Positions 1 to 64,000 of a DNA stretch of 64,000 nucleotides are shown here, piece after piece (position 1 is the stretch's first letter; each line of letters begins with the position of its first letter). A program made the position numbers and the translations under genes. This stretch comes from Siphonodentalium dalli (taxonomy: Eukaryota; Mollusca; Scaphopoda; Gadilida; Siphonodentaliidae), in assembly GCA_032622095.1 (NCBI GenBank), contig CP136068.1:5371314-5435313 (forward strand). The letters run 5' to 3'. The notes below the pieces were generated by a model. That model was not told the origin of the DNA, did not search any database, and saw only the letters and a list, made by a program, of their open reading frames with translations.

Positions 1-3000
1 TACACATCACTGCTGAGTCACTGTGCTATAAACAAAAGATATATTAATTGGAATTATAGGTTGTTTTTGTTAGTTTTTGTTGTTTTCAGTGAAAAGCGTA
101 AGTTTAAGTATAAACTAAAAAATTCTTAAAACTAATTCTTACAGTCAGGACAAAAGGTGTTACTGCATTGAACTGTGTGAGGATACTTCTCTACAATTGA
201 GTCTGCAAGACGTTTTTTGAAAGAATTTCTTAATGAGATAGAGCGTATATTTGACTTTAATAAATTCCATTTATGTGGAATAGCATGAAATGGCAAAAGA
301 GAACTAAATGCGGTTCGGGGTACTTTTTCTTCTACGTCTCTGGAATGTCGTGTTTTCCCTTTCTTTTTCCATACCAAATAAGGAAGAGATTGTGGTATTG
401 TTTTGTTTCTACAATCGAAAGCGAATAGGTTAACTCTTAAAGTATATAGGTCATGGATCTTCAGTATTTTACATTTTGCAAATAGGGGGTCTGTATGGCT
501 CCTGTATCTTCTTAAATTTATAATGCATAAAGCCTTTTTCTGAATTGTCATTAATCTGTTACAGGATTTAGCATTCCCCCAAATCTCTATGCCATATAAT
601 AAATGGCTTTGTATTAGTGTCAAGTAGAGGGTTTTCAGGCATAGATGGGGTAGAATATTTTTGGCTCGGTTTATAAAATAAAGCGATTGAGAAATCTTTG
701 ATGCTGTTGATGCTACATGACTTTTAAAAGTTAGATTATCATCTATGTGGATTCCAAGAAATTTAAATGATTGTTTAGGGCAATCGTTACCAATTCTCTC
801 TATCAATTGACCATCTAAGGTCAACTGGCGATTTCCACATCGATATTCCCCTCCGGTAGGTTGAATCAACATAAATTTGGTTTTCTCAATATTTAACGAT
901 AATTTGTTAGCTTTACACCACTGGCTTATATTATTTAGTTCATTGTTGGCTCTCTTGAAGATAAAATCGAGGTTGTGATGTGACAGATAAGCTGTTGTGT
1001 CATCTGCATATGATAATATATTAAGATCTGTACTTCTGTGCATGTCATTGACATATAGTAAAAAAAAATCAAGGGCCCAAGAATTGAGCCCTGGGGCACT
1101 CCACATAATAAGGGAATTTTAGTGGATTTTGTATCATTTATTTCAACCAATTGAGTGCGATTATTTAGGTAACTCCTGAACCACTCGTTTGCAGTACCTC
1201 GTATACCATAGTTAGTCAATTTTGATAAAAGTATTTCATGATTAATGGAATCAAAGGCTTTTGAGAAATCTAAAAATATAGAAAGTGTACACGCCTTGGT
1301 TTTTTTATTATCATTATTCATAGCGACATCATTCAAAAATTTTAAGACTGGATGGATGGTAGAATTGTATTTTCTGTATCCAAATTGATTCGGGAAGAGT
1401 ATATTTCTGCTATTCAAATAGTTTGTGACACGTTTGTGAACAATATTTTCTAGTACTTTAGAGAAGGTAGTCAGAATACTTATTGGGCGATAATTACTTA
1501 TATCTTCTGACTGTCCAGATTTATAAAGAGGAATTACTTTTGCAATTTTCATGCCATCTGGGACAGATCCTGTTTCTAAAGATCGGTTGATGATGTGGGT
1601 AAGTGGGAGGGCAACTTCATTAACAATTATCTTCATAACAGAAGTAGAAATACCATTTATATCTAAGCTGCGTTTATCTTTCATTTGCTTGATTATTGAA
1701 ACAACTTCTTCAGGGCAAGTTGGGAACATAAACATGCTAGTTGATTGGGGTTTGTCAATATAATCTGTAAAATGATGTTTTGCTTGTGGTATGTTTTTTG
1801 CAACAAGATGTCCGATATTCGCAAAATATTCATTAAACTCATTTGCAATTCTCTCAGGTTCAACAATCTGTTGTCCATTAAGTTTAATATTTTTTGGGAC
1901 TCTTAGGATTCTCATACTGTAGTGCTTCTCTCATAATATTCCAAATTCTATGTGAGTCATTTTTGTATCTTGTTAACATAGTTTGATAGTAAACTTGTTT
2001 AGCCTTTCTTCTCTCTCTATTGAATAATTTACAGTGATCTTTATATCTCGACTCATTTTGTGTATTATTAGTATTTTTAAAATGTTTTTGAAATCGTTTC
2101 GGTATTGTCGTCGACCTCAATGGGAATGCTATTTCAAATGCATTTTGATAAATTTCAATATAAGCATTATAGCTCTCATTTGGGCATTCACGGAATAGTA
2201 CGTTTTGGTAATTTTCAGCAGATAAAATTCTTTTAAAGCAAGAAATATTTTCATCACTAAAGCTTCTTTTTCTCATTGTTTTTTGGGTGCAATAATAATC
2301 TTTCTGTTCTGTTTCTCGAGTATAAATACCGAAGTGATCACTGACATCACATACAATTATACCCGATTCTAAATTTTGTGCGGTATGGTTAGTTAAAATT
2401 TGGTCTATTAGTGTAGCAGAATAGTTTGTTATTCTTGTTGGCTTAGTAACAGTTGGTACAAAACCATCAGAAAATGAGTTGTCAATGAAATAACTGGTCT
2501 TTTCGTGTTTGCCATAATTCATATAGTTAACATTATAATCCCCCATTAAAAAGGCTTTCTTATTCTCTTCATTAATTTTTGTCATTATTTCTTTCATATG
2601 TTCAATGAATTTGTTCAAGTCTGCTTTTGGAGGTGAATTTGGTCTATATATAGATCCAATTACATATGATTTCTGATGTGGGATAACTATTTCGACAAAT
2701 AAGGATTCAAATATATGTGGGGAAAAAATTGATAAGTCTTCACGTATATTATAGTTTAAGTCGTTCCTGATATAAAGACCAACTCCTCCTCATATACCAT
2801 CACCGTCAGGGCGTGTTTTACTCAATAAAGGATGGTATCCTTCTATTGTAAAATTTTGGTTGTCTGGTATTCGAAATGTTTCCGACAACCCTATTACAGC
2901 CAATTTTTCTCGATTGTTTTGCATTTCAAATATTAAGTTATTAAGAGCATCCCAATTTGCATTCAAACTTTGGCAGTTCATAATGAAAACACTCATGGTA

Positions 3001-3291
3001 CTTGATTTTTTTGAGACTTTCGCATTGTATTCTTGTGGTGTTAAGTAGTCACAATTTGGAAGAACTTGTGTTATTTGAATAGAATTCTCATTATCATTCT
3101 CCTTATAATAAAGGTCTGTAAATTCCTTTCCACTGAACAACATGTTGGTTGTATTACCTGCCATTGATAAAATAGCAATTGATCAGAAATTTGACATTAA
3201 GGCTAATTGTAAACACAAGAGACACAGCAGTGATGGATGTAACAATAGTAACAAAAATTATAAAGAAAAATAAAGAAAACATAAATGGATA
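1..3291 (-). mobile_element. LINE (non-LTR retrotransposon), jockey superfamily, decayed
   Basis: A non-LTR retrotransposon on the minus strand. It has an apurinic-type endonuclease followed by a reverse transcriptase and ends with a short C-x5-C-x2-C tail, the usual order for jockey/CR1/L2-type LINEs. The 5' end is placed near 3291 because the coding frame of the neighbouring decayed gene stops there and unrelated AT-rich 5' UTR begins. The 3' UTR runs off the window at position 1, so the 3' end, any poly-A tail and the target-site duplication cannot be seen. The element lies in the same orientation as the gene it interrupts. Clade assignment beyond the jockey superfamily is not made. Confidence 0.85.
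132..3164 (-). pseudogene. LINE ORF2: endonuclease-reverse transcriptase, inactivated
   Basis: The protein starts at the ATG at 3164. The endonuclease shows an early NCQSLN motif, LSETF, GDYN and SDHFGIY, matching APE-type LINE nucleases. The RT shows NYRPISIL, FLDFSKAFD (catalytic Asp), GVPQGSILGP and YADD, followed by a thumb-like region and a terminal CSNTFCPDC. Three lesions break it. A TGA at 2790-2792 stands where a Gly codon of GGGVGL is expected. A frame change near 1885-1915 lies between endonuclease and RT. A further frame change sits in a run of nine A/T at 1060-1068, between the GPL and YADD motifs. It would normally nick target DNA and prime reverse transcription of its own RNA. 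As it stands it cannot make an intact protein unless the homopolymer shift is a sequencing error. Confidence 0.88.
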
Positions 3292-4456
3292 CGTTAAATA
3301 GCTTCCACGAGATACACCATGAAGTATGTCTTGTGTCATGAACTTTGCGACCAGAGCCATTCGGTCACTGACAGGATTCCAGGTAGCTTGAATATACGAC
3401 AGAAGAATGACACAAGTTCCGCGGGGGGGGGGGGGGGGGGGGGCTCCCTGTCTGCATCAGTGAGAGATTTTTCTGTGGGTGACCAGGGTAGGTCGTGGCA
3501 TTTGTCGACAAAGTCCAGCGCATTGCGTCGCAGCACCGCGGAAGCCTTCTTCAAAATGTCCTCATCATTTAGCAACATGACATCATCAGTCGAGAATGTT
3601 AGTGTTTCCGAACATATGAGGATTTGTGGTTGCTGTGGGTCGATAGTAGCAAACAAGATTCTATCACCATATGTCTCTTTCAGTCTTTTTTTAAGCTTAT
3701 GTTGGTAACGTCTGTCGCTGATACCAGAACACATCATCTCATTTAGTTTGTCCATTGATATGCTCTGGTGTTGTTTGAGAATGTGACTGTCAACGAACGT
3801 GCACACCTCTGAGTACGAATCGACAGTTAGCTCGTCCGTTGTCGAATCGTCCCCAACAGAATCAACACTGAGTGGACGCGTGTACCCTTTATAACAAACA
3901 TCATGCTTTCGGAACTCGCGTGCGATCAAGTCTTCAAAACCGATTATTGCGATCATGTGCTCGTCCTTGTGATGCAGTGCAGCACGCTTCATTGACAGCT
4001 ATGCAGTCTTGCACATAATATTTGACGGTATCTGTTTCTTTCTGTTGTGTGTTATCACCAGTTTGTCACATATTCCGCACTCCTCGGGAAAAAGATTGAC
4101 ACGTGTTACCGTTGCCGACGTTGTGCTTTGTCGAAGACAATAACTGCCAAACTGAGATGGTTCCGTCACGATATTTGTATTTCTAACATGAGAAAACTTG
4201 GTGTAACATGAGCGATGATAACCATGTTTACTCGAGTCAAATCCCACTGGAGGTATCGAATCACACTGGGTACGGCGCTTGTTCCCGTCGCCGTGCGCCA
4301 GAAGATTGTCTCTACATTCCAGAATCTTCTGGTAGCTGTCGTTTGTGAGTGGAGTTAGACTCATGCCTTTGGTTGTCAGTCCAGGATAATGAATAATGCA
4401 CACTAGATGATCTTCAGTCTTCCTCTTTTTCGCATTTGACATATTGTCTGTATTCA
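3292..4456 (-). pseudogene. Decayed Cys/His-rich gene of an uncharacterised invertebrate family
   Basis: Reading starts at the ATG at 4442 (MSNAKKRKTEDH) or at a splice acceptor just upstream (AG at 4458-4457, preceded by a pyrimidine run and a TTCTAAT branch-like site). Two similar modules follow. The first has CIIH, then HGYHRSCYTKF. The second has CGICDK, then HDVCYKGYTRP. The spacing suggests zinc binding, but no known domain name is claimed. An in-frame TAG at 3999-4001 separates the modules from the rest. A run of 21 G on the + strand (3423-3443) reads as seven prolines. Beyond it the frame shifts, and a segment with SDRMALV and QDILHGVSRG follows before the LINE junction. From memory this resembles a repeated, probably mobile-associated invertebrate family. 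The 3' half is expected on the far side of the LINE, outside the window. Confidence 0.55.
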
Positions 4457-5160
4457 CTGAAAAGACAGAAGAACGACCTGATTAGAACTTAGAATTTTGA
4501 AAAAACACACATAATATATACAAAACATCCGCATTAAAGTGCCAACGTACACTGATGTGGGGTAAAATTGAGTATTGCGCGAAAAGCGGTAAAATATGTC
4601 GAAAACGAGTGTAAGATGCCCCATTAAGAAAACAACACAATTGCATAATTTTGCATCATTCATCGATTTTAATGATTGAGAAATGTGTAAACGACCATGC
4701 ACGTAACTATTGTGCAATAGGCGCAAATAAAACGGAATCGCATTCTTGTTTGCGTGACCAGGTAATATGCATTAATATTTCAGTAAAGGTTTTTTAATTA
4801 AGCCCCGGACAGATGCCGTACAGATGCGTGTATGGACGTACATCATGGATACACATGGAGTCCACTGTATTTCCCATTCGAAACCATTTGGGGTGGCCAG
4901 GTGGGGTTTAACAAAACATGTCCATTGTCCAAAGAAACGTGACTTAGACCGGGATTGACAAGATATTTTATTGTTATTCTGGTTTCCGTAGTTTTGTAGA
5001 ACAATCGAGGGTGACCTTAGAACTAAGTTGTCAACCCGAATTATTTTGGTTTATATTATCACGCTTGTATGCATGTTAGTGGGTGGCATGGGGCATGATG
5101 GGGGGGGGGGGGGGCTGTGGTATTATATGCTATTGTAATTTAAATATAGATGTACTCACC
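4457..5160 (-). other. Candidate intron with strong donor upstream of the Cys/His gene
   Basis: On the minus strand a consensus donor, CAAG|GTGAGTA, lies at 5160/5159. A good acceptor (TTCTGTCTTTTCAG) ends at 4457, 15 bases before the ATG of the Cys/His gene. The implied 703-bp intron would join a short, probably untranslated exon ending at 5160 to the coding exon. The sequence between holds only AT-rich DNA and a run of 15 G at 5100-5114. Splice sites were judged by eye, so this is an inference. Confidence 0.3.
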
Positions 5161-6415
5161 TTGCTAAATGTTGAAGACTACCACAATCACGTTGTTTTGT
5201 TGAAACAAAAATTACCGATGAAAATCCTGGAAATTTGATCACGTCTGGGAATTTGATCACGTCACTCTACAGTTCTATGGCAGCCCGTAATAACATGGAA
5301 TTGACAAAATCTTCACAGTCCTCTGAGTTGAATATTGCGATGCAGGTATGTCTGGATTTCTCACCACCTTTTGTGGAACGGGGTGATGGTACATATCATC
5401 TGAATTGGGGTGTTTGGGCAAGGGGGGTCAAATTTAACTTGAGGCCTTATGAGTTATTCTGCTACTTTCAACAATGAGGCATCGTTTTGCCATTGACCAT
5501 AATCTCACAAGACATCCTGGACTTCATTTGCATGAAAATAAAGTCGCACTATGGAACTCTGTGGCATAAGTCCGATTTTTCGTTTTTGGGGGAGGTGTAG
5601 CATTTTCCTCATTATTCCACCCCAATAGGTCCCATGGACCAATATGAAGCGTCAGTTTGTAGTATATTGGCATTAGTTTGCAATGATATAAACAGCATAG
5701 AGGTATATCTTTGCTAGATATTTTTTCAGAAGAATTGAATCGGATCACTTTGATTGAATCGAGGAGCATTTACGGCAAGTGACATTTAGAACGAGATGAC
5801 AACATCACTCGATTGGCAGGCTTCTGCTAATTTCATCATATGTTTAGTTACTTGTCATCCCACCATCGCGAAAACTGATGAATATTGCACAATTTCTCAT
5901 TTGAATGAGGGGTATAGGTGTGTTTTATAAAATAGGGGTATCCTAAATATATGCCTAATTTACAGCAGGATAGCATCGGGATATCGACCATAAAACTAAA
6001 AAGCGTCCTATTAGGTCCGTGCAACATCCGGATCACACAACTACAATAGTTTACCTATACGAAAATAATAGTGCCATAAATTCACGGCTCGGGTGACACC
6101 TCACCTCATCTGACACCTCGCCTACAACATGCCCAAAGGAGCAAGTCTGCAAATAATTTCTTAAAATTCCTCGGAGCATGCCTGTCAATATGGCAGGCAC
6201 CAACTGATTGGTGCCTGTCATATCAAGTTCAGTACCTGTCATGGATTTTAAAAGTAAACTGAGCTTCATTTACACTTTCAAAACCCCTTTACCCAGTATA
6301 ATGTAAGTAGTATTGCATTCTGTAATGGTTTTACGCCTTTAACATGTATTAGAGAGTTTTTAATATCACATACTTAGTGAGGCATGTCATTCTCCTTGAA
6401 GCAGGTGTACATGTA
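5161..6415. other. No gene recognised
   Basis: Apparently single-copy AT-rich sequence with no convincing coding frame. The only small structure noted is an 18-bp imperfect tandem duplication around 5231-5266 (core TTTGATCACGTC). Confidence 0.5.
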
Positions 6416-7557
6416 AACACATAAAAAAAAGAAAGTCCCCTAATATAATATGTAATATTTTCGGAGATATTGAGTGGATTTTTATGAAACTTTTCACAAA
6501 TGCTTATTGGAGCTAGAGACACAATCCATGCGAAGGACAGCCATGTGCGTGGTGTTACGGCTGACTAAGCATCGATTGAATGGGAGTGGGGTAGATTTTA
6601 AAAATGAAAAAAAAGATAACAATGAGATTGTATTCAATGAATCAATATTGTGTGTAGCCACCGTGTCGCGGGATAACCTGCTGGCATCGGGGTAGCATGC
6701 TGTTGATGAGAGGGGCGATTCTACGCTTTGAAATGTTCCTCTATTCGTCCTGCAACAGACAGTGCATGTCACCGAGCATGGTGTGGTCATTGACACGATG
6801 ATAAACAGCTCTCTTCAGTTGGTCCAATAAATGTTCTGGGCTCCTACATTCAGATTCCCATTAACAGGGACGAGGTTAGTCTTATGTGTGGTGCTGATAC
6901 ATACCACTCCTGGACATCATCCTACGCGATGTAGCGTTTGTTAAATAAAGATCTTGTATAGCAGTTGTAACCCTCAGTCTTTCAGTTCTGGGGCGATCTG
7001 CGATATTGCTAATCTACTGGTTTCACTGTCTTAAATTCCGTATGGTTTTTGGTATTACCCCATGCGGCGGGCAACATGTTTTATGGAGAAATTCACCCCC
7101 AAAAGGCCAATAGCTATGCCTCTGTTTTGGGTTGGTATTTGACCTATCACTGGTTGATTTCAACCTTCCCAGCTGAAGGGGTATGGAATGACTGAAGGGA
7201 ATGAGTATCGACTGGGTACATATTGTTCCCATTCGGCAAAGTTATGCTCTAAATCATGCAGGGGGACGCACAACATCATTTTCTGACAAAAACTAGAGGC
7301 AGTAAACAACGTGTAATCAAGGAAACAATACTGTGGCCGAGATCACTCTATCTGTGTGTTTGCCATTTTTGAAAAGCACCCCTCCTCCAATCAACTCGTG
7401 CTCAGTAGTCTGTAACACCTATTACATGGCTGTCGATCCCACGAATTGTGTCTCTAGCTCCAGTAATCATATTTGGAACGTTTCACCAAAATCCAACCAA
7501 TATCTCCGAAAATATTACACATTAGATTAGGGGGGGACTTTTTTTTTTTTATGTGTT
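6416..7557 (-). mobile_element. Tc1/mariner-like transposon, internally deleted, long TIRs
   Basis: The sequences at about 6416-6625 and 7345-7557 are inverted copies of each other, roughly 210 bp at about 80% identity by eye. Both begin AACACATAAAAAAAA and share CGGAGATATT and GGAGCTAGAGACACAAT. A TA dinucleotide lies just outside each end, as expected for Tc1/mariner insertion. The interior carries pieces of a Tc1-type transposase on the minus strand. Long TIRs recall the IR/DR group of Tc1 elements, but the outermost bases are not the usual CAGT. Confidence 0.75.
6642..7135 (-). pseudogene. Tc1-like transposase remnant
   Basis: Fragments in order on the minus strand and in shifting frames: an N-terminal helix-turn-helix segment (AIGLLGVNFSIKHVARRMG), a second DNA-binding segment (ADRPRTERLRVTTAIQ), the start of the catalytic domain (HKTNLVPVNGNLNV), then directly SPEHLLDQLKRAVYHRVND and a C-terminal RCQQVIPRHGGYTQY before a TGA at 6644-6642. 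In intact Tc1 transposases the second catalytic Asp and the DLNPIE motif lie between NGNLN and EHLWDQL; here that stretch is missing, so an internal deletion removed much of the DDE core. There are also at least two frameshifts and stops. The remnant cannot be active. Confidence 0.75.
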
Positions 7558-9832
7558 TATATCAGTTCACAAGTTTGTTCCAATAAAGTTTCAGACACAA
7601 CTTTCAATGTATACTAGTATATGTATTGGCTACTAGAATGTATCTCAGTGTGAAGATTCAATGTATTAGGCTATGGCCATGGGCTTAGCATTATTCCTCT
7701 TGCATAGAATATCTCTCTGATCGGGCTTGAGGTTACACATTTTACACAGACCTATTGTATGTTCATTCCCTCACATTTTTCTTCATAGATGATCTTTATT
7801 TTTCAGTGACAACTTGTCCATATTACCAAATCAATAAATTGTATTGTGGTTTAAAGTCACATATTTCCGACCTATTTCGTTTCAATCCCGGAAAGTTTTA
7901 ATTAACATAATTGATTACCTGCTAACTTTCAGTGCAATTAACAGCAAGATATCACATATTCCTTACATTACACGTATGCACATCAGATGATAAGAAATGT
8001 GTGTTTAATATTTGTATACAGCATGAGTTGTTTCTATCATAATAGTATTTGCTACTTGGTCGGTAACATCAAAGAGCCTGCCATAAAAAGTTACAGAAAT
8101 TGATTCGTGTGACCAGCACGTGTTTGTTGGAGAAACAGTGACCCAGTTAGTGTGGCAGACCTGTTGTATATTCAAAGTGAGTTAAACTCAGGTTTCTGTG
8201 AATACACAAGTATACCTTTGCATTTTATATTGGATAATGCTTTCTTCCGGTCAATGGTGATGGCGATTTCAGCTTTCACCTCGGTATTGTCGTTTGCCGA
8301 CTCTTATCCCCAGGGCCATTTTCCCGCCAAAAACGCACGTGTTTTTCACTGCTTAATTTTGTTGCGAACATAGTTGTCTTTCAAGCATTCCTTTCCGCGA
8401 AGGAATTTAAGGGAGTACTGGTATAATACATTCTAATTTTTAAAATACACAGCCCACAAAGACGGGGGGTTTCCGAAGTGACTCGTCAGGGTATAGTTTG
8501 ATTTACACCACACTATTCACTAGGTAAACATGGCCGACCGGGTTGTCTTATTTATATCTAGAATGAGCGATCGGACACGCCGGCCTGCAGATGCGTCAGT
8601 TGTGTATCCGATTGGTGTTTAGTTCTGCTGTTGGATTTGGAAAACAATAGATATTGTCAATAGTTTTCACCCACGCAATTAAAATACTATGCATTAAGCT
8701 ACTTTATGAAACTGTTCTAACATGTAACAATATACTTTACGAACAGACATCATAAAAAACAGAAATTTTCCAGACGTTTTTTTATTTTCGGACATGCTCG
8801 TCCATATTTATAAGATCGTGACGTCACAGCCTCACTTCGCGTTACTCATCCTTAGTACAGATATCTATCAAGGTTATCGAACTAAAATCATTTCGGCGTG
8901 TTTGTTTGTTAACCACGGCCCACTGAAGAATATACACACATGTACATGTATTATAAGCCACAATTATTTAAGTTATAATTTTGAACAACTAATTTACGGC
9001 CAGTTAATGGTCGCATAAGATTTGAATGTGACAATCTTGGTCAAACTCAAATGACTTCTATATGTGCAAATATGCCAAAAAACAATCTTTTGCGAACTAA
9101 ACTATAATTTATTAACAGATAATAAGGTATTGCACACAACAAGCATTCAATCTACTGTTTTATTTATTTTTTCATATCAAAATACAGACTACCGTAAGCG
9201 ATACAGCTTAGCGTTAAACAAACAAGTGAGGCCGTGATGTCACAAACTATAAAGGGAGATAATATTTCTTCTAAAATGGCAGCGTCAACTTACTGGCGTA
9301 ATTGCTTGTGCTGGTTAGTTTCAGGCGCCATATCGCCGATCATGTGCGGAGACTTTACACACAAACAGAGAACAGCTTGCTTGATACACATGCCTTTTCG
9401 TTATGCGGTAGTTTCCTTCCCGTTTAACTATGTCGCAACAATAGATACATCAAAGGGATTATGCCGCAGTCATTGAATGTGGGTCTATCATGCACATGTC
9501 GATGCAGCGAGTCAGGTCAAGGACGGGCACTGTTTACAGTACATCATGACCTCTATTGTTCTTATATATGTCGAGTTTTCAAATACTAATAAATATATAT
9601 TTTTTAAACATTTGGGACACAGAACAAAACAAAGACACACTGTGAGGTGGTGTTCAGTTCTTTATATCGGATTTTATTATCGCGTTGGAGTTGAAAGTAG
9701 CTTGTGTCGTCATATTTGGAATTGAATTTGCAGATTCTCTGTCTCCAGTGATCGCGTTTATTCTGCAAAATTCCACTAAAAACTTGCTATCCAAATATTC
9801 TAGCTGGTTTATGTACGAGCAGACTTGGAAGT
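7558..9832. other. No gene recognised; mostly single-copy DNA
   Basis: AT-rich sequence without a convincing coding frame or recognised repeat. A GTGACGTCACAGCCTCACTT-like motif near 8818 recurs inverted near 9218-9242 with a few differences, so a decayed inverted-repeat element between them is possible but unproven. Confidence 0.4.
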
Positions 9833-9961
9833 ATGTCTGAATATAGATCCAAGCATATAATCACCGATTTGCACGTTACATACGCCGGTAAGCGGCAACT
9901 TCAAAGGAATTACGCGGGGACGTCAACCGTAATGATTGAAGATGTTAGTACTCTAAAATAA
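9833..9961 (+). other. Short open frame, possible first coding exon
   Basis: A 42-codon frame starts with MSEYRSKHIITDL at an ATG with A at -3. It contains a good donor-like site (CG|GTAAGC) after codon 19, so it could be a first exon ending there. No family is recognised and there is no downstream exon to pair with it. Chance is a realistic alternative. Confidence 0.18.
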
Positions 9962-10109
9962 ATTTAGTTTCACACAAGGAATGAATGTAAGGTTAGTTTC
10001 TTCATATATTAATGCAAATTATAGGCCAACTTGAACAAGACAGATCGATAATCACCGTTATATCTTACACAGCCTTGGGTCTTCAAAAACAGTGAAAATT
10101 ATTCTTATC

Positions 10110-10325
10110 GGCAGAAATTTTTATCGCGGTTGACACTGGAAATGACCGTGGTGTAAAGCAGTCACGGAAAATACTACCGCGGTGTATGCCGGTAACTGAC
10201 TAGATTACAGCGGTGGACTTCCAATATGACCGCGGTCATATACCGCAGGTCAACGTGAATGGAAAAAATGCTGCCACTTGACCGCGGTCTAGTGGCAGTA
10301 TGACCGGGGTCATTACCGGCCCATA
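10110..10325. repeat. GC-rich cluster of ACCGCGGT-type palindromes
   Basis: A locally GC-rich block in AT-rich surroundings with repeated, partly inverted words (ACCGCGG, GACCGCGGTC, GCCGGTAA, CATTACCGGC). The same vocabulary occurs in the ends of the hAT element at 14414-15404, so this may be a relic of a related non-autonomous element. No clean terminal repeats were found. Confidence 0.4.
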
Positions 10326-10359
10326 ACCTTGATTAATTAGAGCATAGCTGTATTTTAGC

Positions 10360-11060
10360 AAATATGTAACCCAGTCACCCAAGGACCCTCCATACTATAT
10401 ATAGGCTAAATAGGCCTAATAACTGTTGAGGAGAAGCGTTTTAAGAATTACCATGGGGGAAGAGTTATGTCCCTGGTCTAACCCCTATTTGACCTGGTGA
10501 CCCTATTTGAACAAATCTGAATCCCAGTCACCTACGGGTATTAACAGGGTACTTTAAGTATAGCGGTATAAAACTTCCATTTCTGGGCACCCAAAAGTCC
10601 AGCTTTAACTGTTGCATGAGACCCTGGTTTTGATTGCTCTCTCGTGAGATTTATTAGGGAATTTATGATCTATGATAAAAAAGTTTCTCTTTGCAAAGAT
10701 TATTCAAGCGCTTGTTCACTCTTGCTATTCAATTTTGCACAAAATGTAAATTTTATTCGGTTTTGTCCATTTTGGCCGCCATTTCGTGACATCCTACAAA
10801 TATGGTTTACGACTAAGCATTGTTTGTCAAATTTAAATTTATTATGAATTTGGCATCAATTGATGCACCTTCCACAGAAATTCAACAAATGCTGATACAA
10901 ATATCCATATTGGACGCCATCTTGAATAGAGAATTTTCTCAAAGGCGAATGTTAGCGGATTTTGTTGTTGTTCCGCATATTCTGCCCAACAAAATGACAC
11001 CGAAAACAGCTTGTTAACAATTTGTTCTAGGTCCAATGCTTCAATGACCAGACTATGACT
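10360..11060 (+). repeat. Modular repeat (CCCAGTCACC family) joined to dispersed repeat R, copy 1
   Basis: 10360-10560 contains phrases such as TTATGTCCCTGGTCTAACCC and GAATCCCAGTCACC, also seen at 19560-20050 and 48530-48950. From about 10560 a second dispersed repeat follows (CACCCAAAAGTCCAGC, then TTGATGCACCT and TTGAATAGAGAATTTT). Its second copy, in the same orientation, is at 51430-51890. Neither part codes for protein. Confidence 0.7.
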
Positions 11061-11875
11061 CAAATTCAAAAGAACATTTGAGTTGCCATAGTAAGTAAGT
11101 ATTGATATAATCAGAGCCCCACATATCACCACAGTATTTAAAGGGATGGGCGCCCTTCATTGTAGGCTATAATTTAGAAATAAAATTAATCAAATTATGA
11201 TAATTTCCTCAAGAATATACTAATAGTATAGCATAATGATGATATGGATGGGATATAATTCACAAAATATGCTTTGTGTCAAAGAAAATGCAGGTCGAGT
11301 GTCGTTTTGTATCTCACAATAAGCTAGGTGGATTTTTTATAAGCAGAGTCATGATATTTCATCATTTCTTTATTTAGATTTGCGCATTCTACATCGGTTG
11401 TGTCTACAACTTACAACTTGCAAAACTATCATATTAAATTCCTTATTTGGTGTGTGATGTAATTACCATAGCAAAGGAGAAAATACTAACCGGATTGAAA
11501 AATATTCATCTCTTTGCAAGAACAATTATATTATGAACACGTTTTCTGTCTGATCATTTCCAAATCATGAAGTAACGTGGATTAGCTGGATTTTAAACTG
11601 ACAGCAGTAGCTAGTATGGATCGATTAAAATTAAAATTGGTGTGATTTGAATGCGATTGTTGAAGGCGCCAATATAAATTTGGTCTTCAACAGTGCAATG
11701 GAATATTTTCATTGGATGATCTGGTAGTTCTGAGTGTTTGTCTATAAACGAATGGTTCTGTAACATTTTTGATGATTGTTTACATAACAAAGCCTACAAA
11801 TGTGACAATAACATGTAATGTATGCGATATTTATGATTGGTATAAGAACAAAATCTGTCTATTATATAATATTCT

Positions 11876-11966
11876 TTCTGTTTACGACGGTTTTAGCGGA
11901 TGCGACTATTTAACAGCAATACCCACCGTAAAGGCCGCCCGTATCTTTAAGCTATTGTTGAATTAA
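11876..11966 (+). pseudogene. Possible XPG/EXO1-like nuclease fragment
   Basis: A short frame ending in TAA reads FSGCDYLTAIPTVKAARIFK. The SGCDYL-x-x-(L/I)P core followed by a basic helix resembles the helix-two-turn-helix entrance of XPG/FEN1/EXO1 nucleases (SGCDYL..LPGIG...A.K). The glycines of the PGIG turn are absent, no catalytic residues are visible upstream, and a stop follows soon after. It is at best an exon relic; chance similarity is possible. Confidence 0.22.
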
Positions 11967-12529
11967 TTATTAGTAATTTTTTAACTCTCTAACAATACAT
12001 TTTAGTGGCATAGTGAATTCTATTGACAAAAAATCTGCTTCAATTTTGAAAAAAAAACAAAACAAGATGGCTGCCATAGCATGGTATGTGGAAGCAAATC
12101 TCATTCTTTTATCACAAAATGCATGATTTTTGGTCTCATCACCTCTACTCTATGGCAGATCACACGCCTAATGTCATTGTGTGTATGGCCACATGCTTTT
12201 CAGATAGTAGCTCCATTGAAATCAAGTTCACATACTTTTTGAATAGGGCATGAACCGTTTCATTTCTTCAAATAAATTTTGGAAACATTGCTCTAACAGA
12301 CTCATTCCTGGAATACATGTACGTTTCCTGTATGAGAGTTACCCAAACCAGTTCTCAGTATGACATCATAATTATCAGTCAAGTTTGGAGGGGAGGGGGT
12401 AATCAGCTGAGTTTGTAACGATAACATCCGAGAACCATAATAGGTCCCTCAATAAAACATTAACAAGGGCAATGCCAAGCATGGCATATGCCACCAGACA
12501 CTCAGGCAATACTAAATATTTGTATGGAT

Positions 12530-13340
12530 GGAAAACAAAATTATTTTCCGAAGTTGGTATCCTTTCCCCTTGAACTGGGCTATCAATATACCAAAGTACA
12601 ACCAAATCCGATGATTCATGCCCAAGTTACAAGTTGAAATGTTCATACAGAGACAGACAAAATTAAGAAATTGCCAAGTCAAACAAGGGCTACAACTCTG
12701 GATAAAACCATTAGTTTAGTCGGTATCCTCTTCCGAGCCATGCTATCAACCAAAGCACACCTGAATCAAATCTTTGCCAAGTTACAAGCTGAAATGTCAC
12801 CCTGACAACAGATAACGAAATTCAATAATTACCACCCGTGTTACAAGGTGATATGTTCGGACAGACACAAAATTAATAAATTTCCCAGTCTAACAAGGGT
12901 CTTAACTCTAGTAAAAATTAATGGATGAAAGTTTTACAACCGACGTAGAATGCGCGCGAATCCAAATAAGGAAATCTGATAACAATTAATGGACGAAACC
13001 TTTAGTATGTGTGTATCGTTTCCCATAACATGTGCTATCACCATACCAATGGACAATGAAATCTGATAATTACCCCCCCCCCCCGCCCCCACCCCCGTGT
13101 TACAAGATGATGTGTTCGGAAAGACACAAAATTAACAAATTTCCAAGTCGAATAAGGGCGGTAACTCTAGTCAAAATTAATGGGCGAAACCTGTAATATG
13201 TGGGTATCGTTTCTCCCAACCTGTGCTATCACCACGCCAAAAGACAACAACATCCGATACTAAACATCTGAGTTAAAAGGTGACATTTTCGGACGGACAG
13301 ACAGACATACCGACAGACGGACGGAACCCTCAACTATATG
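12530..13340 (+). repeat. Modular tandem repeat with (GACG)n tail
   Basis: About four imperfect units carry GGTATC, TGTGCTATCACCA-like and AAGTTACAAGCTGAAATG words. They are followed by GGACGGACAGACAGACATACC and then a weak hairpin around 13335-13372. A C-rich run (13073-13096) interrupts one unit. It lies just downstream of the exon at 13431 with respect to the minus strand. Confidence 0.7.
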
Positions 13341-13430
13341 CCCATACCTCCAACAGGGTCTGGGTTATAATAAATAACATCAGATATATAATTAATAACC
13401 ACAGTTATATATGAATCATGTTATACTTAC

Positions 13431-13563
13431 ACTGATCCTCTGTCTTGAGGAATGGGATTAGACAGTTGACAAAATCAAACTTTCTGAAGTAACTTTTCTC
13501 TACATGACCCTTGGCACAATTAAGGAGGATACAACAAGCAGATTTGTATGCATAGTTATGATC
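13431..13563 (-). CDS. Internal exon of an Armadillo-like host gene (exon D)
   Basis: On the minus strand a clean acceptor (TTTTTCTTTCAG) ends at 13564 and a consensus donor GTAAGT begins at 13430. The 133-bp exon is open from phase 0 and leaves one base over (phase 1). It reads DHNYAYKSACCILLNC, then KGHVEKSYFRKFDFVNCL and IPFLKTEDQ: paired amphipathic helices with ILLNCAK, the style of an Armadillo/HEAT repeat. The phase matches the phase-0 end of the 20268-20783 exon. The next exon downstream should begin with two bases completing a codon; I did not find it between 1 and 13430, where mobile elements and repeats dominate. Known invertebrate proteins of this style can carry ARM repeats with signalling domains, but that is not shown here. 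Confidence 0.68.
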
Positions 13564-13755
13564 CTGAAAGAAAAATAATATCTACATGTGTATTGTAAGA
13601 ACAGATATTAACCAGTATGCATAAGGCCAAAACGAGAGGCTGATACTTAACACATACCTTCAACCATACCGCTGAAAATCAGCGATCTAGAATGGAAAGA
13701 TTGTAAAGATAAATTGTACAGAATATGAACACTAAACATTGAACGATTAGGGTTA

Positions 13756-15969
13756 TCACAATCGCAGGTAGCAGAAGTTTTCAGTCAGAAGGAAAACACT
13801 ACTATGTACAGTGATGAAAGCAGTAAGTTTGGTGATAAGTACATGGGATTCCATGACACAGATGATGAACAGAGATACTGGGTACAGAGACCTTGCGACA
13901 AAGTCAGCAGATGACACATTAAAAACTTTCAAAGAAGTTCTGCAGGAAAGCAAGAGACAAGTTGCGATGTAGGTAAACAATATTGTGTAATATTCAGAAC
14001 ACTATGTCAGATAGAGCAGCTACAGAACTGAAATGGCATGAGATGTTGGAGAATTACAGAAAGAATATTCTCCCCGATATAAAGCCACATTGGGGTGAAA
14101 TTAATCAGGAAGACAGGGTAGCCATAGAAAATCGTAACATTTTGTTCTGTGGCTTGCATAGTGTTGTGCAAATTGCAGAGTTTCACAGCAGGCTTTGCTG
14201 GAAGTTGAGAAAATGCAGGAGGCCGAAAATTGTAGGGCCGCAAATAATGAAGCCAATGGAACCAGGCACCACATGGCTTATACGGACAGCTGCCAAAGCA
14301 TTTGCAAGAGGAGGAGATGAAAAATCAGGATGTCATGAAGATTTTAAACTGTACATTGCTGATAATCTGAAAGAAAATGATATGAGATCTCTGCCAATTG
14401 TCCCATTTAGAGGTAGTGCTGGGCGGTATTTAAGTATAAAAATACCGCGGTAATCCTAAAACCATACCGCGGTATACGGTATTACCGATTATTTCAACTA
14501 ATCCCTTAAAACCCCCATTAAGTAGTAGTGATCGTTTGGTACACAAGTCAACTGTTTTTTTGGAGGAAATCGAGTAGCAACACAGTTTACAATAACTAAG
14601 GAAACACACACACCAAAGCTCCGTTTTATAAAATTATGGATTAACAAACTGTGGCAATGTATCATTTGTTTGCATGTATCATGCATGGATTCATGACGAG
14701 GTACATGTATGCTGATCTCAAATACAGGTAATAATTGCGAGATATGGAAGCATCATTCAGCTTTGAGATAACTCACACTGATTCGCACTGTCGCACAGAG
14801 CACATGCTGTTAAGTTGGATATTGGAATGTTCCGCCGGGTGTGAATAAGTATAATGCTTTTATTCAATACCGGAAAATAAGGTGTATTACTTTCAAAGTA
14901 TTTAACTTACGTATAGAACTATAATTCACTTCTCAGTTGAATTATTATAAATCATACATTATATAAATCCACGTTTATGTACGTGATCAATTATTCCCAC
15001 TCGATAACACCCTGGGAAATAGTGAGCTATCCCACGCATTCAGTAGTTTAAAAATAGCAAAGAATGATGCAATCTTAACTTGCAATAAAATATTGGGCTG
15101 GATTTTGTCCCCGGTAGCAATGGAATGCATTTTTGGCAAATGTCATCAGCAAAGAAGTGACATAAGTGATGAATGAACAGTTTCTTTCAACTAAATGATA
15201 ACTATGGTGTAAAGAAACCAAGTACTAGTAGTTTCTTTGTATTCTAATAAAGGTAAACCACAATGTACCCGGTAACAGGCCGGTATGACCTGTAACCACG
15301 ATAATACCGTCTTCACGGTTTACCGATTATGGAAATAAATGACCGCAACGGTATTGAAAATCTTACCGATTATAATCGGTATGCCGAAATACCGCCCAGC
15401 ACTATTTAGAGGTAACAGATTTAATATTATATTTTTCAATGGATCATATGTATACTTTTCCCATGAAAATATGATCTGCTATCTGGAAGGTAAAGGTTCG
15501 GTGAATTTACTTTTGAAAGCTGTGTTGGCAGACCTGAAAGAGCCAATGCATATTGCAGGCTGCAAAGCTCTTGGTCTCATCAACAAGTTACTCACTGCAT
15601 GGTCAACTATGGAGAATAACAGAAAACAAGGATGTGCATTTATTTGAACTTTCTGTCATAATAACTGATGCATTACATTATCTAGACACTGCTGCATCAC
15701 AATTGGATAAATTCATGTTAGGAGAATTATCAATGCCACCACATGCACAGCGGATTGTTAAGAAGAACAATGTATATGATTCTCTTGTAGCACCTTCAAA
15801 ATATAATGATGAGGTTGAGGCCATCATTTGTGTATTGTTGCCTGCAATAACAAAACTAATGAAATAACACAAGGAATTCCTGACAGGGGGAGAGTTCTAT
15901 GGAAAAGGGAAAGAGGTGAGGGACGCAACGAGTAGTGTAGAGAAGCACATCAAATTTGCAGAGAAATGA
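13756..15969 (+). pseudogene. Decayed gene of an uncharacterised, possibly transposase-like family
   Basis: The plus strand reads, with a frameshift near 13880-13900, QSQVAEVFSQKE, YSDESSKFGDKYMGF, YRDLATKSADDTLKTFKEVL, a stop, then NTMSDRAATELKWHEMLENY, RKNILPDIKPHW and LPIVPFRG. After the hAT insertion it resumes exactly in frame with NRFNIIFFNGS, GCKALGLINKLLTAW and later FMLGELSMPPHAQR. From memory, DG/ES-SKFG, TMSDRA and FRGNRFN are marks of a repeated uncharacterised family in invertebrates. The two aspartates in DESSKFG and MSDRA could be acidic catalytic residues of a DDE-type transposase, which is inference only. Lesions: a stop and frameshift upstream, a frameshift near 15610-15640, a TAA at about 15865 and the hAT insertion. 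Confidence 0.6.
14414..15404. mobile_element. Non-autonomous hAT element with 8-bp TSD
   Basis: The 991-bp element begins TAGTGCTGGGCGGTATT and ends with its exact inverse. It is flanked by a perfect 8-bp duplication, TTTAGAGG (14406-14413 and 15405-15412), the length made by hAT transposases. Subterminal regions hold further inverted words (ATACCGCGGTA, ACCGATTATAATCGGTA). No transposase frame is present. Removing the element plus one TSD restores the host frame as CCA TTT AGA GGT AAC AGA, so the insertion point is certain. Confidence 0.93.
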
Positions 15970-16149
15970 ACAATAGACTATTCCAATTTTTACTTTTAGA
16001 ACTGAATGGGAGAGTCCATTAATTCATGAATGGGTTAGACATAACACTGTGTGAGGTGAATTCCTACATATGATGGCTAAAAATAACTCTAATTCAATAA
16101 TATAGATTAACTCTGATCTCTTGCAGCTCTGCTGGTATTAGGTGTAATT

Positions 16150-17060
16150 AGTTGTAACCTAATAAGGGCTATCATCAGAAAACCTCAAATATGTTTAATT
16201 CTTAGTTGATAAAGGTTCATAACTCCGGTATGATAAATCAGATCTAACCCATATTCGAACTCGATCTGTATTTTGAGTTGAGAAACTCACATACCAAATT
16301 TGGTTCCTATCAGATGAAAAAAATTTGAGTTATTGCAGCATGCATGAGCTGAGAAATTCTTATACAAAATTTAGTTCCGCTCAGATAGAAAATGTTTGAG
16401 TTATCGCACCATGCGTAAAGTGTCTATGGAGAGACCGACATACGGACGGACAGATGGATGAACGACGAGTGGTCAATCCAGACGTCGACATTATGTGTAC
16501 CATAAAAATGGATATGTGTGTCTGGTAACCAAACCATATATCAAGCCCAAATGCAGAGATAAAATAAAACTTCTTCATTTTGGCCTCTTTATCATTAAAT
16601 TTTAAATGATCATTCAATCATTGTCGATACTCTAGGCTCAAGTTGCCATGAATGTTCTAGTAACATTGAATACTATTTTCTGTTGTCTGTCCTATCTGTG
16701 CACATAACAAATGAAATGGGTCAATGCAGGTCCAATCTTGAATTCTTTTCATTTCTGATTATTTGGAAATTGCAGAGGTGCATATTGTTCCAAATAACAA
16801 AGGATATATCATAATATAAATAAACTTGTTACCAAATTTGTTTGCCTTTTTGCAAGCCATATTGAGTAATATGTCTATCAACACCTCAGTGTGACACATT
16901 TAAGACAGATTAAAACAATAAACACATTTGATACCAAAGATAGTCTACTTGAAAAATGACCAAACCTGAAAAGTGAAATTTTGCTGATTTGATGTCAAGT
17001 TTGGTGAGAGAAATATGCCTGCCCCAATTTTATTTTTTATATTTTATTCTTGCGAACAAA
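16150..17060 (+). repeat. CATAACTCC-type module with (GACG)n tail, then dispersed repeat Y copy 1
   Basis: 16200-16510: TTCATAACTCCGG, CCATATTCGAACTCGATCTG, ATACCAAATTTGGTTCCTAT and TTGAGTTATCGCACCATGCG, then GACATACGGACGGACAGATGG and a terminal CGTCGACATTATG segment. 16640-17050: a different dispersed repeat with TTTTGCAAGCCATATTGAG and GATACCAAAGATAGT; its second copy is at 42580-42800. Neither is coding. Confidence 0.75.
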
Positions 17061-18021
17061 ATGGCCATCGTGAGTTCTAAATTTGAAGCAGTATCCGATC
17101 GTATACCATATAAGGTGATTTAAATTGCACAGTTAGATAAAAATAGACTGATTAAAGGGTCATTGCAATCTACTTTGAAGGCTACTAAAACTTTCAAATC
17201 CATCCCGTTTCAGTCACCCCTACTACTTATTGAAGGTGGAATACTTAATTCACCAGAGAGAAGAACAAAAGAAAATACTTGTTGCCTAATCCTCTATATC
17301 CATACACCATCATACTGTATGTTCCATATAAGTATTATTGTATGTTTGTATCTGATATTCAGATTTGAAAATAAAAATATGTTTAAATCAAAATTATCAA
17401 GGTCATCAATGGTTGAGAATCCAGCAATTTTTTTTATTTTGGAATTAGGTTAAAATTACACAACTGATACCTCAAGCTTTCTCAACTGATGGAAATTTCC
17501 AACCTGGCATGGTTCCTTTTTAATTATTATAAACGGGCCAACCGCATTTATACAAAATTGATGCCCAACTAACCATGGACCCTAGACGCCATGAACAAAA
17601 AAATGTTAAGTCCCCTAGCCCTGCCATTTTAACAAATATGTATACAAGGCACCAAAGGGCTCTCAATAGTACATAGAAGCTAAAGAGTAAATAGTCAGTC
17701 ATAAATTCATTTTCACTAAAATTCCCATGTTGTTTGCATTGTTTATAGAGCACATGAGTGTATTTTGCACTAATCCATGGCTCAAATGCATTAATTTGTT
17801 GCATATATTCTGTTGAGTATAAAGGGAAATGGTCCCATAAATGGCTGGATTTAGGGCAAAGCAAGCCTGAGTATAATTTTTATTTGAAAATGGCACCGGA
17901 CATATTATTTCTCTGTATGCTATTGCCCAAACTTAATAGTCTATCATCCGATTTACATGGAAAATTTGAAATATATATACCGGTATATATCACAATCAAA
18001 TATATGTTTATAAAATGTTTA
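17061..18021. other. No gene recognised
   Basis: AT-rich DNA. Around 17460-17600 there is a short match to 19440-19520 (TTTCTCAA-TGGAAATTTCCAA, then AAGTCCCC), part of a dispersed repeat. The remainder looks single-copy and non-coding. Confidence 0.4.
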
Positions 18022-18143
18022 TTAATTATTAAAAAATTTAACATGCATAAACTCTGATAAGTCGGTCTCAATCCATCTTTTCACCGTATTCCCACTCAAC
18101 TTGCGCGTTACCGATATTTTTCTCTTCTTGCTTGCTGGTACGT
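18022..18143 (-). CDS. Possible terminal-exon fragment, lysine-rich
   Basis: On the minus strand, after an AG at 18145-18144, a frame reads VPASKKRKISVTRKLSG, NTVKRWIETDLSEF and MHVKFFNN before TAA (18024-18022). An AATAAA follows immediately. Composition and the absence of repeats look coding-like. The polypyrimidine tract before the AG is poor, however, and no partner exon is evident. It does not fit between exons C and D of the ARM-like gene, which join in phase without it. Confidence 0.25.
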
Positions 18144-18939
18144 CTGTATTATCATAGGGGTTTGACAAGATTATAGTAAATAGAAATAAATATAAGATAT
18201 ATAAAATACTTTTAATATAAAGAATAGGGTAGCAACTAGAGGATTAGCGATTTGCGTCATATTTTTAAAATTTTTGATAACACGAAAATCAGAAACGGTA
18301 AACACGTTATCGATCGTGGCGATCTCCATATTCATTTCTATTATGACTATTTATATACACCAATCTGACCGCTGTGACATACATTTAGCATAGCATTGAT
18401 GATATCACCTTATGTGCTCTTTATATCACCGTGAAGGCAGGTTTCATTTGCGAAGCGATTTATGTCATCTCCCACGAGTGACTGGTCCAAAATTGACTAT
18501 ACATTGAATGTATCTTTAGTATCCCGTAGAATTTCGACTAACGAGTGACATGTCCAAAAAACACGATAGTAAGTAGGATACTGCCATATTACTGTGCCAA
18601 CGACCTTGGCCTTGGTGGCATGTGGTAAGTTGTAACCATATAAGATAGAGTTTTTCCCCTTGCTATTGTGGTCGAAGTCTTGTCTCTGTAGAGTAGAAGG
18701 TGAAGGTTAGCACCCTCTATAGTCCTTAGTCTTTGCACTTTGAGGTAACAGACCCCTGGTTGCAAGGTATATTCCTTTACTGCTGATACACTCTAGCGAA
18801 CTGTTTCATTTCTATATATATATATATAAATTAGCTGGAGCCACAATTGTACTGGATGTTAATGTATCATACCAATTGATGTTTACATGCATTTTAATTA
18901 CACAAACCTCTGGTTGTCCTGTGGTTTATAACCATGTTT
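18144..18939. other. No gene recognised
   Basis: Single-copy-looking AT-rich sequence with a short (TA)n microsatellite near 18816-18828. No coding frame is supported. Confidence 0.4.
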
Positions 18940-20160
18940 AGAGTCTAATAAAAAGGTGCTCTAACTGGGGGGAGCACCCCGGTTCAATGAGTCATTTACT
19001 TAGGGCAGCACAGTAGGTTCTAGGATTTTGTTATTTTCATGTTCAGATTTCGAAATTTTCTCACACTGGGGTATCATCCCATTTTTCAACATGAAGTCAA
19101 TTACTTTGATGATAGTGGTAATTAATTAACAATCAATCAGTATTGCATTCAAAATATTTCGTAATTTGGAGTCTCTATTCTACAAGACAGTCAAAGACTG
19201 TGGGGTCGCGCACCAGACTGCAAAGACTGACACTGGGACTCTGGAGACCATAACAGTCAGAACTTTTCATAATCGCTTTAAAAGAAGTAGATCTAAACAT
19301 GATATGTGGCTAGAGAGGCTTCATGTATGTAGATCGGTGAATATCTACTTTTAAATTACCAACTGTACACTACTGATCACCCCCCCTCCAGCTCAACATA
19401 TCCCCTCCCGACCGGGCTCCAAACTCCAAAGTCTTGGGTTGGAATTTCACAACCGACATCTCAAACTTTCTCAATTGTTGGAAATTTCCAATTTTGTATT
19501 TTAATGATTTTATTAGATACAAAAGTGTTAAGTCCCCATAGCCCCGTCATTTCTTAACAGGTTGACCTCATGTTAACAAATCTGAATCTCAGTCACTAAA
19601 GGATATATTACTGTAGAGACATACAGTTATGTCCCTGATCCCACCCTATTTAATCTGGTGACCCCATCTGAATAAAATTGAATCCCAGGCACCAAAGAAC
19701 CCTTCATACTAAATATCAGTAAAATAGACCTGATGGTCCGTGTGAAGGAAGCATATTAAGAGGAAAACTTTCCTTTGCTTGGCCCCTAGTTGACCAGGTG
19801 ACCCCATTTGAACAAATCTGAACTCCGGTCACACAAGGACCCTTCATACCAAATATGAACCCATTCATACCAGATATAAGCTAAATCGGACCAATGGTTC
19901 TAGACAAGAAGTCGTTTTAAGAAATACTATGGAGGGAAAGAGTTATGGCCCTGGCTTCGCAACTATTTGACCCAGTGACCTCATTTGAACAAATCTGAAT
20001 GGGAGTCACCTAGGGAACATCCACACCAAATATGAACCCATTCCGTCCAATGGAATCAGAGGAGAAGATGTTTAAAGACGGACGGACGATGGACGGATGG
20101 ACGACGGACGAGAAGTGATGACTATAGCTCCACCGGAGACTTCGTCTCAGGTGAGCCAAA
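18940..20160 (+). repeat. CCCAGTCACC modular repeat with (GACG)n tail and C-TTC-G hairpin
   Basis: From about 19560, several units share GTTATGTCCCTGATCC, TTTGAACAAATCTGAA and AGTCAC. They are followed by GACGGACGGACGATGGACGG (around 20078-20110) and the hairpin CACCGGAGAC-TTC-GTCTCAGGTG (20131-20153), then GAGCCAAAA. The same tail and hairpin recur at 48980-49050. The opening part (18940-19560) is less clear and includes single-copy DNA. Confidence 0.75.
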
Positions 20161-20267
20161 AACCACTCAGCTGGGCTTGTATATCTTTTTATTAAACTGC
20201 ACAGCTGGGCTTTTATAGACAGTGTCTCATAATTTTAGTAAATGTATCATTCCAGTCAATAACTTAC

Positions 20268-20783
20268 ATTAACTGTGTCAGCTTTATCTCGAAGAGCATC
20301 CATATCTTTATAAAGATGACCAAACATATCGGTTTCCGCTAATCTTTTACAGAATTTGGAACTGGCAATACAAAATATCCATAGTGTCTCACGAATAAAT
20401 TCCAATGTTGGTCCACCTTTCAGCATTGACGCAACTGCCTCATCATAATAATCCATCTTCAGTTGTTCAAGAATAAATGTATAATAATCCACAACAGCTG
20501 GAATGAATCCAGCGTCAGCGAGCATGTTTCCTAAAACCTCACGCTCCTCATCAGAATTATGAGTGAAATACACATCATAAATATCAGAAATAAGCCTGTT
20601 CCTAACATGGCCAGTCTCTGGATCTTTCTTTTTACATAATTCAGTCATTGACTCGAATATACTTTTATGCAGGTGTAAACTTGGGTACTTATCGTAAAGA
20701 TCCATCTCCAGAATCAGTGTCAAAATAAAATCTGGGTCATCTTGTTTCATTTCTGCTCTTTTATCCGAATGCATTTCTTTTTC
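20268..20783 (-). CDS. Internal exon of an Armadillo-like host gene (exon C)
   Basis: The longest convincing host exon. The acceptor is TTAACATTTCAG, ending at 20784; the donor is AAT|GTAAGT at 20268/20267; length is 516 bp, exactly 172 codons, phase 0 to phase 0. The protein is all-helical with alternating acidic and hydrophobic faces: EKEMHSDKRAEMKQDD, ILEMDLYDKYPSLHLHKS, DIYDVYFTHNSDEEREVL, GFIPAVVDYYTFILEQL, GPTLEFIRETLWIFCIAS and FCKRLAETDMFGHLYKDMD. This pattern fits an Armadillo/HEAT-type superhelix, usually a protein-binding scaffold in cytoplasm or nucleus. I recognise no specific orthologue. The frame is intact and codon use differs from the surrounding repeats. A 1.75-kb satellite sits 57 bp upstream of its acceptor. 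Confidence 0.8.
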
Positions 20784-20840
20784 CTGAAATGTTAATGAAT
20801 TTCGGAAAATATAAGTGATAATGGGCCTTTAATAATAAAA

Positions 20841-22590
20841 TAATTGTGTTCTGTGTTCATCAATTACGAGATGACGGAGCGAGGTTATAATAATTGTGTT
20901 CTGTGTTCATCAATTACGAGATGACGGAGCGAGGTTATAATAATTGTGTTCTGTGTTCATCAATTACGAGATGACGGAGCGAGGTTACAATAATTGTGTT
21001 CTGTGTTCATCAATTACGAGATGACGGAGCGAGGTTACAATAATTGTGTTCTGTGTTCATCAATTACGAGATGACGGAGCGAGGTTATAATAATTGTGTT
21101 CTGTGTTCATCAATTACGAGATGACGGAGCGAGGTTATAATAATTGTGTTCTGTGTTCATCAATTACGAGATGACTGAGCGAGGTTATAATAATTGTGTT
21201 CTGTGTTCATCAATTACGAGATGACGGAGCGAGGTTATAATAATTGTGTTCTGTGTTCATCAATTACGAGATGACGGAGCGAGGTTATAATAATTGTGTT
21301 CTGTGTTCATCAATTACGAGATGACGGAGCGAGGTTATAATAATTGTGTTCTGTGTTCATCAATTACGAGATGACGGAGCGAGGTTATAATAATTGTGTT
21401 CTGTGTTCATCAATTACGAGATGACGGAGCGAGGTTATAATAATTGTGTTCTGTGTTCATCAATTACGAGATGACGGAGCGAGGTTATAATAATTGTGTT
21501 CTGTGTTCATCAATTACGAGATGACGGAGCGAGGTTATAATAATTGTGTTCTGTGTTCATCAATTACGAGATGACGGAGCGAGGTTATAATAATTGTGTT
21601 CTGTGTTCATCAATTACGAGATGACGGAGCGAGGTTATAATAATTGTGTTCTGTGTTCATCAATTACGAGATGACGGAGCGAGGTTATAATAATTGTGTT
21701 CTGTGTTCATCAATTACGAGATGACGGAGCGAGGTTATAATAATTGTGTTCTGTGTTCATCAATTACGAGATGACGGAGCGAGGTTATAATAATTGTGTT
21801 CTGTGTTCATCAATTACGAGATGACGGAGCGAGGTTATAATAGTTGTGTTCTGTGTTCATCAATTACGAGATGACGGAGCGAGGTTATAATAGTTGTGTT
21901 CTGTGTTCATCAATTACGAGATGACGGAGCGAGGTTATAATAGTTGTGTTCTGTGTTCATCAATTACGAGATGACGGAGCGAGGTTATAATAATTGTGTT
22001 CTGTGTTCATCAATTACGAGATGACGGAGCGAGGTTATAATAATTGTGTTCTGTGTTCATCAATTACGAGATGACGGAGCGAGGTTATAATAATTGTGTT
22101 CTGTGTTCATCAATTACGAGATGACGGAGCGAGGTTATAATAATTGTGTTCTGTGTTCATCAATTACGAGATGACGGAGCGAGGTTATAATAATTGTGTT
22201 CTGTGTTCATCAATTACGAGATGACGGAGCGAGGTTATAATAATTGTGTTCTGTGTTCATCTATTACGAGATGACGGAGCGAGGTTATAATAATTGTGTT
22301 CTGTGTTCATCAATTACGAGATGACGGAGCGAGGTTATAATAATTGTGTTCTGTGTTCATCAATTACGAGATGACGGAGCGAGGTTATAATAATTGTGTT
22401 CTGTGTTCATCAATTACGAGATGACGGAGCGAGGTTATAATAATTGTGTTCTGTGTTCATCAATTACGAGATGACGGAGCGAGGTTATAATAATTGTGTT
22501 CTGTGTTCATCAATTACGAGATGACGGAGCGAGGTTATAATAATTGTGTTCTGTGTTCATCAATTACGAGATGACGGAGCGAGGTTATTA
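20841..22590. repeat. 50-bp satellite, 35 head-to-tail copies
   Basis: Thirty-five consecutive 50-bp units begin TAATTGTGTT and end GAGGTTATAA, with no spacer. Only a few variants occur: GAGGTTACAA in units 20941 and 20991; GACTGAGC in unit 21141; TAGTTG in three adjacent units (21841, 21891, 21941); CTATTACGAG in unit 22241; and a changed last unit ending at 22590. Shared variants lie in neighbouring units, as expected from unequal exchange or slippage. The array lies in the intron between exons B and C. Confidence 0.97.
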
Positions 22591-22719
22591 TTTTTTTTGT
22601 CTCAAAATCTGCAAAACATACTCCAGAAACAGACAAAAAATAATTTTCGTTGTTAACTTTTCCATAATGGGAGCTGCGCTGGTGCAGCATTAAAGATCCT
22701 GTGGCAGTGCATTCGCTTA

Positions 22720-24350
22720 AGGTCAACGTAAACAGATCCCAACTCCATGGAGTTGCAGAAGGGAAATATGCAAGAAGCATGCTCGGTAATTGTGGCAACA
22801 GCCCAAACTATGCAAGGACTGTCACAGAGGGCATGTAGGGAGTGAAATACAGAGAATGCGCACCGCGCCCCAGCCACTCCAGCCCTAAATGGTTCAAGGT
22901 ACCCCTCCAGGGACGGATGGGGTGGCCCTCCGATTGCACCTTGTTTGAGATAACCATTGCCCTGAAGAGCTAAACTAGTGGGCAGATCGCTATTATCAAG
23001 CGGGTCTTTTTTATCTAGCTGTATGAAGAGAGCACAACCTCTACTTGTTGCACCATAGGCCTAACATTGTGTTGTAAGTGGCGATCTCCGGAGTCAGCAA
23101 TTGACATTGTTTTGTATATTGGATGAGGCAACTGAGCTATCCAATCACGATCACACAAAAATCTTTGTGTACCCAAGTACTTAGTGTTACTTATTAGAAC
23201 CAAGGCTGATATCGCAGAATTCTTTCTTGAATGATTCGCTGTGTCACCCCTTAAGCCCGAGCGAGATGGTTAATGTCTAAACAGCTCTCATCTGCGGAGA
23301 CAATTTCACGAAATATTTTCGCAATCTCGTCATTAAACTCAGTAGTCGTCCCGGCTGATAAAGTATTTTGTTTGATCCTGCAGAACCAACTGACAAATAC
23401 CCTAACAATTTTTGTGATTCGTAGGCTCGTAATGACTCATCATGAATTCAATGTATTGTCATGCACTTTCCAATGATTCGCATATTTCATTGTGTAATAT
23501 GCATCGCGATGAGAGGAAATCAGGTAAGTTCTGAATATGGGCCTTTGTAAAACTTCAAACCAGCAATGTTATCACAAAATTACATGTCTATCAAATTTTT
23601 TGGACTCATATAGCTTTTAAACTGAATTTTAGTAACAAATGAATGCTACTTTCAGTTAAAATTATGTTGATTCACCCTCGCAAAATAAATATCATACAAT
23701 ATAATTATACAAGATATTTGCATAGATACTGGTATATACGGTTGTTTGTTGACAATGTTAGATGGTATTAAAATCATTCAAAAACTTTATAGTGCACCGA
23801 ACAGTGACACGGATCTTATCATAACCAAGTGTATCTTCACAGCCCTATTGGTTTCACTGGCTATTAAATCATCCAAAGGTTTTCCATGAAGACTATCGAT
23901 ATCCAATTCAATCAATGAACCTGATATCTCAGGAGTCGGATGGCACATCGACGGAGGCGACAACTTATAAATAAATTATTTTGCATTAGAATTCAAACTG
24001 CTGTTGATCTTTGAAGGTGGATATGCAGTAACCTGTATTCCATGGCCAGTGAGGTGGAGGAGGAAGCATGCTTGGGACTGCAGCCCAAACCCAGCAGGTA
24101 CAGAAGGCATGTAGGAATGAAAATATGGACAGAGTGGACCCCCAGTCATGGTGACCCCAGGATGTCAACTAGTAGCACGAACGGTGTGGCTTGGGTGTTA
24201 GTTGAGAAGCGCACACCCGTCACTGTGTATGTCAACCCGCCAATGGTCGACGCGAGGGAGCAGATTGACGTCCCGTTCGATAGTCCAAAGAACCCAGATG
24301 TGGACAGATGGGGTGCCCCTCCTGAGCTTTATTTGTTATAACGATCGCCC
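22720..24350 (+). repeat. Two diverged copies of a GC-richer dispersed sequence
   Basis: 22740-22985 and 24040-24365 share ordered words: GGAAGCATGCT or AGAAGCATGCT, CAGCCCAAAC, AGAAGGCATGTAGG or AGGGCATGTAGGG, CGGATGGGGTGGCCCTCC or GACAGATGGGGTGCCCCTCC, and CGCCCTGAGCTGCTAAACTA. The second copy has an open frame of 99 codons (24042-24341) containing VEKRTPVTVYVNPP, but the first copy does not keep it. I therefore treat the pair as a repeat of unknown origin. The DNA between them appears single-copy. Confidence 0.5.
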
Positions 24351-24365
24351 TGAGCTGCTAAACTA

Positions 24366-25912
24366 TTCTCTAGTGTCCTTGACTCAGCGGAAACCTGAAA
24401 GTCGAAACAAGGGAAGCAGCTTCAGGAGGCGCTACGGAGAATGAGATGTACATGGACTTATGACAGGATTGAGTGTGATTGCACCTGTCAGATCCTGTCA
24501 TTTCGGTTTTTCAGGTGCTAAAAATCTCAGATACACATGTAAGTATATATGTTGATACATGTATAGTTAATTAACAAGTACAATTTACACTCGTATATTA
24601 TTTCACAATTTTACTCAAGATGTGAACCGTCAGTGATGAAAATATTTTAACGAAACGCAATGAGTCATTTCAGAAGTAAGTCTCCTAATTTCAAAACAAT
24701 TCACCAATAACTGCGGGCTGCATGCTGAGCCTATTGATTCAAATTTGAAATCCAAGATGGCTGCTGGCAGCCATGTTTTAAATTTTTTTTCGAAAAACAA
24801 TGGATGGCTCCCAGCCTCCCATCTAGAGGTCACTCAGAGAATTCCATATGAAGTTTGCTGATGATCGGATGAGGGATGTGGGCTGTATGGTGTGCCGAAG
24901 GATTTAGTCATACAAAGAGTTGGCTGGTGGAATCTAAGGCACCGTTTGGTTTTGTTTATGACCACCTCCATCGTTTTATGTTGCTTTGGCGGTTATTTTG
25001 ACCATGTTGAGGAAAATTACAACTGCATTGGAGTAAGGCTACGACCGCATAGTGTTAACACTAGAACCGTGTTGATGGTCATTCTTCAATGCGCTCTAAT
25101 GACAGTTCCAACGAAGTCAAGGGGCACTTATTTTGAGAATATGTGTAGGCTAGTCCCAGTCTACATGTCTCAAATCATCTTGTTGCTACTTGTTACATCA
25201 GCTTCAGTATTTAAATTTTATCAAATTTGTTCCACTCTTTTGCATGAAGAGACTACACCATACTAACTGTGCGACAATACATAAAACTAGATTGCTCTAT
25301 CTCTGTATGTATGGCGTAAACGTAAGTCCACTTGGACTGCCAGGGTTCTAGGAAGTTACATACAAGATGATTCGACAAACCTCGTCAGTGTCCATTCAGA
25401 ACTTCAGAATGACTCATAATGGGAGATTTCAGTATACCATAGGGCGAGTGACAAGTTTGCCAGATGTGTAATCTCGAGAGCCTCGAAAGCACATTATATA
25501 ATTACTCCCACCCATCATTCATCGCAATCGCATCCATCAGTCATGACAAAGATGAGTTTTATGCATATTCTAGCTTAAATGTGCTCCCTTCAAAGTTTGT
25601 GTAGATGATCTATAGCACAAAACAGTTTTAATATGATTAAATTCAACAAGATTCATTATGAGTCCATTACAGCTGTAGATTTACTGTTACCGAACTGTTC
25701 CATGTTTTCACTCCTGATACACTCAAGACAATGATTTGATTCAAGGCAATTCTGAATAGAAATGAAAACGCCCAATATGCAGGGCCCTAAAATATCAATC
25801 ACTGTGTTGAATTAATTTTGTGTATTCAAGATTACACAATAGTCTAAAGTTGTTAAATCGAACTACATTCATAATTCTTTAAATTAAATGAAATTCAACA
25901 ATGAGAACTCAC
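24366..25912. other. Intronic DNA; one module fragment, no gene recognised
   Basis: 24700-24910 is one unit of the AAGATGGCTGC module (TCCAAGATGGCTGCTGGCAG, GATCGGATGAGGGATGTG, GATTTAGTCATACAAAGAG). An open frame of 124 codons (24892-25266) begins inside this module and runs into unique DNA; it has no recognisable motif and is probably chance. The rest is AT-rich. Confidence 0.45.
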
Positions 25913-26095
25913 ATCTTTGTGTTCTTTGAATGATGTGTGTCCGTCATCATGGCCTTGACCCGGCCGGTGGACCTGCCGAATTATTTTGGGTTGGCTAGCA
26001 TCAGGTTCATTTGAACTGTCCAATTTTCGCTTGGCCTTTTTATTATCTTTTGTGATTTCTCGCGAAAACATCTGCAACTTATATGCGAGTTCAAT
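25913..26095 (-). CDS. Internal exon of an Armadillo-like host gene (exon B)
   Basis: Minus strand: acceptor TTATTTTCCTTGCAG ends at 26096; donor GAT|GTGAGT is at 25913/25912; length is 183 bp, exactly 61 codons, phase 0 at both ends. It reads IELAYKLQMFSREITKDN, then a basic and polar stretch KKAKRKLDSSNEPDASQP, then IIRQVHRPGQGHDDGHTSF and KEHKD. The first part is helical and the rest looks like a disordered linker with a KKAKRK basic patch that could act as a nuclear localisation signal (inference). Its phase lets it splice directly to exon C (…KEHKD then EKEMHSDK…). Confidence 0.68.
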
Positions 26096-26214
26096 CTGCA
26101 AGGAAAATAATTTTATCGTTACAAAATAATTGCGGTATATGTTTCAAAACAAACATTCCTGTTTCTATGGGAGGCCAAATTCACATTTATTAACAAGAGA
26201 TGGACTGTCGTCCG

Positions 26215-26990
26215 GTACATAACCCCTAGTGGCATACCGCCTAGTGTGGGCATATCTATAACTTATGACTGCAATACTCAGACAGATAGACCCAAAAATC
26301 AGCATTTTCATATAAACGAAGATGAATAACTATAGCACGAAAAACAAAACAAAACAGTTGAAAATGCCATTAAATGTCCTCATAGTGGTGAACATCCATA
26401 CAAAATTTCATTGAGATCCGAGCATTACTGTTCAAGTTATGACCTGAACAGACATCGGGTGGACCAAACAGCCAACATGTCCAGATAAACGAACTTGAAT
26501 AACTCTAGAATGGAAAAGCCAAACAGAAAAATGGAACCCTCTATTGAATGTCCTCACAGTGGTGAACATCCATACCAAATTTCATTGAGATCCCAGCACA
26601 AATGTTGAAGTTACGACATGAACAGACACCAGACAGACCAAAAAGCCAACATTTCCAGATAAACAAAGATGAATAACTCTAGAATGGAAAATCCGAACAA
26701 AACGATGGAATCCTCCATTGAATGCCCTCATAGTAGTGAACATCCATACCTAATTTCATTGAGATCCGAGCACTATTGTTCATGTTATGACATGAACAGA
26801 CATCGGACAGACGGACGTACGGACGGACGGATGCATGGACGTACTGGCCAAAGTATACTTGTGGGGTGAATGCACATACCCATGAATACTTGTGGGGTGC
26901 GATCTTTTGTTTGAGTAAATTGTGGGGTGCAACCCACAACTGACGATTTTTTAAAGAGCGTATTTTTAAATTGCAATTCAATTGCGCTGA
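26215..26990 (+). repeat. Modular tandem repeat, about 175-bp units, with (GACG)n tail
   Basis: Three units carry CCAGATAAACGAA, GAATAACTCTAGAATGG, GTGGTGAACATCCATACCAA and TTCATTGAGATCC. They end in GGACAGACGGACGTACGGAC (26805 onward), then three copies of a TTGTGGGGTG phrase (26860-26935). Confidence 0.8.
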
Positions 26991-27335
26991 AGCGCAATTA
27001 TTGTTACAAGCTTACACCCCTGAACTGGGAGTTAGCCTGATATGGGAAAATAATTGCGCTTCAGCGCAATTAATTATGTATTGGATTTATTTATTAACTC
27101 GGAGTTAGCCATATATGGGGAAAATAATTGCGCTTCAGCACAATTGAATTGCGCTTCAGCGCAATTTATGTTGTATTGGATTTATTCATTAATTTACATG
27201 GGGTTTAGCCATATATGGAAAATTATTTGTGCTGAAGCGTAATTGAATTGCGCTGAAGCACAATTAATTTTGAATTGCGCTGAAGCGCTATTGAATTGCG
27301 CTGAAGAGCAATTGGATAGCGCTGAAGCACAATTA
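26980..27335. repeat. Cluster of 20-bp palindromes, AATTGCGCT(GA/TC)AGCGCAATT
   Basis: About nine perfect or near-perfect copies of AATTGCGCTGAAGCGCAATT or its inverse occur, some head-to-tail (27228-27335). Each could fold into a short hairpin. Related clusters with a TTAAG centre lie at 31155-31307 and 33462-33665. Confidence 0.85.
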
Positions 27336-28260
27336 TTAATAAATGTAAATTTGGCCTCCCATATGTTTCCCCCAATTCAAATTTTCGATCCATTACTGTA
27401 ATTGGAAACCAAATTCAAACTTGCGTTAAAACCTTGTGATGAATAGAGTTTGCAATTTTGGAAAACAAATCCCCCGAAATGAAGCAATAATCAGCGAATT
27501 TATACCTGCTTAATCGAGAGAACCACATTGACCTTCAACGATTAGAAAAAATTGTGCGATACTTTGTCTCCTAGTTAGGAACAACTATGCCAAGTTTCAA
27601 CAGAATCCAATAAAGCATTGCGATGTTATGGAGCGGATACAAACGGTTCATTAAAATACGACTGGTGCAGTTAAAGTCTAAGTTTGAGAACACGCTGTGA
27701 CCTTGGTTAAAATATATTCAAATCACAATAAACAGAATGATGTATTTTAGAGACACATGTAGATACACTAGATCAAAATGTTCTTATTTTGTTTAGGCAA
27801 CAGGCACCCAAGCTTCGGTGTTGCCTATATGTAATACAATTCTTTTTTAAAATGGCGATTTCCCACACAAATCTTTAAAAAAATGGCGATTCATGGACCT
27901 GCAACATGAAGTCAATTAATGATATTTGAATGACATTATAAAAACAAATCAGCAACTTGGGTTCTTGTTATATATCCAACTAATATGTTTTGGTATAGAG
28001 ATAACGTAGTGTTAATAACACATTAATATATAGTGAATAACTGGGCCAAGCAATATCGCGACATTGCTGTTTTTTGTGTGTGGAGGAAATCTTGTGCCTT
28101 ACGATTTGGATTCAACGGTGCTTTGTCCTGGTCATGGTGAACACACGAACCATCACCAAACTGCTGGCTACATGAGTAACCAATCGACCTTCCGTGAGGA
28201 ACCAGCAGCTAGTTACCAGCATCTCTACTGGTGGCTAATGGGCACCATACCCTTAAATTT
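27336..28260. other. No gene recognised
   Basis: AT-rich sequence. An open frame begins at 28064 and runs through the inverted-repeat arm at 28261-28360. Because the frame depends on repeat sequence and has no recognisable motif, I do not call it a gene. Confidence 0.4.
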
Positions 28261-29612
28261 AGTCCCAAGTCTTCTCAGACTAAAGCCGGCTAAGATATTG
28301 GGATGGAGGTGCCGGTCTTTAGTCCGAGTTCCAGGCCCATGCATTCCTATGACACGACTTACGCCCACGATCTGTGGCGGGAATCTGTGTTGTATTTTAC
28401 TCGATTTACCTAATAAATCAATACATGATGCTATATACATCGGAAAGAGAGACATCTTATGGTCATATTGGTGTATAATAATCTAACTTTCATGTTAAAT
28501 TACGCATAGAATATTCCGGTTGATTGTCACCAACATCGCTGTTTTTATATTTTGTTTACTTAACTGAAAGCCGAAGTCAGGTTCCGAAGAATTCCGGCAT
28601 TGTCCGCTGGGTATTCTAGTTTCCGTTTCTATATATAGCGCGGGGTTTTCCGAACAAAATGGCGAAAACCGATCGCCCCAAAGTCCAGTTTCCTATGTGC
28701 TTTGAGAACAATTCCCGCACTAAAAACTTAATGACATAATGGAGGATCAGAACGGTAGTTTTGTTGACAATTTTCGCAAGCAACTTGTCAAAATTGGAGC
28801 AAATTAGAACTCTTATGTCTGACTTGCCATGCGTGTGATATGCATTTTGATTTGTGCGTTGATAAAATAATCGGAGAACCAAATCACAGTTTCGAAATAT
28901 AGTTCTTCCGTTTCAGTGGGACTTTTCAAACTTAAGGTTCAAAATGTATACAAATTTTGTTTGATTTTTTGTGTGCATAACAAGAGCAATATATTGCCCT
29001 GTTCGCTTAGTATATATCTTAATTTCGCGGAAGTCCACCAAATGTGGGTGAAATGTAGCACCATATAAGGCATATTATTTATTCTAATGCTCGTTGTGTT
29101 TACACTGTTTTAAACTTTGAGAGGGTTATAATTCCCGTAATTTATTTAATGTATTACATTTATATCTCCAATGTTTAATTAATCTATTTATTTTGTATTT
29201 ATTGACACACAAAATTACGATTACAATGGAGAATTCATTGTAATTTGCGTTGTTAGTCCAAAATCTACGGAATATTTTCAACGGAAAATGCCGAACACAG
29301 TTCGCGAGGTCAACTTAGTTCGCATACTTTAAAACAATTGTAAACATTGCGATAAATGTCTCTTTTCGCATTAAATTACCGCTTTCAATTCACAACTGAT
29401 GTGGGTTTCAGATCAAATAGCATGTCTTCTGTTGAAAATATCCGTTTATTGTCGCAATTGTGATATTTTATTTCATATAATTGTGGTTTTATTTGAGCGG
29501 GTCACTAACGCTTAAGTCGTGTCATAGGAATGCATGGGCCTGGAACTCGGACTAAAGACCGGCACCTCCATCCCAATATCTTAGCCGGCTTTAGTACGAG
29601 AAGACTTGGACT
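28261..29612. repeat. Pair of 100-bp near-identical inverted arms around 1.15 kb
   Basis: 28261-28360 (AGTCCCAAGTCTTCTCAGAC … GACACGACTT) and 29513-29612 are inverted copies with only a few differences, and both contain TAAGATATTGGGATGGAGGT in the appropriate sense. This looks like a TIR or foldback element, but no target duplication is clear outside the arms. Inside, near 28660, a frame starts in a good context (ACAAAATGGCG) and reads MAKTDRPKVQFPMCFENNS before stopping. It could be a first-exon relic or chance. Confidence 0.7.
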
Positions 29613-29689
29613 ACATACCCTTTTGACCATGGATACACGGTTGTGAATGAGTTTCAGGTTAAGTAGTGGGCATATATAATGACCATCCG

Positions 29690-30720
29690 TATGCAGTTTG
29701 ATGACGATCGGATGAGAGGTGTGGCCTGTAGGGTGTGCGAAAGGATTCAGTCATACAAAGAGTAAATTTCAAGATGGCTGCTGATGGCCATGTTTTTTCA
29801 AAAAATTACAGTCAAAATTGGAGGCTCCCATCTAGAGGTCAACCCGAAGATCCATATGAAGTTTGGTGATGATCGGATGAGGAATATGGTCAAATGCGAT
29901 AGCTCCCATCTAGAGGTGATTCTAAACATGCCTGTACATTTTCAAATCAATTCTCCAATAAATGCGGGCTGCGGGGAGTTGCTGGCATCCATGTTTAACA
30001 AACTTCTGTCAAAATTGGAGGCTCCCATCTACATGTATAGGTCACCCGAAAATCGATATGAATTTTGGTGACGATCGGATGAGAGATGTGACCTTTAGGG
30101 TGTGCCGAATGATTTAGTCATACAAAGAGTAAATTCCAAGATGGCTGCCGGTGGCCATGTTTGCATCGAAAACCGTTCAAATTTGATAACACAGCCATCT
30201 ACAGGTGATCAACATTGTGCCTGCAAAATTTAATGAAAGTGTCAATGGCACTGTAGCTCAAATTGGGGAGGAGTTAATATTTTGCTGAGCAATGAAAAGA
30301 ATGATAAAGAAGAAGTCACACTGAAGATTCATATAAAGCTTGATCATGATTCGATGAGGTCTGTGGTGTGCGCCAAATGATTTAGTCATACAAAGGATAA
30401 ATTCCAAGGTGGCCGTTGGCAGCAATATTTTTCAACGAATTTTGGTCAAAATAGCAGGCTCCCATCTGGAGGTCACCCGAAGATCCACATGAAGTTTGGT
30501 GATCAGATGAGGGATCCGGTCTGTAGGGTGTGCCACAGGATTTAGTCCGGCAAAGAGAAAAATCCAAGATGGCTGCCAGTGGCCATGTTTATCATGAACA
30601 TTGTTCAAATTTGATAGATACCATCTAGAGGTGATTCTAAACATGCCTGTAAATGTTCAATTCAATTCTCCAATAAATTAAAATTTCAAATCCAAGATTG
30701 CCACTGGCGGCCATGTTTTT
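29690..30720 (+). repeat. AAGATGGCTGC modular repeat, irregular units
   Basis: Repeated phrases: TGATGATCGGATGAG, GATTTAGTCATACAAAGAGT, CCAAGATGGCTGC, GAGGCTCCCATCTAGAGGTC and CCGAAGATCCATATGAAG. A start-type phrase of the family (AATGAAAGTGTCAATGGCAC) is at about 30232. Spacings are irregular, suggesting old, rearranged copies. Confidence 0.8.
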
Positions 30721-31154
30721 CAATAAATTTCGGTAACAAGAAATTCAATTAATTGAGGAAAAACACCCACTGTCCCGAGTGGTATTGATAAGCTATTGGA
30801 GGGTCTTCGCATGCAAAATAGCAAAATATTATTGAATGTCTCAACGACATCGATTCAACAGCTTGAAGATGGGAATAACCCACCATATATGGTAGATATT
30901 GAACCAGGCTCTGCTTAAGTTTGTTAATTGATGACTGATGTACATGTACAGTACACACACATAGTAATAACAATTAACGTTATGATTTGAAACTAACCAT
31001 GATAGAATATTGACAGTAAGGTGGTATTAACTACTACGAGTAGTATTAGTAATAACAGTACATGTACCATTCTAGCATAATATATGTGTACATGATGTAT
31101 GGGAAATATTAAAGGACAAAACAATAGTTACAATACAATTATAACTTTTTTTTT

Positions 31155-31307
31155 TATTAATCGCAAGAAGAGCTAATTGCGCTTAAGCACAATAAGGGAA
31201 TCTCTATTGTGCTTAAGCGCAATAAGTAAATATTTAACTGTGCTTAAGCGCAATAATGGAATTTTCAAATTGCGCTTATATAATAAAACCCAATAAGGAA
31301 TCTCTTA
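31155..31307. repeat. Palindrome cluster, GCGCTTAAGCGC type (left of the array)
   Basis: Three or four copies of an AATTGCGCTTAAGCGCAATA-like palindrome, several followed by AAGGAAT. The cluster ends directly where the higher-order array begins. Confidence 0.8.
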
Positions 31308-33331
31308 ATGAAAGTGTCAATGACACTGTAGCTCAACTTAGGTAGGGGAATAATTTAATGGTTGACAGTAAATGGAGGAATAGGAAAGGTGCTAATTGAA
31401 ATGTCTAACATGCGCCAAAGGATTTAGTGATGCAAAGAGTAAAATACAAGATGGCTGCTGGTGGCCATTTTTTTTGGCCAATTGACCCCAAAAGAACTCG
31501 TTCCCATCTACGTATAATTGTTAACATCCATGACAAATTTTATGAAGATCTGACCAAAGCTACGACATACAAATTTCATGATGATCAGACGAACAGTACG
31601 ACCTGTAGACCGCGCCAATGGATTTAATTTTGAAATCCAAGATGGCCACTGGCAGCGGTGTTTTTTGGCCGAATGACCCCACAATGATTCGTTCCCATCT
31701 ACATGTCAATGTCAACATTCTTGACAAATTTAATAAAGATCAGACCAAAGGTATGACCTGTAGCCCACGCCAAAGGATTTAGTCATGCAAAAAGTAAAAT
31801 GCTGGTGGCCATGTTTTTTTGACCGAATGACCCCAAAACGACTCGTTCCCATCTACATGTCATTGTTATAATTCACGACAAATTTCATGACCATCTGACC
31901 AAAGCTACGACCTGTAGCCCGCACCAAAGGATTTAGTCATGCAAAGAGTAAAATCCAAGATGGCTGCTGGCGGCCATGTTTTTTGACCAAATGACCCCAA
32001 AACGACTCGATCCCATCTACATGTCATTGTTATCATTCATGACAAATTTCATGATGATCAGACGAACAGTACGACCTGTAGCCCGCGCCAATGGATTGAA
32101 TTTTGAAATCCAAGATGGCCGCCAGCAGCCATGTTTTTTGGCCGAATGACCCCACAATGATTCGTTCCCATCTACATGTCAATGTCAACGTTCATGACAA
32201 ATTTTATAAAGATTAGACAAAAGGCAACCTATAGCCCGCGCCAAAGGATTTAGTCATGCAAAGAGTAAAATCCAAGATGGCTGCTGGTGGCCATGTTTTT
32301 TGGCCGAACGACTCCAAAATCACTCGTTCCCATCTACATGTCAGTGTTAACATCCATGACAAATTTCATAAACTTCCGACCAACACAACGACCTGTAGCC
32401 CGCGCCAAAGGATTTAGTCATGCAAAGAGTAAAATCCAAGATGGCTGCTGGCGGCCATGTTTTTTGACCAAATGACCCCAAAACGACTCGATCCCATCTA
32501 CATGTCAATATTAACATTCATGACAAATTTAATGATGATCAGACGAACAGTACGACCTGTAGCCGGCGCCAATGGATAGAATTTTGAAATCCAAGATGGC
32601 TGCCAGTGCCAGCAGCCATGTTTTATGGCCGAATGACCCCACAATGATTCGTTCCCATCTACATGTCAATGTCAACATTCATGACAAATTTCATAAAGAT
32701 CAGACCAAAGGTACGACCTGTAGCCCGGGCCAAAGGATTTAGTCATGCAAAGAGTAAAATCCAAGATGGCTGCTGGCGGCCATGTTTTTTGGCCGAACAA
32801 CTCCAAAATCACTCGTTCCCATCTACATGACAGCGTTAACATCCATGACAAATTTCATAAACTTCCGACTAAAACAACGACCTGTCGCCCGCGCCAAAGG
32901 ATTTAGTCATGCAAAGAGTAAACTCCAAGATGGCTGCTGGCAGCCATGTTTTTTAGCCGAACGACCCCAAAATCACTCGTTCCCATCTACATGTCATTAT
33001 TAACATCAATGACAAATTTCATGATGATCAGACGAACAGTACGACCTGTAGCCCGCGCCAATGGATTGAATCTTGAAATCCAAGATGGCTGCCAGCGGCC
33101 ATGTTTTTTGGCCGAATGACCCAAAAATGACTCGTTCCCATCTACATGTCAATGTCAACATTCATAACAAATTTCATGAAGATCAGACCAAAGGTACAAC
33201 CTGTAGCCCGCGCCAAAGGAAATTGTTGACGGACACACGGACACATGCACACACGTACACACGGACACACGGACGACGGCCGCCAAACCATGGCAATAGC
33301 TCAAACTTAACAAAAGTAAGTTGAGCTAATA
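31308..33331 (+). repeat. Higher-order tandem array: 160-bp monomers in 480-bp triplets
   Basis: The array starts with the family head (AATGAAAGTGTCAATGACAC, TAGCTCAACTT). About eleven monomers follow, each with CCAAGATGGC, GGCCATGTTTTTTGGCCGAA, CTCGTTCCCATCTACATGTC and GACAAATTTCAT. It closes with (GACA/GACG)-type repeats near 33226-33290 and a terminal hairpin, TAGCTCAAACTT…AAGTTGAGCTA. One monomer variant (GAACAGTACGACC, then CCAATGGATTGAATTTTG) recurs at about 31591, 32064, 32544 and 33034, so every third monomer shares it. Other short frames in this stretch are products of the repeat. Confidence 0.9.
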
Positions 33332-33461
33332 AGGAATATATTATATATAGTACATAAACTCCCTATAATTCAGGTGGTGTAGTCCATCTCCATGGTACAA
33401 TGAGTGGAACAAATATAGGATTATTCTACTATTTGCACAGGGGTGATCTAATGAGAGAGAT

Positions 33462-33665
33462 ATTAATTGCGCTTAAGTGCAATATTGATGTAATTTCGCT
33501 TACATGTAATAAGGAATGTCTTATTACACTTAAGCGCAATAAGAATATTCCTTATTGCACAGGAATATGACATTGTGCTTAAACGCAATAAGGTATCTCT
33601 AACTGCGCTTAAGCACAATAACTTAAGCGAATATTCTTATTGGGCTTGAGCTCAATTAGAGATTC
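33462..33665. repeat. Palindrome cluster, GCGCTTAAGCGC type (right of the array)
   Basis: Six or more AATTGCGCTTAAGTGCAATA-like copies, again mixed with AATAAGGAAT. Together with the left cluster it brackets the array at 31308-33331. Confidence 0.8.
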
Positions 33666-34042
33666 CTTAAGTTGTTGCAGTTAATCGAAATTGTCTATTA
33701 AATGTCAATTTGGTTTCCCATAGAGATCATCAACGATGACTATGCGCAAGGGACCCCCGCCAATCTTCTCTGTTGGGATTCCAATTGTTGGCTTATTAAA
33801 TATGCACATATGCTTAAGATACAGTCGTGCACGAAGCGCGCTCCCGTATGTCGGGTTTTGGATCCCAGTGAATTAAAATATCATTGAAATAATCGCCCCT
33901 CCCCCAATAAACATCCATATATTGAATATACATGTTGTTGGAGCAGAATTAGATAGTCCATATTGGACGCCATCATGGAGTTTAATTTATATTGATTATG
34001 TGGATAGAGTTATCATTAACCCTGACATCCTTATATTGGTTA

Positions 34043-34169
34043 CAGTAATGCCCAAAGTAATTGACCACTTAACCACAGCAGAATTATTGGTAAAAAAAAA
34101 AAAAAAAAGCCTGAAAAATTACCCATAATTCTGCTGTGGTTAAGTGGTCAATTACTTTGGACATTACTG
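34043..34169. mobile_element. 127-bp palindromic MITE with TA target duplication
   Basis: Inverted arms of about 50 bp (CAGTAATGCCCAAAGTAATT … AATTACTTTGGACATTACTG) surround an A-rich centre (16 A at 34092-34107). TA lies directly outside both ends (34041-34042 and 34170-34171). The flanking phrase GAGTTATCATTA…CCTTATATTGGTTA is itself repeated on the right side. Size, palindromy and TA sites fit a Tc1/mariner-type MITE. Confidence 0.85.
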
Positions 34170-34429
34170 TATGTGGATGGAGTTATCATTACACCTCACA
34201 TCCTTATATTGGTTAGGTTATGTATATGTGAGTTATCATTAAACCTCACATCAGTGTGTTGGGGATTTTGGACCTTGACTTGGGACCTTTGGTTTTTAAT
34301 GCAACAAATGCGAGTACACCTTATACACAAGTTTCTTGGATCAGATGAGTTTGAAGCCTGCTTACAATTCGAAATGTTGTCAGTTTAGTATCGTCTGCAG
34401 CGAAACTCGGCATGTTGAAGCAAAAGTTA

Positions 34430-35300
34430 CAAGAGATAAATATGTACGTAACGAGACTATAATACAAATGAAAAAATAAATTGAGGGAGGAGTGGGCGAT
34501 ACAGGGAACTAAGGGTTGAACCGATATAAATTTGTAGAGCGATAACGACCAATGTTGACATATCATGCATCTCAACTCTACTGTTGCAAGAAGGCTATAA
34601 AATGGGGGGGGGGGGGGGGGGAGGGTGTCATAATCTTAGTTATCTCTATATAGTGCCAGAATAGTCATTTATGGACTTCTATAGTGGTACAATGCAAATT
34701 GGAATCAAATGATAAAAATATGTATGTAACACAACTACAGTATACCGATGAAAATAAAAATAATAATTTAGGCCGGGATTAGATGTTGGGTTGGTTAAAT
34801 AGACTCGGAGAAAAGGGGGAATGATGAACTGACATAAATTAGTAGAGCGATAGCGATCAATGTTGCCATGTGATGCATCGCGACTGTACTGTAGCGGCAA
34901 TAATATAAAATGGGGGGGGTCTGAAATTATCTCTATCTCTATAGATGGCACCAGGATTATATAGAAAGGAATAGCAATTGATATACGTATACCGTATACT
35001 ATAGTAATACCATATACATATAAGTACAAGTATCTCGTGATAAAATATTACGTAATGTGACTATAGCGATGGAAAATAAAATTGGACCGGGATTAGAGGT
35101 TCGGTTGGTTATATGTTGATAATTGGATATGGAATTCATACCGATGAGACGATAAAAATTAGTGGAGCGATAAAGACCAATGTTGACACTTAGTCAGGCT
35201 ACATGGGGGAAATGGGGGTTGATACGATAGACCGAAATAAATTTGTCGGGTGATAATGACCAATGTTGTACTGTCGCACAATTATCAGGTAGAACCTGTC
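34430..35300 (+). repeat. Three imperfect units of about 300 bp
   Basis: Units start near 34430, 34705 and 35035 with ATATGTACGTAACGAGACTA or similar words. They share TAGAGCGATAACGACCAATG, GATGCATC and, in two units, ATAAAATGGGG followed by a G run (34604-34621; 34913-34919). No coding content. Confidence 0.75.
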
Positions 35301-35360
35301 AAATATGGACTCTGGTGCCCAATATGGAACAGCTCAGAAAACATTCGTAGGGCCCTAAAA

Positions 35361-35890
35361 TTTATTTAACATGGGATCTGCCATTAAAATTGATTTATGT
35401 CGATAAAATTCTTATTTTTCAAAATTTTAAGCTAAGACTTGGTGTGTCTTGGTGGAATACTTATATATTCCTAAAATGACAGGGTACAGCACGCAATTAT
35501 CTTTTAGATGGAAGAAATTAATTTTTTTCGATGATAAATTTTAACATGGGATTTGCTATTCACATCGATTTATGTCGATAAAACTCTTATTTTTTCAAAA
35601 ATTTAAGCTGGGACTTGGTGTGTCTGGGTGGAATACTTATATATTCCTAAAATGACAGGATACAGCACGTAATTATTTTTTAGATGGAAGAAATTATTTT
35701 TTTACGATGATAAATTTTAACAAGGGATTTTCCCATTCAAATCGATTTATGTCGAGAAAACTGTTATTTTTTCAAAATTTTAAGTTGAGACTTGGTATGT
35801 CTGCGTGGATTACAGATATATTCCTAAAATGACAGGGTCCAGCACGTAATTATCTTTTATATGGAAGAAATTGATTTGTTTCGATGATAA
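35361..35890. repeat. Three tandem units of about 175 bp
   Basis: AACATGGGATCTGCC at 35368, AACATGGGATTTGC at 35543 and AACAAGGGATTTTCC at 35719 mark units 175-176 bp apart. They share GATTTATGTCGATAAAA, GACTTGGTGTGTCT and TATATTCCTAAAATGACAGG. From about 35890 to 36460 the sequence is unlike its neighbours and contains GCAGTCACGCGCAGTGTG; no gene is recognised there. Confidence 0.9.
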
Positions 35891-36471
35891 AAATCGAGCG
35901 TGTGCTGTGCCGCAGTCACGCGCAGTGTGTGCTCAAAATGTAAACAACTTTCTCAAGTGTCGTTTTGGTCAACATATCGCTCAGATCCGAATAATAGCTA
36001 AGATGTATTTAGATAGAATTATTGAAAGAATTTGACCGATTATGGTGCATTTTGTGAGAATCGAGTGGAGAAAACGTTTAGTCAAACACGCGAATTCTGC
36101 CAATTACAGTTGCAGACGAGCGCTGTCAGAGATACAGATTGACAACAAATGCAGGCCTGAAACTCACCTTTTTGGGAGGTAAATCCCAATTATTAGATAT
36201 CAAAACAATCCTTCCTAAGCACATTCCACAAGTTTTTAATATCTCAGGAGTTAGGACACAGTAACAGTCAAAATGAATGAATTTAAATCACGATTCCGAG
36301 ACGAAGCGAGACATGTACTGTGTACGATTTTTGACTCATTTTGAGTAGCCTTGTTTACGATGACGTCATTTGCGTTGCCCCACAACCTTAACCCTTTCCA
36401 AACACAGCGGCATTTCTATTGATAGGCACTAGTTCAATTCAGCAGAAACGCATGAGTCCTACGATTATAGA

Positions 36472-36509
36472 CACCCACTGGACGCGCTTCGCGCGTCGGT
36501 CAGTGGGTG
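36472..36509. repeat. Two-tier hairpin with C-TTC-G apex
   Basis: CACCCACTG pairs with CAGTGGGTG, and inside it GACGCGC-TTC-GCGCGTC is a perfect 7-bp stem with a three-base loop. Only GGT separates the inner and outer stems on the right. It looks like the terminal structure of a repeat ending here. Confidence 0.85.
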
Positions 36510-37178
36510 AAAAATAGGAGACTCCCATCCAGAGGTCATCCAGAAGATGAGGGGTGTGGTATGTTGGGTGTGCCAAAGGATTTAGTCATGCAAAATGTAA
36601 AATCCAAGATGGCTGCCAAATTTGATTCAGTTCACTTGATTCAATCTAATGTTGTCATCCGGCAACCGCAAATCAGGTAAAATCCAAGTCGAAAAAGGGA
36701 TATAACTCAGTCAAAATCATGCGGACGAAACCCATATTCGAACTTGATGTGTATTTTGGGGCGGTAAACTAATAGGCCAAATTTGGTTCAGTTCACTCGA
36801 TTCAATCTTATCATCCGGAAACCAAAAGCGGACGGACGGACGGACGACGGACAGAAAACCCATTTACATAATACGACCGTTTTTTTCAAACGGGCGTATA
36901 CAAAATGCGGGCTGCAGGGTGTGGCAATGGATTCAAATTTGTAATCTAAAATGGCTGCTGGCAGCCATGTTTTAAAAACAATTTTGGAAAAAATTGATCG
37001 CTCACATCTAGGGATCATCCCGAAGATCCATATGAAGTTTGGTGATGATCGAATAAGGGATACGGCATGTTGGGTGTGCCAAAGGAAATTGTTGACAGCC
37101 GCGTGCACGCAGGGATGCACAGACGACGTACTTCAACCCATGGTAATAGCTCACACTTTACAAAGTAAAGTTGAGCTA
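36510..37178 (+). repeat. Mixed modules with (GACG)n tails and two terminal hairpins
   Basis: 36510-36660 is an AAGATGGCTGC unit. 36690-36900 is a GATATAACTCAGTCAAAATC unit ending in GGACGGACGGACGGACGACGG and the hairpin ATACGACCGTTT…AAACGGGCGTAT. 36900-37178 is another AAGATGG unit ending with CATGGTAATAGCTCACACTT…AAAGTTGAGCTAA. Confidence 0.8.
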
Positions 37179-38110
37179 AATGAAAGTGTCAATGACACTG
37201 TAGCTAACTTGGGAAGGAGTTATTTTTTGCTGAGCAATGAATAGAATGATAATGAAGGAGTAAACTAGAGGTCACCCCAAAAATCCACATCGCGTTTGGT
37301 GATGATCGGATGAAGAATATGGTCTGGATTTAGTCACACACAGAGTAAATTCCATGATTGTTGCTGCCGGCCATGTTTTTTTTAAATAAACTTCGGTCAA
37401 AATAGGAGGCTCCCATCTAGAGCTCACCCGAAAATCCATACGAAGTTTGGTGATGATCGGATGAGGGATATGGTCTGTATGATGTGTCAAAGGATTTATT
37501 CATGCAAAGAGTAAATTCCAAGATGGCTGCCGTTCAATACTACAGGTGAACATAATCGTGCCTGCAAAATGTCATGAAAGTGTCAATGAAAATGTGGCTC
37601 AACTTGGAAAGGGAATAATTTTATGTGATACAGTCAATGGAGCGATTAGGAATGCGGAAAGTTTAAATGCCTAAGTAATACTAGATTATCAACATGAATA
37701 GATGTATATAAAGTAAATCCAATATGGCCACTGGCGGCTGTTTTCCAATGAAATTCAAATAGCTCCCATCTAGTAGATCAATATCCAGATCAAAATGAAA
37801 TTTGGTTATGATCGGATTGGGAAAGTAGGGTGTGACAAAGGATTTAGTCATGTAAAGAGTCAAATCCAAAATGACTGTCAGCAGCCATGTTTATGGTCGA
37901 AGGACCCCAAAATGACTCGTTTCCCATCTACATGTCAATGTCAACAGCCATGACAAATGGCATAATGATTTGACCAAAGGTACTATGGACGAAGCCTGTG
38001 CCAAAGGATTTATAGTCATGCAAAGAGTAAAATCCAATATGGCTGCCAGCTGACATGTTTAATGGCCGAATGAACCCAAAATGAATCATTCTAATTTACA
38101 TATCAATAAT
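37179..38110 (+). repeat. AAGATGGC modular repeat, degraded
   Basis: The family head AATGAAAGTGTCAATGACAC follows the previous unit's tail directly (37179) and recurs at about 37574. Units with TGGTGATGATCGGATGA, GATTTAGTCATGCAAAGAG and CTCGTTTCCCATCTACATGT follow in decaying order. No tail is seen on the right. Beyond it, 38110-38620 is single-copy-looking DNA without a recognised gene. Confidence 0.75.
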
Positions 38111-38624
38111 ATGATTACGTCAGTATGTATAGACAACCCAACACACATCCATCTATAACCTGATAAATGCATGTTTCATGGGAGTGCCTGAACATATAAA
38201 AATGGAGTAAACTTGTGACAAACACGTCCTTGTTAATTTTGGTGCCCCTACCTGATCCGACGGTGTTTTGGCGACTGCCCAAAATAATGATATTCCTCAT
38301 AGCACGGAGATGCCTGGCTATATACCACTTTGGACAACATAATTATAATCTTCACACCAAGCAGATGCTTGTCTATTTACATAATTATACAAACTTATTT
38401 TCCTTGATCTCTTACATAAGTTACAACGGAATTATGGTGACAGCATTAATTATCTCTTCCGCACCATGATGTATACAGTTCCCTGGGTATCTATATATCA
38501 CATGAACATCCCCTATCCAGTCTAGAGATATTAGCGATGTAAATCATATTTACTATATCTGTTCAAAATGGCTATCATCTCGTGAAGGTTGAATCTGGCC
38601 CAGCGACCAATTTTCAAGGCAAAA

Positions 38625-39150
38625 TTAACAAGAGATGTGCACTCGAGTGTTAGAATACCCCAAAGAAGCTTGTACAGAAAATATTATTCAAATTGGTTCA
38701 TATTTGTTAAAGTTATTAAGTCGGACAGAATTTTCTAAGTCAAAATAAGTCGAAAATGAAGTGTAATATTACGAAAATCAGTCTTAGCCAATCCCTAGCC
38801 GCATCATGTAGAGAGGGTATTGTGAGAAGCATGTATACCAAAAATTATTGAAATCGGTTCGTATTTGTTAAAGTTATTAAGTCGGACCGAATTTTCTAAG
38901 TCAAAATAAGTCGAAAATGAGGCGTAACTTAAAAAAGAAAGTCGGACCGAACCGCAATTAGCATCATGCGGAGAGGCAGTCCTAAGGAGATTGCATACAA
39001 AAAATTATTGAAATCGGTTCATAGTTGTTCGAGTTATGAGGTCGGATGGACGGACAGACCGACAGACACACGGAGGGAGAAAGCGTGACGGACGGACGGA
39101 CGCAGTCAATCCAGTATACCCCCCATTTTCTTCGAAAGTGGGGGTATAAT
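38625..39150 (+). repeat. Modular repeat with (GACG)n tail and C-TTC-G hairpin
   Basis: Three diverging units carry AAGTTATTAAGTCGGACCGAA, TTTTCTAAGTCAAAATAAGTC and TTATTGAAATCGGTTC. GACGGACGGACGGACGCAG (39090-39103) follows, then the hairpin TATACCCC…TTTC-TTC-GAAA…GGGGTATA (39115-39148). Confidence 0.88.
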
Positions 39151-39469
39151 TAATTTAATTTTACAATATTTTAGAAAAAATATCTTATTGCATAAATTTA
39201 CAAATGTTACTGAATACATTTTGATGATGTGAAAGACTGGGATTCGTTGCATAGCGTTATTTCACATAGCCACATCTGATTTATTTATAGAAATTTATGT
39301 ATGTTTGACTTTCAGCGAGTTACATGGGTGGGGCACACTGAATCAATGAGACACAATTTCGAACCTAGGGTAGGATCAATCTTCAGTTGATAGGCACTTC
39401 AAAAAGGAATGATATAATTTGACAAATGACTATTGTTTTGGGCTGGAGTGAATAAATAATTTAGATAAA

Positions 39470-40760
39470 TAGTCTGGTCGATAAAAGGTTTGACCTAGAA
39501 AAAATTTGCACTAAGTTGGTTTGTATACCATTTTGAAGAGGAAGCTCTCCTCTATAACATATCCAAAATCCGCTAAAATCCGCATTGAGCATTTTTTGTA
39601 ATTCAAGATGGCGACCAAGATGGCTACCATTTTCCTATAAGTCAGCTTGATGCAATTATAGTGAGAACCTCTTGTCATATGTATACACATGTATATTTAC
39701 ACACTAAGTGTTGTCATCACTAAATCCAGCATTCTGATTGGTCGGCGCCCACGTGGCTAGTTGCAGTTATTTCTCGGTGAATGAGCACGCCTCATAACAC
39801 CAAGCTAATAACACCATCGATACGTCATTAGGTTTGGAAAGACGAACGCGTAATGCTTTGGGCGCATTTTGATTCGCGCAGGATTGACTTAATACATCAT
39901 CGGGTTTCAACATGAAGAGAAATTGTTCCTATTAACTTTTGCCAAGGGTGCTATTGGGTATTTTGGGCTGATCTTGTCACGATACACTTTTCGATTTAAA
40001 TATATTTACAAAAGTGGCTTTTTCGCTAAATGTATATAAATATAAGGATTAACTGTCATGTGGACTATTTTTATGGAGATGTAACGGTGAGGTAAGTGGA
40101 CATAACTTGTATGTAAAACCCTTCGGGTTTTACACAAGTTATGTCCACTTACCTCACCGTTACATCTCAATAAAAACAGTCCACATGACAGTTAATCCTT
40201 ATATACATTTTAATGAAGCTAAGACATCACGCCACCTTTATGTGCCATAATTGGAACTCCCCATCCAAGATGGCCACCAAAATGGCGACCGGAAGTGAAG
40301 TTTTTACGTTTTTTACTAATATCTTTAAGATAAGTTTCTGTCGTTTGGAACTGGTTGAGAATTGTGACTTTATTTTGTATGTAGCATGTTAACTGACCAA
40401 TGGTGCAATGAAATAAGCTGTTTGTGGGGTCCACACCCTTCCGATCACTCAAAATTTTGATTTTACAAAACGCTGTATAACATTTCACAAAAGTTCCCCA
40501 AGATTATAATCATATTTCATCAAGAAGTGGAAAAAACTGTGCAATGTAAGTGATCCATTCTATATCTTATTGATATTCGAACTCAATGGTACCAAAATTG
40601 TCACTTTGGCTCAAAATGGCTGCCAAAATGGCCGCCAAAATATGGAAAATGGTAATTATTATCCCAGCGTGCCATGCAACCGCTTACAAGTTGTGATTAT
40701 GCACACAATATTGATTATTCTGTCTCATATAGCTTGAGTACTAACATTTCTGATGCACCT
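39470..40760 (+). repeat. Dispersed repeat X, copy split by a 0.5-kb foldback insertion
   Basis: 39480-39693 and 40210-40760 are two parts of one repeat. The uninterrupted inverse at 47370-47710 joins them through CACATGTATACATTTTTGTGAAGCTA. Shared words include TGACCTAGAAAAAATT, CAAGATGGC and GGAACTCCCC. Further copies are at 42840-43280 (-) and 56690-57440 (-). The inserted block, about 39694-40209, ends in a long hairpin. Confidence 0.8.
40031..40208. repeat. Long near-perfect hairpin (arms about 85 bp, C-TTC-G apex)
   Basis: The left arm (ATAAGGATTAACTGTCATG … GTAAGTGGACATAACTTG … GTAAAACC) is inverted on the right with only a 2-base bulge, a 4-base bulge and a few mismatches. The apex is ACCC-TTC-GGGT at 40118-40128. 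It forms the right end of the block inserted in repeat X. Confidence 0.95.
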
Positions 40761-40984
40761 TAGGTATTTGTTACTATTTTAACCACCGAAATTACCATAA
40801 TTATTCGAATTTTTCTGTCATAAACCTGATATCAAAATTGGCAAAAATCGCAATCAAAGCAATATGGATTTGGCCAAAAGCTTCCTTGTTTTTGAACGGA
40901 AATGGGAATAACGTTAAAACGGAACTGAGAGGGATCATATTATGTGGCTATTCTGGCCCATTAGCATCAACATTGATCAACTTA

Positions 40985-42430
40985 ATACAGTGTGTATGTC
41001 TGTTGACTGGATGGTCATAGGCGAGGTGAATAGGTATACATGGAGTTATTGTATTCATGAATGATGTGAATAGTTATACAATGTGTGACTATATGGTCAT
41101 GGATGGGATGTCCATAGTGAGATGTATAGGTATATAAGGAGTAGCTGTATGGTGATGTGTGATGTGAACATGTTTACAGTGAGTGGCTGTCTGGTCATTG
41201 AAGTGGTGTATGGTCACAACGAGAGCAGCTACACTGTCCTGTATGTATATATGGAGTGACTGTGTGGTCAGGGGTGGGTTGTACATATGTACATTGGGTG
41301 GCTGTATTGTAATGGGTGAGTGTATATGTATACATATGTTGGATGTATGGCAATGAATGGGTGTATGTATACATAGGGTATTGTTGTATGGTTATGGGCA
41401 ATGTGTATATGTACATGAAATGACTGCACGGTCATTGTTGAAGTGTATATGCATACATAGAGTACACTTTGATGGACATTGGCGGATAGTGTATATAGGG
41501 AGTGACCTCATGGTGATGGGCGAGATGTATATGTTTAAATGTAGGGTCTATTGTATTGTCATTGGTGGTGTGAACAAGCATACAGTGAATATCTGAATGC
41601 TCATGGAGAGGGTGTATATCTATACAGCAAGTGGCCGAATTGTCACGATTGAGCTGTATTGTCTGAATTGTACGAATGGCTGTGTGTGCGGGTATTGGTG
41701 TATATAGAAGGGCTGTATGGCCATTGATGATGTATATATATACACATGGAGTGATGCTGTGGTCATGGGTGAGGTGTATATGTATATCATGAGTGTCTAC
41801 ACGGCCATGGAACGGCCAAATTATACAATATGTACATAGGTATGGCAAAATTAATGGTGGGGTGAATTGATATACAAGGAGTGACTATGATCACGAGTGT
41901 GGTTTATGCATATACAGAGAGAGGCTGAATTGTCATGGGTCAGGTCTATATGCAAGTCTGGAGTATGTGAATGGCCGAGACATTGATATATCTAGAGGTG
42001 CCGTAAGGCCACCTTTGTGAGGTCTATATGTATATACTTGGAGGACACTATAGTTTTGGGTTGGGTTTGTATGTATATCTTGAGTGGCTATATGGCCACG
42101 GGTGTCGCAAATATGTATATATACAGGGAGTGAGACTGTATGACCACTGGTGAGGCAAATAGGTATACAAGAAGTGATGTATGATCATGGACGTAGCGAA
42201 CATGTATGGAGTGACTGTATGGTCATCGGTGAGGTGTATATGTATATCTTTAGTGGTTGTATAGCTATGCATGTGGCAAATAAATATACATGGAGTGACT
42301 GTATGGCCTATGGTTAGGCGAATAGGTATACAAGAGGTTACTTTGTGTTCATATATGTAGTGAATATGTATACAGGTCATGTGAAGTGTGAGTATTCCTG
42401 GTGTGTCTGCGTGGTTATTCATGGCAAAAT
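40985..42430. repeat. Degenerate minisatellite, about 45-bp units
   Basis: Roughly thirty diverged units carry the consensus words GAGTGACTGTATGGTCAT, GGTGAGGTGTATATG and TATACA. On the minus strand it gives long frames rich in HTVTPYIHIHLT-like repeats, which follow from the unit length and are not taken as genes. Confidence 0.9.
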
Positions 42431-42579
42431 CCATACTGCATCCCTTAAAATGAATTGGTCGTACCTCACAAGGTTTTCTGGGACAACCATAATATAAGAT
42501 TGAGTTATCAGTTGATTAAGTAGCATGTTTAATAACCAAGTGAGTCACAATTTGCTACCATTTCAGAACAGCAGAGAAC

Positions 42580-43280
42580 AGTGTTCGGAATATAAACTTT
42601 TTACCAAATTTGGTTGCCATTTTGCAAGTCATCTTGAATAATAATATTGTCTAAAGCACCACACTATGCCATGTTTAAGGCATATCAAAATAAAAAGAAC
42701 CTTTGATACTAAAGATAGTTCCATTTTACTTGACAAAAATGGTCCAAACATGAAAAGTTCTTTTTTTTGCCGAGTTTGATGTTGTTTGTGATAGAAAAAT
42801 CCCATAATTCTGGTAATTACAGAACAGTAAATAGTAAAAATTAATCAAGGTGCATGAGAAATGTTGGTATTCAATGTATATAAGACAGAATAGTCATTTG
42901 TGTAAACAGTTGCATGGCACGCTGGGATAATAATTACCATTTTCCATATTTTGGCAGCCATTTTGAGCCAAAGTGACAATTTTGGTACCATTGAGTTCGA
43001 ATATCAATAAGATATAGATTACATCACTTACATTGCAAAGTTCTTCCCAATTCCTGGTAAAATATGACCAGAATCCCAAAGGGGATCTTTTGTGAAATGT
43101 TATACCACGTTTTGTAAACTCAAATTTTTGAGTGATCGGAAAGGGTGTGGACACCACGAACAGCATATTTCATTGCTGCAATGGTCAGTTAATATGCTAT
43201 ATACAAAATAAAGTCACAATTCTCAACCAGTTCCAAACCACAGAAACTTATCTTAAGAGTATTAGTAAACGAGAGGCCGA
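42580..43280. repeat. Dispersed repeat Y copy 2, then repeat X inverted
   Basis: 42590-42800 matches 16850-17040 (CCAAATTTGGTTGCCATTTTGC; GATACTAAAGATAGT). 42840-43280 is the inverse of 40380-40740 (GGCACGCTGGGATAATAATT; GCAGCCATTTTGAGCCAAAG; CTCAACCAGTTCCAAAC). Confidence 0.8.
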
Positions 43281-43329
43281 TCACGATCGGCAGATGTTAA
43301 CTCATCCCTTGGCGATAAAAATTTACTAT

Positions 43330-44190
43330 GATCGGATAAATGAGAGTTTTGATGTTTAATTATAGAGTATACGGTTATGTACTATTATAGACAAATTTAC
43401 ATCACACAAATTATTGGAATTTATGGGTCACTGGCATTTATATAAGAGAATACACTCTTACAGGATCGGTAATGCTAAACCACCACAGCCTTGGGTTAAA
43501 TGTGAAAGGTGTGACCTGGACATGGAATACTTAGGTTAAGTGAGTTCAATTTAAGTTTACAATAATAATGTGTCAAATTCTATCAACAATATAGTATACA
43601 GATAAGCCACCACACTGCTGACCCATTAATATCAATTATATAGCAGAGCTCTCAACAATCACAGGAATTGTGTATGTTGAAAACTGACCTCTCTATTAAA
43701 CCAATAATAATTATAATGACCTCAGACCATCTGAAGATATAACTCTGCAGCACAGATGTACATGTCTACTGTTAATATCATGTGATGTTTATTGTTGAAT
43801 CTTTATTTTAAATTAGATAACGTGCCATAGCCTTCTTTATCACATTATTTGCACACTGGCATAAGAGACATCAGAAAATAATATAGCCTTATCAATAGCT
43901 AAGTAGTCCAAAGGCATGGGATAGAATTGGTGAATTGGATTTAATGTTTCTCCAAACAGATTTACCAGTACATAACACAAGATTTTGGACAGATTTAAAC
44001 AAATTTGGTGTGGTGATTCGGGGTACCCTTGGCAGAGTTATAATTGTGTTAGTTTTTCAAATTTGTTTAACTTAAAAAATTGTTTTTAATTATTTAAAAA
44101 AAAAGATGGGAACCTTTTTATCAACGTGTATCATAATCATCAATATCTAAATGAAAACCAATGAAAGAGTCACTGACATTTTTTCAAATT
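43330..44190. other. No gene recognised
   Basis: Single-copy-looking AT-rich intronic or intergenic DNA. On the minus strand an 18-codon open stretch (about 43471-43524) lies between an AG and a GTAAGA, but the acceptor is weak and I do not call an exon. Confidence 0.35.
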
Positions 44191-44895
44191 TGTTTTCGAA
44201 AAAGGGTCATAACTCCTTTAAAATAAATTGGATCGAACCCATATTCAAACTCAAACTGTATTGTGGGCTGTGAAACTTATATACAAAATTTGGTTCCAAT
44301 CAAATAGAAAATGTTAGAGTTATCGCATTATGCCTATTAAAAGTGTACTTGCAGAGTACAAGAAAAATATATCAAACCTGGTGTGCCCCTTTAATATTTC
44401 AATTCACATTTGTAATCAATTGAAATTAATGTCCAACAAATTTACTAAACACAATCACATTATTAATCTCCAATAGTAATGCTATTAAACAATGAAACCA
44501 GATTATGCCTTTAAGATGGATTTAAATAACCATGCATATCAAATATATAGTAGAAACATTCCATCTATGCTATCTCAGCATATGGCCAGAGATACTTTAT
44601 AGAGTATAAAGTATATATGATATGGCCAACACATCTCCTAGTAGTTAATTATCTCAATGCAAGAGAGAGACAATTCATGGCATTGTAACTGGATACTAAC
44701 TCTGTGTGATAAGACAACTTCAAACCTGATTTATTAGATTCTATTTGGACAGTGCAAACTGGGTATCTTTAATATATTTTAGCAATAAATAAAATAATCA
44801 AAAGACCAAAACTCCATTAAAATATATCGGATCAAATCCATATTCGAACTCGACCTGTATTTTGAGTTGAGAAACTCACATACAAAATTTGGTTC
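44190..44895 (+). repeat. CATAACTCC-type module copies
   Basis: 44200-44360 has GGGTCATAACTCC, CCCATATTCAAACTC, AAATTTGGTTCCAATC and GAGTTATCGCATTATGC. 44800-44895 has a second copy that stops at AAATTTGGTTC, where the TIR element begins; its continuation (CTATCAGTTGAAAAA) resumes at 46923. Confidence 0.8.
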
Positions 44896-45642
44896 CTCCC
44901 AAGAGAAAATGAGACCAAAATTTCAGTGAAATTTCACTGAAATTCAGTGAAATTACCAAATTTTGGTGTTATTTCACCATTTCAGTGAATTTCACTGAAA
45001 TTTCGGTGAAATTTCACTTTAACTTTTCCAGTTAATTTCACTAAAATTTCACTCAAATGATAAAATAGTTTTCAGTGAGATTTTGAATACTAAATTTTCA
45101 GTTTTAAATATAAAATTAATTCTCTAAAAAATGATAAAACAATTTTCAGTGAGATTTTGAGTACCCCGGTACTTTTCAGTTTTAAATATAAAATTTCACT
45201 AAAAAACGATCAAATAGTTTTCAGTGAGATTTTGAGTACTTTTCAGTTTAAAATTTTTAATTTTACATCATTATATAGTTTTATTATTGTCTTGGTGGAC
45301 AAAAGAAAAAAGAATAAAATTGTGTTTTCAATTCTATCTTAAAGAAGTGTGTCTACATGGAAATATGGACCCCCAAATGTGAACAGCATGCAGTATATAT
45401 TTAGTATACAGAGAATGGCTTCCAGTAAAGATCAGTAAAGGGATATTATAATCTGTGCATATGAATTATTTATTTATCAATGGGCCACATTTTTCCATTA
45501 TCGGTAAGTTCGTGTCCATATATTATCACAATCAAAGACTATATATATCTTGTGCGGATGCAATTTTCAATTACTCAAATGAGAGGATTTGGTAAAATAC
45601 AGGTAAAAATAGAGAGTGAATGTCAGCGGATATTGGAAGTGA

Positions 45643-45894
45643 CAAATACGACTCAAATACTCGCCATTTTCTGACGAGTACGGTAAAGAAACATCTGATT
45701 CAGAGGGTCCCTCATCACTAATAATAGCTGACTGTTCTAACAAAGACACCGTGAACAGAAAATTACTCTGTGCCAACAAAGTTTGTGATGTTATATTAAG
45801 TGTGAAATGTGAAAAACCGCGATGTGTATTCAAATACAAAACTTCAAAGGGCATGTTTTTTTTTATTCGCGACGATCTCAGTCGGCCGACATAA
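45643..45894 (+). pseudogene. Coding fragment with CxxCxxPRC-like motif, inside the TIR element
   Basis: Open for 83 codons before TAA, but without an initiating ATG near its 5' end, so it is either an exon or a truncated copy. It reads QIRLKYSPFSDEYGKETSD, SEGPSSLIIADCSNKDTV, NRKLLCANKVCDVILSVKC, EKPRCVFKYKTSKG and then a less convincing tail. The C-x4-C and VKCEKPRCV pattern resembles, from memory, the C-terminal part of an uncharacterised invertebrate family in which a C-x2-C-x-KPR(C/V)-hydrophobic-Y/F motif follows a DV-hydrophobic-S strand. Its function is unknown. An overlapping minus-strand frame of 180 codons exists; I prefer the plus strand because of its Cys pattern and composition. 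Confidence 0.4.
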
Positions 45895-46149
45895 ATTGTC
45901 CGGTCAATCAAAGCGACACCGGTTGTTTTTTCGGCAACACCGGTTCCACCATGCCGGTTTAATACGTAGCTTCTCATTGGCTCGATTCGCTTCCTTTGGT
46001 GTCGACGCTCGATATCAAGCCAATGATATTCGTTGACTCGACGGACTTCGGGATATTTTTTGCCGCGATCATTCTTTTGTTTTGAACAAAAGAGTTTCAC
46101 GGTTCGCAATCTCTTTCAAAAGAAATTAGAAGTTTTAAAAGTGATTGTT

Positions 46150-46341
46150 ATGAATTCAATTGTGAAAGAAGGCAATCGATACGACGACGTTGGAGTTAAG
46201 AATAAATTTTCATTTGCCTGGTTTCAAAAGCCGGTCAAAATTCATCATAAAGATGGTAAAGAAAAAGATTACATTCTCAGTGATTTTTTGAAAAAGTTGC
46301 CGTTTCTGGAAAGTGAATATGTGTTATTTGCAATAAGCTAA
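46150..46341 (+). CDS. Short coding-like frame inside the TIR element
   Basis: Sixty-three codons from ATG to TAA: MNSIVKEGNRYDDVGVKN, KFSFAWFQKPVKIHHKDG, KEKDYILSDFLKKLPF, LESEYVLFAIS. The frame stays open upstream to about 46033. Lysine-rich composition with interspersed aromatics looks coding, but no family is recognised. It may be part of the same captured or decayed gene as 45643-45894, with the GC-richer, CCAAT-containing stretch 45880-46040 between them. Confidence 0.3.
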   Translation: MNSIVKEGNRYDDVGVKNKFSFAWFQKPVKIHHKDGKEKDYILSDFLKKLPFLESEYVLFAIS

Positions 46342-46398
46342 CAAATTACGGATCGCGCGGATGCAAGGCTTTGCAAGATCACTGTAGCACGTACAGTT

Positions 46399-46526
46399 GT
46401 GCACATAGATTCTTTGTGTGTGAGGACATCAAACTTTAGACTTTACCCAATGTTTGGACAGTGTGCACATAGATTCTTTGTGTGTGAGGACATCAAACTT
46501 TAGACTTTACTCAATGTTTGGACAGT
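46399..46526. repeat. Tandem duplication, 2 x 64 bp
   Basis: GTGCACATAGATTCTTTGTG … TTTGGACAGT occurs twice in tandem (46399-46462 and 46463-46526) with one difference (ACCC versus ACTC), so the duplication is recent. Confidence 0.97.
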
Positions 46527-46922
46527 CAATAAATAATAAATATATTTACATTTCATATATCCTTGTTCCGTCTCACTGACCAATGCGGGCCAGCATATAC
46601 AAAGATAGACGTCATACAGTAAAATCGAACTGGATTTCTCAGCTCTATATATGGTTGAAAATTTGACATGCGATACAGAACAGTATAGTACAAGAAATGA
46701 TGGAACCATTTCACTGTTTAATAGTGTTATTTTGGTAAAATTTCACTGAAATTTTGGTGAAATTTCACTGAATTTTGACTAAATTTTTTACTGTTATTTT
46801 GGTGAAATTTCACTGGAATTTTAGTGAAATTTCACTGAAATTTAACTGAAATTTCACTGAATTTTGACTAAATTTTTTACTGTTATTTCACTGAAATTTC
46901 ACTCAACATTTTCTCTTGGGAG

Positions 46923-47710
46923 CTATCAGTTGAAAAATTGTTGATTTAACGAAGCATTCATGAATTATATGTCAAAGGGCCATAACTCCATAAAAAAATA
47001 TCGGATCAAACCCATATTCGAACTCGATATGTATTTTGGACTGAGCAACTCACATACCAAATTTGGTTACGGTCAGATAATTTTTTTTTATTTATGGTAG
47101 CATGCATGAATTCTAAGTTGAAAAAGGGCCATAAACTCCGTAAAAAAACTCGGATCAAACCCATATTTGAACTCGATCTGTATTTCTCATATACAAAATT
47201 TGGTTACGATTGGATAGAAATTTTTTGAGTTATCGCACCATGCGTAAAGTGTCTACGGACAGACAGACAGAGAGACAGACAGAGACGGACGGACGGACGG
47301 ACGGACACACGACGGGTGGTCTATCCGGATGTCGACATTATGTTTATGGTATGGGTAAACATAAAAACGTAAAAATTCCACTTCCGGTCGCCATTTTGGC
47401 GGCCATTTTGGACGGGGAGTTCCAATTTTGTCACGTAAAGATGGCGTTATGTCATAGCTTCACAAAAATGTATACATGTGTATACATATGACAAGATGTT
47501 CTGACAATAATTGCATCAAGCTGACTTATAGGAAAATGGCAGTCATCTTGGACGCCATCTTGAATTACAAAAAGTGCTCAAAGTGGATTTTAGATATGTT
47601 ATAGAGGAGAGCTTCCTCTTCAAAATGGTATAAAAACCAACTTAGTGCGAATTTTTTCTAGGTTGACCCTAAAATTTGAGTTTATCGACCAGACTAAAAA
47701 CAAACTGATG
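46923..47710 (+). repeat. CATAACTCC modules with (GACG)n tail, followed by repeat X (inverted)
   Basis: Two units (CATAACTCCATAAAAAA; CATAAACTCCGTAAAAAA) share CCCATATT(C/T)GAACTCGAT and are followed by GACGGACGGACGGACGGAC (47286-47304) and a TTATGTTTATGG-TATGGGTAAACATAA hairpin (47340-47362). 47370-47710 is repeat X in minus orientation and supplies the uninterrupted reference for the copy at 39470-40760. Confidence 0.85.
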
Positions 47711-47939
47711 TCATTGTGCAATAGTGATAGCTTCGGGGCATTTCCTATACAGTTACTACCCATTAATCAGGCGTGCATGATTTCACCTTAAAACGAAGCC
47801 AGGCCATGACCTATTAAAGATAATACCATGTGCAACGATACTATATTTCGATAAATAACAGACTATCGAACCACAAAAATACGGACAGGGGTGTGTCATT
47901 ATAAACCTACATATCAAATATGAACACAATCGGACAAAA

Positions 47940-48518
47940 AATACTTAAGTTATGGCATCGGATAGAACATCACGGATGCAAAGTGTTAATGATTTCTAAA
48001 CCGATCAACACCAAAAAATATTCAGGTGAGAAGTGTGTCATCATAAACATGCACATAAAATTTGAACACGATTCGATAAAAATATTTGAGTAAATGAATC
48101 GGATAGAAAGTGTCTACAGACAGACATACGGACAGACAGCCGGACGGACAGACGGATGGACAGACGAACGACGGATGGTTGATCCGGACGTCGGCATTAT
48201 GTTTACCATACATCGTATGGGTACACATAAAAAATACTTAGGTTACAGCATTGGATAGCTCATGCAAAGTGTTAATAATTTCTAAACCGATCAGCCGATC
48301 GATACCAAAAACTATACAGGTGAGGGGTGTGTCATCATAAACATGCACAAAAACTTTGAACAGAATCCGATAAAAAATACTCGAGTAATCGAATCGGATA
48401 GCATGTGTCTACGGACAGATGGACGGACAGACAGGTTGACAGATGGATGAACGAACGGCGGATGGTTGATCCGGACGTCGGCATTACATGTACCATACAT
48501 GGTATGGGTACACATAAA
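47940..48518 (+). repeat. Tandem dimer of a 288-bp module, each with tail and hairpin
   Basis: Two units (about 47940-48230 and 48231-48518) share GCAAAGTGTTAATGATTTCT, GTGTGTCATCATAAACATGC and GAATCGGATAG. Each has its own GGACGGACAGACGGATGGAC-like run and ends TTGATCCGGACGTCGGCATTA with a TTTACCATACAT-like hairpin. Complete modules can therefore be duplicated head-to-tail. Confidence 0.88.
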
Positions 48519-48524
48519 AATGTA

Positions 48525-49050
48525 ATTTTTGGAGTTATGTCTCTGGCTCTGCCCCTATTTGACCAAGTGACCCCATTTGAACAAATCTGAACCCCAGTCA
48601 CCCAAGGTCCCTCCCTACCAAATATAAGCTAAATTGGCCCAATGTTTCTTGAGAAGATGTCATTCGAAGAATGACTATGATGGAATAGAGTTATGGCCCT
48701 GGTTTCTCAACTAATCAACCTGGTGACCTCATTTAAACAAATCTGAATGTCAGTCACCTAGGGAACATCCACACCAACTATGAACCCATTCAGCATTATA
48801 ATTCTGGAAAAGAAGTCGTTCTAAGAATTAATATGAAGGAATAGAGTTGTGGCCCTGCTTTCTCAACTAATTGACCTGATGACCTCATTTGAACAAATCT
48901 TAATGTGATTCATCTAGGGAACATCCACACCAAATATGAACCTGTTCCATCTTACGGTTCTGGAGGAGAAGATGGTTCTTGACAGACGAACGACGGACGA
49001 GGAGTGATGACTATAGCTCCACCGGAGACTTCGTCTCAGGTGAGCTAAAA
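48525..49050 (+). repeat. CCCAGTCACC modular repeat with C-TTC-G hairpin, second copy
   Basis: TTATGTCTCTGGCTCTGCCC, TTTGAACAAATCTGAA and GGGAACATCCACACCAA units are followed by GACAGACGAACGACGGACGA and the hairpin TAGCTCCACCGGAGAC-TTC-GTCTCAGGTGAGCTA. It is a direct counterpart of 19560-20160. The DNA from 49050 to 49690 shows no recognised repeat or gene. Confidence 0.88.
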
Positions 49051-49689
49051 TGGTTAAGAAGTTTTATTAGTCCAGTGCTCTGACTAATTCAAGATAACAA
49101 TATTTAGTTTTGAACCATTCAATGTTATCTGAATTGTGAAGCTTTCTAGATTAACTTGTCAATGACCCAATGGAATTCAGAATAAAAAAATAAAAACAAT
49201 TTTTAAAAATCCCTACCTACCAACCCTATTTAGACCATGTAACCCTAAACACAGGTATTATATTTTGGCCTCAAACACCATGATTGTCTGTGGTTACTTG
49301 GCTTGAGATATATGTCAATATCGTTAGAGGACATTTGTCCTAAGGTCTATCATCAACCTACAATCCAATGGTCCAATTAATGTATATATACACAATAGTG
49401 ATTGATAGATACACATGCTGGCGAATGGCTCTATAAATTGATTCCGAAAACAAATGGACGTGCAATGTACGTGAACCGGTGGCCGGGCAACAGTTTTTGG
49501 TGTGAATATATTCTGCTGTATCCGCTCTACCGGTGCTTATTTCAGATAAAACATTGATCATTTCCCGATGTGAACAGATATATTCTTGGGAGCCATTGTA
49601 TTGCTTGACTATTCTAGTATTACCGTGACTCTGTTTTTCCAATAAAATAAATATTATATTTTACCCATAAGAGTGAATCTTTTCTACCG

Positions 49690-50120
49690 ACAATTATTAA
49701 TGAAAGTGACACTGTAGCTCAACTTGGGAAGAAGTCAAATTTTTGTGATGAGCAATGAAACAGTATGGCCATGCTAATGGATTGAATTTTGAAATCCAAG
49801 ATGGCCACTGGCAACCATGTTTTTCAATGTATTTTCAGTCAAAATAATACTGTAGAGATCACCCCAAAGATCCATAAGAAGTTTGGTGATGATCGGATGA
49901 GAGATGTGGTCTGTAGGGTGTACCAAACGATTTAGCCATACAAAGAGTAAAATGTTTTTCAACAAATGTCGGTCTAAAAGAGGCTCCCATCTAGAGGTCA
50001 CCCGAAGATCCATGTGAAGTTTGGTGATGATCGATTGAGTGATGTGGTCTGTAACATGTGCCAAAGGATCTAGTCATGCAATGAGTAAATTACAAAATGG
50101 ACGCTGGCGCCATGTTTGTC
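49690..50120 (+). repeat. AAGATGGC modular repeat fragment
   Basis: The head AATGAAAGTGACACTGTAGC, then CCAAGATGGCCACTGGC, GGTGATGATCGGATGAGAG and CTCCCATCTAGAGGTCACC. There is no tail. 50120-50500 is single-copy-looking. Confidence 0.8.
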
Positions 50121-50504
50121 AAATTTTTGAATATATTCTATGGTACTCCTGAGTTTTGATAAATTGAGTTAATAATACACCACCATGCAATCTTGTGATA
50201 AAAGCGAAATAATCGTGTTTCATCACCTGATTGGAGGCAACTATGGCTACTATTTTGAAAGATGGACAATAGGATCTTCACATTTGACCCAGTACAACAT
50301 GCATATCTCTCATATTGTTCTACCAATGCATTTTGAAAGGTTTGATAATGTAGATATCAAAATAAATGATGATCGGTCACATTTGTGAGACTGCTCTGAT
50401 TACATATATTTCTGCTTGTAGAAAAGGTCACAGAATCAAAACATTTCTATTAAATCGCATTTGACTGTTTAATTACACTTATAATCACACGGTTCAAGAT
50501 AAAA

Positions 50505-51425
50505 CAAGAGCTACGCTGGGCGTGCAAAATACGCCCTCTCTTGGGTCGGCGGAAACTGGTAAAAAAAAGGGGCATAACTCTGGTAAAAATTGGCGGACGG
50601 AACTCAAATTTGAACTTGACCTGTGTTTTGGTGGGAGAAAGTAATACACCAAATTATCATTGAATCCGATAAGCTCTAGTAAAGTTATCATCAGGACAAC
50701 AAATTTCAAATTACGTCAAATAAGGGGCATAACTCCGGTGAAAATTGGCGGACTGAACCCGAATTCGAGCTTGAGCTGTCTTTTCTCCTAATAAACCCAC
50801 ATACCAAATTTTATTGAAATCGGTTCACTCTAACTAAAGTTATCATCCGGACAACAAATTTCAGGGCTTTTCTAAGTCAAATTACGTCAAAAAAGGGGCC
50901 ATAACTCTCGCAAAAATTATCGGATTAAAATGAAATTCGGACTTGAGCTGTATTTCGATATATGTAATCCACAAAAAAACGGGTTTTGTGTATAAACATT
51001 CCAAAATCGAGTTATCATCCGGAAACCAAAAAACATAAGAAAAACTGAATTTTCTGAGTCGAAAAAGGGGCATAACTCTGCCAAAAAACACAAGTTCGAA
51101 CTTGACCTGTGTTTTGGTGGGAGAAAGTAATATACCAAATTTGGATTCATTCCGATAAACTATACTAAAGTTATCATCCGGACAACTAAACAAATTTCAA
51201 GGATTTTCTAAGTCCAAAAACGTCAATAAGGGGCATAACTCCGGTGAAAATTGGCGCGCGGAACCCAAATTCGAACTTGAACTTACTTTTCGGCTAATAA
51301 ACCCACATACCAAATTTTATTAAATTTGGTTTACTCTGACTAAAGTTATCATCTGGACAACAGGTTAACGGACGGACGGACCAATACTATAATACAGCCT
51401 TTTTTTTCAAAACGGCATATAAAAA
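50505..51425 (+). repeat. GGGGCATAACTC tandem array, five units of about 165 bp, with tail
   Basis: GGGGCATAACTC or GGGGCCATAACTC recurs at about 50568, 50725, 50895, 51066 and 51222. Each unit also has GAACTTGACCTGT-like and AAAGTTATCATC-GGACAAC words. It ends AACGGACGGACGGACC and the hairpin ATACAGCCTTTT…AAAACGGCATAT. Confidence 0.9.
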
Positions 51426-51429
51426 GTAT

Positions 51430-51890
51430 CTATAAAACTGTGTTATTGTTCCGTTTCTGGGCGTCCAAAAGTCCAGATTTAACCATTGCATGAGACCAAG
51501 CTTTCGATTGCTCTCTCGTGTGAGTCATTAGAGTGACGTCGTACATCTTATACTTCTGTAATTATTATTCCTCGAATAACTAAAGCGTTTGTTCACTCTT
51601 ATAGGACTAGTTATTAAATTTTGAACAACATGTAAATTTCATTCCGTTTTGTCGATTTTGGTGGCCATTTTGGGCAGACATGAATTTGACATTAATTGAT
51701 GCACCTACCGAAGAAATCCAGCAATTTTCGATACCAACAGTCATTTTGTATGTCATCTTGAATAGAAATTTTTCCCCAAGGCCGATTTTAGCAGATTTTG
51801 TTGTTCCCCAGATTACACAAAATGACACCGAAACCAGCTTGTTACAAATTTTTTCCAGGTCAAACCCTTTAATGACTGGATTAAGAGTGG
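51430..51890 (+). repeat. Dispersed repeat R, copy 2
   Basis: Matches 10560-11060 in order and orientation: GGGCGTCCAAAAGTCCAG, GATTGCTCTCTCGTG, TTGATGCACCTACCGA, ATTTTGTTGTTCC and AAAATGACACCGAAA. Confidence 0.8.
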
Positions 51891-52157
51891 AAGCCTTTTA
51901 TCCAACATTAATGTGGATTTATTTTTATTTTCCTCCTGCCCAATTATCTGATGGAAATGAATAAAATAAATTCCTAAATCATATTTTATTTGTACTATTT
52001 TTCCATCCTCTGACCTGATTTCACTTCCAAAAAATCCGAACACCGATAAATAAAAAAACTCCAGTCTTAGAATGGTTGCAAAATGAACTTGTGTAGTTGA
52101 ACAAGTTAGTAATATTTACTTTATAAGTAAAGCTTCCTATTAATATAAAAGAAAAAC

Positions 52158-52283
52158 CTTCAATCCTCGTGACTCTGCTATTGAATTGAGCTCTGAATAA
52201 CCTCTTGCATACTCATCTTCTGTTGTGCCTAAACCAGAGACATAATCATCAGGCAATTGTGTACTTGTGTTGACTATTGGGAC
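52158..52283 (-). CDS. Probable internal exon, most 5' of the ARM-like gene (exon A)
   Basis: Minus strand: an AG after TTTATTCC ends at 52284. The 126-bp frame (42 codons) reads VPIVNTSTQLPDDYVSGLG, TTEDEYARGYSELNSIAES and RGLK, then AAG|GTTTTT. The phase is 0 at both ends, as for exons B and C, and joining to exon B gives …SIAESRGLK then IELAYKLQMF…, a plausible continuous helix. Weak points: the donor GTTTTT is poor, the implied intron is about 26 kb, and if unspliced the frame stops six codons later. It may instead be a terminal exon of a separate gene. The sequence contains no ATG, so translation would start further upstream. Confidence 0.5.
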
Positions 52284-52504
52284 CTGGAATAAATATGCAA
52301 TCGTTGTTATCAATGTAAATAAAATAGAAATTCAAGAAGAATGCTGCTGAACTTGCCAGCATTATCACATACTAGTACATGTATGTTGTTTTACGGCATT
52401 GCGTAAGCGACGCAAGTATAGTTGTGACGTCACTAATTTCTATACTCTATCAACCTCAAATTTTGTTTTTACGTCCGGGCGATTCGGACCTATGGGGCCT
52501 TTAT

Positions 52505-52980
52505 GGTGGCCGCCATGTTGGAATAACCTTGGCAAATTAACAAAACAAATTTATTTTTCTTCTTCGATCAGCCTCCCCATAACACTGTTAAATTTGAAAA
52601 ACAAAATCAACCTTATTCAAAATTAAATGATTGAAGTGGATTTAGTTGACATAGGCACATAGCATTCGGCAAACTTCGTCAGATTCCGAACCGTTCGTTT
52701 GAAATTACGTTCCCTAGCAACATTGCGATTGGTGACGTAATTTTCGTTACAAAGTGGGTGCACCCAGGTGCAAGAGTTATCGGCGAGTGCATATTCGAAA
52801 TTCTCTGTTGTTCTTGTTGTTCTCGTGCTGAATTGTATTGGTATAAGCCAATCGATTGGGCATACAGTGTGTGTGAAGCCTCCGGACATGGTTGAACAGT
52901 GGAAGTGAACCTCAGTCATTCGGAAAGAAACTGAATGAATCTCCTCTGAGATTATTGAGATATAACGCCATGGAAACATA
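52505..52980. promoter_or_regulatory. Promoter-like motif cluster: X-box, CCAAT, CRE, YY1-like
   Basis: Within 500 bp upstream of exon A (minus strand) lie a YY1-type CCGCCATGTT (52510-52519), an RFX-type X-box GTTCCCTAGCAAC (52709-52721), GATTGG (an inverted CCAAT, 52727-52732), TGACGTAA (a CRE-like site, 52733-52740), GCCAATCGATTGG (about 52847-52859) and a second X-box-like GTTTCCATGGCGTTA on the minus strand (52963-52977). The tight X-box/CCAAT/CRE grouping is typical of RFX, NF-Y and CREB co-bound promoters. A donor-like CGGAC|GTAAAA at 52473/52472 (minus) could end a first exon. An open minus-strand frame of 118 codons crosses the cluster and has no recognisable motif. Confidence 0.4.
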
Positions 52981-53865
52981 GCAATTGTGTGGGCTGCGTG
53001 GCGTGATATTAAATTTCAAGGAAACCCGCGTACTAACGTGATCATATATCCCAAGTTGGTCGGAAGTACATGTACAAGCACACCCATGAAACATACATTT
53101 ATCATTTTATTGATGGATGTACGTGTTTTGGGTTGTCCATATACGTATTGACGTAATCATATTACTCATGTCATGAATACATAGAGAATTCCCCTAGTTA
53201 TTTTTAATATCATGGCAGGTTAATAGCCGCAGTTAAGCGAGACCGCTTTATTGTGCTATTTATAACGACCCCGCTTGGGTCATGTATATAGGTAACATGC
53301 ATGCGTACGTACTAGTACTTGTGATGTCACACATAAATTACAGTATACTGTGAAGTAGAACATTTTATCGAACCAACATTTTCTCGAAAAAATAACGTGA
53401 CTTCCGGTAGTTGTTTCACAAAATTGCATAATCGGCAATGGAACGAATTTGCTACTTCACAAACTTCCAATATGTGGCAATGGACCACTGAAGTATTTAT
53501 TTATTTATAAACAGTAAGTTGTTATAAATATGTCCTGCATAGGTTCATATCAGATCAATTTCATTTGTTAGCTAAAATAAGGCAGTTACGGTGTCATGGC
53601 GTCAAAACATCACTTGTCTATGCGGGCCAGAATCCAGACATGATAGAACGTGTCATGTCGTCTTCGCGATCAACTGATTTCACCTGACTGTAGACTATAC
53701 ATCTATTGATTGATTTATTGATTGAGGATTTAACGTCGTTTTCATCGCTAGGCTATATATCACGACCATACTGGGAATGTAAAAGCAGACACGCGCTTCA
53801 ATTACTAGTTATATTATACCGGCTTGATTTAGTACTGTGTCCGACAAAATTATACATGTTTGCAA
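52981..53865. other. No gene recognised
   Basis: Single-copy-looking flank of the promoter-like cluster, with no supported coding frame. Confidence 0.35.
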
Positions 53866-55177
53866 AAAGTCGAAAAAGGGGGGATAACTCCACCAAAAAA
53901 AGTCCGACAGACGTCATAATCGCAGGTGCACAGGTTCCCATGGTGGTTGATGTCTGTGCCAAGTTTCACGGAAGATGATTACTAACGACTGAGAAAAACT
54001 CCGGACAAATTTGTGTCCATGGCTCGATGGACGACGGACGACAGACGGACGATGGACGGACGAGCCGATTCCAGTATACCCCCTCCCCCACAACTTCGTT
54101 GCTATAGCTCAACTTTTGTGATGAGCAATAAATGGAATGATGAATTGAATTATCAAATCCAAGATGGTCGCTGGCAGCCATGTTTTTTATGCCAAATGAC
54201 CCCAAATGACTCGTTCCCATCTGCATTGTATATGTCAATGTCAACAGCTGTGACAAATTTCATAATGATCCGACCAAGGTACGACCTAGACCAATTGATT
54301 TAGTCATGCAAAGAGTAAAATACAAGGTGGCTGCTGGCAGCCATGTTTTCTGGCCGAATGACCCCAAAATGACTCGTTCCCATCTACATGTTATTGTTAA
54401 CATCCATGACAAATTTCATGATTATGCGACCAAAGGTATGATCTGTAGCCCGTGCCAAAGGATTTAGTCATGCAAAGAGTAAATACATGATGGCTGCTGG
54501 CAGCCATGTTTTTTTGGCTGAACGACCCCAAAATGACCCGTTCCCATCTACATGTCAATATTAACATCCATGACAAATTTCATGATGATCAGACAAACAG
54601 TACGACCTGTAGACCATGCTAATGGATTGAATTTTGAAATCCAAGATATTTTTTACCGAATGACCCCAAAATGACTCGTTCACATCTACATGTCAATGTC
54701 AACATCCGCGACAAATTTCATAATGATCTGACCACAGGTACAACCTGTAGCCCGTGCCAAATGATTTAGTCATGCAATGAGTAAAATCCAAGATGGCTGC
54801 TGGCGGCCATGCTGTTTGGCCAGTTGACCCCAAATGACTCATTCCAATCTACATGTACATGTCATTGTTAAGTTAATATCCATGACAAATTTCATGATGA
54901 TCCAACAAAAAGTTATGACCTGTAGCCCATGCCAAATGATTTAGTCATGCAAAAAGTTAAATCCAAGATGGCTGCTGGCGGCCATGTTTTTTTCCGAATG
55001 AACTCAAAATGACTCGTTCCCATCTAAATGTCAATGTCAACAGCTATGACAAATTCGATAATGATCCGAAGGTACGACCTGTAGCATGTATTGTTGACGC
55101 CTCACACACATACACACACACGGACAACAGATACCAAGCCATGGCAATAGCTCAAACTTTACAAAGTAAAGTTGAGC
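53866..55177 (+). repeat. Two module families with tails: GGGGATAACTCC unit, then AAGATGGC array
   Basis: 53866-54110: AAAAAGGGGGGATAACTCC, a GACGACGGACGACAGACGGA run (54030-54062) and CAAC-TTC-GTTG. 54105-55177: TAGCTCAACTT, then about six units like those at 31.3-33.3 kb, including the GACAAACAGTACGACC variant at 54594, ending CACACACGGACAACAG and TAGCTCAAACTTTACAAAGT…TTGAGCTAA. Confidence 0.88.
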
Positions 55178-56689
55178 TAAAAACGTTTGGCCAATTTAAA
55201 AAAAAACTTTGGCCAAATTAAAATCCTCATTTTCTGGGCTGTTCGCATTTGATGACAACTTTAAAAACAAAATATTATATGAACTGTATGATTTAGGTCG
55301 CTGACTAATACAGTACTTTCATGATGTGAAGCAAGCTAGAATGTTGTTATTTGATGGGAGGCAGTTTATGTCACATTTCGTAACCATTGAGTTAGTACTG
55401 CTGGCCTGTACATCCAATTATGGGACAATGCATTTAGATTTTATCTTACAGCCTGCCAAATCAACAAAAAATTACATAACCAGTGTACAGATTAAGCATT
55501 TTGACGAATAGTGTTTTAAATCCAATATTATTTTAAATGGCTGGTTAAATGTTAGAGCTTACCCCGTTGCTGTCTCGTGAAGTTTGATTATATACAATTT
55601 CAATGTTGTGCAGCCAGCCACGAAATGGTTACTTTGCCAGCCAGATTGAACATACTACAGAACATCACACCCTTCTTATTGTCATTGTCAACCAAGGTCT
55701 GTTCATCGTCACATCACCATTCAATCAACGCTCCCATAACAAAATAAATTTCGGTTTTCATGGTACATGTGTACAATATTTACGCAGTACAAAATACTTT
55801 CGTCGCCTAACTTCGTCGGGACTGTCAAACTTTTTGAATCAGCTTTCCATCTCCATTTGGGGTAAAAGAATTCTTGGCCAAAAGTTTGGCCAAATGAAAT
55901 TTTTATTGGCCAATTTGGCCACCGACAGCGCGAACACTGCAGGTGTGTCTTCCTTTGATTGTTGGTCAGGCATTTAATTAGGGCGGTGATGCTAGTATGT
56001 TGTTGATTCTCTGTCATGTCTGGGCATTCCAATGCTTCCTCATAAATATTTATATATTATCAACTGGGAACATGACGACTTTTTTCCTAAAGGATCATTT
56101 ATTGTGTCGTCTGATATTGTTCCAACATTATTTTGAATGCCATCAGACAGAGACTAGGAGTTGGCAAATAACACAGAATAATTCGAATGTGAACGTAAAT
56201 AAAAAAAAATTAAAAGATACTAAAAAATAGGCTAATGCAATTCAGCACTGAAATTACACAACCGCGTTGACCCACAAGGCAATGTGTTAAACTTCAACGC
56301 AGTCCGCATTAAACTTCAACAAAGTTCGCTGTATTTAAACATGGTCTTAATGTTCACTCAACGCGTATCTAATTTCAGGATCTGGTTGTCGGGGGTCAAT
56401 TTCTGGGGCAAAATATGATTTTTTAACATTTCCCTCATGCTACCCAACCTTAATTTTATGCATTTTTTGGGTTAGTTCATGTGATGCTCATCAGTATAAG
56501 CTTCGTAATCTATGTACAATTTAACATATTCTTTGTTTAATTTGGGAGAGAGTTGCCAGATAATCGTTTGACGTTTGAGCTGTGACGTATTTTGTTAATC
56601 GTGAACGTATTTTCGTGATTCAGCTAAATGTGTCGGTTTCAACTCCGTTTATCAGAAACTTATAGGAAATAAGTAATGTTCGATTAACC
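55178..56689. other. No gene recognised; possible decayed element
   Basis: TTGGCCAA-type words cluster at 55187-55225 and, partly inverted, at 55868-55920 (GTTTGGCCAAA; TTGGCCAATTTGGCCA), which could be ends of a decayed 0.7-kb element. An open frame of 124 codons (55603-55977) spans one cluster and has no recognisable motif. The rest is AT-rich. Confidence 0.35.
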
Positions 56690-57440
56690 AAGGTGCATCA
56701 GAAATGTTAGTATTCAATGTATATAAGACAGAATAGTCAATTGTGTGCATCAACCACAACTTGTAAGCTGGGACAATATTTATCATTTTTCATATTTTGG
56801 CCGCCATTTTGAGTTAACGTGACAATTTTGGTTCTATTCAGTTGGATTATCCTTAAGAAATAGAATGAATCACTTATATTGCACAGTTCTTCCTATTTCT
56901 TGATGAAATAAGATTAGAATCCAAATAGTGATTTTTTGTGAAATTTTATACTGAGTTCTGTAACATCGAATTTTTATAGAGATCTGAAGGGTTGGGAAGC
57001 CACATGAATGGCATATTTCATTGCTCCAATGGTCGGTTGACATGCTAAATATAATATAAAGTGACAATGCTCAACTAGTTCCAAACAGCAGAATCTGATC
57101 TTAAAGATATCAGTAAAAACATAACATTTTCCACTTCTGGTTGTCATTTTGACGACCATCTTGGACGGGGAGTTCCAGTTTTAGCATAAAAAGGTGGCGT
57201 TATGTCTTAGCTTCACAGAAATGTATGCATTTGTATACATATGACATGATTGTCTCACTATAATTGCACCAAACTGACTTAACAGAAAATGGCAGCCATA
57301 TTGGGTGCCATATTTAATTATAAAAAAATGCTCAAAGCGAATTTTAGCGGATTTTGAATATGTTAGAGATGATATCTTCCTCTTCAAAATGGTATAAAAA
57401 CAACTACATGTAAGTCCTAAAATTGAGTTTATCGACCAGA
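56690..57440 (-). repeat. Dispersed repeat X, longest uninterrupted copy
   Basis: The inverse of 39480-40760 without the foldback block: AAGGTGCATCAGAAATGTTAG, GCCGCCATTTTGAG, CGGGGAGTTCCAG, GTATACATATGACATGATTG, CCTCTTCAAAATGGTATAAA and GAGTTTATCGACCAGAC. Confidence 0.85.
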
Positions 57441-58439
57441 CCATGATGTTGCATTTTGCCCCAGCCATGTCTGCAACGTGCCCCAAGATGGGGCAAGTTG
57501 TAACATCATTTTTTGGGGTGACTCTGGGGCTTATGCCTGCAATATATATGCATCTGTCATAATTCCACCCATGCCATATGATCATACTAACATGTATATA
57601 CCCATAGCTTAGCCGACTCTCCCCACTACCTGACTGATTTTAGAACTACTCTTCACAGTTTGAAAAATGTTGCAACTTGCCCCGGTCTCCCCTACCCCTT
57701 TAACTATCAAAAAGCCATGTGTAAAATAGACTTAAACATACATACTGTTCTGCCCTAAGTAAATGGCCCATCTAACTGAAGTGGCACCTCAGTTTAACTG
57801 CGTTCCGTTTTAACCTAACCGCAGTTATAAGATGCGTTTAAAACGCAAGAGAACCGAATAAATTGTGCGGTTAAAACGGATACGTCGCGGTTAAACCGGT
57901 ATATGTCGCTCTTAATGGAACAGATACCATATGGCGTATATGGCGTGTCATGATTTAGTTGCCATGCTCGTTAGACAAGTTAGCACAAATATCATGGCAG
58001 TGTCCCTTTCAATATCAATATTTTTTGTTGTGGATCTTCTATTTATTTTGGATAAATAGAACAGACATTCATATACCAATATTTTATGTTTTGGGTAAAC
58101 GGAAGATTGTGATGTATGGTGTGAAAAAATAAAAGTGTTTTTGTGTGTTTTATTTATTTTTGGATTTCTTTTTATTATAACGTTGTATACTTTACAGTAG
58201 CCTTTTGGTGAAAATAATAGTTGGGCTAACCCCGACAGGTAATCGGAATTCTTACGGCCCATTATCGACTTTAACCATCAATAAAATAAATATTTATATA
58301 ATTATATATAAATATAATTATTCGACAATTTAGCTGACGAGTGCCAGTCACTTTCAATGCAAGGAAACGCGTTTAAAATGGAAAAACCGCAAAACGGAAA
58401 AAACGCATTCAAACGGATCAAATGGCCACTGAATTTCAA

Positions 58440-59602
58440 ACGGATTCGAGTGGATAATTATTATCGAATCAGGTAAATGATATTCGATTTCGAATCGAAT
58501 TCGAATCGAATCAGACACCGTGTTGAAATGTGAGGAGTTCATAAACAAAACGTAAATACTTATGAGAGAATTCATCGTACACCTCGGCAGTAATCCCGTG
58601 TGGAGTTGTCAACCGGAAGCCATTCATTTTATTCACAGAAACAGCCGAATATGGACTATGTAATATGGAAATAAGTTGTGATTACTCAAAATCGGGAATG
58701 ATACATCGGAAGTTCGGAACGAGTCATTTGCGCTACTGCTGGTGGTTGTATTTTGTATCTATAAATCTATTATACCACAACTTGTGTACCCGACTAAAAC
58801 ATTCAAGGAACAGGGAGCATAAGATTCTACTGGAGCCTGGCTATATCAATTCAAATCTCGAAAGTTGGACTCTTGGAAGCATATTTAATAGCTCAGAGAC
58901 TAGTATGCTGACGACTACAGTATGGCCTCTTAGTAATCAGTAATGCTGAAGGGTCAAGTTCCAACTTCCACCACCTACAAGCATTAGGGTACCTGAGTTA
59001 GGCACGTGGAAACGAGTTCAACTAGAGTATAGGCCTACCCGAACTAAACGCGAGAGGACGAATGAAAGATCGTACTCGGCGAAAAAACTTAACTTCAAAC
59101 AGGCAACGTCAACTCAGAAATCTGGTGCTATATTTGTTGCAAATTGGTTTCTTCAGCGACAATCGGTCAATTTGGTCAAACCATCGGAAGTCGGGTATAT
59201 ATATACTCTTACTCTAGTTCCCGCGTGCACAAACTCGGATACCCTAATGCGGCAATGCCTATGTGTGGTGGCCCCTTCACTAGCCTTCAACTTTAGTAGT
59301 AGTCTACAACAGGCGACCCCAGGCCAACGCGTTGTTGAATCGTTGAGCATCATATCCGTTCCTGTTCCGAATTTTTCAATTTACCTATACATGTAGTCAT
59401 GTACTTAATTTGTACTAGGTATCGGGGACAGGGAGGTTAAAATAACGGGATGGCTCGTTTCCTAATCATACAACCATCAACTGGTCACTAGCATATTCGA
59501 TCTAGGTATTCGGTAACGTCAACGAGATATTCGAAATCGAATCGAATCGAATCGCACGAACGATTCAAAATTTCGAATCGAATTCGAATATTCGCATGGC
59601 CC
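58440..59602. repeat. Pair of TCGAATTCGA-rich blocks, possible hAT relic
   Basis: 58460-58513 (GATTTCGAATCGAATTCGAA) and 59527-59602 (GAAATCGAATCGAATCGAAT … CGAATATTCGCATGGCCCTA) are partly inverted and rich in self-complementary words. The right block ends in GAATATTCGCATGGCCCTA, whose inverse resembles hAT termini of the TAGGG(C/G)…GCGAATATTCGAA kind. No matching left terminus or 8-bp duplication was found, so the element is incomplete or misread. Confidence 0.35.
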
Positions 59603-60010
59603 TAATAATCATATAATAATATAAAGTGGGGGTTAGAGTCCCACACATGCATCATAAATGTAAAGTGCGGGAAAGAAAATGCGTTTAAACTGAACAACCG
59701 CACTCTTCAAACGTCGGGCATTATTCGGATATCGGAAACCGATATTTAAGTTTTCCGATCTTGCATTCGTTGCTATATAATCATAATTAACTACAAACGT
59801 GACACGCCAGCTAGATTCGCGAATTGCGTATGTACTATTACTAGTATTAAATTCAGCACTCTACTTTGCTTCAAACATAAGCATGTTTTTTCTCTCAAGC
59901 CGAACAACGGACGTACCTCGCTGGACAAAACAAGTGTACAATGCCACCGCGGTGTACTTGCCGTTCGGCCGCGGTGTCACTTTGTGGAACCGCGGCTGAG
60001 CACCGCGGCC

Positions 60011-60142
60011 GAACGGCAAGTACACCGCGGTCGAACGGCAAGTACACCGCGGTCGAACGGCAAGTACACCGCGGTCGAACGGCAAGTACACCGCGGCCGA
60101 ACGGCAAGTACACCGCGGCCGAACGGCAAGTACACCGGGGTT
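60011..60142. repeat. 22-bp subterminal array, 6 copies (left)
   Basis: Six head-to-tail units, GAACGGCAAGTACACCGCGG plus two bases, start at 60011, 60033, 60055, 60077, 60099 and 60121. An inverted copy (CCGCGGTGTACTTGCCGTTC) lies at about 59946-59968, so the block can fold back. Arg/Thr-rich frames here are products of the repeat. Confidence 0.95.
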
Positions 60143-62542
60143 AGATTCCTGGTTTGTATCGTCTTTTTTTCTCGAGTTTAAAACATGTTTTATTAGTAGA
60201 AATATACGAAGGTTAGTATTTTTAATTACAGGAAATTTAAATCCGTACATAATATCGGCTTTAAGGTCATTATGCAAATCACATTTATATTTAACCCAAC
60301 TGTTTCAACGATCTAACGTACCGGTAGATTTTAATGGAACTTTGTTGTCAAATATAAAAAAAACTTCATGCGTCGATCCTGTGCATGCTAGCACGTCGAC
60401 ATACACCTGTCAATCATCCAGGATTAGTTTGTGAGATTTTATTCTCTGCTTCAATTGGTTGGCTGTGGGAGGAGCTTACCGATATTTTGTTCTAATGTGG
60501 TATGCTTTGACACCATAACCGAGATTTGGTAAATAAAATGATTCCCATGTTTTTATTAGAGTTGCTATTATTTTTGAAAAAAAATATGATCAAATGAGCA
60601 TATTAAATAAAAGTGTTATATTATCGATCCATATATGTGGCAAATCCATTGCCAAGTAAAAATTAATTGCCAGAAACTGAAAATACGCGACATTTTACAC
60701 TTTGCTCGATCTATAAGTCCACGGTATTTGCCACCAGAGTAATGAGAGGATGGACTGAATAAAGATTACACAAACAATGTGTGTTGAAAAACAAATTAGA
60801 AGTGTGATGGGACACGTGTATAAGGTCAAAAGGAATAATGCACACGTTTCCCCGAACGGACACCCCGAAATTAGGGGTGGGCGGTAAGCTTTTCAATTCA
60901 TTTAATGTTTTCCGTTTTATTATGCATTAACAAGCTATTGAAAATACACCATTTATTGTATTCTCTACCAACATTCCTAAATATAAGAATTTAGTCATCA
61001 TATTCAAATAACAAATTTCATGTTGACAAGTTTTGAAAACCACTAGCCCTGATCAGAAAATGCAGATAATTCGGGGAAAACCTCGCGTGCACAAACAACC
61101 ACGCGGTCAATACGTCATGAATGCGTTTATTACTGGTATAATTTATGTAGGAATCTGGATTTTAAAAACCAGACAGATATGACATATATTGACAAGTATA
61201 GTATCTCAACAAACATGCTTACTGTAATAGAGTTTCATAAATAAATAAACATTGGAATACACAGCGGCGCCGTATACGCCAATAAAAAAAACGGAGAACC
61301 ACGATTCTTTTGTTTTCGCAACAGCAGTACATTCTCAGATATTCCCGTTTTGTTGAAGCGATGCGCTCTGGTGCCGTGTTTCCCAGAAAGCCGATTAATT
61401 TAGCACAATTCTAATGATCCCATGATCTCCCTCCCATATCCGATCTATTGCAAATTCACAAAAACGAACCACGTGGTCGCTTTTATTCAATGGATGTATA
61501 AACCATGCATGCCTCATTAAATTTTTATTTTGTTATATATCCATTATAAAGTATTGTTTACGTATATTGCCACAAAAAATTGAGTGAAACCCTCGATTGG
61601 GAGGTTGATAACCGCCGTTAATTTTGCGCACATCTGTACATCTCAAATGCCAGGTGCACGCGATTACGTCAGCATTATTCAGAAACTGGGCGCGAGGAAT
61701 GTAGCAATGACATTGTTTGCTACATCGTAACTGTTTGAGTTAACATGATTATGACATGTCACTTTCTCCTCGATATTCCCTTTCAAGTTTTATCAAAGTT
61801 CAATTGGCATGCTGTCGCAGTTTTGTCTTTAAAGTAACCACGGTATTGAAAGGATTTGAATATTTAATAGGTTCATAAAATCTTCGCGGGAGAAAAATAC
61901 CTGATCACGCACAAACGCTCTTTATTGTTCATTCTGAAGACAATTCTGGCACAGATTTTTATACATTCAATGGACGGCAGTGAATTCCAAAAGGAGGTCC
62001 ACATGGGTGGATGTTGTCAGTATATAATTCAAACCAAATAATAGTTGTAATTAATGTAAAAAAAAAAATATTTAACAAGAGAAAACAACATCACAATAAC
62101 AAATATTTCAACATGGGCAAACAAACAGTCCAAAGTAGGATGCGACAATCCTTATTTTATAATCAGTCTTAAATGACAGCATAGTGATTCAATTCTCTCA
62201 TGATGATGCTGCCACGTGTGCACGACATTCCAATGCTTATTTCTCAAAAAGACACCTGCTGCCAAATCTAGATGAAGTCTGTTGTCGGCAACATCACACT
62301 TCCGTGTCGCCTAATAATTATCAGCGGGAGCCTTTTCTAATCAGGATGGATTATGACACCTTGATTTTATGACAGTTTACTGGTGGGACGTACGTTGACT
62401 ACTTAAAAGATTATCACACCTTGTCACCATACAGATTAACCCTCAAACATATAATAGATCGTCTGACGGACGGTATTTAGACAATGGCCTCAATCAAGCC
62501 TCATTTATGGTGCCCTCTTTGTGTTTTTCAACATCATTCCAA

Positions 62543-62697
62543 GAACGGCAAGTACACCGCGGTCGAACGGCAAGTACACCGCGGCCCGAACGGCAAGTAC
62601 ACCGCGGCCGAACGGCAACTACACCGCGGCCGAACGGCAAGTACACCGCGGCTGAACGGCAAGTACACCGCGGCCGAACTGCAATCAGCCGGTGGAG
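62543..62697. repeat. 22-bp subterminal array, 7 copies (right)
   Basis: Units start at 62543, 62565, 62588 (one extra C), 62610, 62632, 62654 and 62676. The consensus is the same as the left array, in the same orientation on the + strand. Inverted copies follow (TTGCAGTTCGGCCGCGGTGG at about 62709). Confidence 0.95.
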
Positions 62698-63389
62698 CCG
62701 CGGTGTTGTTGCAGTTCGGCCGCGGTGGCAACGCAAACCGCACCGCGGTTAAGTGGACACTTGTTTTGTCCAGCGGGGTATACTAGAACATATACGTCAA
62801 AATTATACAGTTTTCAACAAGTCGGGATTAAAACATAAAATATATCGTGTTGAGTACCGATGGTGATAACAAAAACATACAATCAACTCCTGGTCGATTA
62901 TGAAGTTACCACTTTGCCGTGATCGCTAAAACACAAAACGATAACATACATTGGTAGATGCATGGGTAGTACCCCTCTCTTTCCCATTAAATATTCAAAT
63001 ACTGGAAGGTTAACGTTTACGTGCGAATTAACCGCAGTTAAGGGTTATTAACTGCGGTAACCTAACCGCATGTAACTGCGATAACCTAACCGCATGTAAC
63101 TGCGATGCCACCGCAGTTACGGCAAATAACTGCGGTGCGGTTATGGTTTAACCGCAGTTGTAAACGGATTATAACTGCAGTTAATGGATCATTTGCTTAG
63201 GGCATAACAGTATATTGACCCCGCAACAACCGGATTCCGAAATTAGAATAGTTGGGCTACATAGATATGGTGGTCGCTGAAATTCCCATTTCAGGTGACA
63301 CCTCGGGTAATGAGAGCCCATACTAAATACATGTATATGGATACCTATTTCCTAGTTTCAAACTCTACATTTTAAAGAGTGGGAGTTGC

Positions 63390-64000
63390 TTACACAATGA
63401 AGGTACCCAAAATCAAAAAGGTCAAAACTTTAAAACTTTTCTAAGTCAAGAATGGAATAACTTGGTGAAAATTATTTGTTGCACATCAGCAATATATTGG
63501 TAACAATATCTAGAGTTTCAATTCTCTACATTCGAAACTGTGGGAGGAGTTGATTACAAAATGAAGTGACCCATAATGTGTGATGGATAAACAAACAGAC
63601 GGACAGAAGGACACTTGAACAGCCAGACATATGGCTAGATGGACAAACCGACAGACAAACAGACAGATGCAGTCAATCCAGTATACTCCCCATTTTCTTT
63701 GAAAAGTTGGGGTATAATTATATACATGTAGTAATTTCCATTGAATTCTGATTGATAGTCAAAATTATCCTGACAACCTGGAGGGACGAAATGATAGTTT
63801 TGGGAGTTCCAGTTTGTGGGACCTTCAGCAAGAGTTATGAGACTTCCTGAGTCAAAAAAGGGCCATAACTCCTGAAAATTTAGGAAAAATTTGAAATTGA
63901 CCAAACATGTTTCTGGGAATTTTTCCAGTTTATGGGACTTTTCAAAAGTCTCACAAAAATAATGTATCTGTCCAGGAGTGTCCAATAATGTCTATGTCAA
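63390..64000 (+). repeat. Modular repeat with (GACA)n tail and hairpin; next module starts
   Basis: Two units share AGAGTGGGAGTTGCTTACAC or GTGGGAGGAGTTGATTACAA, followed by ACAGACGGACAGAAGGACAC … AGACAAACAGACAGATGCAG (63593-63670) and the hairpin TATACTCCCCATTTTC-TTT-GAAAAGTTGGGGTATA (63679-63716). From 63840 another module begins (GGGCCATAACTCC) and runs off the window. Confidence 0.85.

Follow-up and report, generated by a model that had tools for sequence, protein, structure and literature searches.

In mammalian introns, the orientation of LINE, LTR and SINE insertions relative to the gene is off 50:50, and in the parts of that literature consulted here purifying selection is the proposed cause (PMC3088655, PMC1794541, PMC3517506). 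In those same parts, the elements concerned are retroelements lying mostly antisense, with human SINEs near exons in sense, and the orientation analysis in PMC3088655 omits DNA transposons. Cg_HINE of Crassostrea gigas, as far as the consulted portion of its description goes, has a 5′ subTIR with a complementary IR, a left flank that carries a GTCY/GTCC microsatellite, tandem repeats of satellite type that keep one orientation, and a 3′ subTIR plus palindrome; it is reported there to integrate in both orientations and to prefer no chromosomal segment, and no link with gene direction is reported (PMC7492417). DINE-1 and the HINEs of insects and mites form a related system by description, for which orientation relative to genes falls outside the discussion in the part consulted (PMC4067079). 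Among the open-licence papers listed by our searches, no title or abstract opening dealt with how HINEs or Helitrons are oriented towards genes. To our knowledge, the sites and directions in which rolling-circle elements of eukaryotes insert are poorly understood. The repeats described here lie in a 64-kb stretch of Siphonodentalium dalli DNA, analysed at its full length (the window). They resemble the mammalian intron repeats in being off 50:50, and differ in being, on our reading, rolling-circle DNA elements that are sense-biased and whose neighbouring families agree. The pattern would offer a handle on landing preference versus the weeding-out of wrong-facing elements.

To judge by its sequence, family c, the best preserved, has the architecture of HINEs (non-autonomous Helentrons), and it resembles Cg_HINE in layout. 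Its 5′ subTIR with complementary IR (TAGCTCAACTT...AAGTTTGAGCTA or a close variant) ends at 33328, 37178 and 55179, and its 5′ hairpins gave z-scores of −3.9 and −4.4; for the corresponding hairpins of families a, b and e the values were −2.9, −3.5 and −3.7. The GTCY-type microsatellite beside the IR is present in family c, short and degenerate (33229–33274) and below the limit of our scorer, and is clear in families a, b, d and e. Central satellite-like tandem repeats of period 164 occupy 31800–33220 and 54155–54628. The 3′ subTIR followed by a palindrome (AAGTTGAGCTA then AGTGTCATTGACACT) was found at 31329 and at L014:4990, and in degenerate form at 30254, 37595 and 49715, while at 54105 the subTIR lacks this palindrome and that end of the copy folds weakly (z = −1.9). 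The 5′ flanks at family c ends appeared T-rich when inspected by eye. In families a, b, d and e, no left-hand copy matching the 5′ subTIR at up to 3 mismatches was found in the window, except family a's own IR. With no matching 3′ subTIR found, we call these families only HINE-like, and the 5′ ends of families other than c are assigned by analogy with the HINE layout. That the tailed repeats in general represent several families of non-autonomous rolling-circle elements, either HINEs (Helentron-associated) or something near to them, is a reading that we hold jointly with the gene-direction explanation below, and with somewhat less than even confidence.

Table 1. Elements and host-gene exons in the window. 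Strand of elements is the HINE 5′→3′ direction; GACG reads on the + strand.
Feature	Positions	Strand	Basis
HINE-like body, tail 13292–13322, no family given	12530–13330	−	tail and body matches
Family d element, tail 16433–16451	16150–16530	−	tail and body matches
Family b element, tail 20077–20109 then hairpin GCTCCACCGGAGACTTCGTCTCAGGTGAGC	19563–20165	−	tail and body matches
Host-gene exon	20268–20783	−	TTTCAG acceptor, GTAAGT donor, open frame; 10 further matching loci
Probable second host exon	25913–26095	−	TTGCAG acceptor, GTGAGT donor, open frame
Element with 174-bp tandem repeats, tail 26799–26840, no family given	26283–26900	−	tail and repeats
Complete family c HINE	31305–33332	−	3′ palindrome 31313–31327, subTIR 31329–31339, ~164-bp repeats, degenerate tail 33229–33274, 5′ subTIR/IR hairpin 33297–33328
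Family e element, tail 36831–36852, then hairpin	36530–36905	−	tail, folding
Family c copy, 5′ end at 37178, left limit approximate; followed directly, head to tail, by another family c copy's 3′ palindrome (37185–37199)	36906–37178	−	end match
Family a element, tails 39049–39067 and 39087–39101, hairpin TATACCCCC	38600–39160	−	tails, folding
Family d element, tail 47258–47313	46938–47367	−	tail and body matches
Two tandem family d units, tails 48119–48172 and 48414–48440	47840–48520	−	tails, tandem repeat
Family b element, tail 48981–48998	48540–49060	−	tail, folding
Family e element, tail 51371–51381	50560–51440	−	tail
Family a end, tail 54030–54061, adjoins next family c element	53860–54104	−	tail
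Family c HINE	54105–55190	−	3′ subTIR 54105–54115 without AGTGTC palindrome; 5′ subTIR/IR hairpin 55148–55179
Family a element, tail 63598–63664	63200–63730	−	tail and body matches

The minus-strand host gene is real and is known here from one exon and one probable exon (Table 1), in agreement with the preliminary description, which had placed the host exons on that strand. The first exon matched the further loci at 66–72% protein identity, and a Pfam search with it returned a sub-threshold match only (DnaB, E = 0.027). In the published HINE layout the GTCY microsatellite lies in the left flank, in the part of the source consulted (PMC7492417). The tail marks the HINE 5′ end, and by this convention the copies run in the sense direction of the minus-strand gene instead of against it. 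The repeats had been described as antisense in the host transcript; this is correct for the GACG strand only, whereas the family c element itself is sense by that layout.

About fifteen GACG-type tails had been described, all on the + strand, and this observation is confirmed. Our chain scorer detected 15 (GAC[G/A])n tails on + and none on − in the window, with 2 in a mirrored-window control (binomial p = 6 × 10−5 for 15 of 15, the tails being not independent owing to linked pairs). The pairs at 39.05/39.09 and 47.26/47.28 kb belong to one element each, and the tails at 48.1/48.4 kb lie inside one 287-bp tandem. These rows covered 13 of the 15 places first described; the other two, 33230 and 55110, are family c ends with tails too degenerate for the scorer, and a family c end at 37168–37178 was absent from that earlier list. 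The tails come from at least five families, sorted by eye on the hairpin after the tail, with those at 13.3 and 26.8 kb assigned to no family. A library of element bodies cut from + elements and searched on both strands gave 18 clusters on + and, as the sole opposite-strand copy in the window, one 38-bp match on −; bodies without good tails were also on +. Runs of at least two tail units numbered 44 rows on + (overlapping rows counted) and 3 on −, at 3709, 16684 and 25938. The last of these falls within the probable host exon, and no element was seen around the other two when the sequence was inspected by eye. A short match at 62465 lies in no element recognised by the library.

Genome-wide, the strands of these repeats are near 50:50, so the orientation bias is local; the one-sidedness of the window does not carry over to the genome as a whole, though it does to sampled introns (below). 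The pattern listings gave the first 100 places, all on C1, and orientation pairs are thus counted among the matches listed, with overlapping and tandem rows collapsed by script and partly by hand. C1 684–930 kb was left out of the main pair counts as a segmental array, as were rows beyond 17.13 Mb of one listing from the contig 1 counts; early pair counts include the 732–818 kb array, while the permutation and the counts marked consecutive are without it. Among the matches listed in the first 17 Mb of contig 1, members of different families shared orientation in 63 of 74 pairs at 3–30 kb. By distance, agreement among the contig 1 matches listed was 18/21 at 3–10 kb, 45/53 at 10–30 kb and 43/59 at 30–60 kb, then fell to 78/131 at 60–120 kb and to below half (64/217) at 120–250 kb. 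Of the informative blocks for these cross-family pairs among the matches listed, 15 of 19 were positive (block sign-flip p = 0.0014). The 9.71–17.1 Mb part of the same data, which lay beyond the reach of an earlier listing, gave 32/35 agreeing pairs at 0.5–60 kb (the few below 3 kb may be one element), 14/17 when only the nearest neighbour was counted, and 7/38 at 120–250 kb. Agreement below half at 120–250 kb (64/217; 7/38) is not predicted by a simple gene model.

These data bear on two of the alternatives. The window is a single one, chosen after the fact and with linked tails, and it might be a chance cluster whose pattern is overstated. The pattern recurred, however, when other signatures were used on a different chromosome, and it held under permutation; together with the cross-family block test, this recurrence makes a chance cluster highly improbable. 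Tandem or head-to-tail spread, which puts copies near their parent in the same orientation, finds support in the tandem units at 47.98–48.52 kb, the head-to-tail junction at 37178 and the segmental array at C1 684–930 kb. Yet different families 10–60 kb apart agree (88/112 pairs with the C1 684–930 kb array left out, only that one being masked), and local duplication predicts no link with gene strand. The agreement between families supports the earlier argument from the window that a single local duplication is insufficient, and we consider local spread in general quite improbable as the explanation.

We examined orientation relative to genes in 29 intron pieces from 23 genes of known strand, chosen on exon coordinates alone, the second set being chosen after the first result was seen. 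Of the intron clusters, 13 of 15 were HINE-sense and followed the window's rule (10/12 genes, p = 0.04, all matches), which, for the introns sampled, leaves the preliminary description unrefuted. With strong matches only, the figures were 8/9 clusters and 7/8 genes (p = 0.07), the limit between strong and weak having been set after the first body count and 6 of the 15 clusters being weak, short matches. In 11 of the 23 genes the sampled pieces held no HINE match. The clear exception is L011 (gene C8:120.7 Mb, minus), where a well-preserved family e-like element faces the opposite direction. The repeat ACCATTTTGAAGAGG was rejected as an orientation control, as it occurs in +/− pairs about 4 kb apart, and repeats common to pieces of different genes were used in its place; these gave 1091 same and 967 opposite pairs (53%), or 81:58 with 16 ties by gene pair (Fisher p = 0.058 for HINE versus other repeats). 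That these other repeats also lean one way is a point against the gene-direction explanation below. We regard gene-linked orientation as likely.

When tails alone were scored in the first 20 intron pieces, 7 were gene-sense and 3 gene-antisense, against 3 in the mirror control, which at face value goes against the window's rule. Of the gene-sense tails, five belong to family F units in a single array (L017), another is an isolated GACA run (L009) and the last is in L011. After this result was seen, the count was switched from tails to HINE bodies, with F reported apart. A k-mer count gave 12 antisense and 6 sense segments (mirror control 3), the sense segments being five of F (four in L017, one in L026) and one in L011. 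In family F the (GACA)n tail reads on the gene-sense strand (L017 and L026; weakly in L002, L011 and L022), and the purine tail by itself therefore cannot be what selection acts against. The opposition between F and HINEs expected on contig 1 was not significant (p = 0.24, computed from 24 of 34 F loci among the matches listed).

Copies could also insert into the DNA that is single-stranded at one side of the replication fork; their direction would then follow the fork and flip at origins and termini. Bacterial single-strand insertion sequences, whose insertion is coupled to replication, offer a precedent, and a coherence length of about 100 kb with agreement below half at 120–250 kb resembles alternating domains. 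The dip at 120–250 kb, however, may come from a few dense domains (e.g. C1 9.24–9.85 Mb), and in 10 of 12 genes direction is as expected from gene strand; we find replication-directed insertion improbable.

The data show the HINE architecture of family c, the local agreement between families and, among the introns sampled, a surplus of HINE-sense copies. Our tentative first choice, at a little under even confidence, is that copies accumulate with their 5′→3′ direction matching transcription of the intron's gene, mainly through loss of opposite insertions. HINE-like copies from several families would gather sense to the gene whose intron holds them, and a long gene would give a stretch of like-oriented copies in a genome near 50:50 overall. 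The gene, not the replication fork, would set the direction. Insertions facing the other way may be lost on account of the (GAC[G/A])n purine tracts that they would bring into the RNA, which with the donor-like CAGGTGAGC in family b could be a set-up for cryptic exons. If selection is the cause, these repeats would carry an unusually costly direction-dependent signal.

Scoring with a weight matrix gave 4 donor-like sites of at least 7 bits on the GAC strand and none on the opposite one; they come from 3 of the 16 segments, of families b and d, and in family b the site (CAGGTGAGC) follows the tail. No donor-like site reached 7 bits in family c, which is the clearest HINE, acceptor-like sites numbered 2 on the GAC strand versus 9 on the other, and poly(A) signals 13 versus 12. 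These three results give no support to loss of GAC-sense copies, and the near-equal poly(A) counts weaken the earlier suggestion that poly-A sites drive selection. Run asymmetry in the sampled introns was small (T3/A3 1.04, T4/A4 1.02, T5/A5 0.96, T8/A8 0.77), and target composition therefore does not explain the bias.

The bias could instead arise at insertion, if in the germ line an HUH endonuclease joins the HINE strand to the single-stranded non-template strand of a transcription bubble or R-loop. The favoured HINE 5′→3′ direction is that of the non-template strand, as needed, and the bias is strong (8:1 for strong clusters, 13:2 for all), common to several families, unexplained by composition asymmetry, and accompanied in the same pieces by other repeats closer to random (1091:967). 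The element in L011 faces the other way, and we rate transcription-directed insertion as possible, if on the unlikely side. The broader proposition, that rolling-circle transposons insert strand-specifically into transcribed genes, with the HUH nuclease targeting the displaced non-template strand, and that HINE direction thus records germ-line transcription, seems to us rather doubtful. Were strand-specific insertion the case, HINE-rich genomes would preserve, in domains of ~100 kb, a fossil map of the direction of transcription (or of the fork). A near-50:50 genome made up of like-oriented domains of about 100 kb, with agreement across families, makes the question testable by annotation and polymorphism data alone.

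Two further signatures were followed. Beyond 9.69 Mb, perfect GGACx4 loci were not coherent with one another (4/8 of consecutive loci below 50 kb) but agreed with the family c ends there (within the 32/35), and module A (AAATCCAAGATGGC) agreed with tail/B loci in only 23 of 38 pairs below 60 kb.

The tails, (GAC[G/A])n tracts at one end of the modular repeats, lie on one strand of the window. Runs of at least two units made up 44 rows on the + strand (overlaps included) versus 3 on the − strand, and a chain scorer placed 15 tails on + and 0 on −, with 2 in the mirrored window used as a control. The claim of the preliminary description that all tails are on + was thus borne out; scorer rows cover 13 of the 15 places it named, and those at 33230 and 55110, absent from the rows, mark family c ends whose tails are degenerate. 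Independent insertion events are fewer than tails, some of which are common to one element or one tandem. When 16 element bodies were searched against both strands of the window, 18 clusters fell on +, and the opposite-strand copies that had been named as able to overturn the claim amounted to one 38-bp match on −.

The tailed repeats had also been said to comprise several module families, and by the hairpin that follows the tail, sorted by eye, there are at least five (see table); the elements at 13.3 and 26.8 kb stand outside this sorting. Read on the minus strand, family c bears the structural marks of a Helentron-associated interspersed element (HINE): its 5′ end, TAGCTCAACTTTACTTTGTAAAGTTTGAGCTA, is a subTIR with its complement, followed by a short degenerate GTCY tract and then by ~164 bp repeats, after which, near the 3′ end, come AAGTTGAGCTA and the palindrome AGTGTCATTGACACT. 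A left-hand subTIR was looked for in families a, b, d and e in the window and was not found, and we therefore call these HINE-like, with the 5′ end placed by analogy. Parts of PMC7492417 describe a GTCY microsatellite in the left flank of Cg_HINE of the Pacific oyster, and on that description the canonical element direction in the window is therefore minus; by impression, the window elements are like those of bivalve molluscs. At 37168–37215 two family c HINEs lie head to tail, the 5′ end of one copy adjoining the 3′ end of the other at 37178, as expected from tandem rolling-circle insertion.

HINEs and host exons are both on the minus strand, and HINEs are therefore co-directional with the host gene where the gene is supported, so that the description of the repeats as antisense to it holds for the GACG strand and fails for HINE direction. 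The exon at 20268–20783 matches another 10 loci in the genome (66–72% identity). An array of a 50-bp unit starts ~55 bp upstream of its acceptor, on the minus strand.

Features of the window (families a–e sorted by eye)
Feature	Position	Strand	Remarks
Host exon	20268-20783	-	acceptor TTTCAG, donor GTAAGT, open frame
Probable host exon	25913-26095	-	
50-bp unit array	20839-22588		35 copies, 99% alike
Family a	39.1, 63.6, 54.05 kb		hairpin TATACCCCC
Family b	20.1, 49.0 kb		hairpin GCTCCACCGGAGAC
Family c	33.3, 37.2, 55.1 kb		hairpin TAGCTCAAACTT
Family d	16.4, 47.3, 48.1, 48.4 kb		hairpin GACATTATGTTTACC
Family e	36.8, 51.4 kb		hairpin CGTTTTTTTCAAACG
Non-LTR retrotransposon fragment	132-2789	-	reverse transcriptase and endonuclease domains, separate reading frames
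Two arrays of one 22-bp unit	60001-60137, 62543-62684		CACCGCGGCCGAACGGCAAGTA; 2.4 kb apart
Repeat family in both orientations	40203-40440, 43141-43269, 47363-47670, 56685-57401	+ and -	

Genes of known strand were taken from exon matches of four Pfam families, with extents that are domain matches, not transcripts; we counted each group of exon matches sharing a strand as one gene, and in a few of these groups two adjacent genes may have been joined. From 23 such genes, 29 intron pieces between exon matches were picked by coordinates only. The near 50:50 split in introns that had been named as refuting was not seen in this sample: blastn with the window elements gave 15 clusters in 12 genes, of which 13 keep the window's direction, with HINE 5′→3′ as in gene transcription (HINE-sense), and 2 are opposite, all small counts. 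Strong matches, by a limit fixed after the first body-search result, gave 8 HINE-sense clusters versus 1 opposite. By gene, the ratio was 10:2 (p = 0.039), or 7:1 for strong matches only (p = 0.070). One exception is intron piece L011, whose element is well preserved and has its clear tail on the gene-sense strand.

As a control, we oriented each piece to its gene and compared repeats common to pieces of different genes, in pairs that are not independent. Repeats other than HINEs and family F, a separate (GACA)n-tailed family, showed a slight one-sided lean (1091 pairs agreeing versus 967 not; gene pairs 81:58, with 16 ties). HINE pairs between pieces of different genes agreed in 17 cases and disagreed in 6, all 6 involving L011, and a comparison of HINEs with other repeats in pair agreement gave Fisher p = 0.058 on non-independent pairs. 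Family F pairs agreed in 12 cases and disagreed in 0, but with the (GACA)n tail on the gene-sense strand. In the intron piece L017 (4240–9100, +), family F has 122-bp modules, the (GACA)n tail and then CTTCAAAATATATATGAGA; its core has 77,207 exact matches genome-wide, and in every piece that showed the tail, the tail lay on the gene-sense strand.

This link to genes points to transcription, either through directed insertion, with transcription as the target, or through selection, with transcription as the filter. Selection, in which transcription would act as a filter on element direction, is a tentative reading, which we would place slightly ahead because of the mammalian precedent for selection on intronic repeat direction in parts of PMC3088655. 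Directed insertion, with transcription supplying the target and direction set at insertion, fits well with how large the bias is and with its presence across families. Poly(A) signals (13 versus 12, GAC versus other strand), acceptor-like sites (2 versus 9) and the lack of 7-bit donor-like sites in family c count against a simple signal-based filter, whereas donor-like sites (4 versus 0), confined to families b and d, count for one. Base composition in the sampled introns is nearly symmetric.

Across the 2.227-Gb genome of nine contigs, in which the window occupies C8:5371314-5435313, the strand split is near balance: five signature searches returned strand counts of 6493/6597, 17009/17523, 76818/75436, 11701/11642 and 8216/8423, with backward controls of at most 43 except 936/1068 for the 17009/17523 search. 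Signature data for contig 1 cover 0–17 Mb of one chromosome, in which a segmental tandem array at 684–930 kb (spacings ~14.6 kb and ~11.2 kb) carries HINE signatures in one orientation. Among the matches listed on contig 1, the first 100 tail places fall in like-oriented runs, and pairs from 78 collapsed loci, segmental array included, agree in 11/12 cases at 1.5–10 kb, 32/34 at 10–30 kb and 29/33 at 30–60 kb. With the array excluded, consecutive tail loci <100 kb apart agree in 34/43 cases among the matches listed (permutation p = 7e-5); for three signatures pooled, consecutive loci <50 kb apart agree in 55/71, reached in 0/20,000 shuffles, and agreement of module A, one of these signatures, with the others is weaker (23/38 at <60 kb).

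A stricter test compared different families on contig 1, family c ends with tail/module-B loci. Among the matches listed, these agree in 18/21 cases at 3–10 kb, 45/53 at 10–30 kb, 43/59 at 30–60 kb, 78/131 at 60–120 kb, 64/217 at 120–250 kb and 154/390 at 250–500 kb, and in about half beyond; whole-block flipping gave p = 0.0014, with 15/19 informative blocks positive. In the 9.71–17.1 Mb subset, past the listed places of the 17009/17523 search, 32/35 agree at 0.5–60 kb (nearest neighbour only, 14/17) and 7/38 at 120–250 kb, again among the matches listed. Over 0–17 Mb, HINE agreement is below one half at 120–250 kb, a pattern that resembles an alternation of like-oriented domains; the dip may stem from a small number of dense domains, for example 9.24–9.48 (−), 9.55–9.70 (+) and 9.73–9.85 Mb (mostly −).

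The core pattern of the repeat family found in both orientations often forms +/− pairs ~4 kb apart among the matches listed on contig 1, a pairing that suggests inverted ends.
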